NCBI GenBank assembly: GCA_016215645.1
Contig: JACRIX010000084.1
Span: 1-64,000 of the forward strand
Direction of reading: 5' to 3'
Source of the DNA: Rhodocyclales bacterium
GTDB lineage: Bacteria; Pseudomonadota; Gammaproteobacteria; Burkholderiales; Rhodocyclaceae
DNA: 64,000 nucleotides
A model generated the notes under the pieces. That model worked only from the letters and a program-made list of their open reading frames with translations, made no database searches and was not told the DNA's origin. Made by a program: the position numbers and the translations under genes. Positions 1 through 64,000 of this stretch are shown here, piece after piece; positions within the stretch are counted from its first letter, which is position 1, and every line of letters starts with the position of its first letter.

Positions 1-312
1 ATCATCGGGGGTTGGGGGAAGTCCGTCCAGAATTCGCCTATTTGATCAAAATTTGATCAAACGCCAACGCTCACATCACGATCAACCCGTCCAGCATATC
101 TGCGCAGGCAAATCATAGGGCTGATGAAATATCCGGGCTAGCTCCTTTTTCGTTAGGGTTGTTTACCCGGCTCGGCGGCGATGCCCAATTCGATGATCTG
201 GTGAGGGAATTCCGCATCGCCCTGGCGCGGACGCTGAACTGACGCGCTGTCAAGTCTTGCCAAGCCCGGCGCCTGCCGTTAAGGTGCGCGCCCCTTCAGC
301 ATTTCGCCGCAT
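1..312. other. Intergenic leader of tex, with tandem palindromes and a possible ORF tail
   Basis: No recognisable gene lies here. TTTGATCAAA, itself a perfect palindrome, occurs twice in tandem at 41-50 and 52-61. A plus-strand reading frame without stops runs from 57 to 242 and ends in the residues REFRIALARTLN before TGA. It has no good start and I do not recognise it, so it may be the remnant of a degraded gene or chance. The stretch from 243 to 312 is the immediate upstream region of tex. Confidence 0.4.
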
Positions 313-2676
313 ATGACCGCCGACCTTCAGAAACGCATCGCGCAACGCATCGCCACCGAACTCGGCGTCCGCCCGCAGCAGGTGGCCGCCGCCGTGCAGC
401 TGCTCGACGAGGGCGCCACCGTGCCCTTCATCGCCCGCTACCGCAAGGAAGTCACCGACAATCTCGACGACACCCAGCTGCGCAATCTGGAGGATCGCCT
501 GGGCTACCTGCGCGAACTGGAAGACCGCCGCGCCTCGATACTGTCGTCGATCGCCGAGCAGGGCAAGCTGACGCCGGAACTCGCCGCCGCGATCATCGCT
601 GCCGACAACAAGCAGGGTCTGGAAGACCTCTACCTGCCCTACAAGCAGAAGCGCCGCACCAAGGCCCAGATCGCCCGCGAGGCAGGGCTGGAACCGCTGG
701 CCGATGCGCTCTACGGCGACCCGACGCTGAGCCCGGAAGCCGAGGCGGCGAAGTACGTCAACACGCAAACCGAGCCGCCGGAGACGCACGTACCGGACGT
801 CAAGGCCGCGCTCGACGGCGCGCGCCAGATCCTGATGGAGCGCTTCAGCGAGGATGCCGCGCTGCTGGCCAAACTGCGCAGCTACCTCAACGAACACGCC
901 CTGCTCGCCTCCACCGTGGTCGCCGGCAAGGAAACCGAAGGCGCGAAGTTCCGCGACTGGTTCGACTTCCGCGAAGCCGTGGCGAGCATCCCCTCGCACC
1001 GCGCGCTGGCCCTGCTGCGCGGGCGCAACGAGGACATCCTGCGTCTGGCCCTGAAGACGGAGCCCGAGCTGCGCGACCCGCCCGAGGCCTCGCCCTGCAT
1101 AGCCATGGTGGCAGCGCACTGCGGCATCCGCGACCAGGGCCGTGCGGCCGACAAGTGGCTGGCTGAAACGGCACGCTGGGCCTGGATGGTGAAGCTCTCG
1201 CTGCACCTCGAAACCGAGCTGATGAACCAGTTGCGCGAGCGCGCCGAAGAAGAAGCGATCCGCGTCTTCGCCCGCAACCTGCGCGATTTGCTGTTGGCGG
1301 CCCCGGCCGGGCCGCACTCGGTGATCGGCCTCGACCCCGGCATCCGCACCGGCGTCAAGGTGGCGGTGGTTGATGCCACCGGCAAGCTGGTGGATACGGC
1401 CACGCTCTACCCGCACGAGCCGCGCCGCGACTGGGAAGGCTCGCTCGCCGCGCTGCGCCATCTGGCGCAGAAACATGGCGCGACGCTGATGGCGATCGGC
1501 AATGGCACGGCCAGCCGCGAGACCGACAAGCTGGCCGGCGAGCTGATGACCCGTCACCCGGAACTGAAGCTGAAAAAGATCACGGTGTCGGAAGCCGGCG
1601 CCTCGGTGTATTCCGCATCCGAACTGGCGGCGCTGGAGTTCCCGGACCTTGACGTTTCGATTCGCGGCGCGGTATCGATTGCGCGGCGCCTGCAGGACCC
1701 GCTGGCCGAGCTGGTGAAGATCGAGCCCAAGGCCATCGGCGTCGGCCAGTACCAGCACGACCTCAACCAGTCACGCCTGGCGCGGGCGCTGGATGCCGTG
1801 ATCGAGGACTGCGTCAACTCGGTTGGCGTGGATGTCAATACCGCCAGCGCCGCGCTGCTCAAGCGCATTGCCGGACTCAACACCACGCTGGCCGCCAACA
1901 TCGTCGCCTGGCGCGACACCCACGGCGCGTTTTCATCACGCGCCCAGTTGAAGGATGTGCCGCGCCTGGGCGAGAAGGCCTTCGAGCAGGCCGCCGGCTT
2001 CCTGCGTATCGCCCGGGGCGACAACCCGCTGGATGCCTCGGCGGTGCACCCGGAGGCCTACCCGGTGGTCGAGCGCATCCTTGCCGACATCAAGGCCGGC
2101 ATGCGGGAGCTGATCGGCGATACACGCCGCCTGCGCACACTCGATCCGAAAAAATACACCGACGAGCGCTTCGGCCTGCCGACGGTGCAGGACATCCTGG
2201 TCGAACTGGAAAAGCCCGGCCGCGATCCGCGTCCCGAGTTCAAGACGGCGTCATTTCGCGACGGCATCGAGGAACTCAAAGACCTCGAACCCGGCATGCA
2301 GCTCGAAGGCGTGGTAACCAATGTCACCAACTTCGGCGCCTTCGTCGACATCGGCGTGCATCAGGACGGGCTGGTGCACATCTCGGCCCTGTCCGAGCGC
2401 TTCGTGCGCGACCCGCACCAGGTGGTGAAGGCCGGCGACGTGGTGAAGGTCAAGGTGCTGGAGGTCGATGTCCCGCGCAAGCGCATCGCGCTGACCATGC
2501 GTCTCAGCGACGAAGCACGCAAGCCCGCCGCGCCGAATGGCGAACCGGCGCCCAAGCCAAGAGTCGGCGCTGGTGCTACGGCGAATTCGTCGTCCCGCGG
2601 CCGTCCCCAGGCGCCGACGCGTCCGGCGGCGCCGGCGGGCGCGATGGCCGACGCCTTCGCCCGCCTCAAGCGCTGA
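313..2676 (+). CDS. tex: Tex-family transcription accessory / RNA-binding protein
   Basis: Cytoplasmic nucleic-acid-binding protein of the Tex family, 787 aa, the usual family length. The N-terminal helical Tex domain covers about residues 1-190. A YqgF/RNase H-like fold begins near residue 337 ([17 protein letters not shown]), helix-hairpin-helix segments lie around 495-570, and an S1 RNA-binding domain at about 660-730 ([14 protein letters not shown]). The tail after residue 735 is low complexity, rich in Pro, Ala and Arg, and contains RVGAGATAN at about 749-757. That piece is encoded by one copy of the dispersed AGTCGGCGCTGG repeat. The gene is convergent with the isocitrate dehydrogenase gene, one base apart. 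Family assignment is firm; Tex's precise cellular role is poorly defined. Confidence 0.95.
2559..2586 (+). repeat. Dispersed 24-bp repeat, copy a (in tex)
   Basis: Core AGTCGGCGCTGG at 2562-2573 followed by TGCTACGGCGAA. In the tex frame it encodes RVGAGATAN in the disordered C-terminal tail. About 35 bp downstream is a near-inverted partner, CCAGGCGCCGAC, so the copy forms an imperfect palindrome of roughly 50 bp, as REP-type elements do. Confidence 0.75.
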
Positions 2677-2677
2677 C

Positions 2678-3712
2678 TTACTTCAGGCGTGCCACCAGTG
2701 CCTTGGCGTACTGGTCGGTGCTGGCCTTGCCGCCGAGGTCGCCGGTGCGGACATTGTCCGTGTTCAGCACGTCGTAGATGGTGCGGCGCAGGCGGTCAGC
2801 GAGGTCGCTGCGCTTGACATGGTCGAGCATCATGGCCGAGGCCAGCAGCAGCGCCGTGGGGTTGGCGATGCCCTTGCCGGCGATGTCCGGCGCCGAACCA
2901 TGCACCGCCTCGAAGATCGCCGCGTGTTCGCCGATGTTGGCGCCCGGGGTCATGCCCAGGCCGCCGACCAGGCCGGAGATCTCGTCGGAGAGGATGTCGC
3001 CGAACAGGTTGGTGGTCACCAGCAGGTCGAACTGCCAGGGGTTCATCACCAGCTTCATGGCGCAGGCGTCGATGATCACTTCCTCGAACTCGAACTTGCC
3101 GGCGTACTGCTCCTTGTACATCTGCTGCGCGGTTTCAAGGAAGATGCCGGTCAGCGCCTTCATGATGTTGGCCTTGTGCACCACCGTGACCTTCTTGCGG
3201 CCGTTGGCGACCGCGTAGTCGAAGGCGAACTTGAGGATGTTCTTCGAACCCTGGCGGGTATTCACGCCGGTGGCAATGGCGACGGCATGGGGATCGTTGT
3301 CGATCGGGATGTAGTGCTCGTAGCCCATGTAGAGGCCCTCGTTGTTCTCGCGGCAGAGCACCAGATCGATGTCCTCGAAGCGCCCGCCGGGCACCAGGGT
3401 CTTGGCCGGACGCAGGTTGGCGTAGAGCTTGTACTTTTCGCGCAGGCGCACGTTCGATGAGCGGTAGCCGCCGCCCGACGGCGTCTCCAGCGGGCCTTTG
3501 AGCGCCAGCCGGGTGCGGTCGATGGAGTCGAGCGTGGCTTGCGGCAGCGGATCGCCGGCGGCCTTGACGCCAGCCAGACCGGCAAGCTGAATGTCCCACT
3601 GAAAGGGCGCGCCCAGCGCGTCCAGCACCGCCACCGCGGCATCGGTGATTTCGGGGCCGATGCCGTCGCCGGGAATCAGGGTGGCTGGAATCAGGGTCTG
3701 GGCTGCGCTCAT
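2678..3712 (-). CDS. NAD-dependent isocitrate dehydrogenase (IDH3-like)
   Basis: Isocitrate/isopropylmalate dehydrogenase superfamily member, 344 aa, expected to decarboxylate isocitrate to 2-oxoglutarate in the TCA cycle. The substrate loop reads SSNVRLREKYKLYANLRP, followed by RENNEGLY, HKANIMKALTG and the metal-site region NLFGDILSDEISGL. In HGSAPDIAGKG the Asp-Ile pair stands where NADP enzymes of the E. coli type carry Lys-Tyr, which argues for NAD. Isopropylmalate dehydrogenase shares this pair, but the substrate loop and HKANIMK are more like NAD-IDH. No leu genes are nearby. GGAG is placed just before the ATG. A TATAAT box lies about 155 bp upstream. Confidence 0.85.
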   Translation of the reverse strand: MSAAQTLIPATLIPGDGIGPEITDAAVAVLDALGAPFQWDIQLAGLAGVKAAGDPLPQATLDSIDRTRLALKGPLETPSGGGYRSSNVRLREKYKLYANLRPAKTLVPGGRFEDIDLVLCRENNEGLYMGYEHYIPIDNDPHAVAIATGVNTRQGSKNILKFAFDYAVANGRKKVTVVHKANIMKALTGIFLETAQQMYKEQYAGKFEFEEVIIDACAMKLVMNPWQFDLLVTTNLFGDILSDEISGLVGGLGMTPGANIGEHAAIFEAVHGSAPDIAGKGIANPTALLLASAMMLDHVKRSDLADRLRRTIYDVLNTDNVRTGDLGGKASTDQYAKALVARLK

Positions 3713-3867
3713 TTCTATCTCCGCGTTTGGCTATGAGGGTGAGGGATGGCAGGTCGCCGCACGACCGGGATCTCCGGCCCGGTGCGGCCGCACTGCTGCG
3801 TGAAGCATGCCACGGCGGGCTGACCGGGCGCTTACTGCCACGGTCCGGCCGCGTGATGTCGGCGCGA

Positions 3868-3873
3868 ATTATA
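3868..3873 (-). promoter_or_regulatory. Candidate -10 box for the isocitrate dehydrogenase gene
   Basis: A perfect TATAAT on the minus strand at 3873-3868, with no good -35 hexamer 17-18 bp upstream. It would give a leader of about 145 nt. It sits back to back with the candidate acyltransferase promoter at 3922-3930 in the 249-bp divergent region. Confidence 0.4.
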
Positions 3874-3921
3874 CGCAGGCCTTATCTGCCCATACGCCGT
3901 GTATATCGTCCGACAACTCGC

Positions 3922-3930
3922 TGTTATGAT
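3922..3930 (+). promoter_or_regulatory. Candidate extended -10 promoter for the acyltransferase gene
   Basis: TGTTATGAT, an extended -10 (TGn plus TATGAT), 31 bp before the chosen ATG at 3962. No convincing -35 is visible. Confidence 0.35.
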
Positions 3931-3961
3931 CCCGCCATCGTCCTTGCGGAAAGCGAATGCG

Positions 3962-5392
3962 ATGAGTCAGACGATCACCCTGCCGCTGTGGGCCTTCGCC
4001 ATCCTTGCCGGATTGGCCGGTTGGGCCCTGCTGGTGATGCTGCTGGTACCGGGCATGCGCTGGTTCTTCCGCCGCCGCATCAGGCTGGTGATACGCCAGA
4101 TCGGCGGCCGGCTCAGTGTCGAACTGCCTTCCTTCAAACTGACACGCCGCCAGGTATTGATCGACCGCCTGTTCCACGATCCGAAGGTACAGACCGCCGC
4201 AACGGATCACGCCAACGCAAAGAACGAACGCCTCGGCGACGTCTGGCGCCGCATCGACCACTACGCCCGGGAGATCGTCCCCTCCTTCAACGCCTACATC
4301 TACTACCGCGTCGGCTATGCCGTCGCGCGAGCGGCGGCGCGCGCGCTTTACCGCGTGCGCATCGGCTTCGTCGACGAAGAGGGACTGGCGAAGGTCGACC
4401 GCAAATCCACCATCGTCTTCGTCATGAATCATCGCAGCAACATGGACTACGTACTGGTCGCCTTCCTTGCCGCAGAACGCGCCGCACTGTCCTTCGCCGT
4501 CGGCGAATGGGCGCGCATCTGGCCGCTGCAACAGCTGATTCGCGCCATGGGTGCCTTCTTCGTGCGGCGCAACTCGGGCGATCCACTGTATCGCGTGGTG
4601 CTGCAGCGCTACGTGCAAATGGCCTCGGAGGCCGGCGTCACCCAGGCGGTGTTTCCCGAAGGCGGCCTGACCATTGACGGCAAGCTGCGGTCACCGCGCT
4701 TCGGCCTGCTGGACTACATGCTGAAGACGTTCGACGAACGCCCCGGGGGTGAACGGCGCGATCTGGTCTTCATTCCCGTCGGCCTCAACTACGACCGCGT
4801 GCTGGAGGACCGCAGCCAGCTGCTCAAATTGCACCCCGCCGATCCTCGCCCCGGCGGTTTGCGCGCCGCGGCAATCACGGCCGGCTTCATGCTGCGCAAC
4901 GCCGGGCTGGCGCTCGGCGGCGGCTGGCATCGCTTCGGCTATGCCTGTGTCAATTTTGGCGCACCGCTGTCGATGCGGGCCTGGGCCGGCGAACGCACGC
5001 TGCATTTTCCGGGCATGGACGACGAGACCCGTCGCGCCGAAGTCGGCAAGCTGGCCCAACGCCTGATGGCCGACATCGGCGGCGTGATCCCGGTGCTGCC
5101 GGTGCCGCTGGTCGCCGATGTGCTGATGCGCGATCCGCAGCAGGCCTTGAGCGAACTCGAGCTCAAGTCGGCGGCACATGCCCGCATGCGCGAGCTGGAA
5201 GCCTATGGCGCCCATCTCTACATTCCACGCCAGGATCACGACTACGCCTTCGGTGTCGGCCTGCGCATGCTGATCCTGCGTCGCCTGGTGATCGAGGAGG
5301 ACGGCCTGTACCGCGCGGACCCGCGGCAAATCGACTTGCTCAACTATTACGCTGGCTCGATCGCGCACATCGGCAGCGACAGTCGGCGCTGA
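3962..5392 (+). CDS. PlsC/PlsB-like acyltransferase (1-acylglycerol-3-phosphate acyltransferase family)
   Basis: Membrane-associated glycerolipid acyltransferase, 476 aa. An N-terminal hydrophobic helix spans about residues 8-30. The acyltransferase HX4D motif is His157-Asp162 (NHRSNMDY), and the glycerol-phosphate binding block FPEGGLTIDGKLRSPRFG follows near residue 230. It is longer than typical PlsC (about 250 aa), with a C-terminal extension of about 200 aa. The family is clear, but substrate specificity cannot be read from the sequence. I chose the ATG at 3962, preceded by GGAAAG. An in-frame ATG at 3926 would add 12 residues. The gene is convergent with ybbP. Confidence 0.8.
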   Translation: MSQTITLPLWAFAILAGLAGWALLVMLLVPGMRWFFRRRIRLVIRQIGGRLSVELPSFKLTRRQVLIDRLFHDPKVQTAATDHANAKNERLGDVWRRIDHYAREIVPSFNAYIYYRVGYAVARAAARALYRVRIGFVDEEGLAKVDRKSTIVFVMNHRSNMDYVLVAFLAAERAALSFAVGEWARIWPLQQLIRAMGAFFVRRNSGDPLYRVVLQRYVQMASEAGVTQAVFPEGGLTIDGKLRSPRFGLLDYMLKTFDERPGGERRDLVFIPVGLNYDRVLEDRSQLLKLHPADPRPGGLRAAAITAGFMLRNAGLALGGGWHRFGYACVNFGAPLSMRAWAGERTLHFPGMDDETRRAEVGKLAQRLMADIGGVIPVLPVPLVADVLMRDPQQALSELELKSAAHARMRELEAYGAHLYIPRQDHDYAFGVGLRMLILRRLVIEEDGLYRADPRQIDLLNYYAGSIAHIGSDSRR

Positions 5393-5395
5393 GGG

Positions 5396-5409
5396 GGCGC
5401 CGCGGCGCC
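5396..5409. terminator. GC-rich perfect palindrome between convergent genes
   Basis: GGCGCCGCGGCGCC is a perfect 14-bp palindrome in the 16-bp gap between the acyltransferase stop and the stop codon of ybbP. It could act as a bidirectional transcription stop, but there is no U-tract on either side. Confidence 0.3.
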
Positions 5410-7904
5410 TACTCGGCGGCGCGCAAGGACGGCATCGCCGACTGCCGCAGCATGGACGAGGCGCCCAGCCAGCCGGCAACCACCGCCAGCGCCGCACCGG
5501 CCGCCGCGCCGACCATCCAGAGCTCGACCTGCGGCAGGTAGTCGAGGCGAAAGGCGAAACGCGCCAAACCCCAGCCGATGAGGCTTGCGGCGATCCCGGC
5601 GAGCAGGCCGGCGACCAGGCCGAGCGCGGCAAACTCGGCCAACAGCGCCGCGGAAAGCTGCCGGCCGCGGGCACCCAGGGCTCGCAGCACGGCAAGCTCG
5701 TGGCGACGCTCGTCGGCACTGGCCTGCAAGGCAGCGTAGAGCACCGCGAGACCGGCAAGCACGGCAAAACCAAAAACCAGTTGCACGGCATGGGCGACCT
5801 GGTCGATCGTCGCGTGCAGCTGGCGCACCAGTGCCGCGACGTCGATCACGGTAATGTTGGGAAAGCGCCGCACCAGCTCCGGAATGACCTGCGCCCTCTC
5901 CGCCGGCAGGTGGAAACTGGTGATGTAGCTGGCAGGAAAGTTTTCCAGTGCCGCTGGCGGCGATATGACAAAGAAATTGACGCGCATCGAGTCCCAATCG
6001 AGTTTGCGCAGGCTGGTGACCCGCCCTTCCATGCGCTGGCCGCCGATCTCGTAGACCAGGCGATCACCGAGCTTGAGCTCCAGGGTTTCGGCCAGGCCCT
6101 GCTCGACCGAGAACTCCGCCGTGTCCGTGGCGCCATGCCAACGGCCTGCACTGATCGAATTGCCGGCGGGCAGGCGATCCGCCCAGGAGAGATTGAATTC
6201 GCGATCCACCAGGCGTCGCGCCCGCTCGTCGGTGTAGGTTTCCGGACCGACTGCGCGTCCATTGACCTGCACCAGGCGGCCGCGCACCATGGGTTCCAGG
6301 TACGGGGCCGGCAAGCCGCGGGTCCTGAAAAAGTCGTCGATGGCGGCGCGCTGATCCGGCTGGATATTGATTGCGAAACGGTTGGGCGCGTTGGGCGGTA
6401 CGCGCGACTGCCAGGCGTCGAGCAGATCACCGCGCGCCACGGTCAGCAGCAGCAGTGCAGTGAGGCCCAGCGACAGCGCCACCGCCTGCACCATCGTGCC
6501 GGCAAGCCGCCGGCGCAGGTTGGCGAGGCCATGACGCCAGCCATAGCCGCGACCGGCCGGGCGTATGCGGCCGAGGACGGCCAGCATCAGCCGCGCCATC
6601 AGGGCAAAGAACGCCAGCGCCAGAACGAAACCGGCGAGCACGATGGCACCGAGGCGCAGATCGCCCGCCATCCATAGCATCAATCCCGCCAAAACCAGCG
6701 CGCCAAGCAGGTAAGCGCCGACAGACGCCGGCTCGGCGCCACTCCATTCCCGACGCAACACGCGGATCGTTGGCACGCGCTTGAGGCGCAACAGCGGCGG
6801 CAGGGCGAAGCCCAGCAGCAGCGTAAGGCCGACCAGCAGGCCCTGGAGCAAGGGCAGCACTGACGGCGCAGGCAGTGTGGTCGCCAACAGCCCAGTCAAC
6901 ATCTGCTCCAGGCCCGCCTGAACCGCATAGCCGACGACACATCCGACAACGGTGGCGGCTAGTCCGAACAAAAGAAACTCGCCGCCATGGATCACCAGCA
7001 ACTGCCCCGACCGTGCGCCCATGCAGCGCATTACGGCGCAGCCGTCGAGATGGCGGCGCATGTAGCGCTCGGCCGCCAGCGCTACCGCGACGGCGGCGAG
7101 AATCACCGCCAGCAGTGCCGACAGGCGCAGGAAGCGCTGCGCACGCTCGGTGACATTGCGGATTTCGGGCCGGGCGTTGTCCAGGCTTTCCAGGCGCTCG
7201 CCACGCCCCAGCCTGGCCGTTGCCCAGGATTCGTAGGCCTGCACGCTTTCGGTCTCTCCGGCCACATGCAGCCGATAGGCGACGCGGCTGCCCGGCAGAA
7301 TCAAGCCGGTGGCTGGCAGGTCGGCAAAATTGATCAGCAGGCGCGGCGCCAGCGCAAACACGTTCATGCCGCGATCCGGCTCCAGCGTCAGGATCGGTCC
7401 GCTGCGAACCGTGATGCGACCTAACGACAAGGCCGTTCCCGGAGGGACATTCAGCGCGCCGGCAAGGCGCTCGTCGCCCCAGGCTTCACCGGTTAGCGGC
7501 ACGCCCCGGGTCTCGGCGTCCGGCGCATTCAGGGCCGGCGCCGTGCGCAGGCTTCCGCGCAAGGGATAGCCCTCGGTCACCGCCTTGATCTCGGACAGCA
7601 CCGAGGCGTCGCCCAGGCTGACCATGCTGGCGAACGTCGCGCTTTCCGCAAGGCGCAGGCCGCGCGACGCCGCCTCCCGGCGAAAATCGTCGGGCCAGGG
7701 GTGATCGGCACTAAGCAGCAGATCGCCGCCCAGCAACTGATGCGACTGCAGGCGCAGCGCCCGCTCGACCCGGTCGCCAAGGAAGCCGACACTGGTCAGC
7801 GCTGCCACAGCCAGCATCAATGCGACGCCGAGCACGGTCAACTCGCCGGCACGCCAGTCGCGGGCAAGCATGCGTAGTGCCAAGCTGAGCGGCCCGCTGA
7901 TCAC
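5409..7904 (-). CDS. ybbP: FtsX-family ABC transporter permease, YbbP-like
   Basis: Large inner-membrane permease, 831 aa, close to E. coli YbbP (about 804 aa). The N-terminal membrane helix follows residue 10 (LTVLGVALMLAVAALTSVGF), then a long periplasmic domain. Clusters of hydrophobic helices follow in the middle and at the C-terminus, ending with AAAGAALAVVAGWLGASSM. The GTG start at 7904-7902 overlaps the radA TGA (GTGA), so the two are translationally coupled. YbbP normally pairs with the ATPase YbbA and sits near the esterase TesA. Neither is in this window, so its ATPase must be encoded elsewhere. Role (cell-envelope lipid or lipoprotein handling) is inference. Confidence 0.8.
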   Translation of the reverse strand: MISGPLSLALRMLARDWRAGELTVLGVALMLAVAALTSVGFLGDRVERALRLQSHQLLGGDLLLSADHPWPDDFRREAASRGLRLAESATFASMVSLGDASVLSEIKAVTEGYPLRGSLRTAPALNAPDAETRGVPLTGEAWGDERLAGALNVPPGTALSLGRITVRSGPILTLEPDRGMNVFALAPRLLINFADLPATGLILPGSRVAYRLHVAGETESVQAYESWATARLGRGERLESLDNARPEIRNVTERAQRFLRLSALLAVILAAVAVALAAERYMRRHLDGCAVMRCMGARSGQLLVIHGGEFLLFGLAATVVGCVVGYAVQAGLEQMLTGLLATTLPAPSVLPLLQGLLVGLTLLLGFALPPLLRLKRVPTIRVLRREWSGAEPASVGAYLLGALVLAGLMLWMAGDLRLGAIVLAGFVLALAFFALMARLMLAVLGRIRPAGRGYGWRHGLANLRRRLAGTMVQAVALSLGLTALLLLTVARGDLLDAWQSRVPPNAPNRFAINIQPDQRAAIDDFFRTRGLPAPYLEPMVRGRLVQVNGRAVGPETYTDERARRLVDREFNLSWADRLPAGNSISAGRWHGATDTAEFSVEQGLAETLELKLGDRLVYEIGGQRMEGRVTSLRKLDWDSMRVNFFVISPPAALENFPASYITSFHLPAERAQVIPELVRRFPNITVIDVAALVRQLHATIDQVAHAVQLVFGFAVLAGLAVLYAALQASADERRHELAVLRALGARGRQLSAALLAEFAALGLVAGLLAGIAASLIGWGLARFAFRLDYLPQVELWMVGAAAGAALAVVAGWLGASSMLRQSAMPSLRAAE

Positions 7905-9271
7905 CAGCTGCGCATCCGCTCGATGGCCTCTTCGACGCGGTCGAGGGCGACCACTTCCAGTCCCTTGATGGCCTGCCGGGGTGCATTTGACTTGGGCACC
8001 ACGGCATGCGTGAAGCCCAGCTTGGCGGCTTCTCGCAGGCGCTCCTGCCCACGCGGCGCGGGACGGATTTCGCCCGCCAGGCCAACCTCGCCGAACACCA
8101 CCAGCTTGCCCGGCAAAGGCTTGTTGCGCAGCGATGAAACGATCGCCAGCAACACCGCCAGGTCGGCCGCCGGCTCGGAAATGCGCACGCCGCCAACGGC
8201 GTTGACAAACACATCCTGGTCGCCACAAACGATGCCGGCATGTCGATGCAGTACCGCCAGCAGCATTGCCAGCCGGTTTTGGTCCAACCCGACGCCGAGC
8301 CGGCGCGGACTCGGCGACAGCGATCCATCCACCAGGGCCTGGATCTCCACCAGCAAGGGGCGCGTGCCCTCCTGGGTGCACAGCACGCAGGAGCCTGAAA
8401 CCTCAAGCGAGTGCTGCGAAAGGAACAGGGCGGAGGGATTGGCCACGCCACGCAAGCCCTTTTCAGTCATGGCGAACACGCCCAGTTCATTCACGGCGCC
8501 AAAGCGGTTCTTCACGGCGCGCACCAGGCGAAACGCGGAATGGGTATCCCCTTCGAAGTAGAGCACCGTGTCGACCATGTGTTCGAGCACCCGCGGCCCG
8601 GCCAGGCTGCCCTCCTTGGTGACGTGCCCGACCAGGATCACGCAGGTCCCCGACTGTTTGGCAAAGCGCGTCAGTTGCGCCGCACACTCGCGCACCTGGG
8701 CCACTGAACCGGGCGCCGACTGCAGTGCATCCGACCAGACGGTCTGGATCGAGTCGATCACGGCCACGGCAGGCCGCTGCTCCAGCAGGGTCGAAAGTAT
8801 TCTTTCGGCATTGATCTCGGCCAGCAATTGCATGCCGGCCACGTCGAGTTGCAGGCGCTGCGCACGCAGCGCGACCTGCTCGCCGGACTCCTCGCCGGAA
8901 ACGTAAAGCACCTTCTGTCCGGCCTGGGCCAATCGCGCCAGTGCCTGCAGCAACAGGGTGGACTTGCCTATCCCCGGATCGCCGCCAATCAACACCACGC
9001 CACCGGCAACCAGCCCGCCGCCGAGAACCCTGTCGAACTCCTCGACACCGGTCGCCTGGCGGGCTTCCTCCCGGGGATGGATCGTCGCCAGTGCCTGCAC
9101 ACCGCTGCTGCCGCCCAGCGAGGAAAAACTACGCTTGGCCGCCTGCGGCGATTCGATCACCGCTTCGACCAGCGTATTCCATTGCCCGCAACCGGGACAC
9201 TGGCCCTGCCACTTCGGCATCGCCGTACCGCACTCCGTGCAGGAATACTGGGTCCTGGCCTTGGCGCCCAT
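7901..9271 (-). CDS. radA: DNA repair protein RadA
   Basis: RecA-like ATPase that promotes branch migration during recombinational repair, 456 aa. The N-terminal zinc finger is Cys11, Cys14, Cys25 and Cys28. Walker A follows (GGDPGIGKST, around residue 97), then the RadA-specific KNRFG motif near 255, and a Lon-protease-like C-terminal domain (VGGVRISEPAADLAVLLAI). Length and motif order are standard. It is the middle gene of alr-radA-ybbP, 45 bp after alr. Confidence 0.96.
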   Translation of the reverse strand: MGAKARTQYSCTECGTAMPKWQGQCPGCGQWNTLVEAVIESPQAAKRSFSSLGGSSGVQALATIHPREEARQATGVEEFDRVLGGGLVAGGVVLIGGDPGIGKSTLLLQALARLAQAGQKVLYVSGEESGEQVALRAQRLQLDVAGMQLLAEINAERILSTLLEQRPAVAVIDSIQTVWSDALQSAPGSVAQVRECAAQLTRFAKQSGTCVILVGHVTKEGSLAGPRVLEHMVDTVLYFEGDTHSAFRLVRAVKNRFGAVNELGVFAMTEKGLRGVANPSALFLSQHSLEVSGSCVLCTQEGTRPLLVEIQALVDGSLSPSPRRLGVGLDQNRLAMLLAVLHRHAGIVCGDQDVFVNAVGGVRISEPAADLAVLLAIVSSLRNKPLPGKLVVFGEVGLAGEIRPAPRGQERLREAAKLGFTHAVVPKSNAPRQAIKGLEVVALDRVEEAIERMRSW

Positions 9272-9316
9272 GTCAGACTTGAACGCACCGAGGCATCCCG
9301 CTTCGGGCAGATGCCA

Positions 9317-10408
9317 TCAATTGATTTCCTCAAGCGGAACGCGCGACGCCAGGGCGCAGAACAGCTCATAGGCAACGGTGCCTGCCGCCTGGGCGACGTC
9401 ATCGGCGGAAAGGTACATCGCGCCCTCGCCTCCCCACAATGTCACCGTGGCGCCAACGCCGACTTCCGGCGGAAGGCCATTCAGGTCGATGCAGATCTTG
9501 TCCATGGAAACCCGTCCCAGCGTACGCGTGCGGCAACCGGCAACCACCACCGGCGTGCCGGTCGGCGCATGGCGCGGGTAGCCATCGGCGTAACCACAGG
9601 CGACAATCCCGACACGCATCGAATTCGCCGCAACGAAGCTGCTGCCATATCCCACCGTATCACCCGGAACAAGATCGCGCACGGCGATGAGTTCGCTTGC
9701 CAGCGTCATTACCGGGCGCAATCCGAGCTCCGCCGCCGACGTCATCGCCGGAAAGGGTGAACTACCATAAAGCATGATGCCGGGCCGCACCCAGTCGGCA
9801 TGGGATTCGGGGAAGCGCAGGATGGCGGCGGAGTTGGCCAGTGACGCCGGCAGGGAACGTCCTCCGGCCATGGCCAGGAAACGTTCCATCTGCACGCCGA
9901 TGCCGCGAGCTTCGTCGGCATCGGAGAAATGCGTCATCAGCACCACCGATTCCAGACAATCCGCGGCAAGCATTTTGTCGAGTGCGGACGCAAATTCATC
10001 GGCATTGAAGCCGAGACGGTTCATGCCGGTGTTCAGTTTCAGGTAAATCGCTTGTCGTCGCGGCAATCCGGCGCTGATCAGCGCATCGACCTGCCAATCG
10101 GTATGCAGCACCGGGGTAAGTTCAAGTTCGGAGCAGAGCGCGAAATCATCGGGCTGATACGGCCCCTCGAGCATCAGGATGGGATGGCGGAAGCCGGCAT
10201 CGCGCAACGCCATGGCTCCCTCGAATTCCACCAGCGCAAACCCGTCAGTGATCTCTGCGAGCGCATTTGCCGCATCCAGCAGCCCGTGTCCGTAAGCATC
10301 GGCCTTGACCACGCTCCAGATGCGGGACGTGCCGACATGGTGCCTGACAAGGCCGTGGTTGTGGCGCAGCGCACTCCAGTCGAGGCAAGCGCGTACCGGG
10401 CGGACCAT
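9317..10408 (-). CDS. alr: Alanine racemase
   Basis: PLP-dependent racemase that makes D-alanine for peptidoglycan, 363 aa. The PLP lysine is Lys35 in VVKADAYGHG. The second catalytic residue is the Tyr of TVGYGSSFVA in the C-terminal half, and the fold closes with VTLWGGEG. I chose the ATG at 10408 because family members begin a few residues before the first beta strand (RACLDW). A TTG at 10432 is in frame but less likely. First gene of alr-radA-ybbP. Confidence 0.95.
   Translation of the reverse strand: MVRPVRACLDWSALRHNHGLVRHHVGTSRIWSVVKADAYGHGLLDAANALAEITDGFALVEFEGAMALRDAGFRHPILMLEGPYQPDDFALCSELELTPVLHTDWQVDALISAGLPRRQAIYLKLNTGMNRLGFNADEFASALDKMLAADCLESVVLMTHFSDADEARGIGVQMERFLAMAGGRSLPASLANSAAILRFPESHADWVRPGIMLYGSSPFPAMTSAAELGLRPVMTLASELIAVRDLVPGDTVGYGSSFVAANSMRVGIVACGYADGYPRHAPTGTPVVVAGCRTRTLGRVSMDKICIDLNGLPPEVGVGATVTLWGGEGAMYLSADDVAQAAGTVAYELFCALASRVPLEEIN
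9443..9466 (-). repeat. Dispersed 24-bp repeat, copy i (in alr, diverged)
   Basis: Reverse-strand match with AGTCGGCGTTGG (one mismatch to the core) followed by CGCCACGGTG. It encodes VGVGATV in alr, strikingly like the RVGAGATAN encoded by copies a and d. Because this part of alr is conserved, the match may be convergent rather than inserted. Confidence 0.4.
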
Positions 10409-10464
10409 GCTCAGTATCCGCCGGACACCCAACGGGATGGATTGTTCATGACAGTTGCAATGCC

Positions 10465-11379
10465 TTAGACCGGCTTTTTGGCAATCAGCGCGCGCAGTCT
10501 TGCGGAGGCGAATTCGACAAAGCTTGCCACCAGCCGTGAGCGGAATTTTTCCTTGGGATAGACCATCGACAAGGTGCGGATCAGGCGCGGCTTGAGCGGA
10601 ATCGCCACGATGTCGCCAAGCCGTTGCTCCTTGCTCACGGAGGCGCGCGACGCAATGGCGAAGCCCAACCCGGTCTGCACCACGCCATTCAGCGCAATCG
10701 GGCTGCCAAGTTCCATCACGACATTCATCTGATCCAGCGAAATGCCCGCGCTGCGCAGGTAGCTCTCGGTGAACTCGCGGGTACCGGACCCCGGTTCGCG
10801 GGAAATATAGGGATGCTCAAGGAGTTTCTGCGGCACCAATTCCTTGTGCCGTGCCAACGGGAAACGCGGATGGCAGATGACCACCAGTTCGTCATCGCAA
10901 CAGACTTCGCATTCCAGGTTGGGCTCGTGCGAGAGCGATTCGATGAAACCGATGTCGATGGTGTGCTCCAGCACGCGGTTTTCGATGGATTCCGAATTGC
11001 CGACGATCAGCCGCGAACGCACATTGGGATACGTCGATTTGAATTCACCGAGGATGCCGGGAAGCATGAATTCGGCAATGGTGGTCGAGGCCCCCACCAT
11101 CAGCGACCCGCCGATCTCGCCGGTAAGCTCCGACAGACGAACATCCATTTCGGACGCCAGGCCAAGTATGCGTTCCGCGTAGCCGAGAACCACCTCCCCC
11201 GCCGGTGTCAAGGCAATGCGACCATGACCGCGATCGAACAGCCGCGTATTGAAATGCTCTTCCAGTTGCTTGATCTGAAAGGTCACCGCCGGCTGGGTCA
11301 TGAACAAGACCTCGGCCGCCTTGGTAAAGGACAATTGCTTGGCCACCGCGTGAAACACCTGAAGCCGCCGATCGGCCAT
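10465..11379 (-). CDS. LysR-family transcriptional regulator
   Basis: 304 aa. The N-terminal winged helix-turn-helix is at about residues 4-62 (AVAKQLSFTKAAEVLFMTQPAVTFQIKQ, quoted only in outline), followed by a type-2 periplasmic-binding-like effector domain. It resembles CbbR/CysB-type members in the DNA-binding part, but the effector is unknown. It is transcribed divergently from lplT across 168 bp that contain a spaced inverted repeat (arms 11399-11407 and 11447-11455). That layout is typical of LysR regulators controlling the opposite gene. It overlaps nothing and is followed 56 bp later by alr. Confidence 0.9.
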   Translation of the reverse strand: MADRRLQVFHAVAKQLSFTKAAEVLFMTQPAVTFQIKQLEEHFNTRLFDRGHGRIALTPAGEVVLGYAERILGLASEMDVRLSELTGEIGGSLMVGASTTIAEFMLPGILGEFKSTYPNVRSRLIVGNSESIENRVLEHTIDIGFIESLSHEPNLECEVCCDDELVVICHPRFPLARHKELVPQKLLEHPYISREPGSGTREFTESYLRSAGISLDQMNVVMELGSPIALNGVVQTGLGFAIASRASVSKEQRLGDIVAIPLKPRLIRTLSMVYPKEKFRSRLVASFVEFASARLRALIAKKPV

Positions 11380-11398
11380 AAAACCGCCCTCCCGCTGG

Positions 11399-11455
11399 AT
11401 AAATTGCTGTCAATCGTTATTCAATCACAAATGACTGAGCATGAGCGCAATTTAT
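11399..11455. promoter_or_regulatory. Candidate LysR operator: spaced inverted repeat between lysR-type gene and lplT
   Basis: ATAAATTGC at 11399-11407 and its exact reverse complement GCAATTTAT at 11447-11455, separated by 39 bp of AT-rich sequence. The arms lie in the divergent promoter region and fit a pair of LysR binding half-sites. Confidence 0.45.
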
Positions 11456-11499
11456 GAGCTCTGCGGCACCGCAGCATCAAAGTCGCGCCATACCTTTCG

Positions 11500-11508
11500 T
11501 GCTATAAA
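11500..11508 (+). promoter_or_regulatory. Candidate extended -10 promoter of lplT
   Basis: TGCTATAAA (TGn plus TATAAA) 40 bp upstream of the lplT ATG, with no clear -35, as expected for an activator-dependent promoter. Confidence 0.4.
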
Positions 11509-11547
11509 CCGTGACCTTCGAATCAGGCCGCGGCAACGGCTTACGCA

Positions 11548-12834
11548 ATGAACGCCGGTTTTTACATCATCATGGCGGCGCAGTTCTTTTCTGCGCTTGC
11601 CGACAATGCCCTGTTGATTGCCGCCATTGCCATCCTGCGCGACATGCGCGCGCCGGCAGAGTACGAACCGCTGCTCAAAACCTTCTTTACGGTGTCCTAT
11701 GTGGCGCTGGCGGCATTTGTCGGCGCCTTCGCCGACTCGATGCCGAAATGGCGCGTCATGTTCATCAGCAACGGCATCAAGATTTTCGGTTGCTCGCTGA
11801 TGTTCTTCGACGTGCACCCCTTGCTCGCCTACGCCGTCGTCGGCCTCGGTGCCGCGGCCTATTCGCCGGCCAAGTACGGCATCCTCACGGAATATCTGCC
11901 GCATCGCCTGCTGGTGGTCGCCAACGGCTGGATCGAGGGCCTCACCGTCGGCGCCATCATCCTCGGCGTGGTGCTGGGTGGCGCTATGATCAAGCCGGAA
12001 ATCGCCCACGGCCTCCTGAGCCTGGACTTTCCGGTGGTCGACACGGGCATTGACACCGTCGCCGAAATGAACCTCATCATCATCGGCGCGCTCTACCTGA
12101 TTGCCGCCGCCTTCAATCTCTACGTGCCCGATACCGGCGTAGACCACAAGCCGTTGAAAAAAAATCCGGTCTACCTGCTGCACGAGTTCAACCACTGCCT
12201 CAGACTGCTCTGGCGCGACAAACTCGGCCAGGTCTCGCTGGCCGTGACCACCCTGTTCTGGGGTGCCGGCGCCACCCTGCAGTTCATCGTCCTGGAATGG
12301 GCGCGCGTTTCGCTCAACCTCGACTTGTCCAGGGCCAGCATGCTGCAGGGCATTGTTGCCATCGGCGTCGCGATCGGCGCCGTGATGGCCGCCAAGTGGA
12401 TCACCCTGCGCAAGTCGGTGCGCGTGATTCCCCTCGGCATCGCCATGGGCGTCGGCGTGTTGATCATGATCGTGGTTCGCGACTTCTGGGTGGCCGCGCC
12501 CCTGCTGGTGCTGATCGGCATGGCTTCAGGGTTCTTCGTGGTGCCGATGAACGCGCTATTGCAGCATCGTGGCCACATTCTGATGGGCGCCGGGCATTCG
12601 ATCGCCGTGCAGAACTTCAACGAAAACCTTTCGATCCTGATCATGACTACCGGGTACTCGTTGCTGCTGCGGGCGAATCTGCACATCTATTGGATCATTG
12701 CCATGTTCGGCCTGCTGGTCGCAGGTACCATGTGGCTGGTCAAGCTGCGCCACGAACTCAACCAGCGCCAGCGCGACGATGTTGGCGGCCTGGACGACGC
12801 CGCGCACCACCAATCCCGAAGTTCAATTGATTGA
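11548..12834 (+). CDS. lplT: Lysophospholipid transporter LplT (MFS)
   Basis: Inner-membrane major facilitator of 428 aa that flips lysophospholipids inward for re-acylation. It opens with FYIIMAAQFFSALADNALLIAA, of which FSALADNALL is typical of LplT. About 12 hydrophobic segments follow. The usual partner aas (acyltransferase/acyl-ACP synthetase) is not adjacent. The PlsC-like gene at 3962-5392 is the only acyltransferase nearby. It is divergent from a LysR-type gene that may regulate it. Confidence 0.88.
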   Translation: MNAGFYIIMAAQFFSALADNALLIAAIAILRDMRAPAEYEPLLKTFFTVSYVALAAFVGAFADSMPKWRVMFISNGIKIFGCSLMFFDVHPLLAYAVVGLGAAAYSPAKYGILTEYLPHRLLVVANGWIEGLTVGAIILGVVLGGAMIKPEIAHGLLSLDFPVVDTGIDTVAEMNLIIIGALYLIAAAFNLYVPDTGVDHKPLKKNPVYLLHEFNHCLRLLWRDKLGQVSLAVTTLFWGAGATLQFIVLEWARVSLNLDLSRASMLQGIVAIGVAIGAVMAAKWITLRKSVRVIPLGIAMGVGVLIMIVVRDFWVAAPLLVLIGMASGFFVVPMNALLQHRGHILMGAGHSIAVQNFNENLSILIMTTGYSLLLRANLHIYWIIAMFGLLVAGTMWLVKLRHELNQRQRDDVGGLDDAAHHQSRSSID

Positions 12835-12854
12835 CCGGGCGGGGACGCGTTCCA

Positions 12855-13574
12855 TCAGCGCCCTTTCAGTTTCCCCATTTCCCTGCGCATGAAACAGAGG
12901 TCTTCCCAGGCCTTGGACTTGTCAGGAAGATTGCGCAGCAGGTAGGCTGGATGATAAGTGACTATCAGGGGAATACCCAGATACTCGTGAAGCCGTCCGC
13001 GTGCCGCAGCGATCTTTACTTCGGCTTTAAGCAAAGTCTGCGCCGCCGGACGACCAAGGGCGACAATCAATTTCGGCCGAATCAAGTCAATCTGTCGCTC
13101 AAGGAAAGGCCGGCAGGCCTCCATTTCTTCCACTTCAGGTGTGCGATTTTCCGGCGGACGGCACTTGACCGCGTTGGCGATGTAGACGTCGCTGCCGCGG
13201 CGCAATCCGATCGCCGCCAGCATGTTGTCGAGCAGTTTCCCTGCCTGACCGACGAAGGGCTCGCCGCGCTGATCCTCCTCGGACCCCGGTCCCTCTCCCA
13301 CGAACAGCCAATCGGCATTGACGTCACCGACACCAAAGACGGCCTGCTTGCGCGCCGAACACAGGCGGCACTTGCGGCAGTCGCTCACGGCGGCTGCCAA
13401 AGATTCCCAATCCGCGCCCTGCGCCGCGGCTGCCGTTCCCGGTAGTGGCGTCGTCGCTGGCGCATCCACGATGGATGACGGGTACGGCACCTCCGCGGGC
13501 ATCGGCGCGGCACGCAGTTTCCACAGCGGACCCAGACCCATCTCGTGCAGAAGGCGATCGCGATCCGGGTTCAT
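12855..13574 (-). CDS. Uracil-DNA glycosylase, family 4/5 (Fe-S type)
   Basis: Removes uracil from DNA, 239 aa. An iron-sulfur cluster is suggested by Cys66 and Cys69 (CRKCRLC) with later cysteines in VKCRPP and EACRPF. Motif A is GEGPGSEED and motif B is VTYHPAYLLR. The first 50 residues are Pro/Ala-rich and linker-like, as in bacteriophage-polymerase-like UDGs of beta- and gammaproteobacteria. The ATG at 13574 overlaps the rimI TGA (ATGA). Last gene of tsaB-rimI-UDG. Confidence 0.92.
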   Translation of the reverse strand: MNPDRDRLLHEMGLGPLWKLRAAPMPAEVPYPSSIVDAPATTPLPGTAAAAQGADWESLAAAVSDCRKCRLCSARKQAVFGVGDVNADWLFVGEGPGSEEDQRGEPFVGQAGKLLDNMLAAIGLRRGSDVYIANAVKCRPPENRTPEVEEMEACRPFLERQIDLIRPKLIVALGRPAAQTLLKAEVKIAAARGRLHEYLGIPLIVTYHPAYLLRNLPDKSKAWEDLCFMRREMGKLKGR

Positions 13575-14014
13575 AGGGCGCGTGCCATGACAATGGCGTC
13601 CTCGCGGCCGCCCCTGGCCGGGTAGTAATCGCGACGACGACCAATTTCGGAAAAATCGTGGCAACGATACAGGGCCAGGCCGGAGGCATTGCCGGGACGC
13701 ACCTCAAGCAACATGCGCGTCGCGCCCCAGGCCCGCGCCTGGTCAAAAAGGTAGTGCAGCAATGCAGAACCGCGACCACGGCGCTGCAATTCGGCCAGTA
13801 TCGTAATGTTGAGCAGGTGCGCCTCGTCGGGAGCCCGCATCATGACTGCGTATCCGGTCATGTGTCCGGCCTCGCGCGCCAGCCACGCGCCATGGCCGGC
13901 GGCAAGAGAATCGTAGAAATTGCCCCGCGTCCAGGGGAATCCATGGCAACGTTGTTCCGCGTCGGCCACGGTATCGAGATCCGTCAGTTGCATTTCGGCG
14001 TAGAGCGGTATCAC
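13571..14014 (-). CDS. rimI: Ribosomal protein S18 alanine N-acetyltransferase
   Basis: GNAT-family acetyltransferase of 147 aa. The acetyl-CoA binding signature is ELQRRGRGSALLHYLF, followed by LEVRPGNASGLALYRCHDF, characteristic of RimI. Its ATG overlaps the tsaB TGA by the ATGA motif. The tsaB-rimI pairing is widespread. Confidence 0.95.
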   Translation of the reverse strand: MIPLYAEMQLTDLDTVADAEQRCHGFPWTRGNFYDSLAAGHGAWLAREAGHMTGYAVMMRAPDEAHLLNITILAELQRRGRGSALLHYLFDQARAWGATRMLLEVRPGNASGLALYRCHDFSEIGRRRDYYPARGGREDAIVMARAL

Positions 14015-14700
14015 CTGACGCCTCCACGCGCGAGACGCTCGGCGGTGGTCAGGGCAACCTTGTCGCGCACGTAGATCGGCCGGGCCGAGGCAGCGATCCC
14101 GCCGAGGCCGGCCGCAAAGCGCGGGGCAGCGATTCGCAACACCGCGGCTGCGGTGGGACCCGCCTCCGTATCAACGCCCACCAAATCCGGTTTTCGCGCC
14201 ATCAGCACATCCCCATAGGCAGCAAAGCCATCCCCAACACCCCAGACTCCTTCAAGAGTCGGCGCTGGCGCTACGGCGGGACGTACGCACACCGGGGCCA
14301 GCAATTCGCGTGCGCCATCCGCGCCAATCGCGTAGGCCGCGCAGTAAATTTCGTTCATGCGGGCATCAAGGCATGCCCACACCCGCGCCCGCCCGGATGC
14401 CAGTGCCAAGGCTTCCAGCGTCGGTACCGGAAGCAGTGGTATGCCCAGTCCCCAGGCCAACCCCTGGGCCAGGCCACAGGCCATGCGCAGGCCGGTAAAA
14501 CTGCCGGGGCCCGCACCGAAGGCAATGCCGTCCAGTTGCGTTGGGGCAATGCCCGCCTCGGCCAACAGTTCATGAATCCAGGGCAGGACATGCCCCGAGC
14601 CGCCGTTGGGAAATTCACCCCTGCGCACAAGGATGTGTCCGTCCCGCCACAGGGCCACGGACAGACGTCGCGTGGCCGTCTCTATCCCAAGCAAATGCAT
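14011..14700 (-). CDS. tsaB: tRNA N6-threonylcarbamoyladenosine biosynthesis protein TsaB
   Basis: ASKHA-fold partner of TsaD/TsaE in t6A37 modification of ANN-decoding tRNAs, 229 aa. Begins LLGIETATRRLSVAL and contains the conserved FGAGPGSFTGLRMACGLAQG. The start at 14700 matches the family N-terminus. A stretch near the middle, VAPAPTLEG, comes from copy b of the dispersed repeat read in reverse. It sits in a variable part of the family, so function should survive. Confidence 0.94.
   Translation of the reverse strand: MHLLGIETATRRLSVALWRDGHILVRRGEFPNGGSGHVLPWIHELLAEAGIAPTQLDGIAFGAGPGSFTGLRMACGLAQGLAWGLGIPLLPVPTLEALALASGRARVWACLDARMNEIYCAAYAIGADGARELLAPVCVRPAVAPAPTLEGVWGVGDGFAAYGDVLMARKPDLVGVDTEAGPTAAAVLRIAAPRFAAGLGGIAASARPIYVRDKVALTTAERLARGGVR
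14254..14279 (+). repeat. Dispersed 24-bp repeat, copy b (in tsaB)
   Basis: AGTCGGCGCTGG at 14257-14268 followed by CGCTACGGCGG. It lies antisense to tsaB and encodes VAPAPTL in that gene. Confidence 0.75.
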
Positions 14701-15074
14701 GTTTCTTGCCGCGATCCGTTTGCCAGATTCCAGCCACCTGGCCGGTCCATCGCGAACCAGAGTGCCATCCAGAACCGCCACACCAGTTTCACTTTTTCCA
14801 TCCCCGGGCCCATGTCCCGAATAAACGACAGTCGCCCAAACGGCAGGAGGAATATCTTATCGTCTTTTCCCCTCGGTCCCACTTTCCCGACGCACCCGGC
14901 CTGCCCCAGGAAGCAAAAACGGATGCGAAGTCAAAAAGGACACTTACCCCCCGAGATACGGGCCGAAAACATGTAAAAAAGTTGATCCAGACAAAGAATC
15001 TTCGACTACACTGCGCTACCATTCGCACGGAATTCTTCGCTCCACTGTCATCACTCATCCTCAGGAGGTCATAC
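14701..15074. other. Divergent intergenic region tsaB / HU
   Basis: 374 bp without a recognised gene. It holds the start region of tsaB on the minus side and the HU promoter and ribosome binding site on the plus side. Short plus-strand frames cross it, but none has a ribosome binding site or family resemblance. Confidence 0.5.
14982..15012 (+). promoter_or_regulatory. Candidate sigma-70 promoter of the HU gene
   Basis: TTGATC at 14982-14987 and TACACT at 15007-15012, 19 bp apart, in a locally AT-rich stretch about 65 bp before the ATG. Confidence 0.4.
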
Positions 15075-15371
15075 ATGAACAAATCCGAACTGATCGAAAT
15101 CACCGCCAAGGAAGCCGACATCAGCAAGGCCGCCGCCGAGAAGGCGCTGTCTGCCGCGATGGCTGCCATTGTCAAGGCCGTAGCCAAGGGCGACACCGTA
15201 ACGCTCGTGGGCTTTGGTACGTTCAAGTCGTCGAAGCGCGCCGCTCGCGTTGGCCGCAATCCGCAAACCGGCAAGGAACTGAAAATCGCCGCGACCACTG
15301 TGCCGCGCTTCACCGCTGGCGCCGGCTTCAAGTCCGCTGTCGCAGGCAAGAAGGCCGCAAAGAAGAAGTAA
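15075..15371 (+). CDS. hupB: HU-family DNA-binding protein
   Basis: Small nucleoid protein of 98 aa. It begins MNKSELIEITAKEADISK and has the conserved arm GFGTFKSSKRAARVGRNPQTG, followed by a basic tail ending KKAAKKK, slightly longer than the 90-aa E. coli proteins. A near-perfect AGGAGG at 15063-15068 precedes the ATG. It is monocistronic, with a promoter upstream and an intrinsic terminator directly after. HU rather than IHF is chosen from the lack of IHF-specific features; the a/b subunit name is a guess. Confidence 0.92.
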   Translation: MNKSELIEITAKEADISKAAAEKALSAAMAAIVKAVAKGDTVTLVGFGTFKSSKRAARVGRNPQTGKELKIAATTVPRFTAGAGFKSAVAGKKAAKKK

Positions 15372-15386
15372 GCCGCTTCTCGCTGC

Positions 15387-16196
15387 TTAGCCCGGGAGCC
15401 CGCCTTGCGCGGGCTCTTTTGCTTTCAGGCGCTGGCGGCGCATCTCGAACAGAACAATCGCGGCAGCCGCGGCGACATTGAGCGATTCCGTGCCGCCGGC
15501 AAGGGGAATGCGTGCCCGCATCCCCGCAGCCGCCACGAGCGGGGCAGACAGGCCCGCGCCTTCATTGCCCAACAGCCACAGCACCGGCCCCGCGAGATCG
15601 ACGTCGTAAACGTCGACGCCACCGCTCGCGACAGTGGCAATGGATAGCGCGGCACTTTCCGCGAGCGCGACGGACAGATCAGCCTGCTCGCGAATCGCCA
15701 GCGAGAAATGGGCACCCTGCGCCGCGCGCAATACGCGCATGCTCCAGGCGCCGGCGCAGCCCGGGCCAAGCAGCACATCCCGGATTCCGGCCGCCGCTGC
15801 GGTACGCAGTATGGCACCGACATTCCCGGCGTCCTGTACCGCGTCAAGCAGCACGGCGTCGCCAGGCAAAGGGCCATTTTCCGGCGGCGGAATGTCAATC
15901 ACGGCGGCGATCCCGACGGGCGAACTGATACCGGTGATCTCGCGGTAGAGGGTGTCGCTCAGCGTAAGGCGTTCCGTATCCGATGCGCGCTTCAGCAAGG
16001 CTGAAATCTCCCGATTTCGGGTTCCGGTTTCACTGATCAGCAGTTGGGAAAGCGCGGCTTTACGCTCCAGACAGACCGACACCAGGTGTATCCCGTCAGC
16101 CAGCGCCATGCCATGACGCCGAGGATCTTCCGCCAGCGCGCGCAGGGCCTTGTAGCGGGCGTTCTGACGCGATGCGATGACTGCCACCGGAGTCAC
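15387..16196 (-). CDS. TrmH/SpoU-family RNA methyltransferase
   Basis: SPOUT-class methyltransferase acting on 2'-O positions of rRNA or tRNA, 269 aa. An N-terminal substrate-binding domain covers about 1-95. The trefoil-knot catalytic part has motif 1 [19 protein letters not shown], motif 2 [11 protein letters not shown] and motif 3 [18 protein letters not shown]. Target RNA cannot be told from the sequence. The ATG overlaps the rnhB stop (ATGA). Last gene of the long rpsB-to-methyltransferase run. Confidence 0.88.
15396..15424 (+). terminator. Intrinsic terminator of the HU gene, inside the 3' end of the opposing methyltransferase gene
   Basis: GAGCCCGC at 15396-15403 pairs with GCGGGCTC at 15409-15416 (8 bp, 5-nt loop), followed by TTTTGCTTT. 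It lies within the last codons of the convergent gene, which read EPAQGGLPG. Confidence 0.8.
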
Positions 16197-16768
16197 CTCG
16201 ATGCGGCGAGCAGCGCCCTGACTGGCGCGAAGCTGCGGCGATGAAATGGTGCTGGGCCGAGCCGCGCAAGCGCGGCGCGGTGCATCGCGGTGTCGTAGCC
16301 TTTGTGACGATCCAGGCCATACCCAGGATAAGCCTCATGGATCCTGCGCATTTCAGCATCGCGCGCGGTCTTGGCCAGAATCGACGCAGCGGAAATCGCA
16401 GGTTCGCTGGCGTCGCCGCCAATGATTGCGCGCGCCGGCATCGTCAATAGGGGGCAGCGATTGCCGTCGATGAGCGCCTCGTCAGGATTCCGGGCAAGGG
16501 CTTCTACTGCCCGTTGCATCGCCAGCAAGGTCGCTTGCAGGATGTTCAACTCATCGATCTCGTCAACCGAGGATGATGCAATGCTCCACGACACGGCGCG
16601 CTCCCTGATCAAGATGGCGAGGGCTTCGCGCTTTCGCTCCGAAAGCTTCTTTGAATCCGCCAGGCCGACAATGGGCCTGTGGGGATCAAGAATCACCGCA
16701 GCGGCATACACGGGGCCGGCAAGCGGTCCGCGGCCTGCCTCGTCAACGCCGCATACAAAATGCATCAC
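16193..16768 (-). CDS. rnhB: Ribonuclease HII
   Basis: Cleaves RNA of RNA-DNA hybrids and excises misincorporated ribonucleotides, 191 aa. The metal site begins with [20 protein letters not shown] (Asp and Glu of DEAGRG), with a later catalytic Asp in IDGNRCP, and the conserved SILAKTARD block. Overlaps lpxB by 4 nt. The rnhB position after lpxB is the usual proteobacterial order. Confidence 0.96.
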
Positions 16769-17907
16769 GCCCTCTGCAGGTAGGGCAAAACCGCTTCGGC
16801 CGCCCGGCTGGACGTATCCTGGCGCAAGAGCCTGTGGACACCATCGAAGACGCGGGAAATCGCCACGCCGGCCTGCTTGTCGACCAGCAGGTTGCCGAGC
16901 GCCTGGGCGAGATTCTCGGGAGTCGCATCATCCTGCAGAAACTCCGGCACTACGTAACGTCCCGCCAGGATATTCGGCAAGCCTACCCAAGGCAGATAGC
17001 GCATGCCCCGCATCAGGCGCCACGACCAGGGCGACATCTTGTAGGCGATGACCATCGGTCTGCCGACCAGGGCGGTTTCCAGGGTCGCCGTGCCACTGGC
17101 AACCAATGCGACATCGCTGGCCGCGACGGCATCTGCCGCATGACCGAACATTAACGTGACGGGCAGCTCGTCGGCCTTGAGTTTCCACAAGGCCGTCTCG
17201 AACTGCACACGGGTTTCGCGAGAAACCAGAGGTACCAGAAATTGCAGCCGCGGCTGCTTTTCCAGCAACAACTTTGCCGTCTCGATGAATGTCTCGGCCA
17301 TGAAGTGCAGTTCGGACTGGCGGCTACCTGGAAGCAGCGCGATCACCGGGCGGTCCTGAGCCACCCCCAGTCGCTCCCGCACCGCACGCTGGTCCGACTG
17401 CAGCGGGATCACATCGGCCAGCGGATGGCCCACATAACTGCATTTGACCGGCGTGTCGCGATAGAGCTCGGGTTCAAACGGATAGAGCGCCAGGATATGG
17501 CTTACCGCATCGATGATCTTGCCCATCCGTTGCTTGCGCCAGGCCCATATCGACGGACTGACGAAATGAATGGTGGGGATGCCAGCCGCCTTGAGCCGCT
17601 TTTCCAACCAGAGGTTGAAATCCGACCCGTCTACGCCGATGAACACATCCGGCCTGTCCTTGAGCAGCCGCCGCAACAACTGGCGGCGCATGCCGGTGAT
17701 GGCGCGGTAATGCTTGAGTACCTCGGCATAGCCTCGAACGGCAAGCATTTCCGCCGGCCAGTGCGATTCGAAACCCTCGCGTTGCATCTTGGGCCCGCCG
17801 ATTCCATGAAAACTCGCGTCGGGCAGGTGTTTTCGCAGCGCAGTGATCAGGTGGGCTGCCAGCTGATCACTGGATGCCTCGCCCGCCACCATGGCGATGC
17901 GGACCAT
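16765..17907 (-). CDS. lpxB: Lipid-A-disaccharide synthase
   Basis: Glycosyltransferase (GT19) that joins lipid X and UDP-diacylglucosamine to form the lipid A disaccharide at the inner membrane, 380 aa. It begins [18 protein letters not shown] and has the [19 protein letters not shown] and [10 protein letters not shown] blocks typical of LpxB. The start is the ATG at 17907, which shares one base with the lpxA TGA (TGATG). An in-frame TTG lies just before. Confidence 0.97.
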
Positions 17908-18680
17908 CAACGGATGATTCCGCGTCCGGGAACATCCAGGAATGCGGACAACAGCGAGAGCTGGGGCGCCGCGACAACATCTGAAGCGATTGCCGCCCGA
18001 GCCTCTTCAAGCTTCATGCCGCTCTTGTACAGGGTTTTGAACGCGCGCTTGATGGCAGCGAGCTCTGCCGGAGAAAATCCGCGCCGCTTGATGCCCTCGG
18101 CATTGATACTGCGCGGCTCTGCCGGATTGCCCGCGGCCGTGACAAACGGCGGCAGATCCTGAAGCAGTATCGTACCCATGGCGGTAAAGCTGTGGGCGCC
18201 GATGCGCACAAACTGATGCACCACGGTGAAGCCACCAAGGATGGCCCAGTCACCCACGTGAACGTGGCCCGCGAGTTGGGTGTTGTTGGCGAAAATCGTC
18301 TGGTTGCCAACCTGGCAATCATGCGCAAGATGCACGTAGGCCATGATCCAGTTGTCGTTGCCCAGGCGCGTCACGCCTGCATCCTGGGCGGTGCCGCAAT
18401 TGAAGGTACAGAACTCGCGGATGGTGTTGCGATCGCCGATCTCAAGCCGGGTCGGTTCCCCAGAATATTTCTTGTCCTGAGGGACTTCGCCGATCGAGCA
18501 AAACTGGAAAATGTGATTCTCAGCGCCGATTTGCGTATGCCCGCTGATCACGACATGCGGGCCAACAACGGTTTGGTCGCCAATCTCGACGTGCTCACCG
18601 ACAATGGCGTAGGGGCCTATCACCACGCCGCGACCCAGTTTCGCCCCGGGATGGACGATGGCGGTGGAATGAATGCTCAT
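17907..18680 (-). CDS. lpxA: UDP-N-acetylglucosamine acyltransferase
   Basis: First enzyme of lipid A synthesis, a left-handed beta-helix trimer of 257 aa. Hexapeptide repeats fill residues 1-190 (for example [15 protein letters not shown]), with the catalytic His in the [13 protein letters not shown] block, followed by the helical C-terminal domain. Overlaps fabZ by 4 nt. Confidence 0.97.
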
Positions 18681-19156
18681 GGTGGCGTGGGTCTCACGGC
18701 ACAGATCAGGTCGGCCTCGGATGCCACCTGCCCATCCACCTTCGCGACGCCGGAGAACTTCCAGATGCCACGCTTGTTCGCAGCCAGGGTGACTTCCATC
18801 ACCAACTGATCGCCTGGGCCAACCGGCTTCTTGAAGCGGGCATTGTCGATGCCGACGAAGTAATACACGGATTTGTCGTCCGGCTTGCTGCCCATGGACT
18901 TGAATGCCAGGATTGCCGCCGTCTGCGCCATCGCCTCGACGATCAGCACGCCCGGCATTACCGGGTGATGCGGATAGTGGCCGGGGAAATACGGCTCGTT
19001 GACGCTGACATTTTTCAGGGCCCGGATCCGCTCACCGGGTACCACTTCCAGTACGCGATCGACCAGCAGGATGGGATAGCGATGCGGGAGGTATTCGAGA
19101 ATCTGGTGGATGTCCATGCGGGACAAGCCCTCGGGGCTGGCGCCGTCGCTGCTCAT
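18677..19156 (-). CDS. fabZ: 3-hydroxyacyl-ACP dehydratase FabZ
   Basis: Hotdog-fold dehydratase of fatty acid synthesis, 159 aa. The substrate loop is [13 protein letters not shown] and the catalytic His and Glu lie in [13 protein letters not shown] and LIVEAMAQ. It has about ten extra residues before the core ([11 protein letters not shown]). The ATG overlaps the lpxD stop. Placement between lpxD and lpxA balances 3-hydroxyacyl-ACP use between fatty acid and lipid A synthesis. Confidence 0.97.
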
Positions 19157-20178
19157 GATGTCTTCTCCAGTGCGGCAAGCCGCTGTTCGAGGGCCCGGAT
19201 TTTATCGGCCATCGCGTCGAGATGGCGCAGGCGCGCAAAATTTCGCAACCAGTCGCCGTGCTCAAGAAAAGGCACGGCGCCGCTGTAGTTGCCGGATTTT
19301 GGAATCGACTTGCCAACCAGCGTGCCCGCTGAAATGCTGACGTCATCGGCGATAGTGAGGTGCCCAAGGATGATCGCGCCACCACCCACGGTGCAGCGGG
19401 CACCGATGGCCGCGCTGCCGGCGATGCCGACGCATCCTGCGAGCGCCGAATGGGCGCCGATGTGCACGTTGTGACCGACCTGTATCTGGTTGTCCAGTTT
19501 GACTCCGTCGCCGATAACAGTATCGCCAAGGGCGCCTCGATCGATTGTGGTTCCGGCTCCGATTTCGACATCGTTGCCGATGACTACCCTGCCCACCTGG
19601 GGAATCTTTATCCAGCTACCGTCGGCGTCACGCGCAAAGCCGAATCCATCCGAACCGATCACCGCGCCGCTATGAATCAGGCAACGACCACCAATCTGGC
19701 ATCGTGCATAGATGCTGACATTGGCCGCAAGGCGACTACCCTCGCCTAGGATCGCAGCCTCACCAACGCTGCAGTTCGCCCCGATCACAACGCCATCTCC
19801 GACGACCGCGCCGGATGCGATCCAGACATTGGGTCCGATGCAGGCACTGGCAGCAACCCGGCCCTCGACCACAGCGCTCGGATGGACCCCGGGCGCCGGC
19901 GTGGGCTCGGGATCGAGCCACTGGGCCACCCTGGCGTAATAGAGGTAGGGCTGCGGGGTCAGAATCACCGCTTTCAGTTCCGGCGCGGCGGGCGCGGACA
20001 TGATCACGGCGCTGGCCCGTGTTTCGACCAACTGATGGCGATATTTCGGGTTGGCAAGGAATGCGAGATCGCCGACACCTGCCGCGGCAAGCGGAGCGAT
20101 ACGTGAAATCACCGTGTCGCCGGCGCCGACCAATTCTCCGCCCAGACGGGCAACGATCTCATCGAGCCGCAGTTCCAC
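19153..20178 (-). CDS. lpxD: UDP-3-O-(3-hydroxyacyl)glucosamine N-acyltransferase
   Basis: Third lipid A enzyme, 341 aa. N-terminal uridine-binding domain at about 1-100 ([19 protein letters not shown]), then left-handed beta-helix hexapeptide repeats. The catalytic His lies in the [12 protein letters not shown] region, and a C-terminal helix ends the protein ([17 protein letters not shown]). Ten bp separate it from ompH upstream. Confidence 0.97.
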
Positions 20179-20188
20179 GGCCCGGGTC

Positions 20189-20689
20189 TTACTTCGTGCC
20201 GTCGCCCAACGCCTTGATTACCCGGTCGGTAATGTCGATGCGCGGGTTGGCGTAGACCGCTTCCTGGAAAATAATGTCATATTTCTCGGTCTCGGCAATC
20301 TGCTTGATGACCTTGTTGACACGTTCGAAGATCGACGCCATTTCCTCGTTCTGCCGTTGGCTGAGATCTTCGCGGAATTCGCGCTGCTTGCGCTGAAACT
20401 CGCGATTCAGGTCGTTGAATTCGCGCTCCTTGGTGCGTCGATCGGATTCCGACATGGTCACGGCGTTCTTGTCCATGTTCTCCTGCATGCCTTGCAGTTG
20501 CTTGGCGATGCGCTGAAGTTCCTGATCGCGCTTTTCGAAGTCCTTCTCGATCTTCTTCTTCGCCTTGGCGGCCTGCGGCGCGTCATTGAGAATCTTCTGG
20601 CTATTTACGAAACCGATCTTGCCTTCGGCAAACGCGCCGCTGGAGAAAATCGCCAGCACGAATCCTGAAACGAGGAATTTCTTCAACAT
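20189..20689 (-). CDS. skp: OmpH/Skp-family periplasmic chaperone
   Basis: Periplasmic holdase for unfolded outer-membrane proteins, 166 aa. Signal peptide at residues 1-22 (LVSGFVLAIFSSGAFA), then GKIGFVNSQKIL and a long, highly charged coiled-coil arm (about 40-120) typical of the trimeric jellyfish fold. It lies between bamA and lpxD as in most Gram-negatives. Confidence 0.93.
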   Translation of the reverse strand: MLKKFLVSGFVLAIFSSGAFAEGKIGFVNSQKILNDAPQAAKAKKKIEKDFEKRDQELQRIAKQLQGMQENMDKNAVTMSESDRRTKEREFNDLNREFQRKQREFREDLSQRQNEEMASIFERVNKVIKQIAETEKYDIIFQEAVYANPRIDITDRVIKALGDGTK

Positions 20690-20713
20690 GTCTTTCTCAC
20701 CATTAAATGGCCG

Positions 20714-22993
20714 TCAGAAAACAGAACCCATCTGGAACTGCAAACGCTGGACCTTGTCATCAGTCTTTTTGTTGAATGGATTCGCATAGGAAAACTTGAG
20801 CGGGCCCATCGGCGAATTCCATGAAAGTGCCACGCCGCCGCTATAGCGCATGCTGCCCAGGCTGAACTTCGAGTCGTAGCCCCAGACATTGCCGGCATCA
20901 ACGAATGCGCTCAGGCGCATTGACGTATCGCGCCCCATGCCAGGGACGGGAAACAGCAATTCAGCATTTCCGATCAGGCGCTTCGTGCCACCCACCGACT
21001 CGCTGGTCGCCGCGTCCCGGGGCCCGAGCGAACCGGAATCAAAACCGCGTACCGAACCAATACCGCCGGCATAGAAATTCTTGAAGAACGGCAACTCCTT
21101 GTTGCCATAGCCCTTGGCAAGGCCGATTTCACCGTTGAACGCCAGAGTGATTTTTTTGTCAACCGGATAATAGTATTGATGCTGGTAGCTCGCCTTTGCA
21201 TAAGTTGCCGAACTGCCCGGCAACGCCACTTCAAGGGTGACCCGACGAAAATCACCACGTGTCGTGACCAGCAGGCTGTCCCGGCTATCCTGCTGCCAGC
21301 CGCCGGAAGCCAGCAAGGTATTGCTCTTGGCGCCAAATTGGGTCACATAGTTTTGGTAGCGAATCGGGCTGTTGGCGTCGGTCTTGAGCGTGGTACGGTC
21401 ATATGCCAAGCCAAGATTGATGTAGTCATCCTCGGCAATGGGAATGCCCCAGCGCATGCCACCACCGAACGAATCCGAACCAAAGCTACCCACCGCCAAT
21501 GTGCTGGTATCGGTATTTCTCAGGTAGACGTCGAACCCCTGACTGACCCCATCAATGGTGAAATAGGGATCGGTATGTGACAGCGAGTAGACGCGATTCG
21601 ACTTGCTGGTACTGATCTGGACGCCAACATGCTTGCCGCTGCCGAACAGGTTTTGCTGCTGGACCGCACCTGATACGGTAAATTTCTCGGCGCTCGAGAA
21701 GCCCGCGCCCAGCATGATATTGCCGGTCGGCTTTTCCTTGACCTTGACTTCCATGTCGACCTGGTCCGTGGTACCGGCAACCGGCGGCGTTTCCACGGAA
21801 ACCTCATCAAAATAGCCAAGCTTGTCGACCCGTGCACGTGAGCGATTGATCTTTTCGCCGTCATACCACGCCGACTCCGTCTGGCGGAGCTCACGACGCA
21901 CGACTTCATCACGACTGCGTGTATTGCCGGTCACATTGATGCGGCGCACATACACGCGACGGCCCGGATCGATGAACACCGTGAAGGCAACTTCGCGCTT
22001 GGCCTTGTCGAGCTCCGGCGCGGCATTCACGTTGGCGAAGGCATAGCCCTCGTTGCCCAGGCGCTCGCTGATGGCCTTCGTCGTCTCGGTCATACGCTCC
22101 CGGGAAAACACCTCGCCCGGCTTGACGTAGACAAGCTTCCGCAGCTCTTCTTCGGGCAGCAGCAACTGCCCCGCCAACTTGACCGAGGAAATCGTGTATT
22201 TCTCACCTTCGGTGACATTGATGGTTATGTAGATGTCCTGCTTGTCCGGCGAGATCGAAACCTGCGTGGATTCGATGTTGAACTCAAGGTAACCGCGGTC
22301 AAGATAGAAGGAACGCAGAGACTCCAGGTCGCCAGACAGCTTTTGCTTTGAATACTGGTCGTTCTTCGTGTACCAGGTCAGCAAGCCCGGCGTGCGCAGC
22401 ACCATCAGATCAAGCAGGTCGGACTCGGCAATTGCGCTGGCGCCAATGATGTTGATCTGCCGGATCTTGGCGATTTCGCCCTCGTCGACGGCAAAATTGA
22501 CTCCGACCCGATTGCGCTCGAGCGGCGTAACCGTGGTGGTCACCTGCACGGCATAATGCCCCTGGGCCAGATACTGGCGCTTCAGTTCCTGTTCCGCGCG
22601 CTCGACAAGGGCCCGGTCGAAAATTCGCGACTCCGCAAGTCCGACCTCACGCAGCGATTTTTTCAGGTCCTCCGGCTTGAACGCCTTCAGGCCGGTGAAT
22701 TCGAGCGAGGAAATGGCCGGACGCTCGTCGAGTATCACCACCAGTACCTGTCCGTCGATCTCCAGGCGCACGTCTTTGAAGAAGCCGGTGGCAAACAATG
22801 CCTTGATCGCGGCAGCGGCCTTCTCATCGGTCATGGTGTCGCCCACCTTCACGGGAAGATAGGAGAACACCGTGCCGGCTTCAGTACGCTGAATGCCCTC
22901 GACGCGGATATCCTTGATCGGGAAGGGCTCGAAGGCAATGGCGGAACGCGCCAGCAACGCGATGACCAGTCCGGCAAGCAGTTTCATCTTCAT
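20714..22993 (-). CDS. bamA: Outer-membrane protein assembly factor BamA
   Basis: Omp85 insertase, 759 aa. Signal peptide at 1-20, five POTRA domains to about residue 420 (first: FPIKDIRVEGIQRTEAGTVF), then a 16-stranded beta barrel. The conserved barrel motif VRGFDSGSLGPRD fits the VRGF(Y) loop of the family. Ends with an aromatic residue (MGSVF), as BAM substrates do. Confidence 0.97.
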   Translation of the reverse strand: MKMKLLAGLVIALLARSAIAFEPFPIKDIRVEGIQRTEAGTVFSYLPVKVGDTMTDEKAAAAIKALFATGFFKDVRLEIDGQVLVVILDERPAISSLEFTGLKAFKPEDLKKSLREVGLAESRIFDRALVERAEQELKRQYLAQGHYAVQVTTTVTPLERNRVGVNFAVDEGEIAKIRQINIIGASAIAESDLLDLMVLRTPGLLTWYTKNDQYSKQKLSGDLESLRSFYLDRGYLEFNIESTQVSISPDKQDIYITINVTEGEKYTISSVKLAGQLLLPEEELRKLVYVKPGEVFSRERMTETTKAISERLGNEGYAFANVNAAPELDKAKREVAFTVFIDPGRRVYVRRINVTGNTRSRDEVVRRELRQTESAWYDGEKINRSRARVDKLGYFDEVSVETPPVAGTTDQVDMEVKVKEKPTGNIMLGAGFSSAEKFTVSGAVQQQNLFGSGKHVGVQISTSKSNRVYSLSHTDPYFTIDGVSQGFDVYLRNTDTSTLAVGSFGSDSFGGGMRWGIPIAEDDYINLGLAYDRTTLKTDANSPIRYQNYVTQFGAKSNTLLASGGWQQDSRDSLLVTTRGDFRRVTLEVALPGSSATYAKASYQHQYYYPVDKKITLAFNGEIGLAKGYGNKELPFFKNFYAGGIGSVRGFDSGSLGPRDAATSESVGGTKRLIGNAELLFPVPGMGRDTSMRLSAFVDAGNVWGYDSKFSLGSMRYSGGVALSWNSPMGPLKFSYANPFNKKTDDKVQRLQFQMGSVF

Positions 22994-23008
22994 TTGGTAA
23001 GGCGGAAC

Positions 23009-24382
23009 CTAGCCTGAAACAAGGCGGTTGATATCGTTGTAGAAGGCAAAGGCCATCAGCAGCGCCAATAAGGCAAATCCAATCTGCTGGCCGATTTCCA
23101 GGGCCCTTTCCGATACCGGGCCTCCCTTGAAAAACTCGACGAGATAATACATCAAATGCCCCCCGTCCAGAACGGGTACCGGCAGCAGATTGAGCACACC
23201 AAGACTGATGCTGATCAGCGCCAGAAAACGCAAGTAATAGCTCAGACCGAGCCGAGCCGATTGACCGGCGTAATCGGCGATCGTCACCGGCCCGGACAGG
23301 TTTTTCCACGACAGTTCACCGGTCAGCATCCGCCCCATCATGCGCAGGCTGAGGATGGAGGTGTCCCAGGTGTGCGTGAGCGCGCGCCACCCCGAGGCAA
23401 GCGGTCCATAGCTCACGACGGTCATCATTTCAAATGCCTCGCCCTGCCCTTCCCTCGCCAGCAAGCCCAGGCGCCCGAATTTGTGCCCGCCCTCCTCGAC
23501 CACCCGAGGTGAAGCCGCAATCGTCACCACGTCGCCGCTGCGCTCGATTTGGAATCGCAGCGTGCGGCCCGGGGCAGCGCGGGCCGTTGCGGCAAGCTCC
23601 GACCATTCCGAAATGGTCTTGCCGTCGATTGCCGATACCCGGTCACCGACGCGAAAGCCCGCCTCGTCGGCGACGGAACCGGGCTGAACGTTGCCAATCA
23701 CGGCCGGCAGGCGCGGCCGGAACAGAATCAGGCCCAGAGGCCGCAGCGGATCTTTTTCCAGCTCTTCAAGGTCGAAACGCTCGCTGGCGATCCGATAGAC
23801 ACCAATCTCCCGTTGCGGGTTGATCGTTTCAATACTCAAGGTTTCCTTGTCCAGAGCCCGCCGCATGACCTCCCAGCGCAAGTCCTGCCAGGTCAGGATG
23901 GGCGTGCCATTGACGCTACGCACGGTCGACCCTTCGACGATGCCCGCCATCGCGGCGACCGATCCGGCCGGCGGCTGTCCGAGGCGGGGCTTGAGTTCGG
24001 TCACGCCATGCATGAACAGACCCCAATACAGCAAGATCGCCAGCAGGAAGTTGGCGGCCGGTCCAGCGGCGACGATGAAGGCACGACGCCCCACAGACTG
24101 CCGGTTGAAGGAGCGCGGCAATTCGGCGGCTGCAACCTCCCCTTCTCGCTCGTCGAGCATCTTGACGTACCCGCCAAGTGGAAAAATCGAAATCGCCCAC
24201 TCGGTCTTGTCGGGTCCACCACGACGCATCCAGATAATCCTGCCGAAGCCGAAGGCGAAGCGCAGGACTTTTACGTTGCAGGCGCGCGCGGCGAGATAGT
24301 GCCCCATCTCGTGCACCACAACGAGCACGGCAAGGGCAATGATGAACGCCCCGCCGTACCAGCCCCACAGTTGCGGGTTCAT
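23009..24382 (-). CDS. rseP: Site-2 intramembrane zinc protease RseP
   Basis: Inner-membrane metalloprotease that cuts anti-sigma factors such as RseA, 457 aa. Zinc motif HEMGH in the first membrane helix ([14 protein letters not shown]), tandem PDZ domains in the middle ([17 protein letters not shown]-like and [14 protein letters not shown]), and the third zinc ligand in [11 protein letters not shown] near the C-terminus. The ATG at 24382 overlaps the dxr TGA; ATGs further upstream are unlikely. Confidence 0.96.
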
Positions 24383-25557
24383 CGGTGGCAACGACGTGCA
24401 AGAACCTTGGCGGCAACCGAGCGCGCCTGTCGATCAGCGTCGAGCACGGCATCGAGGTCGGGTAAATCGGCTTGCGGCACTTCGTCCAGTGTCTCGGCGA
24501 TCACCTCGGCGATACCAAGGAAAGGCAAACGCTCATCAAGAAATGCCTCAACGGCAAGCTCATTGGCGGCATTCAGCACGGCAGCGGCGTTGCCTTCGGC
24601 ACGCAAGGCCCGGTAGGCAAGGTCGAGGCAGGGGAAGCGCATTGAATCGGGCCGCTCGAAGTCGAGTTGCCCGATGGCGAACAGGTCCAGTGGTGCGACG
24701 CCCGAGTCGATGCGGTCCGGCCACGCCAGCGCATGGGCTATCGGCGTGCGCATGTCGGGATTGCCCAGCTGCGCCAGAACCGAGCCATCGCTGTAATCGA
24801 CCAGCGAATGAATCACACTTTGCGGATGGATCACCACCTCGATACGCTCCGCCGGTGCGTTGAACAGCCAATGGGCTTCGATCACCTCCAGGCCCTTGTT
24901 CATCATCGTCGCCGAGTCGACGGAAATCTTGCGTCCCATCGACCAGTTCGGATGCGCCACCGCCTGTGCCGGCGTGACGGTGCGCAACTGCTCCGCAGGC
25001 GAATTGCGGAAGGGACCGCCCGAGGCAGTCAACAGTATCCGGCGCACGCCGCCACGTACCATGTTGCCAGCATAGTCATGGGGCATCGACTGGAAAATCG
25101 CGTTGTGCTCGCTGTCGATCGGCAGCAGCAGCGCACCGGCGCGATGCACCTCGGCCATGAATACGGCCCCGGCCATCACCAGGGCTTCCTTGTTGGCGAG
25201 CAGGACACGCTTTCCCGCCTTGGCCGCGGCAAGCGCGGGCGGCAAGCCGGCTGCGCCGACGATCGCGGCCATGACCGCGTCAACTTCCGGCAGGGAAGCG
25301 ACCTGACATAGCGCTTCGGGTCCATACAGCACTTCGGTCGGTGAACCGGCGGGCAGCAAACCGGAAAGGCGACGCGCTTCGTCCGGTCCGCCAACGACGG
25401 CATAGGCGGGACAAAAGCGCCGGCACTGATCGGCGAGTACCTCAACCCGGCTATGTCCGGTCAGGGCGACAAGCTCGAATCGATCCGGGTGTCGGGATAT
25501 GACATCGAGCGTGCTGGCGCCGATGGATCCTGTGGCACCAAGTACGGTAATTTTCAT
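24379..25557 (-). CDS. dxr: 1-deoxy-D-xylulose 5-phosphate reductoisomerase
   Basis: NADPH-dependent enzyme of the MEP isoprenoid pathway, 392 aa. The Rossmann motif is [15 protein letters not shown]. The metal/substrate region is [13 protein letters not shown], followed by LTASGGPFR and [23 protein letters not shown]. It supplies isoprenoid precursors to uppS three genes upstream. Overlaps cdsA by ATGA. Confidence 0.97.
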
Positions 25558-26357
25558 GGTTGAACGAGGTAGAGGATCAAGGCCGCCAGGGGCAGTGTGG
25601 AGGTCAAGGCATCGATGCGGTCGAGCACCCCACCATGCCCCGGAAGCAAATGGCTGCTGTCCTTGATGCCGGCTTGCCGTTTAAGCAAGGACTCGAAGAG
25701 GTCGCCCATGACACTAACGGCCGTGAGCAGGAGCAGCAGAGCAATCACTACCGGCAACGGCAAGGAAAGCTTGCCCGCCAGCGGACTGAACGAAAGCACG
25801 ATGCCTCCATAGATCAGGACGCCGGCAATGGCGCCCGCGACGCCCTCCCAGGTCTTGCCCGGACTGATTGTCGGGGCCAGTTTGTGGCGACCCAGGGCGC
25901 GACCGGCAAAGTAGGCGGCAATATCGGCAACCCAGACCAGGGCCATGGCAGCCAGCATCAGCCAGGTGTCGACCGCATGCAGGGCAACCATCGCCGCCCA
26001 GGTCGGCAGGATCACCAAGGCGCCCAGCAGATACCCGGCCATGTCGTTGCCGCCCAGCGTCCATTTGTAGCGGAACCAGAACGGCACCACCAGCAGCCAG
26101 AATGCGGCAGAGAGTCCAAGCAGCACAGGCACCAGATGCGCCAGATTGACGGTAAGCTGCCAGCAGCACACCACAATGCTTCCTGCATACATATGGCGAA
26201 CCGGCGGGTCCAGCTTCATCAGGCCTGCCCACTCCCACGCCGCAGCCGCGGCGACAAGCGCGAACGCCAGGGTTGCCGCGATCGGCGGCAGCGCGAAGAG
26301 GATCAGTCCGAGCGCAACGACCAGTACCAGCGCGGTCAGGACCCGCGTCTTAAGCAT
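25554..26357 (-). CDS. cdsA: Phosphatidate cytidylyltransferase
   Basis: Integral membrane enzyme making CDP-diacylglycerol for phospholipid synthesis, 267 aa with about eight hydrophobic segments. The family signature near the C-terminus is [21 protein letters not shown] followed by [14 protein letters not shown]. The start at 26357 lies inside the end of uppS (8-nt overlap), agreeing with the family N-terminus ([10 protein letters not shown]). Confidence 0.95.
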
Positions 26358-27156
26358 CGTGACCGGCGGCCGGCAGGACAAGAGTCGGCGCCGGTGACAC
26401 GGCGTTGTCGATCAGTTGTTCGCTGGTGCGACCGAAACGGCGTTCGCGCTGCCGATAGGACGCAATGGCGGAATCCAGCGACGCATCGTCGAAATCCGGC
26501 CAGAGCGTATCGGTGAAATAGAGTTCGCTGTAGGCAAGCTGCCAGAGCAGGAAATTGCTGATCCGCTGCTCACCACCGGTACGAATGAAAAGGTCGGGCT
26601 CCGGCGCATAGGCCATAACCAGATGGGGTGCGAGATCCGCTTCGCCAAAGACGCCGACCTTCTCCGGGTGGGCCAGCGCCAACTGGTTCATTGCCTGCAG
26701 GATGTCCCAGCGTCCGCCGTAGTTGGCCGCTATGGTCAGGGTCAGGCGCGAATTGTTCGCCGTAAGGGCTTCGCCTTCGCGAATCAGTGCCACCAGCCGG
26801 GGCTCGAATGCCGACAGGTCGCCGACCACTTTCAGCCGGACTCCGTTGGCATGAAGGCGGCCGATTTCGTTTTGCAAGGCGCTGACAAAAAGATTCATGA
26901 GGAACGAGACTTCCTCGACCGGTCGGCGCCAGTTTTCCGACGAAAAGGCGAACAAGGTCAGATAGTCGACGCCGCGCGCGATGCAGGCCTTGACCGTGGC
27001 GCGCACAATTTCAACGCCCCGCTTGTGACCGGCGACACGCGGCATGAAGCGCTTCTTTGCCCAGCGCCCATTGCCGTCCATGATGATGGCGATGTGGCGC
27101 GGTACCTTGCCCACGTCGGGGATGGCCTGGGTCGAGCTGGTGAACTTTCCTGCCAT
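26350..27156 (-). CDS. uppS: Undecaprenyl diphosphate synthase
   Basis: cis-Prenyltransferase that makes the C55 lipid carrier precursor, 268 aa. Conserved blocks: [16 protein letters not shown] (catalytic Asp), [14 protein letters not shown], and [15 protein letters not shown]. The last residues, [15 protein letters not shown], extend past the normal end of the family and are encoded partly by copy c of the dispersed repeat. The stop then falls inside cdsA. Confidence 0.96.
26380..26404 (+). repeat. Dispersed 24-bp repeat, copy c (3' end of uppS)
   Basis: AGTCGGCGCCGG (one mismatch to the core) followed by TGACACGGCG, antisense to uppS. It encodes VSPAPTL at the protein's C-terminal tail. 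Confidence 0.65.
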
Positions 27157-27174
27157 GTTGCGCCCTCCCGCGAT

Positions 27175-27732
27175 TCAGATTGCCATCAGGTCCTTCTCTT
27201 TTTCCGCCAGTTGGCGATCGACCTCGGCAACATAGCGATCGGTGAGCCGTTGCATGTCATCCAGCGCCTTGCGCTCGTCATCCTCGCCGATTTCCTTTTT
27301 CTTCAGGGCTTCCTTGAGATGGGCGATTGCGTCACGACGCAGATTGCGAATGGCCACCTTGGCATTCTCGCCCTCATGCTTGATCACCTTGATCAGGTCA
27401 CGGCGCCGTTCTTCGGTCAGCGCCGGCATCGGCACGCGAATCAATTCACCTTGCGACGAGGGATTCAGACCCAGGTCAGAATCGCGGATGGCCTTTTCCA
27501 CCTTGGCCACCATCGGCTTCTCCCACGGCTGGACACCGATGGTACGGGCATCGATCAGGGTAAGGTTGGCCACCTGCGTGATCGCCACCATGGAGCCGTA
27601 GTAGTCAACCTGAACATGGTCCAGGATGCCGGTATGTGCTCGACCGGTGCGTACCTTGCCCAGATCAGACTTGAGCGACTCGAGGCTCTTCTGCATCTTC
27701 TGCTCGGACGTCTTCTTCAGTTCGGGAATCAT
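27175..27732 (-). CDS. frr: Ribosome recycling factor
   Basis: Splits post-termination ribosomes together with EF-G, 185 aa, exact family length. Begins with [20 protein letters not shown] and has the conserved KVRTGRAH and [17 protein letters not shown]. An AGGAGG ribosome binding site lies just before the ATG at 27732. The open frame continues upstream, but that part overlaps pyrH. Confidence 0.97.
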
Positions 27733-27740
27733 GCAACCTC

Positions 27741-28457
27741 CTAAACGTGAACCAGGGTGCCCTCGTTCTCTCCCATGACCACGCGCTTCAACGCGCCGGC
27801 CTTGAAGATCGAAAACACGTTGATCGGCAGTTTCTGGTCGCGGCACAGCGCGAAAGCCGTCGCGTCCATCACTGCCAGATTGCGGCCAATCGCCTCGTCA
27901 AAGCTGATGCGGGCGAAGCGGGTGGCTTGCGAATCCTTCTTCGGATCCGCGGTATAAATGCCATCGACCTTGGTGGCCTTGAGCACGATCTCGGCGCCGA
28001 TCTCGGAGCCGCGCAACGCCGCGGCGGTATCCGTGGTAAAGAATGGATTGCCGGTGCCGGCACCAAAGATGACTACCTTGCCTTCTTCGAGATAGCGGAT
28101 CGCCTTGCCCCGGATGTAGGGCTCCACCACTTGCTCGATGTTGAGCGCCGACTGCACACGGGCATTGATGCCGGCCTGGCGCATTGCATCGGACAGTGCC
28201 ATGGCATTCATCACCGTCGCCAGCATGCCCATGTAGTCAGCCGTGGCGCGATCCATCCCGGTGGCCGTGCCCGCCAGGCCACGAAAAATATTGCCGCCAC
28301 CGATCACCACGCCGGTCTCGACGCCGAGATCGGTGACCGCCTTGATCTCGGCCACGATCGCGCCCAGCACCGCGGTATTGATGCCGTAAGCATCATCCCC
28401 CATCAATGCCTCGCCCGAAAGCTTCAGCAGGATGCGACGGAACCTGGGCGCGACCAT
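27741..28457 (-). CDS. pyrH: Uridylate kinase
   Basis: Phosphorylates UMP to UDP, hexameric amino-acid-kinase fold, 238 aa. Conserved [21 protein letters not shown] and [17 protein letters not shown]. Stands between tsf and frr in the standard order. Confidence 0.97.
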
Positions 28458-28471
28458 GCGACGATCCCGGG

Positions 28472-29371
28472 TTATTTGTTGCCCGCGGCAGCGGCGGCCT
28501 GGGCGGCCACTTCGGCGGCGAAGTCGTTGACCTTCTTTTCGATGCCTTCGCCGACGATGTAAAGCGTGAATCCAGCCACCGACGCGCCCCTGGCTTTCAG
28601 GAGTTGCTCGATGGTCTGCTTGCCGTCTTCCGCCTTGACGAAGACCTGGCCCAGCAGGGTCACGTCCTTGAGGTACTTCTGCACCGTGCCTTCGGCAATT
28701 TTTTCCAGCATCGCTTCCGGCTTGCCGGCTTCGCGCGCCTTCTCGATGGCGATGCGACGCTCGGTGTCCAGCAGTTCGGCGGGAACGCCCGAAGAATCAA
28801 GCGCTTTCGGCTTCGAGGCGGCAATGTGCATGGCGATATCCTTGGCCAATTGCTCGTCGCCACCAACCACGTCGACCAGTACGCCGATCCTGGAGCCGCC
28901 GTGGATGTAGGAGGCCAGCTTGCCCTTGGCCGCAACACGCACAAAACGGCGCGCGCTCATGTTCTCACCAATCTTGCCGACCAGCGCGGTGCGCGTCGAC
29001 TCGACTGTGCCATCGCCCAGCGGCAGGGCCGACAGGGCGGCGACGTCGGCCGGGGCCTTCTCGGCCACCAGGCGCGCGCAGTCTGCGGCCAGCTTGATGA
29101 ACTCGTCGTTCTTGGCGACGAAATCGGTCTCGCTGTTGATTTCGAAAATGCTGCCCAGCTTGCCGTCGCCGGCAACATGGATCGCGACGATGCCTTCCGC
29201 GGCAACGCGGGCGGCAGCCTTGGTGGCCTTATTACCGAGCTTGACGCGCAGGATCTCTTCGGCCTTGACCATGTCGCCACCGGCCTCGGTCAGCGCCTTC
29301 TTGCATTCCATCATCGGCGCGTCAGTCTTCTCGCGCAGTTCCTTGACCATGCTTGCGGTGATTTCCGCCAT
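28472..29371 (-). CDS. tsf: Elongation factor Ts
   Basis: Guanine nucleotide exchange factor of EF-Tu, 299 aa. N-terminal UBA-like domain with [17 protein letters not shown], then the core with [10 protein letters not shown]. The ATG at 29371 was chosen because family members start MAEITAS; the upstream frame has no support. Separated from rpsB by 94 bp holding a stem-loop. Confidence 0.97.
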
Positions 29372-29410
29372 TCTCGTTACTCCAAAATCAATTGCTCGAT
29401 ACACGCCAAA

Positions 29411-29444
29411 TCAAGGTGCGTGCCGTGCATGGCTCGCACCTTGA
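29411..29444 (-). promoter_or_regulatory. rpsB-tsf intercistronic stem-loop (probable attenuator)
   Basis: TCAAGGTGCG at 29411-29420 and CGCACCTTGA at 29435-29444 form a perfect 10-bp stem with a 14-nt loop that can pair further inside (GCC with GGC). On the transcribed strand it is followed by TTTGG, not a long U run. It may attenuate tsf relative to rpsB or protect the upstream message. Confidence 0.6.
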
Positions 29445-29465
29445 CCGTCCAGTCGGTCCGTCTGC

Positions 29466-30215
29466 TTACTCGGCGGCGTCCTCGACCTCGACGAACTCGT
29501 CGTCACCGGCCAATTGCTGCACCACTTCATTGATCGACTGGCTCTTGCCTTCGAGGATCGCATCGGCCACACCGCGTGCATATAGCCGAATCGCGCCGGA
29601 GGAATCATCATTGCCGGGGATCACGTAGCCAACCCCCTCGGGGGAGTGGTTGGTATCGACCACGCCGATGACCGGGATGCCGAGCTTGCCGGCCTCGGTA
29701 ATGGCGATCTTGTGATAGCCGACGTCGATGACGAAGATGGCATCGGGCAGTCCGCCCATCTCCTTGATGCCGCCGATGGACTTGCGCAGCTTGTCGATCT
29801 CGCGCTGACGAGTCAGCGCTTCTTTCTTCGACAGCTTTTCCTGGCCGCCCTCCTCGATCGCCTGCTCAAGATCCTTGAGGCGCTTGACGGAAAGCTTGAG
29901 GGTCTTGAAGTTGGTCATCATGCCCCCCAGCCAGCGGTCATCGACATAGGGCATGCCGCAACGCTGGGCTTCTTCGGCGACGATTTCACGCGCCTGGCGC
30001 TTGGTGCCAACGAAAAGGATGGTGCCCTTCTTGCCCGCCATCTTGCGCACGAAGCTCATCGCCTCGTTGTATTTGGCGAGGGTCTTTTCAAGGTTGATGA
30101 TGTGGATCTTGTTGCGATGGCCGAAAATGTACGGGGCCATTCTGGGGTTCCAGAAACGGGTCTGGTGGCCGAAATGGACGCCGGCCTCCAGCATCTGGCG
30201 CATGGTAGTGCTCAT
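29466..30215 (-). CDS. rpsB: 30S ribosomal protein S2
   Basis: Small-subunit ribosomal protein of 249 aa. Begins [20 protein letters not shown] and contains [12 protein letters not shown] and GGMMTNFKT. Start at 30215 fits the family; extra upstream residues in the open frame are not expected. First gene of the long operon, behind a strong promoter at 30339-30368. Confidence 0.98.
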
Positions 30216-30338
30216 CGAGTATCTCCGATATGGGTTGAACCGCCGCCCGGCCGTGCTGCTCAACGCGCTGTGCGTTCAGCCACCCTATCGGCGCCGGGCG
30301 TGTGGATTTTGCCCGGGAACACCCCGGACAAGCTAGCG

Positions 30339-30368
30339 ATTATAGCCGAGTCGGCGGCCGACATACAA
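30339..30368 (-). promoter_or_regulatory. rpsB operon promoter with a palindrome in the spacer
   Basis: On the minus strand, TTGTAT (30368-30363), an 18-bp spacer, then a perfect TATAAT (30344-30339). The spacer contains GTCGGCGGCCGAC at 30350-30362, a 13-bp inverted repeat filling most of the space between the two boxes. The leader to the rpsB ATG would be about 115 nt. Confidence 0.7.
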
Positions 30369-30500
30369 GGGCTTCAATCGTCGAATCATGTGCTTGCGAG
30401 AACCTGTGGCGAATTCCTGCAAACCTATGCGATAAGTAGTATCTTCCCCATTCCGTCCGCATGCCCTCCATCCTCGCGACCAACCCGGGAAGCCTTCACC

Positions 30501-31259
30501 GTGAGCCTGCTAGCCAAAAGCCGCCTTGCCAACGACGGCGATGTCGACCACCAGTTCCGCAGCCACGCGCCTCTCGATCGCTTCGACCCGACGCGAACCA
30601 ATGTTTCGCCGGCAATACGGGATGCCATCAGCGAACTGACTCCGATCGAAGCCATTGTGCTCACGGTGGATATCCGCCGTTCATCCTGCGTACTCAAGGA
30701 GTCGATAGACATCCCCCAGTACGCCAAGATCCTCGATGATTTCGTCGCCGAATTCCGCACCGTGCTGCATTACCACGGCGGCTGGTTCGACAAATTCACC
30801 GGCGACGGCTTCATCTGTTATTGGTTGGTGGAGCAGGATTTCTCCGAGCGGATGGAAACCGTGCTCGATTTCTGCTGTTCGGTGATGGACAATTTTCGCA
30901 GCTATTACTACCCGGCTTTCGTCGCCAACATGCGCAACGAACCGGCAGGCATTGGCCTGTCGATAGGCGTGGATGCCGGCCCCTGTTATCTCACGCCCAT
31001 CGTCGGCGACCTCACCATTATTGGCTCGCCCATCGTCGGCTCGGTGCGCATGTGCGACACCTGCCCGCCCTACCACCTGGTGCTGAATGCCTATCCCGGC
31101 AGCCGCCTGCTTGAGAGCATGGCCACCACCTGCGCCCGGCTCTCGGACGACATTGCCTACCAGTTACAGGCCAAAACGGTCGAAACCAAGGAATACCCTG
31201 AAGGGCAACTGGCCTATTCAGTCGAGTTTTTCCGCAAGGGCGAGCGCCTGTTCTACTGA
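30501..31259 (+). CDS. Solitary class III nucleotide cyclase domain protein
   Basis: 252 aa, soluble, no membrane segment or other domain. Class III cyclase core: first metal Asp57 in LTVDIRRSS, Lys98 and second metal Asp102 in FDKFTGDGF, and Asp170 in VGDLTIIG where adenylyl cyclases carry the adenine-specifying Asp. The transition-state Arg183 is present, but the Asn normally four residues before it is Val179 (PIVGSVRM instead of P-V-N-x-A-x-R). The enzyme may be weak, altered or inactive. The start is a GTG at 30501 behind GGGAAG; the frame stays open further upstream through rpsB antisense. It stands divergent from rpsB and before map, with no receptor gene beside it. Confidence 0.75.
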   Translation: MSLLAKSRLANDGDVDHQFRSHAPLDRFDPTRTNVSPAIRDAISELTPIEAIVLTVDIRRSSCVLKESIDIPQYAKILDDFVAEFRTVLHYHGGWFDKFTGDGFICYWLVEQDFSERMETVLDFCCSVMDNFRSYYYPAFVANMRNEPAGIGLSIGVDAGPCYLTPIVGDLTIIGSPIVGSVRMCDTCPPYHLVLNAYPGSRLLESMATTCARLSDDIAYQLQAKTVETKEYPEGQLAYSVEFFRKGERLFY

Positions 31260-31336
31260 CGCCTCACGCCATCGGCAGGTCTGCGGGTCAGGCAGCGGCA
31301 GGCTAGAATGCCAGTCCCCAACCGCAAGCAGCATCC

Positions 31337-32146
31337 ATGGCCATTTCAATAAAGTCCGCCGAAGACATAGCAGAAATGCGTGTCGCATGTCGCCTGGCGG
31401 CCGAGGTTCTCGACTACGTCGAACCCTTCGTCAAGCCGGGTGTCACCACTGCCGAACTAGACCGGCTGTGCCATGACTACATGGTTGACGTCCAGGGCTG
31501 CGTTCCCGCACCGCTGAATTACGCCCCGCCCGGATACGCGCCCTATCCGAAGTCGATCTGCGCCTCGGTCAATCATCAGGTCTGCCATGGCGTTCCCAAC
31601 GATCGCGCCCTGAAGAAGGGCGACATCGTCAATCTCGACATCACCACCATCAAGGACGGCTGGCACGGCGACACCAGCCGGACCTTCTGCGTCGGCGATA
31701 CCTCGATCCTCGCCAAACGCCTGGTCGGCATGACCCACGAATGCATGTGGGCCGGCATAGCCCAGGTCAAACCTGGCGTGCACCTGGGCGCAATTGGCGC
31801 CGCGATCCAGAAATATGCCGAGGGAGCGGGATACTCCGTGGTCAGGGAATTCTGTGGGCACGGCATCGGCCGAAATTTCCACGAAGAACCGCAAGTGCTC
31901 CACTATGGCAAGGCAAGCGATGGGCCCATCCTCCAGCCCGGCATGGTATTTACCATCGAGCCGATGATCAATGCCGGCAAGGCAGCGATTTCCGAACTGC
32001 CGGATGGCTGGACCATCGTCACCAAGGATCGCAGCCTCTCGGCCCAGTGGGAACACACGGTGCGCGTTACCGCTACCGGCGTCGAGGTGCTGACCCTGTC
32101 GTCCGGGACGCCGCCATGCCCATCGCATATTCACCTCACGCCCTGA
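31337..32146 (+). CDS. map: Methionine aminopeptidase, type I
   Basis: Removes the initiator Met, dinuclear metal enzyme of 269 aa. Metal ligands lie in NLDITTIKDGWHGDTSRTF (two Asp), EFCGHGIGRNFHEEP (His), FTIEPMINAG (Glu) and QWEHTVRVT (Glu). The last residues after LTLSSG are unconserved. Followed by glnD, the usual betaproteobacterial order. Confidence 0.96.
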   Translation: MAISIKSAEDIAEMRVACRLAAEVLDYVEPFVKPGVTTAELDRLCHDYMVDVQGCVPAPLNYAPPGYAPYPKSICASVNHQVCHGVPNDRALKKGDIVNLDITTIKDGWHGDTSRTFCVGDTSILAKRLVGMTHECMWAGIAQVKPGVHLGAIGAAIQKYAEGAGYSVVREFCGHGIGRNFHEEPQVLHYGKASDGPILQPGMVFTIEPMINAGKAAISELPDGWTIVTKDRSLSAQWEHTVRVTATGVEVLTLSSGTPPCPSHIHLTP

Positions 32147-32178
32147 ATCAATAGCACTTGAAACCGGCGGGCCATCGA

Positions 32179-34752
32179 ATGAGCGAATTGCGCGATCTCG
32201 CGGCGAAATCCCGCCTGAAACTGGCTGAAGGTCAGCAAACACTGGCGACCGCCTGGCACGCGCGAAAGGACGGCATGCCGCTGCTCGCCGGTCGCGCAAA
32301 ACTGGTCGACCTGGTCCTGTGCGAGATATGGCAGGCACTTGCACTGCCGGCGAACTGCGCCCTGGCGGCGGTGGGTGGCTATGGACGCGGCCTGCTGTAT
32401 CCAGGGTCCGACGTTGACCTTCTGATCCTGGTGCCGGATGGAGAGCACGGGGAAACCAATGCGCACAACGCCAGCCGGCTCGAACAGCTGATCGGTCTGC
32501 TCTGGGATATCGGCCTCGACATTGGTCACAGCGTTCGTAGCGTCGACCAGTGCCTCGACGAAGCCGAGCGCGACATCACCGTCCAGACCTCGCTGCTGGA
32601 GGCGCGCTTTCTTGCCGGGTCACGAGCTCTGTTCGACGATTTCGAACAAAGCTACAACGCCAACCTGAGGCCCGAGGTATTCCTCAAGGCCAAGCAGCTC
32701 GAACAAGCCGAACGCTATGCCAAGTACAACGACACCCCCTACAGCCTGGAGCCGAACTGCAAGGAGAACCCCGGCGGCATCCGCGATCTTCAGGTGATCC
32801 AGTGGGTAGCACGTGCGGCAAGCCTGGGGGACGACTGGAACGCGCTCTCGCGTGTCGGCCTGATCAGCGCGGCGGAAGTTCGACAGATTGAGCGCGCCGA
32901 CAGGTTCTTGCGCGACTTGCGCATCGAATTGCACCTGCTGGTGGGGCGTCGCGAAGAACGTTTGTTGTTTGACCACCAGGAAAAGCTCGCCGCGGCCATG
33001 GGCATTGGCGCCACCGAATCCAAGCGGGCATCCGAAGTCCTGATGCAGCGCTACTACCAGAATGCCAAGCTGGTGACCCAGCTGAACTCTCTGGTGTTGC
33101 AGGTTCTCGACGACCGGCTTGCCCCGGAGCGCCAGGGACCGCCCATCGTGATTGACGCCCATTTCCAGATGGTGCGCGACCAGTTGGACGTACGTGACGA
33201 AAGCGTGTTCCAGGATTATCCGCGAGCCATCCTCGAATGTTTCCTGCTGCAAATGCAGCGCTCGGAACTCAAGGGGATGACGCCGCGCACCTTGCGTGCG
33301 CTATGGCGGGCTCAGACCGGCATCGATGCCGCCTTTCGTCGTGATCCCGCCAATCGGGCGCTTTTCCTCAGCCTCTTTCAGCAGCCGCATCTGGTCCATT
33401 CCTTGCGGCGCATGAATCAGTACGACATCCTCGGCCGCTACCTGCCCGCGTTTGGCAGGATCGTCGGCCAGATGCAGCACGACCTGTTCCACGTGTACAC
33501 GGTGGATCAACACATCCTGCAGGTCATGCGCAACCTGCGCCGCTTTGCCATGCCGGAGTTCGCACACGAGTACCCGTTCTGCTCCCGCCTGATGATCGGC
33601 TTCGACAAGCGCTGGCTGCTATACCTTGCTGCGCTGTTCCATGACATTGCAAAAGGCCGGGGCGGCGATCACTCCCAGCTCGGCAAGCGCGACGCCACCA
33701 CGTTCTGCCGCGATCACGGGATTGGCGAGGAAGACACGGCGCTGCTGGTTTTCCTCGTCGAACACCATCTGACCATGTCCCAGGTGGCACAGAAGCAGGA
33801 TCTTGCCGATCCGGACGTGATCCTCGCCTTTGCCGGGAAAGTCGGCGACATGCGTCGCCTGACCGGCCTCTACCTGCTCACGGTTGCAGACATACGCGGA
33901 ACCAGTCCCAAGGTATGGAACAACTGGAAAGGCAAGTTGCTGGAGGATCTGTTCCGCATGACGGCCGGCGTGCTCAAGGGAAGCGCCGTACTACAGCTTT
34001 CAGGGGTCGCCGAGCGACAGGAGGAGGCTCGCCGCCTGCTGCGCTATCACGGCCTGCGTCCGGACATCGAGGTCGCACTATGGAACCAGCTCGACACCCC
34101 CTACTACATGCGCCACGCGGCCGACGAAATCGCCTGGCATACCCGTACGCTTTACCATTGTCCCGACAGCCCCAAGCCGGTGGTCCGCGCGCGCCTCAAC
34201 CCGATGGGCGACGGCCTCCAGGTCATGGTCTACGTCAAGGATCAGGCCTTGCTCTTCGCCCGCCTCTGTGGATTTTTCGCCCGCCTTGGCTACAGCATCG
34301 TCGATGCAAAGATCCACACCACCCGCCATGGGTATGCACTGGACAGCTTCGTGGTTTTTGCGGCCGACCCGGACCGGGCCTATCGCGACATGATCCAACT
34401 GGTCGAACATGGCATCCGCGAACAGCTCGAGACCTTGCCCCCCTTGCCCGCCGCGATGGGTGGACGCCTGTCACGCCTGGTCAAGCATTTCCCGATTACG
34501 CCGGAAGTCGACATTCGCGCCGACGAGCGCGGCAGCCAGTATCTGATGACCGTCACAGCCGCAGACCGTCCGGGGCTGCTTTACGCAATCGCCCGCATCC
34601 TCGGGCAGCATCAAATCACCCTGCATACGGCAAAGATCGCCACCCTCGGCGAACGCGTCGAGGACGTGTTCCTGATCAGCGGCAAGGAACTGGGGCAAAC
34701 GGCAACCCTGGTGAGACTGGAGCAAGACCTGCTCGCGGTTTTGCAGGTCTGA
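32179..34752 (+). CDS. glnD: Bifunctional uridylyltransferase/uridylyl-removing enzyme GlnD
   Basis: Glutamine sensor that uridylylates and deuridylylates PII proteins, 857 aa. The nucleotidyltransferase motif is GGYGRGLLYPGSDVDLL near residue 75. An HD hydrolase domain lies in the middle (LFHDIAKGRGGDHSQLG near 487), and two C-terminal ACT domains follow, the second starting TVTAADRPGLLYAIARIL. I use the ATG at 32179; the upstream TTG is in frame but less like the family. It would link nitrogen status to the PII system of the cell. Confidence 0.96.
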   Translation: MSELRDLAAKSRLKLAEGQQTLATAWHARKDGMPLLAGRAKLVDLVLCEIWQALALPANCALAAVGGYGRGLLYPGSDVDLLILVPDGEHGETNAHNASRLEQLIGLLWDIGLDIGHSVRSVDQCLDEAERDITVQTSLLEARFLAGSRALFDDFEQSYNANLRPEVFLKAKQLEQAERYAKYNDTPYSLEPNCKENPGGIRDLQVIQWVARAASLGDDWNALSRVGLISAAEVRQIERADRFLRDLRIELHLLVGRREERLLFDHQEKLAAAMGIGATESKRASEVLMQRYYQNAKLVTQLNSLVLQVLDDRLAPERQGPPIVIDAHFQMVRDQLDVRDESVFQDYPRAILECFLLQMQRSELKGMTPRTLRALWRAQTGIDAAFRRDPANRALFLSLFQQPHLVHSLRRMNQYDILGRYLPAFGRIVGQMQHDLFHVYTVDQHILQVMRNLRRFAMPEFAHEYPFCSRLMIGFDKRWLLYLAALFHDIAKGRGGDHSQLGKRDATTFCRDHGIGEEDTALLVFLVEHHLTMSQVAQKQDLADPDVILAFAGKVGDMRRLTGLYLLTVADIRGTSPKVWNNWKGKLLEDLFRMTAGVLKGSAVLQLSGVAERQEEARRLLRYHGLRPDIEVALWNQLDTPYYMRHAADEIAWHTRTLYHCPDSPKPVVRARLNPMGDGLQVMVYVKDQALLFARLCGFFARLGYSIVDAKIHTTRHGYALDSFVVFAADPDRAYRDMIQLVEHGIREQLETLPPLPAAMGGRLSRLVKHFPITPEVDIRADERGSQYLMTVTAADRPGLLYAIARILGQHQITLHTAKIATLGERVEDVFLISGKELGQTATLVRLEQDLLAVLQV

Positions 34753-34772
34753 GCGGCAAGACCCTGCCTCTG

Positions 34773-34785
34773 GCGACGGCGTCGC
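34773..34785. terminator. Small hairpin between convergent glnD and the cysteine-rich gene
   Basis: GCGAC GGC GTCGC, a 5-bp GC stem followed on the plus strand by GATTTA. A weak candidate terminator in the 36-bp gap. Confidence 0.3.
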
Positions 34786-34788
34786 GAT

Positions 34789-35070
34789 TTACTTGTTTTC
34801 GTCGAAGTGTTGCGGCAGTTGATACTTGAGGCACTCGCCGAGACTCGCGACATCCAGTGACAGATCCGATCGGGGCTTCAGCCTCAGCGCAAGTGAACCC
34901 TGCTCCCCACAGGAGGCCATGCTGCCGATCTTGGTGCACTCTCCGGAAGTACAGGTCCAGGCATTCACCCGGCAACGCCCGATGGCATCAATGACCGCCT
35001 GCGCATTGCCACCCACTCCCTCAAAGCGTATGACGATCTCTTCGCCTTGCTTCTCGATCTGGTATTTCAT
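34789..35070 (-). CDS. Small cysteine-rich conserved-looking protein
   Basis: 93 aa, function unknown. Cysteines at positions 33, 40, 45, 54 and 80 (for example CTSGEC), no signal peptide, no membrane segment. The start has a strong GGGGGAG ribosome binding site. The cysteine spacing could bind a metal or cluster, but no family is recognised. It stands alone between glnD (convergent) and an IclR-type gene. Confidence 0.65.
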   Translation of the reverse strand: MKYQIEKQGEEIVIRFEGVGGNAQAVIDAIGRCRVNAWTCTSGECTKIGSMASCGEQGSLALRLKPRSDLSLDVASLGECLKYQLPQHFDENK

Positions 35071-35135
35071 GGCTCCCCCGTCTCGTTCTTTTTTCTTATT
35101 CTATTACTCCAGACGCAGAACCGAAAACCCGACTG

Positions 35136-35978
35136 TCAGCCACGCATCCCCAGGGAAGACTCCAGTTGCCTGACCAGGGCAACCAGCCTCGGCCTCACTT
35201 CGCCGAGCAGGAACTCCTTTGACAAGGTAAATGCGGGCCCGCCACAATTGATCGCCATCGGCGGCAAACCACCGCCCGGACGCAAGGGCACGGCGATGGC
35301 ATTGACATCGGACTGCCACTCCCCGAAGGAGCTGACGCATCCCGTCTCGCGATATTCCCTGAGCGAGCGCTCGATGCCGGCACGGATCGCCGGCCACGCC
35401 ACTTCGTCCAGCTCGCGCACGCGCTCCATGATGTCCTCGCGCTCGCGCTCCGGGATCAACGCAAGATAGGCGCGTCCCATCGCCGTCGTGGCAATGGGGA
35501 TTCGTGAGCCGATGTCGAGCGACAAGGTCAATGCCGCGGAACTGCGCGCATTGCCGACGTAGATCATCGACAGGCGATCACGACTGCCGAGCGACACCAT
35601 CGCTTTCGAAAAGTCGGCCAGTTCCTGCATCAACGGCCGCGCCAGGTCGCGCACGTCCAACCGCGCCAGCATCGCACTGCCGAGTGCCAGTGTCGAGGTG
35701 CCGAGTCGATACTTCCCGGTGTCCTCCACATAGACCAGGTAGCCAAGTTTGGTCAGCGTATAGGTCAAGCGCGAGACGGTGGATTTCGGCAGTTTGCAGC
35801 GCTTGGCGATGTCCAGGTTGCCGAGCATTTTTTCTCCCGAACTGAAACAGGAGAGCACCGACAAGCCGCGCGCCAGCGCCGTCACGAAATGCCGGTCTTC
35901 CTTGCTGGGAACGATCTTCTCGACGACGGGAGCAGCAGGTGTCGTTTTTTTTGCCTTGGTCATTTCAGTCATCCTCAT
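35136..35978 (-). CDS. IclR-family transcriptional regulator
   Basis: 280 aa at the longest start. Winged helix-turn-helix at about residues 30-95 (LDIAKRCKLPKSTVSRLTYTLTKLGYL), then the IclR effector domain with GSRDRLSMIYVG and AVPLRPGGG. Three in-frame ATGs at 35978, 35972 and 35963 compete. The last has GAGG nine bases upstream and may be the true start. It overlaps the nitronate monooxygenase-like gene by 14 nt and is co-transcribed with it. It is the probable regulator of the catabolic cluster to its right. Confidence 0.9.
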   Translation of the reverse strand: MRMTEMTKAKKTTPAAPVVEKIVPSKEDRHFVTALARGLSVLSCFSSGEKMLGNLDIAKRCKLPKSTVSRLTYTLTKLGYLVYVEDTGKYRLGTSTLALGSAMLARLDVRDLARPLMQELADFSKAMVSLGSRDRLSMIYVGNARSSAALTLSLDIGSRIPIATTAMGRAYLALIPEREREDIMERVRELDEVAWPAIRAGIERSLREYRETGCVSSFGEWQSDVNAIAVPLRPGGGLPPMAINCGGPAFTLSKEFLLGEVRPRLVALVRQLESSLGMRG

Positions 35979-36939
35979 ATTCTGTCATGGCGCCCAGCGC
36001 CCGGCGCGCCGTCCGATACTCCTGTTTCAGCCGAGCCACGACCTCACTCACCGGGAGTATCCCGTCAATGGAACCGACACCCTGGCCCACCCCCCAGATG
36101 TCGCGCCAGGCCTTGGTCCGATCCGAGCCGAAGCTCATGCTGGTTTTGTCGCGCAGCGGCAGATTGTCCGGATCGAGCCCCTGGGCAACGATGCTGGGCC
36201 GCAGGTAGTTGCCGTGAACTCCGGTGAAGTACGGCGTGTAGACCACGTCGGCGGCACTGCTGTCGACGATCATCTGCTTGTAGGCATCGACGGCGTTGGC
36301 CTCGGGCGTCGGTATGAAGCGCGTGCCCATGTAGGCCAGGTCGGCCCCCATGGCCTGCGCGGCGAGAATCTGCTGACCGCGCGTCATCGCCCCCGACAGC
36401 GCGATCGGTCCATCCCAGAAGCGACGCACTTCGGCAGTCAGGACAAAGGGGCTCAGCGTTCCGGCATGCCCGCCGGCCCCGGCCGCCACCAGGATCAGCC
36501 CGTCGACGCCGGCTTCCAGCGCCTTTTGCGCATGGCGCACATTGATCACGTCATGAAACACGATGCCGCCATAGGCATGTACTTCCTTGACCACGTCGCC
36601 GGGAACCCGCAGGCTGGTGATGATCATCGGCACTTTATGCTTGACGCAGAGCGCGACGTCGTGGTCGAGGCGATCGTTGGAATGGTGCACGATCTGGTTG
36701 ACTGCGAACGGGCCGATCTTGCGGACGGGATCGGCGCGACGGGCCGCCGCAATCTCCTCCGTCATTATGGTCAGCCACTCATCGAGCAGTTCCTTCGGTC
36801 GCGCATTCAGCGCCGGGAAGGAGCCGACGATGCCGGCCTTGCACTGCGCCAGGACCAATTGCGGTTGTGACACGATGAACATCGGCGCACCGATCACCGG
36901 CAGCGAAAGATTGTCCCGCAGGACCTTGGGCAAACTCAT
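35965..36939 (-). CDS. Nitronate monooxygenase / NPD-like flavoprotein
   Basis: FMN-dependent TIM-barrel enzyme of the 2-nitropropane dioxygenase family, 324 aa. Conserved blocks include LPVIGAPMFIVSQPQLVLA at the N-terminus, GLILVAAGAGGHAGTLSPF and GADLAYMGTRFIPTPEA. Members oxidise nitronates or reduce quinones/enoyl compounds; the true substrate is unknown. In a CoA-catabolic cluster a role in reducing or oxidising an unsaturated intermediate is possible but is inference. Middle gene of MFS-NMO-IclR, 11 bp after the transporter. Confidence 0.88.
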   Translation of the reverse strand: MSLPKVLRDNLSLPVIGAPMFIVSQPQLVLAQCKAGIVGSFPALNARPKELLDEWLTIMTEEIAAARRADPVRKIGPFAVNQIVHHSNDRLDHDVALCVKHKVPMIITSLRVPGDVVKEVHAYGGIVFHDVINVRHAQKALEAGVDGLILVAAGAGGHAGTLSPFVLTAEVRRFWDGPIALSGAMTRGQQILAAQAMGADLAYMGTRFIPTPEANAVDAYKQMIVDSSAADVVYTPYFTGVHGNYLRPSIVAQGLDPDNLPLRDKTSMSFGSDRTKAWRDIWGVGQGVGSIDGILPVSEVVARLKQEYRTARRALGAMTEYEDD

Positions 36940-36950
36940 GGCAACTCCTG

Positions 36951-38381
36951 TCAGCTTGGCAAAACGGGGCTGCGGCCGGTCATGCGCCAGGCCGGAACCA
37001 GCGCCAGGCAGTACACGAAGGCGATCAGGAAAAACCCCTCTTGCATGGGTTGCAGGCCATGCACCGCATTGAGCTGGCGCTCGCGACCTTCAAGGAATAG
37101 CGCGATCAGCGTGACACCAAGCGCACCGCCGAGTTGGCGGAAGAAATTGATCGAGGCAGAACCGGCCGCTTCGCTGCCGTAGGGCAAGAGGCGCAGCGCG
37201 CCGGCGTTCAGGCCGGGGATGATCAGCCCCAGGCCGACGCGGCCCACTGCCACCCACAAGGCCAGCAGCCAGAAGCCAGTGACCGGCGACGACAGCCCCA
37301 TCAGGGTCGCCGAGACCGAGAAGCAGGCCAGGCCCGCCATGGCGACCCGATTCGAGGGAAAGCGGTCGGCCAGCTTTCCCGCTTGCAGCAGCACGAGCGC
37401 CAGCACGGCGCCTCCCGGCAGCAGCATCAACCCGGCCTCGTAGCCGGAGAATCCGAGACCGATCTGCGCGAAAACCGGCGCCAGGTAGGTCGATCCATAA
37501 ATGCCCACGCCATAGGCCAGCGCCACCAGAACCGCGGCGCCAAAACCCGGTTCGCGAAAAATGCGGAAGTCGAGCAAGGGATGCAGGGTGCTGCGCTCCC
37601 AGACCACGAAGGCAGCCGAGAGTGCAAGCCCCAGCACCACGGCCACCGCAGCAACCAAGGGCTGCCGAATCAGGGCCGCCAATCCGCCCAGCAGCAGGCA
37701 AAGCGCGGCGACCACGAGCAGCAGGCCGACCATGTCGAAGGGCCGCTTGTGCCGCCCCGGCAGCGGGCGTCCGGCCACCACGTAGCGCGGCGCCAGGGCG
37801 ATGGCGGCCAGACACAGGGGTACGGTAACGAGGAACACCGCCCGCCAGCCAAAGTGGTCCACCAGCAGGCCGCCGGCCACCGGCCCGACCGCCGGCGACA
37901 GCACGATGCCAAGGCCATACGCGCCCATCGCCCGGCCACGCTCGTCGGGCGGAAACACATCGATGATGACCAGCATCGACAGGGGCTGGATCAGCCCGGC
38001 GATGCTGCCCTGTCCTATCCGGCACAGGGCGAGCATGGCGAAGTGATCGCTGAACGCGGCGAGAATGGAGAACGCCACCAGCAGCACCAGTGCGCCGACA
38101 AAGGTGTTGCGCAGGCCGAAGCGCTGCATCGCCCACATTGCCAGCAGCATCGACGTCGTGGTGGCGGCGAGGAAGCCCGTCGACAGCAGTTGCACCTGGT
38201 CATGGCCGACGCCAAAGACACGGATGATTTCGGGAAGGGCAACATTGACGACGGTCGCCTCCATGATGGCCGACACGGTCCCCAGCATCACCGTCAGCAC
38301 CGCCCACCAGCGATAGCCTGGACCATGGCGCACAAACATGGCAGCGACCTCCCTCTGGCGGGCATCGGTTTCAGCACTCAT
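36951..38381 (-). CDS. MFS transporter, DHA2 (EmrB/QacA) drug:H+ antiporter family
   Basis: Inner-membrane exporter of 476 aa with about 14 hydrophobic segments. Opening TVSAIMEATVVNVALPEII is the DHA2 signature, followed by the motif RIGQGSIAGLIQPLSML and the motif-C-like GIVLSPAVGPVAGGLLVDHFGWRAVF. No outer-membrane or periplasmic partner is encoded beside it. As the first gene of the minus-strand half of the cluster, it may export a pathway intermediate or toxic substrate. Substrate is unknown. Confidence 0.9.
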   Translation of the reverse strand: MSAETDARQREVAAMFVRHGPGYRWWAVLTVMLGTVSAIMEATVVNVALPEIIRVFGVGHDQVQLLSTGFLAATTTSMLLAMWAMQRFGLRNTFVGALVLLVAFSILAAFSDHFAMLALCRIGQGSIAGLIQPLSMLVIIDVFPPDERGRAMGAYGLGIVLSPAVGPVAGGLLVDHFGWRAVFLVTVPLCLAAIALAPRYVVAGRPLPGRHKRPFDMVGLLLVVAALCLLLGGLAALIRQPLVAAVAVVLGLALSAAFVVWERSTLHPLLDFRIFREPGFGAAVLVALAYGVGIYGSTYLAPVFAQIGLGFSGYEAGLMLLPGGAVLALVLLQAGKLADRFPSNRVAMAGLACFSVSATLMGLSSPVTGFWLLALWVAVGRVGLGLIIPGLNAGALRLLPYGSEAAGSASINFFRQLGGALGVTLIALFLEGRERQLNAVHGLQPMQEGFFLIAFVYCLALVPAWRMTGRSPVLPS

Positions 38382-38605
38382 GAGTTGACTTCGTCGGTTT
38401 CAGTTTCAGCATGTTGTTCCGGATAGTGGCACAGGCGAGAAATCACCGTCAAGCCAGCGACGCGTCGCGGAGATCGCCAGATGTGGCTTTATACCTGCAC
38501 CCATGGCGGATGATTGACATTTTCGGGGCGCAGGCGAAGAATCCGCATCTCGCCATTTTTCTCAGAATTATATTCCGCTATGCAGAACAACAGGACTGGG
38601 CAATC
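38382..38605. promoter_or_regulatory. Divergent control region of the catabolic cluster
   Basis: 224 bp between the MFS start (minus) and the thioesterase GTG (plus). TTGACA occurs at 38514-38519 on the plus strand, with only a poor -10 17 bp on (AGAATC). GAATTATATTC at 38565-38575 holds TATAAT on the minus strand and TATATT on the plus strand. It is the likely target of the IclR-type protein, but no clear operator is identified. Confidence 0.4.
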
Positions 38606-39046
38606 GTGAGCGCGATACCGGATCTCCTGACTCTGGGGCGTCGCATCCTGGCCGAGCAACCGTTCAGCATGCTGCTGGGCGCGGAACTCGCCACTTTTGA
38701 ACCGGGCCACGCAGAATTGCGCTTGCCGATTCGACATGAGCTAAAGCAGCAGTTCGGTTTCGTCCATGGCGGCGTGGTGAGCTACCTTGCCGACAACGCC
38801 TTGACCTATGCCGGCGGCAGCGTCATGCCCGGTCAGGCCGTAGTCACCTCCGAGTTCAAGATCAACTACCTGCGTCCGGCACAGGGTGAGGCCCTGCTGG
38901 CCCGTGCCAGCGTCATCCATGCCGGCAAAACCCAGATCGTCTGCCGCTGTGATGTCTTCGCCATCACCGGCACGGAAGAAAAGCTCTGCGCCACTGCCCA
39001 GGGAACCATCGCCCTGCTCGGCTCTCCCGCCACCAACGGAAATTGA
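38606..39046 (+). CDS. PaaI-family hotdog thioesterase
   Basis: 146 aa single hotdog domain, likely cleaves an acyl- or aryl-CoA. Signature HELKQQFGFVHGGVVSYLADNALTYAGG, with the HGG motif and the Asp/Asn pair of the PaaI group, then VTSEFKINYLRPAQGEAL. I chose the GTG at 38606, which gives the normal family length; an ATG at 38510 would add 32 unconserved residues. First gene of the plus-strand half of the cluster, one base before the dehydrogenase. Confidence 0.82.
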   Translation: MSAIPDLLTLGRRILAEQPFSMLLGAELATFEPGHAELRLPIRHELKQQFGFVHGGVVSYLADNALTYAGGSVMPGQAVVTSEFKINYLRPAQGEALLARASVIHAGKTQIVCRCDVFAITGTEEKLCATAQGTIALLGSPATNGN

Positions 39047-39047
39047 C

Positions 39048-40202
<1,155 letters not shown>

Positions 40203-40212
40203 GGATAGTCAA

Positions 40213-41298
40213 ATGAACTTCGACTTCAACGAAGACCAGCGCGCACTGGCCGATACGCTACAGCGCTTCGTCAGCCGCGAATACAGCTTCGAAAGGCGCC
40301 GTGCCATCCGCGACTCAACAGCTGGCTGGAGCCGCGACGTCTGGCAGGGATTGGCCGACCTCGGCGTGCTGGCCATCAACATCGACGAGGACTACGGCGG
40401 CCTTGGCTACGGACCGCAGGAAACGGGGCTGGTGATGAACGCCGCAGGTAGAGGACTGCTGCTGGAGCCCTACCTGGCATCCGCCGTGATCGCGCCGGCC
40501 CTGATTCGCCGTACCACCAGCGCCGACTTTCAGGAACAATGGCTGCCCGCCATCGCCAGCGGCGAAGCCGTCGTTGTTCTGGCCCATGCCGATGCGCGCA
40601 GCGCGCCGGCCACCGAACTCGGCGGCAACCTCAGCGGACACAAGAGCGTGGTCGCGCATGGCGGCTGCGCCGACCTGTTGCTGGTCTCGGCGCAAATGCC
40701 CAACGGCGACACCGGGCTCTTTGCCGTCTCGCCCGGCGCCGACGGCCTCAGGCTGCGTGACTACCCGACGCTCGACGGCCAGCGCGCCGCAGACATCATC
40801 ATGGACAGCACGCCGGCGACGCGCATCGACGCCGGCGGCGCGCTCGACCAGATCGAGGCCGCGCTTGACATCGGCCTCGCGGCCTTGTGTGCCGAAGCTG
40901 TCGGCATCATGGAAGCCACGCTTGCCGCCACCACGGAATACCTCAAGACGCGCCAACAATTCGGCCAGCCTATCGGTCGCTTTCAGGCGCTGCAACACCG
41001 CATGGCCGACATGCTGTTGCACCTTGAACAGGCACGCTCGATGAGCTATCTGGCGGCGATGCATTGCACCGGCAAGGACGCGCCGGCACGGCAGCGCATA
41101 CTCTCTGCCGCCAAAGTCACCAGCGGCCAGGCCTGCCGCTTCGTCGCCCAGAACGCGGTGCAACTGCACGGCGGCATGGGCATGACCGACGAACTGATGC
41201 TCAGCCACTGGTTCAAGCGCCTGACCACCATCGAGATGAGCTTCGGCGACACCGACAGCCATCTTGCCCGCTTCGCCAGGCTGTCGCGCGCCGCATGA
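40213..41298 (+). CDS. Acyl-CoA dehydrogenase, PimD-like small subunit
   Basis: 361 aa partner of the upstream dehydrogenase. Begins MNFDFNEDQRALADTLQRFV and keeps the C-terminal helix bundle (TRQQFGQPIGRFQALQHRMADM) and QLHGGMGMTDELMLSHWFKR. Neither of the two known catalytic Glu positions is obviously filled, so it may be the non-catalytic half of a heteromer, as in steroid-degrading FadE pairs. Residues RRTTSADFQ are encoded by copy j of the dispersed repeat. The stop overlaps the next start by ATGA. Confidence 0.87.
   Translation: MNFDFNEDQRALADTLQRFVSREYSFERRRAIRDSTAGWSRDVWQGLADLGVLAINIDEDYGGLGYGPQETGLVMNAAGRGLLLEPYLASAVIAPALIRRTTSADFQEQWLPAIASGEAVVVLAHADARSAPATELGGNLSGHKSVVAHGGCADLLLVSAQMPNGDTGLFAVSPGADGLRLRDYPTLDGQRAADIIMDSTPATRIDAGGALDQIEAALDIGLAALCAEAVGIMEATLAATTEYLKTRQQFGQPIGRFQALQHRMADMLLHLEQARSMSYLAAMHCTGKDAPARQRILSAAKVTSGQACRFVAQNAVQLHGGMGMTDELMLSHWFKRLTTIEMSFGDTDSHLARFARLSRAA
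40507..40530 (-). repeat. Dispersed 24-bp repeat, copy j (in acyl-CoA dehydrogenase)
   Basis: Minus-strand AAAGTCGGCGCTGG followed by TGGTACGGCG. The core is an exact match and the rest differs little from copy a. It encodes RRTTSADFQ in the host gene. Confidence 0.6.
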
Positions 41299-42773
41299 CC
41301 GCCGGTCTGATTGCCGGCAAGCTCACGCGCAGCGGTGCCGAGATCGACGCGCGCGCTGCACGCCTGGCCGGTGGCCTCGCCCGCCTCGGCATCGAGGACG
41401 GCGACGTCGTCGCGGTAATGCTGAAGAACGTACCGGCCTTTGTCGACATCATCCAGGGCTGCCGCATCGCCGGCACTTACTACTGCCAGATCAACTGGCA
41501 CTTCAAGCGCGACGAGGCCGGCTACATCCTCGGCGATTGCGGTGCGAAATTGCTGTTCATCCAACCCGACCTGCTGACCGAAATTTCGTCCGCTGTGCCG
41601 CCACAGGTTCATGTGATCGTCGTCGATGCGGGCGCGGAACGGAACAACTTCGAAACCTGGCTCGCCGCCCAGACCGGATATGCCGGACCGCCACGCACGC
41701 CGCGCGGCCACATGGCCTACACCTCGGGTACCACCGGTCGGCCCAAGGGCGTGCGCCGCCTGCCGCTGACGCCGGAGCAGCAGGCACTCTCGGCACAGGT
41801 GGCGAAGGAAGCCCTGGGCATCTACCCCGGCGTTCGCAGCCTGCTTTCGGCGCCGCTCTATCACAGCGCCCCGAGCTCCTTCGCCCAGCAATCCCTGTTG
41901 CAGGGATCGCTCTTCGTGCTCGAAGAAAAATTCGACGCCGAGGCCACGCTGGCCCTGATTGAGCGCCACCGCATCCAGACCGTCTATCTCGTGCCCGTGA
42001 TGTACGTGCGCCTGCTGCGCCTGCCCGCCGGGGTCCGTTCGCGCTATGACCTGTCATCCCTGAGCTTCGTCGCGTCGACCGGCTCGCCCTGCGCGCCGGG
42101 CATCAAGGAGGCCATGATCGCCTGGCTCGGTCCGGTGGTCTACGAAGCCTATGCGTCCAGCGAAACCGGTTACATCACGGTGATGAAACCGCAGGATGCC
42201 GCACGCAAACCCGGCAGCGCCGGCCGCGCCGTCGGCCAGGCGCACATCCGCATCTGCGACGCGGCCGGCCACGAGTTGCCCTCTGGCGAGATCGGCACCA
42301 TCTACGCCCATCAGCCGGCCTATTCGGATTTCACCTACCACGGCCAGGACGCGGCGCGGCGTGCCATCGAACGCGATGGGCTGGCCAGCGTCGGCGACAT
42401 GGGTTACCTCGACGAAGAAGGCTTTCTCTACGTCTGCGACCGCGCCTCGGACATGGTGATTTCCGGCGGGGTGAACATCTATCCGGCCGAGATCGAGCAC
42501 GTGCTGATCACCCTGCCCGGCGTCGCCGACTGCGCCGTAGTCGGCATTCCCGACGAGGAATTCGGCGAAGCACTGGCGGCGCAGGTGGTGGCCGAGGCCG
42601 GCGCGCGACTGAACGCCGACGCCATCCGCACCTCACTGGCCGAACGCATCGCCGGGTACAAGGTACCGCGCCGCATCGACATCGTCGACGCCTTGCCGCG
42701 CGACGACAACGGCAAGGTGATCAAGCGCCGCATCCGCGACACCTACTGGAGTGGAAAATCGCGCCGGATATGA
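41295..42773 (+). CDS. AMP-dependent acyl-CoA synthetase/ligase
   Basis: Activates a carboxylic acid to its CoA thioester, 492 aa, somewhat shorter than typical ligases at the N-terminus. P-loop YTSGTTGRPKGV, A5-type YEAYASSETG, A7 SVGDMGYLDEEGF, hinge CDRASDMVISGGVNIYPAEIE, and the catalytic Lys in DDNGKVIKR. The ATG overlaps the previous stop. Closest in character to the FadD-type ligases of alicyclic or steroid acid catabolism. The substrate cannot be assigned. Confidence 0.92.
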   Translation: MTAGLIAGKLTRSGAEIDARAARLAGGLARLGIEDGDVVAVMLKNVPAFVDIIQGCRIAGTYYCQINWHFKRDEAGYILGDCGAKLLFIQPDLLTEISSAVPPQVHVIVVDAGAERNNFETWLAAQTGYAGPPRTPRGHMAYTSGTTGRPKGVRRLPLTPEQQALSAQVAKEALGIYPGVRSLLSAPLYHSAPSSFAQQSLLQGSLFVLEEKFDAEATLALIERHRIQTVYLVPVMYVRLLRLPAGVRSRYDLSSLSFVASTGSPCAPGIKEAMIAWLGPVVYEAYASSETGYITVMKPQDAARKPGSAGRAVGQAHIRICDAAGHELPSGEIGTIYAHQPAYSDFTYHGQDAARRAIERDGLASVGDMGYLDEEGFLYVCDRASDMVISGGVNIYPAEIEHVLITLPGVADCAVVGIPDEEFGEALAAQVVAEAGARLNADAIRTSLAERIAGYKVPRRIDIVDALPRDDNGKVIKRRIRDTYWSGKSRRI

Positions 42774-43564
42774 GCAGCCATCCCTTCGACGACGCCATTG
42801 CGCTGGATCACGAGCCGCCGCACAGATGGCACGGCCGCACCAGCGAAGACTACTGGAACATGGTCAGCCCCTATGGCGGCGTCACGGCCGGGATCATGCT
42901 GCGGGCGATGCTGGATCATCCCGAGCGACGCGGCACCCCGCTTTCATTTACCTTGAACTTCCTGGCGCCGATCGATGCCGGCGACTTCGTCATCGACACG
43001 GAACTGGTGCGCGCCAATCGCAACAGCCAGCACTGGTCCATCCGCCTGGCGCAGGAAGGAACGGTGCTCGCCCTGGCCATCGCCATCTGCGCCGCTCGCC
43101 GCGAGACCTGGGGCCAGGTCGAAGCCACGCGCCCCGACGTGCCTCCGGCGGAACTGTGCCAAGTGACGCCGCCGCGCAAGGCCACCGGCTTCCTCCAACG
43201 CTACGAGTTCCGCATCGTGCGCGGCAAGCCCTTCGCCGCAAACGAGGACAGCCTCTCCCAGGTCTGGGTAGCCGACAATCCGCCGCGTGCGCTGGACTTT
43301 CCCTCGCTGACGGCGCTGTGCGACAGTTTCCTGCCGCGCATCTTCCTGCGCCGGCCCGACTTCGTGCCGATCGGCACGGTCTCGATCAATATCTATTTCC
43401 ATGCCGGCGAAGATGCGCTGGCGCGCCAGGGCGCCGCGCCCGTGCTGGCCGTGGCCCAGGCCCAGGCCTTCCGCGACGGCCACTTCGACCACCACGGCCA
43501 CGTCTGGAGCACGGACGGCACGCTGCTCGCCACGACGCAGCGACTGGTCTGGTACAAGGAATAA
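42770..43564 (+). CDS. Double-hotdog thioesterase family protein
   Basis: 264 aa with two hotdog halves, resembling the acyl-CoA thioesterase II / TesB-like group (4HBT_3). First half has SPYGGVTAGIMLRAML and PLSFTLNFLAPIDAGDF; the second ends HHGHVWSTDGTLLATTQRLVWYK, a family hallmark. It overlaps the CoA ligase by ATGA. With the PaaI-type gene it gives the cluster two thioesterases, perhaps to recycle CoA from dead-end intermediates. Confidence 0.85.
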   Translation: MSSHPFDDAIALDHEPPHRWHGRTSEDYWNMVSPYGGVTAGIMLRAMLDHPERRGTPLSFTLNFLAPIDAGDFVIDTELVRANRNSQHWSIRLAQEGTVLALAIAICAARRETWGQVEATRPDVPPAELCQVTPPRKATGFLQRYEFRIVRGKPFAANEDSLSQVWVADNPPRALDFPSLTALCDSFLPRIFLRRPDFVPIGTVSINIYFHAGEDALARQGAAPVLAVAQAQAFRDGHFDHHGHVWSTDGTLLATTQRLVWYKE

Positions 43565-43588
43565 ACCATCACCCAAAGGAGCACCGCC

Positions 43589-44704
43589 ATGTCACAACAA
43601 ACGCGCACCGCCAAGGCCGTGATCTGCCGCGAAGTCGGCCAGCCCGTCGTCGTCGAAACCGTCAGCGTCGAACCGCCGCGGCATGGCGAAGTAACGATCA
43701 AGCTCGCCGCCTGCGGCGTCTGCCACAGTGACCTGTCGGCCACCAACGGCACGCTGCCGCTGCCGCCGCCGGTAGTGCTCGGCCACGAGGGCGCAGGCGA
43801 GATCGTCGCCGTCGGAGAGGGGGTGACCAGCTTCGCCATCGGCGATCATGTGCTGAGTTCCTTCGTCAGCATGTGCGGCAAGTGCCGCTGGTGCCAGACC
43901 GGCCGACCCCAGCTCTGCGACCAGTCGGCCAAGGCTGCCTTCACCCTGCCCGACGGCACGACGCGCTTCAAGGACGCCGCCGGCAATCCGCTCAACGTTT
44001 TCTCTGGCTGCGGCGTGATGGCCGAATGCGCCACGCTGCATATCGACAACGTGGTCAAAATCGATGCCGCGATGCCGCTCGACAAGGCCGCGCTGATCGG
44101 CTGCGGCGTGATGACCGGCGTCGGCGCCGCGGTGAATACGGCGAAGGTCGAGCCCGGCTCGGCCACGGTGGTATTCGGCTGCGGCGGCGTCGGCCTCAAC
44201 GCCATCCAGGGTTGCGCCATCGCCGGCGCACGCATCATCGTCGCCGTCGACACAGTCGACGCCAAGCTGGAAATGGCCAAAGCCTTCGGCGCCACGCACA
44301 CGCTCAATGCCAGGACCGAGGAGAACGTGGTCAAGGCGCTGAAGAAACTTACCGAGGGCGGCGCCGACTATGCTTTCGAGTGCGTCGGCCTCGGTGAAAT
44401 CGCCGCGCAGGCTTATGGCTGCTTGCGCAAGGGCGGTACGGCGGTCGTCGTCGGCGTCGCCGCGCCGAAGGACACGACGACGATACGCACCGCGACCCTG
44501 ACCTTCGAGGAAAAGACGCTGAAGGGCAGCTACTTCGGCTCGGCCCGGCCGCAGCAGGATTTTCCCCGGCTGATCGGCCTGTATCGCAGCGGCCGGCTCA
44601 AACTCGATGAACTGATCACCCGCAGATACTCGATCGAGGAAGCACCGCAAGCCTTTGCCGATCTCGCGGCGGGACGCAATGCACGTGGCGTGATATTGTT
44701 CTGA
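43589..44704 (+). CDS. Zinc-dependent alcohol dehydrogenase (class III-like MDR)
   Basis: 371 aa medium-chain dehydrogenase. Catalytic zinc site CGVCHSD and GHEGAGEI, structural zinc cysteines in CGKCRWCQTGRPQLC, and the coenzyme fold VFGCGGVGLNAIQG followed by VAVDTVDAKLEMA (the Asp suggests NAD). A strong AAAGGAG ribosome binding site precedes it. In the cluster it would oxidise an alcohol group before or after CoA activation, a role inferred from neighbours. Confidence 0.93.
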   Translation: MSQQTRTAKAVICREVGQPVVVETVSVEPPRHGEVTIKLAACGVCHSDLSATNGTLPLPPPVVLGHEGAGEIVAVGEGVTSFAIGDHVLSSFVSMCGKCRWCQTGRPQLCDQSAKAAFTLPDGTTRFKDAAGNPLNVFSGCGVMAECATLHIDNVVKIDAAMPLDKAALIGCGVMTGVGAAVNTAKVEPGSATVVFGCGGVGLNAIQGCAIAGARIIVAVDTVDAKLEMAKAFGATHTLNARTEENVVKALKKLTEGGADYAFECVGLGEIAAQAYGCLRKGGTAVVVGVAAPKDTTTIRTATLTFEEKTLKGSYFGSARPQQDFPRLIGLYRSGRLKLDELITRRYSIEEAPQAFADLAAGRNARGVILF

Positions 44705-44731
44705 CCTCAACTATCCGCCGGGGAGCACTCC

Positions 44732-45556
44732 TTGAAGCACCGCACGCTGCATACCCTGCATCGCCCCGCGAAGAAGGCCAATGGCCATCCGCCCCTGCTG
44801 TTCGTCCACGGCGGCTACATCCATGCCGGATGTTGGGATGTGAATTTCCTGCCCCACTTCAGCGCTCTGGGTTATCACTGCCATGCCATCGACCTTTCGG
44901 GGCACGGTCGCAGCGAAGGCAAGCAAGATCTTGACCGTTATGATCTCGACCACTACGCAGCCGACGTCGCACAGATCGTTGCCGAACTGCCGAAGCCACC
45001 GGTATTGATCGGGCATTCGATGGGCGCGCTGGTGGTACAGCGATACCTGGAAAAAGGCAATGCAGCGGGCGTGGTGATGATGGCACCGGTGCCAAGCACT
45101 GGCCTGGCCGCCTGCTCGATACAGCTCAATGCCCGCCAGCCGGATTTCCTCCAGGAGGCCGCCCGTGCGGTGCATGGGCGCTACACGGACAAGACGGTAC
45201 GCGTGATGCGCGAAGTGTATTTCTCGCCGGATGTCACGGCTGAACAATTCGCGGCATTCAAGCCGCTGGTACAGGATGAATCGACCACCGCCATAGCAGA
45301 AATGATGGCTCTGGCCTGGCGCCCGCCTTCGCGCAGCAGGCCGAAGATCCCGGCGCTGGTCATGGGCGGCGAACTCGACGCGATCTTCCCCAGCAACCTG
45401 CTGCATTTCACGGCCAGCGGATGGAATGCCGAGACCTGCGTCATCCCGCGCGCCGGGCACATGATCATGATGGAACCGCAATGGCACGCCGCGGCGACCA
45501 AGATCGAGAACTGGCTGGCGCGACGCCTCGGACCGCGCTTGGCTGTGGCGGCCTGA
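44732..45556 (+). CDS. Alpha/beta hydrolase
   Basis: 274 aa. Oxyanion region LLFVHGGYIHAGCWDVNF, nucleophile elbow GHSMGALV (Ser), Asp in LVMGGELDAIFP and His in PRAGHMIMMEPQW complete a catalytic triad. Starts with TTG at 44732 behind GGGGAG. Could hydrolyse an ester or lactone feeding the upstream cluster; the substrate is unknown. Confidence 0.88.
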   Translation: MKHRTLHTLHRPAKKANGHPPLLFVHGGYIHAGCWDVNFLPHFSALGYHCHAIDLSGHGRSEGKQDLDRYDLDHYAADVAQIVAELPKPPVLIGHSMGALVVQRYLEKGNAAGVVMMAPVPSTGLAACSIQLNARQPDFLQEAARAVHGRYTDKTVRVMREVYFSPDVTAEQFAAFKPLVQDESTTAIAEMMALAWRPPSRSRPKIPALVMGGELDAIFPSNLLHFTASGWNAETCVIPRAGHMIMMEPQWHAAATKIENWLARRLGPRLAVAA

Positions 45557-45572
45557 ACCGGGACGGCCGACC

Positions 45573-46247
45573 ATGTTCAGCAAGGCCACCTTCGCCTTCC
45601 TTGACGAACTGGCCGCGAACAACGACCGGGCCTGGTTCGAAGCCAACAAGGCGCGCTACGAAGCGCTGGTGCGCGAACCGGCACTCGATTTCATCACCGC
45701 CATGGCCGAGCCCCTGCAGGATTTCGCCCCGCACTTCCGGGCCGAGCCGCGCAAGATGGGCGGATCGCTGATGCGCGTATATCGCGATACGCGTTTTGCC
45801 CGCGACAAGACCCCCTACAAGACCAACATCGGCATCCAGTTCCGCCACGAACTGGGCAAGGATGTTCATGCGCCGGGGTTCTATGTACATATCGCCACCG
45901 ACGAATGCTTTTTTGGCGCAGGCTGCTGGCATCCTGAGCCGGACATGCTCGGCCGCATCCGCGACCTGATTGCCGCGCAGCCCAAGCGCTGGGTCGCCGC
46001 TCGCGATGACAAAAAATTCGCCGCGCACTGGGAACTGGCCGGCGACAGCCTGACGCGACCGCCACGGGGCTTCGCCGCCGATCATCCGGCAATCGAGGAC
46101 ATCAAGCGCAAGGACTTCATCGGACTGGCGGCGCTCTCCGCCTCCCAGGCCGCCGGCAAAGGCCTGGTCAAGCTCGCCGCGGAACGCTTTGCCACCGCCG
46201 CGCCCCTGATGAAGTTCCTCTGCGACGCGCAGGGCGTGAGCTACTAA
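45573..46247 (+). CDS. DUF2461 family protein
   Basis: 224 aa, TIGR02453-like. Conserved motifs FLDELAANNDRAWFEANKARYE, RVYRDTRFARDKTPYKTNIG and GFYVHIATDECFFGAG are diagnostic of this family, whose function is unknown. It follows the hydrolase by 16 bp and precedes truC. Confidence 0.9.
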   Translation: MFSKATFAFLDELAANNDRAWFEANKARYEALVREPALDFITAMAEPLQDFAPHFRAEPRKMGGSLMRVYRDTRFARDKTPYKTNIGIQFRHELGKDVHAPGFYVHIATDECFFGAGCWHPEPDMLGRIRDLIAAQPKRWVAARDDKKFAAHWELAGDSLTRPPRGFAADHPAIEDIKRKDFIGLAALSASQAAGKGLVKLAAERFATAAPLMKFLCDAQGVSY

Positions 46248-46261
46248 GCGGCATCCGCCGC

Positions 46262-47023
46262 ATGCTCGAGATCCTCTACCGCGACGACCACCTCGTCGCC
46301 GTACACAAACCCGCCGGCCTGCTGGTCCATCGCAGCGACCTTGATCGCCACGAAACCCGCTTCGCCGTGCAATTGCTGCGCGACCAGATCGGCCGCCATG
46401 TTCATCCCGTGCACCGGCTGGACAGAGGCACTTCGGGCGTACTTTTATTCGCCTTGGATGCCGTGAGCGCGAGCGTCGTCGGTGGTCAATTCGAGCGCGA
46501 CGAAGTCGCCAAAACCTATCTCGCCATCGTACGCGGCTGGCCGCCGGAAAGCGGCCTGATCGACCATGCCCTGAGCCGGCGCTTCGACGACTACGGACGC
46601 AAGCTGGCGGCGGAAGACCGCCCGCCAGCGCTGGCGGCGGTTACGGCCTTCTGCCGCCTTGGTAGCGTCGAGATCGCCGAGCAGGTCGAGCGCTATCCAC
46701 AGTCGCGCTACGCCTTGCTTGAACTCATGCCGGAATCAGGTCGCCAGCATCAGTTACGTCGCCACCTCAAGCACATCGCCCATCCCATCATCGGCGACGC
46801 CACCTGGGGCAAGGGCGTGCATAACCGCTTCTTCCAGCAACGCTACGGCTGCAACCGCCTGTTGCTGGCCTGCACCCGGCTCGATCTGCGGCATCCCCAC
46901 AGTGGTGGTCCACTTCGTATCAAAGCCGCGCCCGAAGTGAGTTTTGCAGCCGTGGCGGCGGCTTTGGGATGGGCCGAATACCTTGCCCCATCAAGAGTCG
47001 GCGCTGGTGCCACGGCGAATTAG
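46262..47023 (+). CDS. truC: tRNA pseudouridine synthase C family protein
   Basis: RluA-like synthase expected to make pseudouridine-65 in tRNA, 253 aa. Catalytic motif PVHRLDRGTSGVLLFALD (Asp), and LLELMPESGRQHQLRRHLKH. The final residues [10 protein letters not shown] are encoded by copy d of the dispersed repeat, which also supplies the stop codon region (GAATTAG). Without it the protein would end about ten residues earlier. Confidence 0.92.
   Translation: MLEILYRDDHLVAVHKPAGLLVHRSDLDRHETRFAVQLLRDQIGRHVHPVHRLDRGTSGVLLFALDAVSASVVGGQFERDEVAKTYLAIVRGWPPESGLIDHALSRRFDDYGRKLAAEDRPPALAAVTAFCRLGSVEIAEQVERYPQSRYALLELMPESGRQHQLRRHLKHIAHPIIGDATWGKGVHNRFFQQRYGCNRLLLACTRLDLRHPHSGGPLRIKAAPEVSFAAVAAALGWAEYLAPSRVGAGATAN
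46993..47020 (+). repeat. Dispersed 24-bp repeat, copy d (3' end of truC)
   Basis: AGTCGGCGCTGG at 46996-47007 followed by TGCCACGGCGAAT. Encodes RVGAGATAN in the same frame as copy a in tex, then TAG. Confidence 0.75.
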
Positions 47024-47059
47024 GCAACGCCTGAGCCGCCCTGGGTAGTTAAGCCTCTA

Positions 47060-47116
47060 CATGAATTCCATACGCCTCGCGATAGTGGCGGCGGCGGCGG
47101 TTTCCTAGAATTCATG
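47060..47116. promoter_or_regulatory. Inverted repeat ahead of the small tail-anchored gene
   Basis: CATGAATTC at 47060-47068 and its exact reverse complement GAATTCATG at 47108-47116, 39 bp apart around a GGC-repeat tract. The right arm ends one base before the start codon at 47118. It may be an operator or a stem that hides the start. Confidence 0.45.
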
Positions 47117-47117
47117 C

Positions 47118-47399
47118 ATGTCCAGTCAAGCGAACCCGGCCGGCGCAACCCACCTCGTGATCGTATCCACGCCCGATGGCGATCGCAGCTTCACGGTCAG
47201 CGGGCTTACCGGCGAGGAAGTCCGTCAGTTGCTCTCGCGCGCTTCCGAAGGCAAGTTCTTCAAGGTTGTCGAACTCGATACCCACGTCGCCAAAGGCAAG
47301 GCCCTGGACCACTTGGCTGACGCCACGGGCGCCATGGCAGTGCTTTTCGTGGTTTCCGCGTTGCTGATTCGTCGCCTGCAGCGCTGGCTGCAGCAGTAA
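47118..47399 (+). CDS. Small predicted tail-anchored membrane protein
   Basis: 93 aa, unknown function. Soluble N-terminal part (THLVIVSTPDGDRSFTVSG) of beta character, then one hydrophobic segment at the C-terminus (GAMAVLFVVSALLI) and a short basic tail RRLQRWLQQ, the layout of a tail-anchored protein. No ribosome binding site is visible; the inverted repeat ends right before the ATG. Codon use is like the neighbours. Moderately likely to be real. Confidence 0.55.
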   Translation: MSSQANPAGATHLVIVSTPDGDRSFTVSGLTGEEVRQLLSRASEGKFFKVVELDTHVAKGKALDHLADATGAMAVLFVVSALLIRRLQRWLQQ

Positions 47400-47459
47400 C
47401 ACGGGACCCGGCTCCGCCCAGGCCAAAAAAGAAGTCGGAACAAGGCCCGACGAGTCTGG

Positions 47460-47528
47460 GATAATGCGGGGCCGCGCGGACAGGCTTTTCCTCGTCCGCC
47501 CATTTCAGAGAACCCTGCCCCGGGCAGG
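47460..47528 (+). promoter_or_regulatory. Leader of the DEAD-box helicase gene with two hairpins
   Basis: GATAAT at 47460-47465 is a candidate -10 with no clear -35. GCGGAC/GTCCGC (47476-47499) forms one stem. CCTGCC/GGCAGG (47514-47528, 3-nt loop) forms another that contains the likely ribosome binding sequence, 6 nt before the ATG. RNA structure could therefore control translation. Confidence 0.45.
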
Positions 47529-47534
47529 CAAGCC

Positions 47535-49415
47535 ATGACCACCACCCAAGAAACCACAGTCGCAGGGTTCGATACCCTCGGACTGGCAAAACCATTGCTC
47601 GACGCCCTCGCCGACGTGGGCTACGAAACCCCTTCGCCGATCCAGGCCGCCTGCATTCCCGTGCTGCTGGCCGGCCACGACCTGCTGGGCGAAGCCCAGA
47701 CCGGCACCGGCAAGACCGCCGCCTTCGCGCTGCCGCTGCTGCAAAAGATCGATATCAAGCGCGCCGTGCCGCAGGCCCTGATCCTGACGCCGACGCGCGA
47801 GCTGGCGATCCAGGTCGCGGAAGCCTTGCAAAAGTATGCCCACCACCTGCCCGGCTTCCACGTCCTGCCGATCTACGGCGGCCAGAGCATGGTGGTGCAG
47901 CTGCGCGCGCTGTCGCGCGGCACCCACGTCATCGTCGGCACCCCCGGGCGCGTCATGGACCACCTGGAGCGCAAGAGCCTGGTGCTCAACAACCTGCAGA
48001 CGCTGGTGCTGGACGAAGCCGACGAAATGCTGCGCATGGGCTTCATCGACGACGTCAAGTGGATCCTCGAACACACGCCGGCCGAGCGCCAGACCGCGCT
48101 GTTCTCGGCCACCATGCCCGACGTGATCCGCCGCGTGGCGCACGAGCACCTGCGCGAGCCGAAGGAAATCAAGATCCGCTCGGCCACCTCGACCGTGGTC
48201 ACCACCAGCCAGTCGTATTGCCAGACGCATAGCGGACAAAAGCTGGAAGCCCTGACGCGCATCCTCGAAGTGGAAGACGACTTCGATGCCGCCATCGTCT
48301 TCGTCCGCACCAAGACCGCCACCGTAGAACTCGCCGACAAGCTGGAGGCGCGCGGCTATTCGGTCGCGGCCTTGAACGGCGACCTGACCCAGGGCCTGCG
48401 CGAACAGGTGATCGAGCGCCTCAAGGCCGGCACCATCGACATCGTCGTCGCCACCGACGTTGCCGCGCGTGGCCTCGACGTGGCGCGCATCAGCCACGTC
48501 ATCAACTACGACGTGCCCTACGACACCGAGGCCTACGTGCATCGCATCGGCCGCACCGGCCGCGCCGGCCGCACCGGCCGCGCCATCCTGTTCCTGGCGC
48601 CGCGCGAGATGTACATGCTGAAGCTGATCGAGCGCGCCACCAAACAGAAAATCACCGCCATCACCATGCCGACACCGGGCGAGGTAGCCAACCGCCGTGT
48701 CGCCCAGTTCACGCAGCAGGTGGTGGACATCATCAAGTCCGAGAAACTCGATTTCTTCTTCGACGTGGTGCGCCGCATGGAAAGCGAGCAGGACATCGCC
48801 GCCCGCGAGATCGCCGCCGCCCTGGCCTGGCTGGCGACACGCGAGCGTCCGCTGCAGATGCCGGGCGCCAACGACCATGCACCGCGCGAGGCGGCTACGG
48901 CGCCGGCCGCCGTAGCGTCAGCGCCGACTTTTGCAGCTGACGCGGAACGCAAGCCGACGAAACCCCGCGCCAAGCCCGCCGAGGACTACCCGGCCGCCGA
49001 TGCGCCGCGCGAACGCGCCACGAAGCGCGGTGACACGCCGGTGAAACTGCAAAGCTTCCCCCCCGGCACGCTGGCGCGCTACCGCATCGAGATCGGCCGC
49101 AACCAGGGCGTGCTGCCCAAGGAAATCGTCGGCGCCATCGCCAACGAGGCCGGCATCGCCGGCAAGGACATCGGCCAGATCAACCTGTTCGACGACTACA
49201 GCTCGGTGGAACTGCCGGCCAACCTGCCGGCCGACCTGATGGACGTGCTGCGCCGCATTCGCGTGCGCCAGTTCGCGCTCAAAACGCGCGTCATGGAAGC
49301 CGGCGAGTTCGTCGATACCCGCCCACCGCGTCGCGCAACTCCGGCGGCAAAGAAGCCGGACTGGAAGAAGCCCGCCGGCGCCAAGCCGGAGTGGAAGGCA
49401 AAGCGAGAACGCTGA
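47535..49415 (+). CDS. deaD: DEAD-box ATP-dependent RNA helicase (CsdA/DeaD-like)
   Basis: 626 aa RNA helicase for ribosome biogenesis and RNA unwinding at low temperature. Motifs in order: Q motif near [20 protein letters not shown], Ia [39 protein letters not shown] DbpA-type RNA-binding domain lies at about residues 500-580 ([20 protein letters not shown]), then a basic tail. The linker between the cores and this domain holds repeat copy e (AVASAPTFA). The leader can fold over its ribosome binding site. Confidence 0.93.
48908..48931 (-). repeat. Dispersed 24-bp repeat, copy e (in deaD)
   Basis: Minus-strand AAAGTCGGCGCTGA then CGCTACGGCG. Its 3' part pairs with GCTACGGCG just upstream (48894-48902) to give a 9-bp stem, so the element looks like a half-duplicated palindrome. 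Encodes AVASAPTF in the helicase linker. Confidence 0.6.
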
Positions 49416-49440
49416 GTTTCTCGACGCGGAGAAGAATCGG

Positions 49441-49962
49441 ATGCCCATCTACACCCTTGGTGACAAGCGGCCCGCTCTCGGACGCAATGCCTGGGTCGCC
49501 CCCAACGCCACCATCATCGGCGACGTGCGCCTCGGCGACGAGGCCAGCATCTGGTGGAACGCCGTGCTGCGAGCAGACAACGACAGCATCACCATCGGTG
49601 CCGGCAGCAACATCCAGGACGGTTCCGTGCTGCACGCCGACGAAGGCGTGCCACTGACACTCGGCGCCAACGTCACGGTCGGCCACATGGTCATGCTGCA
49701 TGGCTGCACCGTCGGCGAGCAAACGCTGATCGGTATCAAGTCGGTGATCCTCAACCGCGCCGTGATCGGCCGCCACTGCATCATCGGCGCCAACTCGCTG
49801 ATCCCCGAAGGCAAGGTGATACCGGAACGTTCGCTGGTGATGGGCTCGCCGGGCAAGGTAGTCCGGGAATTGAACGACGAGGAAGTCGCCCGCCTGCTGC
49901 TGGCCGCGCAAGGCTATGTCGCCAACGCGCGCCGCTACCGCGAACTGTCCATGCCAGCCTGA
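49441..49962 (+). CDS. Gamma-carbonic anhydrase family protein (YrdA/PaaY-like)
   Basis: 173 aa left-handed beta-helix trimer. Hexapeptide-repeat sequence [25 protein letters not shown] and metal-binding His in [18 protein letters not shown] motifs. Start is the ATG at 49441, 25 bp after the helicase stop. Enzymatic activity of such homologues varies; the actual substrate is unknown. Confidence 0.9.
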
Positions 49963-49995
49963 ACCGACGCGCCCGGACCGCTGCCGGGCGGCAAT

Positions 49996-50274
49996 TCATG
50001 GCTTCTTCTGTGGCACCTGGACGAAGACCTCGCCGTCCTTGATCATGCCCAGCTCATAGCGGGCACGCTCCTCGATGGCTTCGTAGCCGGCCTTGAGGTC
50101 GCGTACCTCGGCATCCAGCGCCGCGTTGCGCTGCTCCAGCTTCTGATTGACTTCGCGCTGAGCCTCGACCTGGCGTTCGTACTCCCAGACGCGGATCCAG
50201 CCCCCTTTGCCCAGCCACATGGGATACTGCAGCAGGGCAATGATCAGGAGCAGGACCAGCGTCGGCCAGTTCAT
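49996..50274 (-). CDS. ftsB: Cell division protein FtsB
   Basis: Bitopic divisome protein that links FtsL and FtsQ, 92 aa. One N-terminal transmembrane helix ([20 protein letters not shown]) and a periplasmic coiled coil ([19 protein letters not shown]). The ATG at 50274 is chosen over an adjoining GTG at 50277. Last gene of the pyrG-kdsA-DUF1330-eno-ftsB run. Confidence 0.93.
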
Positions 50275-50290
50275 CACCGCGAAGGGTCGG

Positions 50291-51598
<1,308 letters not shown>

Positions 51599-51888
51599 TC
51601 AATAGGCTTCGGCGAGCAGCATGTCGAAGTCCGACACACCGGCTCTGGCCTCGCGTGCTGCAAGGTATTCGGGAGAATTGTAGAAGCCCCGCGCTGCATC
51701 CATGCTGGGGAACTCCAGCACCACCAGGCGCTGCGGTTGCCAACTGCCTTCGAGGGTTTCGTAGGGCGCACCGCGCACCAGGTAACGACCGCCATGTTTC
51801 TCGACGGCAATCTGGGCCAGGCGGCGGTAATCCGCCATGCGCTCAGGATCGGTGGAACGCGCATCGACCACCATGTAGGCGTGCTTGG

Positions 51889-51892
<4 letters not shown>
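51599..51892 (-). CDS. DUF1330 domain protein
   Basis: 97 aa. Ferredoxin-like dimeric alpha-beta barrel fold of the DUF1330 family, with [27 protein letters not shown] and [25 protein letters not shown]. No assigned reaction. Lies between kdsA (4-nt overlap) and eno. Confidence 0.9.
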
Positions 51893-54458
<2,566 letters not shown>

Positions 54459-55190
54459 TCAGCCCGTGTTTCCGGGGCTTCCACGTCGGCTCAGGCGATC
54501 AACCAGGCCGGAAAGGTTCCCCAACGAAATGAGATGTGCATAGATCACGCCGAGGCTGCCGTTGGCGAACAATTCCTGGATCGTCTTCTTGTTCAGTGCT
54601 CGCAACCTGCCCTCGTCGACCACATTCAGGCCGTTGAGACGGTACTCCGAACCATCCTTGAGTTTCGTCAGCGAGTCTGCCGGCCGCAGCAGCCCGAGTT
54701 CGTCGAGGCGGCGCCCCAATTGCTCCGTTGCCGCTGCCGCCTGGTGAAACTCGCGCAAGAACTTGATGGCATGGTCCAACTGCGGCGTCGGCTTGCCATC
54801 GGCAAACAGTGCCTCGCCTTCCGTGGTGCTGAAGCACGGAGAGGCCTCATCGATACAGACCAGCAGGTCCCCACCCGGGCCATTGGCAGGCACAAACGGG
54901 TAGCGCCGCACAAAGGCGGGGATGTAACGCGCATCCCATTTTCCGGCGCCATCGACAAACAGGTTTTCGTTCTCGCGCAGGCCCAGGAGCACGGCCGGCA
55001 GGGGGCCGGATTCGCCACGGGCAAACACGATCGGGTATTCGCGGGCACATTCGAAAAACTCGCTGCCCAGCAGCGGCACGGAGTTGGTCGCCGCGGCATA
55101 GGCAAAACTCGCCGCGGGGCGAACCTTCAAGCCGGCGTGAACCTGGTCGCTCAGGGCGACCACCCGCTCGTAGAACATCATTTCAGCCAT
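54459..55190 (-). CDS. SapC-like family protein
   Basis: 243 aa. Begins [23 protein letters not shown], the typical opening of this family, and continues with [25 protein letters not shown] and a tail on target peptides [10 protein letters not shown]. The family is named after Campylobacter S-layer loci, but most members, including this one, have no demonstrated role. The start at 55190 has GAGG eight bases upstream; the long upstream frame is not supported. Divergent from prfB. Confidence 0.8.
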
Positions 55191-55288
55191 GTCGACAGCC
55201 TCGATCATTGGGATGCGCGAGGCTAACACATCCCGACAATACCGGACTCCGTTGCGTCGCCCGAGGCCGGCCGGACCACTGCTGCGCG

Positions 55289-55294
55289 TATAAT
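55289..55294 (+). promoter_or_regulatory. Candidate -10 box of prfB
   Basis: Perfect TATAAT 27 bp upstream of the prfB ATG, with no -35 of quality. A short leader with AGGAAT near the start codon fits. Confidence 0.45.
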
Positions 55295-55320
55295 TTGCAT
55301 TTTTCGCCGCAGGAATTTTC

Positions 55321-56425
55321 ATGGAAGCCGAACGCATCAATGCCGTCGCCAACCGTATCGCCGACCTCAGCGGGCGCGGCGAGCAACTGCGGAGGTATCT
55401 TTGACTACGATGGCAAAGCGGAAAAGCTCGCGGAACTGAACCAGATCCTCGAGGATCCCAAGCTCTGGGACGATGCCGAGCGCGCACAGGCCCTCGGCAA
55501 GGAAAAGAAGTCGCTGGAAGCCATTGTCGGCACGCTCTCGGGCGTCAGCACCACACTGGCAGACGCACGCGACCTGTTTGAACTGGCGCGCGAGGAAAAC
55601 GACGAAGACACCTTGATCTCGGTCGAGAACGATCTCGATGCCACCGAGAAGCAGGTTGCCGACCTTGAGTTCCGGCGCATGTTCGCCAACCCGGCGGATC
55701 CCAACAACTGCTTCATCGACATCCAGGCCGGCGCCGGCGGCACCGAAGCCTGCGACTGGGCCTCGATGCTGTTGCGCCAGTACCTGAAATACTGCGAGCG
55801 CAAGGGCTGGAAAACCGAGCTGCTGGAACAGACCGACGGCGACGTCGCCGGCATCCGCAGCGCCTCGATCAAGGTCGAAGGGGACTATGCCTATGGCTTT
55901 CTGCGCACCGAAACCGGCGTCCATCGCCTGGTGCGCAAATCGCCCTTCGATTCCTCGGGCGGCCGCCACACCAGCTTCGCCAGCCTTTACGTGTATCCCG
56001 AGATCGACGATTCGATCGAGGTCGAGATCAATCCGGCTGACCTGCGCACCGACACCTTCCGCGCGTCCGGGGCCGGCGGCCAGCACATCAACAAGACCGA
56101 CTCGGCGATCCGCATTACCCACGTGCCGACCGGCATCGTCGTGCAATGCCAGAACGACCGCTCGCAGCATCGCAACCGCGCCGAGGCCATGGCGATGCTG
56201 AAGTCACGCCTGTACGAACTGGAATTGCGCAAGCGCCAGGCCGAGGCCGACAAACTTGAAGCCGGCAAGACCGACGTCGGCTGGGGCCACCAGATCCGCA
56301 GCTACGTGCTGGACAATTCCCGCATCAAGGACCTGCGTACCAACGTCGAGATCTCCGCCACGCAAAAGGTGCTCGACGGCGACCTCGATGCGTTCATCGA
56401 AGCCAGCCTGAAGCAGGGCGTATAG
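55321..56425 (+). CDS. prfB: Peptide chain release factor 2, with programmed +1 frameshift
   Basis: Reads UGA/UAA and triggers peptide release. The ATG at 55321 opens a 27-codon zero frame ending CTT TGA (55399-55404). After a +1 slip at CTT the ribosome reads on from 55403 to 56425, giving 367 aa. Just before is GGAGG, an SD-like stimulator, the same layout as in E. coli. Later motifs: SPF ([14 protein letters not shown]) and GGQ ([13 protein letters not shown]). Low RF2 raises frameshifting and so restores RF2. Co-oriented with lysS, but a toxin-antitoxin pair lies between. Confidence 0.96.
55390..55405 (+). promoter_or_regulatory. prfB programmed frameshift site
   Basis: CGGAGGTATCTTTGAC: SD-like GGAGG, slippery CTT and in-frame UGA followed by C. 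The +1 slip continues in the main RF2 frame. Confidence 0.95.
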
Positions 56426-56449
56426 AAAGTCGGCGCTGGAGCGACGACG
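56426..56449 (+). repeat. Dispersed 24-bp repeat, copy f (just after prfB)
   Basis: AAAGTCGGCGCTGG at 56427-56440 then AGCGACGACG, starting right after the prfB stop. This is the only copy outside a coding region, and it lies between prfB and the toxin-antitoxin operator. Confidence 0.65.
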
Positions 56450-56454
56450 CTTTA

Positions 56455-56483
56455 TGTGACACAATTTGCTCCGTTGTGTCACA
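56455..56483. promoter_or_regulatory. Toxin-antitoxin operator, perfect inverted repeat
   Basis: TGTGACACAA at 56455-56464 and TTGTGTCACA at 56474-56483 are exact reverse complements separated by 9 bp. It lies directly before the antitoxin ribosome binding site (GGGAAG) and is the likely site for autorepression by the antitoxin. Confidence 0.7.
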
Positions 56484-56496
56484 AGGGAAGATCTCC

Positions 56497-56730
56497 ATGA
56501 AAACCCTCACCATCCGTGAAGCCCGCGAGGGGCTTTCGCATCCGGACCTGATGTTCGCCAACGACGACGAGGTCATCGTTACCCGCCGCGGCGAGCCGGT
56601 GGCGCGCATCCTGCCGATCAAGCCGGCAAGGCCGAAGTTCCGCTCGCTGGCGGCCTTTCGCGCCAGCCAGGTGCCACTCGACCCGCCGCTGTCGCAAACC
56701 GTCGCCGACGATCGGGAAGATCGCTGCTGA
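56497..56730 (+). CDS. Antitoxin of PIN-type toxin-antitoxin pair (Phd/YefM-like)
   Basis: 77 aa. N-terminal part TIREAREGLSHPDLMFANDDEVIVTRRGEPVARILPI resembles Phd/YefM-type antitoxins that bind operators as dimers. The C-terminal tail would wrap the toxin. The start is the ATG at 56497 behind GGGAAG. The stop and the toxin start share one base (TGATG). A VapB name is possible, but the DNA-binding fold looks Phd-like. Confidence 0.8.
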   Translation: MKTLTIREAREGLSHPDLMFANDDEVIVTRRGEPVARILPIKPARPKFRSLAAFRASQVPLDPPLSQTVADDREDRC

Positions 56731-57155
56731 TGATCTATGCCGACACCAGCGCGCTGGTCAAGCGCTATGTGGAAGAGCCGTTCAGCGCCGAGTTCGAGGC
56801 GCTGTTGCGGCAGGAGTCCGTGGCCATCAGCCGCCTGACGGTGGTCGAACTGCGCGGCGCGCTGGCCCGCCGGCGCCGCAACCGCGAGATCGACGCCGTA
56901 CACGAAAGCCGCGTCAACGCCGAACTGGCCGCCGATATCCAGGACGGCGCGCTGCGCGTGGGCGGCATTGGCGACGAGCATTTCGCCACCGCCTATAACC
57001 TGATCGGCCGGCTGGCGGATATCCCCTTGCGCACCCTGGATGCCCTGCATCTCGCCGCCGCCGGGCAGTTGGCCGTGGCAGGTTTCGCCACCGCCGACAA
57101 AACCCAGGCCGAGGCCGCTGCCGCGCTCGGCTTCACCGTTCATCGTTTCTACTGA
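56730..57155 (+). CDS. PIN-domain toxin (VapC family ribonuclease)
   Basis: 141 aa PIN nuclease, expected to cut a specific RNA, often an initiator tRNA or rRNA, when free of antitoxin. All four acidic residues stand in place: Asp5 ([13 protein letters not shown]), Glu40 (TVVELR), Asp104 (LDALHLAAA) and Asp123 (FATADKT). So the toxin looks intact. It ends 10 bp before lysS. Specific RNA target is unknown. Confidence 0.88.
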
Positions 57156-57165
57156 GCCCATCATC

Positions 57166-58686
57166 ATGACCGACACCACCCCCGCCCCCGCCGCCCAGCA
57201 GGACGAAAACCGCCTGATCGCCGAACGCCGCGAGAAACTCGCCGCCTGGCGCGCAACTGGCAAGGCATTCCCCAACGACTTCTCGCGTGAGAATCTCGCC
57301 GGGCGCCTCGACGAGCTCTACAGCGCCAAGACGCGCGAAGAACTCGAAGCCACGCCGATCGGGGTCAAGGTCGCCGGCCGCATCATGTTGAAGCGCGTCA
57401 TGGGCAAGGCCAGCTTCGCGAGCATCCAGGACGTCTCCGGCCGCATCCAGATTTTCGTCAGCAACGACATCACCGGCGAGGCCACGCACAAGGAATTCAA
57501 AGGCTGGGATCTGGGCGACATTGTCGGCTGCGAGGGCACGCTGTTCAAAACCAAGACCGGAGAACTGACGGTGCAATGCACCAGCATCCGCCTGCTGACC
57601 AAGTCGCTGCGGCCACTGCCGGAAAAATTCCACGGCCTCACCGACGTCGAACAAAAGTACCGCAGCCGCGAACTCGACCTGATCACCAACGAGCAGACGC
57701 GCTTCACCTTCGTCGCCCGCAGCCGGATGATCCAGTCGATCCGCAATTACATGATGCACCACGGCTTCCTCGAAGTCGAAACGCCGATGATGCATCCCAT
57801 CCCCGGCGGCGCCGCAGCCAAGCCCTTCACCACCCACCACAACGCGCTGGACATGGAACTCTTCCTGCGCATCGCGCCCGAGCTTTACCTCAAGCGCCTG
57901 GTGGTGGGCGGCTTCGAGAAGGTGTTCGAGGTCAATCGCAACTTCCGCAATGAAGGCCTTTCGCCGCGCCACAATCCCGAATTCACCATGATGGAGTTCT
58001 ACGAGGCCTACACGGATTACCGCCGCCTGATGGACTTCACCGAGGGCCTGCTGCGCCACTCCGCACGCGAGGCACTGGGCACCGAAGTCTTCGAGTACCA
58101 GGGGCGCACCCTGGACCTTTCCAAGCCGTTTGCACGGTTGACCATCGCCGGCGCGATCCATCACTACCATCCCGGCTACAGCCTCGAACAACTGAATGAC
58201 ATCGAATGGATCCGGCAGAAGCTGAAGGACCTGCGCGTCGACCTCAAGGCGCCGCACCTGGCCAACGCCGGCCTCGGCACACTGCAACTGGTGCTGTTCG
58301 AAGAGACCACCGAAGCCGAGCTGTGGGAGCCGACCTACATCATCGACTACCCGGCCGAAGTCTCGCCGCTGGCCCGCGCCAGCGACAGCAATCCGTCGAT
58401 CACCGAACGTTTCGAGCTGTTCATCGTCGGCCGCGAGATCGCCAACGGCTTCTCTGAGCTGAACGACCCCGAGGACCAGGCGGCGCGCTTCCTGCAGCAG
58501 GCCAAGGCCAAGGAGGCCGGTGACGAAGAAGCGATGTACTACGACGCCGACTACATTCGCGCCCTGGAGTACGGCCTGCCGCCCACCGGCGGCTGCGGCA
58601 TCGGCATCGACCGCCTGGTGATGCTGCTGACTGATTCGGCATCGATCCGCGACGTGATCCTGTTCCCGCAGATGCGCCGCGAATGA
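57166..58686 (+). CDS. lysS: Lysyl-tRNA synthetase (class II)
   Basis: 506 aa. N-terminal OB-fold anticodon domain at about 60-170 ([21 protein letters not shown]), then the class II core with motif 2 [26 protein letters not shown] and motif 3 [13 protein letters not shown]. The start at 57166 follows the toxin gene closely. prfB-lysS adjacency is the common order; here the toxin-antitoxin pair intervenes. Confidence 0.97.
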
Positions 58687-60515
58687 CGGAGCCCATCGTC
58701 CCCGCCGAACTTGCGTTCGCCGGGGACGGCACACCGTTCTCGCCGCGCTACGGAGACGTCTACCATTCCAGCCACGGCGGCCTCGATCAGGCCCGCCATG
58801 TCTTCCTGGCCGGCAACGATCTGCCCGCGCGCTGGACCGCACGCTCGCGCTTTGTCATTTTTGAGACGGGCTTCGGGCTCGGCCTGAACTTTCTCGCCAC
58901 CTGGCAGGCGTGGCGCCAGCAACCGGGCGCCGGCCGACGCCTGCACTACCTTGCCGTCGAGAAGCACCCGTTTCGCCGCGATGAGCTGAAGCAATTGCAC
59001 CTGCGCTGGCCCGAACTTGCCGCGCTGGCAAACGATCTGCACGCGCAATGGCCCTTGCCGCTTCCCGGATTGCATCGCCTGGATTTTGGCGACGTGATCC
59101 TGACGCTGTGCTTCGGCGATGCCGCTGAACTGCTGCCAACATTGACGCTTGCTGCCGATGCGATTTACCTCGATGGCTTTGCGCCCGACCGCAATCCGGA
59201 GCTGTGGACCGAACAGATTGCGGCACAACTGGCGCGGATTGCCGCAGCCGGGGCCACCCTGGCGACCTGGAGCGTCGCCGGCGAGGTGCGTCGCCGTCTC
59301 GCCAGCGCCGACTTTCAGGTTGAACGCCGGCCCGGTTTCGGCGGCAAGCGCGACATGCTGGTCGGACACCGGCCCGGCCCGCCGGTATCGGCAGGTACCC
59401 GATCTTCCCGACGGATCGCCGTGATCGGCGCCGGCATTGCCGGTGCCTCGATCGCCCATGCCCTCGCAGGACGCGGGCACAGCGTAACGGTTATCGATGC
59501 GGCAGCCGGCCCGGCGGCCGGCGCATCGGGAAACCACGCCGGCGTGTTCCGCCCACTGCCCTCGCAAGACGACGGCAAGCTGGCGCGGCTATTGCGCGCC
59601 GGCTTCCTGCTTGGTCGGCGACAGTTCGGCGCCTTGTCCGAAGTCCGCTGCGGCTGGACCGGAGCGCTGCACATCGCGCGCGACGAAAAACACGAAGAAA
59701 CCCAGCGCCGCATCGCCGACGCCCACGCCCTGCCCGCGGACTTTTGCCGTTACGTCACCCGCGAGGAAGCGGCTGGCCTGGCGGCATGGCCCGTGGCCCG
59801 CGGCGGCTGGTGGTTCCCGCAGGCGGGCTGGATCAATCCGCCCAGCCTCTGTCGCAGTCTGCTGCGCGGAATCGACTGTCGGTTCGACGTCGCCGTGTCG
59901 AGGCTGGAACGCTCCCAGGGCAGGTGGCGCATCCATGGAAATGAAATGGTGATCGAAGCCGATGAGGTGGTACTGGCCAACGGTATCGACGCGGCGGCGC
60001 TGGTACCCCAGTTCATGTTGCCGATCCGCCCGGGGCGCGGCCAGGTCAGCCTTGTTCCGGAAGCCGCCACGCCGGCCATGAACATCGTGGCGACCCGGCT
60101 CGGCTACGTCACCCCCGCCGTCGATGGAATCCGCTGTGCCGGAGCAACCACGCAGGTGGACGACCTCGATCCCGAGTCGCGGGTCGCCGACCATGTCGAA
60201 AACCTCTTCCGTCTCGACATGCTGTTGCCGGGATTTGCCACGGGGCTGTCTGCGGAGGCGCTCCAGGGGCGCGTTTCCTTCCGGCCGATGTCACCGGACC
60301 GTTTGCCTCTCGTCGGTCCGCTCTCCGCCAGCGAAGGCTTGTGGATCAACAACGGCTTCGGCGCCCGCGGGCTGGTGTTTGCCTCGATTTGTGCGGAGCT
60401 GCTGGCCAGCCAGATTGACGGCGATCCCTTGCCGCTTGAAATCGATCTGGTAAGGGCACTCGACCCGAAGCGATATGGCGTCCGCGCCCAAACGCGCACC
60501 CGGACGACTTTGTAA
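58683..60515 (+). CDS. mnmC: Bifunctional tRNA mnm5s2U34 methyltransferase/oxidoreductase MnmC
   Basis: 610 aa fusion of an N-terminal SAM-dependent methyltransferase (about 1-235, [15 protein letters not shown] and [15 protein letters not shown]) and a C-terminal FAD-dependent oxidoreductase ([21 protein letters not shown]). It finishes the modified wobble uridine of several tRNAs, including that for Lys, which fits its coupling to lysS (ATGA overlap). Residues RRLASADFQ are encoded by repeat copy h in reverse. Confidence 0.94.
59292..59315 (-). repeat. Dispersed 24-bp repeat, copy h (in mnmC)
   Basis: Minus-strand AAAGTCGGCGCTGG followed by CGAGACGGCG. Encodes RRLASADFQ. The site is in a region usually conserved for VERRPGFG, so this could be a coincidental match in GC-rich coding sequence. 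Confidence 0.5.
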
Positions 60516-60527
60516 CAGATGTAACAG
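60511..60527 (+). repeat. Tandem direct repeat at the mnmC stop
   Basis: TGTAACAG at 60511-60518 and again at 60520-60527, one base apart. The first overlaps the mnmC stop codon. Period 9, in an otherwise open region 74 bp before the next gene; it could be a regulator half-site pair. Confidence 0.35.
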
Positions 60528-60600
60528 TTGATTGCCCCGGTCCCCATCAGGCCCGGCGCAACGTTACTGTGCTCATGCATTCTTCACACAGGAGCACACC

Positions 60601-61365
60601 ATGGACACCACGCAATCCCTTCCCCTGAACCAATCTGCCACCCCGGCATCCACGCATCCGCTGCTTCTCGTGGCGGCGGCTTCAGTCACGGTGCTCAGCC
60701 TCGCCGGTGCCGCCTATTTTGCGGGATGGCTACCCGGTCCGGCCCCGCACAAAACAGACGCAGAGCGCCCGCTGGTCGCCAGCAGCCAGCCGGCCACCGC
60801 CCCCATTTCGGTGCAACAGACAGTGACCGCTCCACACGAGAAACCCAAGGCAGCGGTGGTCCGCCAGACCGAGGTTGCCGCGCCCGTGGTGCGTCGCGCA
60901 AACCCCACACCGGGCGCGCGCACCTATGAACCCTTTTCGCCACCCACGGTCACCGTCGCGCCAGCGCCGACTCCGGTTGCAGTCACCATGCCGACCATCT
61001 GCCGCGAATGCGGCACCGTCGAATCGGTACGCGAAGTCGCCGTCGAAGCCAAGGGCAGCGGCGGCGGCGCCGTCGCCGGCGGCCTCGTCGGCGGCCTCAT
61101 CGGCAACCAGTGGGGCCGTGGCGCAACGCGCGACATCGCCACGGTTCTTGGTGCCGTCGGCGGGGCCTACGCCGGCAACCACATCGAAAAATCGATCAAG
61201 GAAAGCAAGCGCTATGACGTCAGTGTGCGCTTCGACGACGGCAGCACCCGCACGTTCAGCGGCGACACGCCACCCGCATGGCATAGCGGCGATCGGGTGA
61301 AACTTCAGAACGGGACGCTGATCAACGGCGGCGGCAGGTCCGTCACCGACATGGGCACGACCTGA
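60601..61365 (+). CDS. Glycine-zipper 2TM outer-membrane-type protein (SlyB-like)
   Basis: 254 aa. N-terminal hydrophobic helix (about 22-46, ending PLLLVAAASVTVLSLAGAAYFAGWL), then a Pro/Ala/Val-rich linker. The glycine-zipper block follows at about 155-185 (GGGAVAGGLVGGLIGNQWGRGATRD and GAVGGAYAGNHIEKSI) and ends in a soluble tail with FDDGSTRTFSGDT. Related proteins sit in the envelope. The CRECGTV motif before the zipper is typical. VTVAPAPTPVAVT is encoded by repeat copy g. Confidence 0.85.
   Translation: MDTTQSLPLNQSATPASTHPLLLVAAASVTVLSLAGAAYFAGWLPGPAPHKTDAERPLVASSQPATAPISVQQTVTAPHEKPKAAVVRQTEVAAPVVRRANPTPGARTYEPFSPPTVTVAPAPTPVAVTMPTICRECGTVESVREVAVEAKGSGGGAVAGGLVGGLIGNQWGRGATRDIATVLGAVGGAYAGNHIEKSIKESKRYDVSVRFDDGSTRTFSGDTPPAWHSGDRVKLQNGTLINGGGRSVTDMGTT
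60951..60974 (-). repeat. Dispersed 24-bp repeat, copy g (in glycine-zipper gene)
   Basis: Minus-strand GAGTCGGCGCTGG then CGCGACGGTG, encoding VAPAPTP in the linker of the host protein. Confidence 0.6.
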
Positions 61366-62273
61366 AGCGGCAGCCCCGACGCATCGACGTGCGATGGCCC
61401 CTGCATCAGGCTGGCGATTCGCCCGACCGATTCGCCTAACTCTTCCATCCATGCCGGCCCATCGGGAAGCGGCGGCGGGATCGCCTGCAGGTGTTCCGCG
61501 ACGTCCCGACCATCCCAGCCGGCAGTGGCCAACAAGTCCATCGCCATGGCTTCCGCCTCGATCACCTGTTGCGGACGGAAGGTGGCACGCAACGCCCGGG
61601 AACCGGCAAACGACGCGGCCGACGCCACAGCGGTGGTCGTCACCGTTGCACTCGCCGCCGACGTTGCCGCCGCGGTCGTCGCCGCGCTTCCAGAAATCAG
61701 CGCCGGCAAATTGAGTATCGGAAAAAGTATCTGCGCGGCGACACCCACCAGGATACTGGTGGTTACGTTCTCATCATGGTGGCCTCCAATGACATGGCTC
61801 ATCTCGCGCGCCATGACGAACGCCAGCGCGGCATCATCCAGTTCAAGCAGCCGCACACCGCGATAGATCACCACGGTCCCGGCGGCACTGGATGCCGCGC
61901 CCGGATCACGCTTCTCCGCCACCACGAACTCGAAGCGCGGAAACCGCAGATGCAGATCCGCGTGCTGCCGGAACGCCGCATCCGCAAGGCGATTTCCGAT
62001 TGCCAGTACGCGCAGGTCAAATGCGCGATCCGCGATGCACTCCGATTCCTTGCACGCCGTGGCATCGGCCGCGGTCACCAGTTGCAGACGCATATCGAAC
62101 TCGGAATACACCGCGCTGAAGCCTTGCAAACCCGCCGGCGCCTGCAGCTGGCGACGCACTTCCGGCGAGGCAGCACAGCCCGCGACCAGGAATCCCGCCA
62201 TCAGCAAGCTCAGGCAGGTGCGCACTACCGGAACGCGGGCGTATCCCGTCGAACTGTTGCGTTTGCAGCGCAC
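61305..62273 (-). CDS. M48-like lipoprotein peptidase with altered zinc motif
   Basis: 322 aa lipoprotein: signal with lipobox FLVAGC (Cys33). The domain looks like an M48 peptidase, with AFVMAREMSHVIGGHHDEN where active relatives have HExxH. Here it is Arg156-Glu157-Met-Ser-His160, so the first zinc His is lost. A later EAEAMAMDLLATAGWD aligns to the third-ligand region (ExEAD), with Glu kept. Also a Ser/Ala/Thr-rich hydrophobic run at about 175-225. It is probably not a normal protease. The start is GTG at 62273; its 3' end overlaps the glycine-zipper gene by 61 nt. Confidence 0.72.
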   Translation of the reverse strand: MRCKRNSSTGYARVPVVRTCLSLLMAGFLVAGCAASPEVRRQLQAPAGLQGFSAVYSEFDMRLQLVTAADATACKESECIADRAFDLRVLAIGNRLADAAFRQHADLHLRFPRFEFVVAEKRDPGAASSAAGTVVIYRGVRLLELDDAALAFVMAREMSHVIGGHHDENVTTSILVGVAAQILFPILNLPALISGSAATTAAATSAASATVTTTAVASAASFAGSRALRATFRPQQVIEAEAMAMDLLATAGWDGRDVAEHLQAIPPPLPDGPAWMEELGESVGRIASLMQGPSHVDASGLPLQVVPMSVTDLPPPLISVPF

Positions 62274-62285
62274 CCGTTCAATCCG

Positions 62286-63683
62286 CTACGACTGCAAGGC
62301 CTGCTCCAGGCGCGACAAGACCCGCTCCCTTCCCAGCACCTCAAGCACGGCATCGATCGACGGCGACTGGGGAAGCCCGAGCAAAACCACGCGCAGCGGA
62401 ATCGCCAGCTGCGGCATCTTCATGCCCGCCTCCGTCGCTGTCTGCTTTACCGCCTGCCCCAACTCGGCCGCCTGCCAGGCACAATCCGCCAGCCTTGTTC
62501 TGAGCGCGGCAAGCCCTTTCAGCGCCGGCTCGGTCAGATGCTGGGCGACCAGTTCCGGCGTCGGTGTGGGCGGGGCGAAATAGGGATGCATGGCGTCGGC
62601 CAATTCATTGAGGTTCGCCACGCGATCTCGATGCAGCGTGGCAACCCGCGACGCATCCGGCCCTGCCTCGAAGCTCACCCCCTGCCGCACCAGGCGCTTG
62701 CCCGCTTCCGCCGCCAGGCGCTGTGGATCAGCCTGCTTCAGATAATGGGCATTCAGCCAGTTCAACTTCTCGGTATTGAACTGGGCGGCGGACGCCGTGA
62801 TGTGATCGAGATCGAACCATCGCACGAACTGCTCCATGCTGAAGATCTCTTCATCGCCATGCGACCAGCCCAGGCGCGCGAGATAGTTCAGCACGGCTTC
62901 CGGCAGGTAGCCTTGATCGTCGTACTGCATCACCGACACCGCGCCGTGGCGCTTGGAAAGCTTCTGCCCGTCATCGCCGAGGATCATCGAAAGATGGCCG
63001 TATTCCGGCACCGGTGCGCCGAGCGCACGCAACAGGTTGATCTGGCGCGGCGTGTTATTGACATGGTCATCGCCGCGGATGACGTGGGTGATCTTCATGT
63101 CATGATCATCCACCACGACACAAAAGTTGTAGGTCGGCGTGCCATCGGCACGGGCGATGATGAAGTCATCGAGTTCGCAATTGGCGAACTCGATGCGCCC
63201 CTTGACCTGGTCGTCCCAGGCGACAATACCGTCCTGTGGATTGCGAAACCGCACCACCGGTGCGATACCGCTCGGCGGTGCAGGAAATTCCTTCCCGGTT
63301 TCGGGACGCCAGCGACCATCGTAGCGGGGCTTTTCCTTGCGCGCCTCCTGCTCGGCCCGCAAGGCATCCAGTTCCTCCCTGGAGGTGTAGCAGTGGTAGG
63401 CCGTGCCGGCGGCGAGCATCTCGCCAATTACTTCCTTGTAGCGGTTCATGCGCTGCATCTGGTAAAACGGGCCCTCGTCGTGGGCAAGGCCCAGCCACTG
63501 CATGCCGTCAAGTATCGCCTGCACCGCCTCCGGGGTGGAGCGCGCGACATCGGTATCCTCTATGCGCAGGATGAAGCTGCCGCCGTGACGACGCGCATAG
63601 GCCCACGAAAACAGGGCAGTACGCGCTCCGCCAATATGCAGGAAGCCGGTGGGACTGGGAGCAAAGCGGGTGCGAACGGTCAT
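62286..63683 (-). CDS. gltX: Glutamyl-tRNA synthetase
   Basis: 465 aa class I synthetase. HIGH-like motif [18 protein letters not shown] and KMSKS-like [10 protein letters not shown]. The zinc-binding region is present as [12 protein letters not shown]. It starts with ATG at 63683, the family N-terminus being [18 protein letters not shown] at 63717-63712 on the minus strand could be its -10 box. It supplies Glu-tRNA and faces the tRNA-Val gene. Confidence 0.97.
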
Positions 63684-63736
63684 GGCGAGTCGTGACGTGG
63701 CGAAAGAATTGATTTTATTCCACTGCCGCACCCCAA

Positions 63737-63766
63737 TTGACCGCCAGCAGACCTTTGTGGTTAAAT
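63737..63766 (+). promoter_or_regulatory. Candidate promoter of the tRNA-Val gene
   Basis: TTGACC at 63737-63742, 18 bp, then TTAAAT at 63761-63766, about 15 bp before the tRNA. A good match to a sigma-70 promoter. Confidence 0.5.
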
Positions 63767-63781
63767 TCGCGCCTCTTTCGC

Positions 63782-63856
63782 GGGCGGTTAACTCAGCGGT
63801 AGAGTGCCACCTTCACACGGTGGAAGCCACTGGTTCGATCCCAGTACCGCCCACCA
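63782..63856 (+). tRNA. tRNA-Val (anticodon CAC)
   Basis: Cloverleaf visible: acceptor GGGCGGT (63782-63788) pairs with ACCGCCC (63846-63852). Anticodon arm is CCACC-TTCACAC-GGTGG with anticodon CAC, T arm ACTGG-TTCGATC-CCAGT. The 3' CCA is encoded (63854-63856). Reads GUG valine codons. Confidence 0.93.
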
Positions 63857-63873
63857 TTCGTTTTGCATATTGT

Positions 63874-63892
63874 TCAGGCTGTTTTGGCCTGA
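63874..63892. terminator. Small hairpin after tRNA-Val
   Basis: TCAGGC (63874-63879) and GCCTGA (63887-63892), 7-nt loop, no U run. It could end the tRNA transcript or the partial minus-strand gene at the right edge; weak. Confidence 0.3.
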
Positions 63893-63905
63893 CGCCAGCG
63901 TATCG

Positions 63906-64000
63906 CTAGCCGCCGCTGCGTGACTTCAGGTGATGCCCGAGGTGGCGGTCCGTCTTGATACTGTGATTGATGGTCCAGTCCATCAGCAGCAGCTTGATGC
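63906..64000 (-). CDS. Partial gene at the right edge, possibly hemerythrin-like
   Basis: The last 30 codons of a minus-strand frame that continues beyond the window. The residues KLLLMDWTINHSIKTDRHLG before the stop at 63906 recall the C-terminal helix of bacteriohemerythrins (W followed by a His and Asp set). The tail is too short for certainty. Confidence 0.4.
   Translation of the reverse strand, partial: IKLLLMDWTINHSIKTDRHLGHHLKSRSGG

Follow-up and report, generated by a model that had tools for sequence, protein, structure and literature searches.

A dispersed 26-bp motif of Sulfuritalea-like genomes that seems to change in place: a possible self-DNA watermark

HIP1 of cyanobacteria is an 8-bp palindrome, abundant and mostly intragenic, which evolves in place and whose reader is debated. 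Dialects of uptake sequences are, to our knowledge, known solely from Neisseriaceae and Pasteurellaceae. For the DNA uptake sequence (DUS) such dialects have been published (PMC3630211), and its copies have been described as occupying permissive places of the core genome and as appearing by recombination (PMC2397512). A similarly evolving motif in another betaproteobacterial family, with no ComEA above the cut-off in its genomes, would let one test whether watermarks need the canonical uptake machine or stem from some broader drive. Here we describe a candidate, motif A, a 26-bp sequence, RARAGTCGGCGCTGGYGNNACGGCGA, dispersed in the window, by which we mean the whole stretch of 64,000 nucleotides of contig JACRIX010000084.1 from a Rhodocyclales bacterium, and in related genomes. 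We read motif A, with a probability of roughly 0.4, as a self-DNA watermark that some trans-acting reader maintains, by analogy with DNA uptake sequences. The core string of the repeat was not found in the papers searched, the titles and abstract openings of the papers listed on Sulfuritalea genomes and repeats say nothing of motif A, and no paper was found that links DNA uptake sequences with Rhodocyclales. An Rfam search of the window gave a tRNA as its sole match.

The repeat core sits within motif A, whose information spans positions -3 to +22 around the core, with two near-middle positions almost free. The first-pass annotation had estimated a length of about 24 bp; there are 26 bp, with 24 constrained positions, over which we scored each candidate, counting as a site anything of at least 20/24. 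Ten copies in the window reach this cut-off, seven of them at 22-24 and three, those at 56425, 60950 and 9442, at 21:

2559..2584, + strand: motif A, 24/24, near the C-terminus of a Tex-like gene (ORF 313-2676, +), in the RVGAGATAN frame
9442..9467, - strand: weak motif A, 21/24, within an alanine racemase gene (9317-10432, -); also 21/24 in G006; probably a coincidence
14254..14279, + strand: motif A, 23/24, in ORF 14011-14781 (-), just past a TsaD-family (PF00814) domain match; common to G006, G008 and G019
26380..26405, + strand: motif A, 22/24, at the junction of CdsA-like (25554-26381, -) and UppS-like (26350-27156, -) genes; common to G006, G008 and G019
40506..40531, - strand: motif A, 24/24, within an acyl-CoA dehydrogenase gene (40213-41298, +)
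46993..47018, + strand: motif A, 24/24, at the 3' end of a pseudouridine synthase gene (46262-47023, +); also in G006
48907..48932, - strand: motif A, 22/24, in a DEAD-box helicase gene (47535-49415, +), where it separates the matches to the dimerization and DbpA domains; common to six further genomes
56425..56450, + strand: weak motif A, 21/24, overlapping the stop codon of ORF 55208-56425 (+); no orthologue aligned
59291..59316, - strand: motif A, 24/24, within a gene with Methyltransf_30 and DAO domains (58683-60515, +), predicted to be MnmC-like from its domain make-up; common to G002 and G019
60950..60975, - strand: weak motif A, 21/24; no orthologue aligned; may be a chance match

All seven exact cores that had been reported are there, at 2562+, 14257+, 46996+, 56428+, 40517-, 59302- and 60961-, six of them where they had been placed and one a base away from the 56429 given for it. 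The three near-exact cores are also present, at 26383+, 48918- and 9453-, up to two bases from their earlier positions. Two more cores with one mismatch, at 5381+ and 26673-, score below 20/24 on the full motif. The suspicion that some copies are coincidental may hold for the three at 21/24.

The dispersed family is real. With up to one mismatch the core matches 12 times in the window, whereas 100 shuffles gave 0.95 matches on average and never more than 3. Motif A scores are bimodal, with 58 sites of at least 20/24 in 390 kb and 0 for the reversed motif, and the density is about 200 sites per Mb (198 in the sampled G002). Could such abundance simply follow from codon use, or from a peptide that recurs? 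The first-pass annotation had noticed the same short peptides recurring from copy to copy, and indeed 66 of 76 sense copies are read in the frame K/R-V-G-A-G-x-T-A. It had also held that a genome-wide count near that expected from codon use would speak against a repeat family; the exact core occurs 352 times in the 3.4-Mb assembly G000, while the reversed pattern occurs 3 times. Moreover, the 72 antisense and 64 intergenic copies among the 212 sites share the consensus of the sense copies, and an origin in codon use or peptides was rejected as hardly credible.

Copies occur in both orientations and mostly in coding sequence, as had been claimed: 148 of the 212 sites lie in genes called by our own gene caller, on which the split between coding and intergenic sites depends, 76 of them sense and 72 antisense. 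Since a single consensus is found in both gene directions and between genes, motif A is constrained as DNA. It is about threefold enriched between genes, which hold 30% of the sites and 10% of the bases, and its copies take locally permissive positions. Genes with coding sites have orthologues in 9.3 genomes, against 7.0 at random coding positions, many of these sites being copies of a few shared ones; if intergenic sites are included and an orthologue is demanded at both flanks, 83 of 113 motif A sites and 489 of 600 random sites have one, so that motif A sites are not more conserved. The sites show no orientation bias, no gene-end bias (antisense copies are scarce in the outer fifths of genes, 4 and 7 of 72) and no even spacing (variance/mean 0.79, not significant). 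Singlets dominate, with one inverted pair within 90 bp and three within 300 bp among the 212 sites.

The motif is concentrated in the focal group, 31 genomes of one GTDB genus that is probably Sulfuritalea-like. All 31 carry the core, at 20-548 copies per genome, against 0-11 in 30 other relatives. The largest number, 548, is that of G005, which is 99% complete; core counts of the main spelling are lower in the T-spelling genomes described below; and G017, nested inside the genus in a DprA tree, is nearly without the motif (20 cores, about 23 sites per Mb). Strict genus specificity was rejected on two grounds: a scan of 399 genomes gave 17 with a match (G000, G284 at 32 copies, and 15 more having 1-3 each), and sites occur in the sister genus g32 (13 in 100 kb of G186, 10 in 80 kb of G061). 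No site of at least 20 was found in 620 kb sampled from G184, G079, G119, G034, G036, G035 and G032, and a de novo k-mer search of four sister genera (400 kb in all) gave no comparable motif. Six places were tried in comparing stray copies with Sulfuritalea-like loci, of which four could be spanned and two could not; at two of those four, in L352/L033, and at a third, in L353/L243, the relative carries motif A in the matching position, while at L347/L184 it lacks the motif, yet without a 26-bp gap.

Spelling differs among species at the same sites. An AGTT spelling (T spelling) has 199, 232 and 229 copies in three genomes of three species, G001, G016 and G028, and 0-4 in the other 28; an AGTAGAC spelling has 29 copies in G011 and none in the 30 others; and in g32 the motif ends in ACGGCA, with GGCA replacing GGCG in 18 of 20 sites displayed. 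All five orthologue groups with a T member, which represent at least four distinct sites, also have C members, and one further site is shared between T and C. T-spelling genomes retain C at two of the five shared sites. At 40506..40531, for example, motif A stands at the same place in 18 genomes and is spelled with T in G001, G016 and G028, while in G024 it is interrupted by a hairpin. Among pairs in which both copies pass the score, identity at shared sites is 0.94 at fixed positions, 0.82 in the flanks and 0.56 at the central pair. Because some species have their own spelling at matching places, something in the cell probably reads motif A. Across the 31 species the motif also preserves a history of change in place at many sites.

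If motif A is a watermark, it would be a 26-bp double-stranded DNA signal with 24 constrained positions, changing in place through substitution or short replacement and held nearly identical across sites by the favour of a putative trans-acting reader. The likeliest process would be preferential uptake or recombination of DNA bearing motif A, as with Neisseriaceae DNA uptake sequences, and an altered specificity of the reader would then write a new spelling into old sites. That such a reader exists, and that it is tied to uptake or recombination, we infer; no gene encoding it was found.

Did the copies arrive instead as inserted elements adding residues to their host proteins, as had been proposed? 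Among 56 motif A sites with an alignable orthologue lacking the motif, none has an orthologue 24-28 bp shorter, a sample in which fresh insertions are under-represented, since most comparable sites are old and shared, and recent singleton sites mostly could not be aligned. Three of these orthologues are shorter, by 33, 57 and 77 bp, and several are longer. A clean insertion was not seen in several orthologue comparisons, the nearest cases being one pair 23 bp shorter across a 392-bp unaligned span and another at -30. Alleles of the same length without the motif score 13.2/24 in register, against 7.5 for random 26-mers. Motif A seems to change where it stands, in contrast to a REP that inserts, and the proposal of an inserted element adding residues finds no support here.

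It is nevertheless possible, if unlikely, that motif A is a REP-like miniature repeat, unusual for its lack of GTAG and its tolerance of genes, which a RAYT (HUH) transposase or some relative once disseminated; homing or conversion of A into A would then homogenise the resident copies and place hairpins inside them. Hairpins are indeed nested in motif A, in 10 of 15 matches of hairpin B (one with half of A), 3 of 4 of C and 2 of 2 of D, with motif A covering about 0.5% of the DNA. Genes with a Y1_Tnp domain, not all of them RAYT, are found in 26 of the 31 genomes. Of 37 RAYT-like matches, 21 genes were read, and 14 of these have motif A no more than 200 bp from one end, compared with 59 of 562 control genes measuring 0.5-1.2 kb, although those 21 are related and do not make 21 independent cases. 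The threefold intergenic enrichment fits as well, and so do the indel-rich surroundings, where 21 of 260 pairs at motif A sites have at least 20 unmatched positions (30 of 3148 at random sites), and a site common to G002, G016, G023 and G028 that is absent elsewhere along with 77-147 bp. Intragenic REPs are known (PMC3733652). These nested hairpins and RAYT neighbours keep a REP-related origin alive. However, there is no clean 26-bp footprint, no GTAG (or CGTC) tag stands beside a palindrome in the consensus, singlets dominate, and inserted copies are not expected to differ in spelling at inherited sites. Further, the RAYT units are bounded by terminal repeats of their own, with motif A variously inside or outside these, and no Y1_Tnp match was found in G007, G012, G001 and G019, of which G007 (380 cores) and G019 (310 cores) are rich in motif A. 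As regards secondary structure, a check proposed by the first-pass annotation, a single copy folds weakly (z -0.8 to -1.5, three copies). The REP-like character first suggested is partly supported: the nested hairpins and RAYT neighbours speak for it, the missing footprint and the weak fold against it. If it proves true, this would be a REP-like family living mainly inside genes. The nested hairpins and RAYT neighbours are not predicted by the watermark view.

Another idea, which we hold to be quite improbable, is that a protein of chromosome organisation, repair or segregation binds motif A, which would be comparable to Chi, KOPS or HIP1 and selected at each site. The constraint on DNA in both orientations, the A-like alleles at sites without the motif and the genome-wide spread agree with it, and some copies contain GCTGGTGG, which we take to be the E. 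coli Chi octamer. Chi or KOPS would, however, have a strand bias, and none is seen in the complete genome G002: over 20 windows of 20 kb there are 43 sites on the + and 36 on the - strand, with 9+/11- where GC skew is positive and 34+/25- where it is negative (p 0.44, 79 sites). Replication-strand bias was rejected, since stretches of G002 carry both strands without a link to GC skew. Besides, about 24 constrained positions far exceed what such sites need, and selection site by site would make the respelling of about 200 sites hard.

What of the machinery for a watermark? ComEC is found in 30 of the 31 genus genomes and DprA above the cut-off in 18 of 21 searched, with none above the cut-off in G005. 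ComEA (TIGR00426) above the cut-off is absent from all 31 and present in 12 of 61 genomes overall; in the genus, TIGR00426 matches are confined to ORFs of 550-940 aa in 19 genomes and absent from the other 12, and a PF12836 search of the complete G002 gave no match. The lack of ComEA counts less because 18 of the 30 other relatives also have none above the cut-off, which may be strict. PF11773 (ComGE) was matched in none of the 61 genomes. G017 retains both ComEC and DprA, and it is in this genome that HHH_3 matches fall in ORFs of 181-314 aa. Counted against a watermark are the indel-rich surroundings, the C retained in T-spelling genomes, the lack of ComEA, G005 without DprA, G017 with ComEC and DprA, the few inverted pairs, the absence of even spacing and of orientation or gene-end bias, a length about double that of known DUS, and the lack of greater conservation once intergenic sites are included. 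A more specific proposal, rather doubtful at present, is that of a dialect-bearing self-DNA watermark, roughly double the length of known uptake sequences, whose reader would belong neither to the ComEA pathway nor to the classical transposases. This might be a system of uptake or recombination that works without ComEA, or else a REP-derived sequence that homes into its own copies already in place, whereby a large part of the set in a genome would respell together.

Motif A resembles several known systems in part. Like HIP1 it is abundant, mostly intragenic and evolving in place, while at 26 bp and non-palindromic it is built otherwise. With Pasteurellaceae uptake signal sequences, which differ from it in sequence, it shares abundance and a presence both in and between genes. 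It lacks the gene-end bias of uptake sequences described by van Passel 2008 (PMC2346458). REP and REPIN with their RAYTs (PMC3116915, PMC3733652, PMC8266576) are like it in belonging to a 20-40 bp class of high copy number, with RAYT genes nearby and intragenic copies known, while motif A has no GTAG tag, only a weak palindrome, mostly singlet and mostly intragenic copies, no clean insertion footprint and a spelling that varies in place. It differs from the Neisseriaceae DUS in its 26 bp against 10-12, in having fewer copies per genome and only a few inverted pairs, in the lack of ComEA above the cut-off and in the hairpins nested within it; still, both are short, present in hundreds of copies, in both orientations, genic and intergenic, and both take locally permissive places, form lineage dialects and are gained and lost in place (PMC3630211, PMC2397512).

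The first-pass annotation had claimed that the core AGTCGGCGCTGG is repeated in the window, and its seven exact copies were confirmed; at up to one mismatch there are 12 matches, against a mean of 0.95 and a maximum of 3 in shuffled sequences. The whole assembly (G000; 3.41 Mb, 79.6% complete) contains 352 exact cores, split 166 to 186 between the strands, versus 3 for the reversed pattern. The same bounded 26-bp motif A, RAR-AGTCGGCGCTGG-YG-NN-ACGGCG-A, emerges from 37 aligned copies in G000 and from 45 in a complete comparison genome, G002; its information drops off outside about -4 and +22. In the window plus 20 orthologous loci, 390 kb in total, 58 sites match at 20 or more of 24 positions while the reversed motif tops out at 19. 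The density in G002 is 198 per Mb in the 400 kb sampled, which extrapolates to about 750 sites genome-wide. Other words are also over-represented in relatives: an unrelated 11-mer, TCCTCGGCTTC, has 16 copies in 51 kb of G018 (L091, L247, L248) versus 0.15 expected, and TGTGGGAGCGG, which we take to resemble pseudomonad REP sequences, has 8 in 140 kb of G034 (L277-L283) versus 0.02.

Across the GTDB genus of G000 (31 genomes), which we infer to be Sulfuritalea or close kin, exact cores range from 20 (G017) to 548 (G005) per genome. They number 0 to 11 in each of 30 other relatives (control counts, 0 to 6). The full motif is present in at least 117 sequence stretches, and many of the 80 matches listed are from Sulfuritalea, Rhodocyclaceae or Rhodocyclales. 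It also occurs in 37 IMG/VR viral_contigs stretches (L053-L089), which may be of phage or host origin, and L120 (JALHPU010000019.1) has an unusual local cluster of five exact full motifs in 5.2 kb. Across the order, 17 of 399 genomes sampled carry the 22-base form (reversed control, 0 in all): G000, G284 from another genus of the same family (32 copies), and 15 others at 1-3 copies. Genus g32, also of this family, has 13 A sites in 100 kb of G186 and 10 in 80 kb of G061, with GGCA instead of the Sulfuritalea-like GGCG in 18 of the 20 shown; seven further genomes sampled had no A site. At six places with stray copies, compared with Sulfuritalea-like loci, the relative has A at the same place in three and lacks both A and a 26-bp gap in one, and two could not be spanned. 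Stray copies thus probably travel together with homologous genes.

What is conserved in A? Among 212 sites, where each genome's copy of an orthologous site counts separately, 76 are sense, 72 antisense and 64 intergenic according to our own simple gene caller, by which 90% of bases are coding. Thus, 70% of copies are intragenic, and since only about 10% of bases are intergenic, A is roughly threefold enriched between genes. Sense copies encode K/R-V-G-A-G-x-T-A in 66 of 76 cases, and 69 of 72 antisense copies are confined to two of three frames; the frames may have been filtered for harmless peptides. Sense, antisense and intergenic copies have an identical consensus, and in each group the "free" central pair, too, mostly has no T first and no A second, so that A is constrained as DNA, not as peptide. 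A is not evenly spaced (variance/mean 0.79, p 0.27) and shows neither a strand bias in G002 nor a preference for gene ends; in the latter respect it differs from uptake signal sequences (van Passel 2008; PMC2346458). Inverted pairs are few (3 within 300 bp among the 212 sites, plus one in L027). Genes with coding A sites have more orthologues than genes at random coding positions; for all A sites, the orthologous-flank fraction is no higher than random (83/113 vs 489/600).

The spelling of A differs among lineages. The AGTTGGCGCTGG spelling, in its 22-base form, has 199, 232 and 229 copies in G001, G028 and G016, respectively, and 0-4 in the other 28 genomes, while AGTAGACGCTGG has 29 in G011, which also has 199 standard cores, and none in the other 30. 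Five of 33 orthologue groups have a member with the AGTT (T) spelling, and all five also have members with the standard one (C); as one physical site accounts for two of these groups, they cover at least four sites, and a single T could be a chance mutation. Comparison of such orthologous positions indicates that the spelling changes in place. At five shared sites, the T-spelling genomes have T at three and C at two. Identity between orthologous sites is 0.94 at fixed positions (biased upward, as both copies were required to score at least 20), 0.82 in flanks, falling to 0.56 at the central pair, for which random A copies agree at 0.36; selection on one copy alone gives 0.87, 0.77 and 0.60, respectively.

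If A were inserted as a unit, orthologues without A should be shorter by its length. The widest comparison covered 555 distinct sites from 347 loci, 56 of which have an alignable orthologue without A; these are mostly old and shared sites, many singletons lying in unalignable flanks. Fewer than 6 of 26 positions are unmatched in 39 and more in 16, and one lies inside a 77-bp deletion. An orthologue 24-28 bp shorter was found at 0 of the 56 comparable sites. Shortening by 33, 57 or 77 bp was seen a single time for each length, and many orthologues are longer by 12 to 48 bp, in part because a hairpin splits A. In an earlier, separate comparison, 20 or more positions were unmatched in 21/260 A pairs versus 30/3148 random-site pairs, and 6-19 in 64/260 versus 57/3148, so that A is located in indel-rich places. 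Of the 21 pairs with at least 20 unmatched, 18 are listed, and 16 of these trace to a single shared place at which other genomes lack 77-147 bp. Alleles of equal length that lack A score 13.2 in register versus 7.5 (sd 2.3) for random 26-mers, although the 22 query sites include several at one physical place and the score is raised by shared coding context; in our reading, these alleles are decayed copies of A or its precursors. At one singleton, compared between close relatives (L094 vs L104), everything past a gene end is replaced, which looks like recombination.

Small hairpins of several kinds are nested within A, always at fixed points. Across the 1.50 Mb of 80 loci, matches within A are 10 of 15 for hairpin B (one with half of A only), 3 of 4 for C and 2 of 2 for D; B lies at the central pair in both orientations. 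Individual cases of hairpins and inserts are located as follows.

Hairpins and inserts associated with motif A (locus and position)
L101 9532, L102 10952, L103 7884, L249 15295, L258 19556, L262 9894, L264 12756: hairpin of about 36 bp at the centre of A, either orientation
L032 625, L038 14581, L109 2922, L363 3201: second insert of about 24 bp, TATGCG.AGCGGTATCCCC...
L027 1500, L049 11773: inverted pair of A copies, near-perfect hairpin of about 56 nt, terminator-like

The 36-bp hairpin has arms TGCC[TG][GC]/[GC][CA]GGCA flanking CCGCTTCGCGG, and the arm bases co-vary in several copies. In all four known cases, including one from another genus (G284), the second insert lies between AGT and CGG of A. 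The inverted pair in L049, between called genes, folds with a z of -13.

These nested hairpins, together with RAYT neighbours, speak for A being a REP-like repeat once spread by a RAYT transposase, of the kind treated in PMC3733652, PMC3116915 and PMC8266576, an origin that we consider rather unlikely. Y1_Tnp-domain genes are found in 26 of the 31 genus genomes. A (at least 20/24) lies within 200 bp of an end in 14 of 21 RAYT-like genes, read out of 37 weaker-scoring Y1_Tnp matches, versus 59 of 562 control genes, with a nominal p of about 1e-9 that ignores relatedness and larger intergenic spaces. The repeats at the boundaries of these RAYT units are different ones (AAAGGGGYCAG... or GGGGACAGACCACGG...), with A inside some units and outside others. 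We read A as a favoured neighbourhood or landing place and not as RAYT's own terminal repeat. Upstream of one RAYT gene (L336), a unit of about 70 bp comprising the RAYT terminal repeat and A is duplicated in tandem.

Does A then serve DNA uptake? ComEC is found in 30 of the 31 genus genomes, missing only from the incomplete G000, and DprA above cut-off in 18 of 21 searched; G005 (99% complete, richest in A) has no DprA above cut-off. ComEA (TIGR00426) is above cut-off in 0 of the 31 and in 12 of 61 genomes overall. Weaker matches in ORFs of 550-940 aa, seen in 19 of the 31 (the other 12 have none), are taken for Tex because the window's own match falls in its Tex gene. ComEA above cut-off is likewise missing in 18 of the 30 other relatives, so this is no strict proof of absence; PF12836 has no match in complete G002. 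In G017, where A is nearly gone, ComEC and DprA are still present, along with HHH_3 matches in ORFs of 181, 213 and 314 aa; a DNA tree built from DprA alone places this genome within the genus, so it has probably lost A. These results do not link A to competence.

The two weightiest findings are the in-place spelling change in some lineages and the lack of a clean insertion footprint where checked; both fit a signal that a reader would maintain through drive or selection. Because ComEA, an expected feature, was looked for and failed to appear, A is not classed as a DNA uptake sequence (DUS). According to PMC2397512, DUS occupy permissive places of the core genome, are highly conserved and arise by recombination. 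The closest known case is DUS with dialects (PMC3630211); we would say that A seems to evolve like DUS, without filing it as one.
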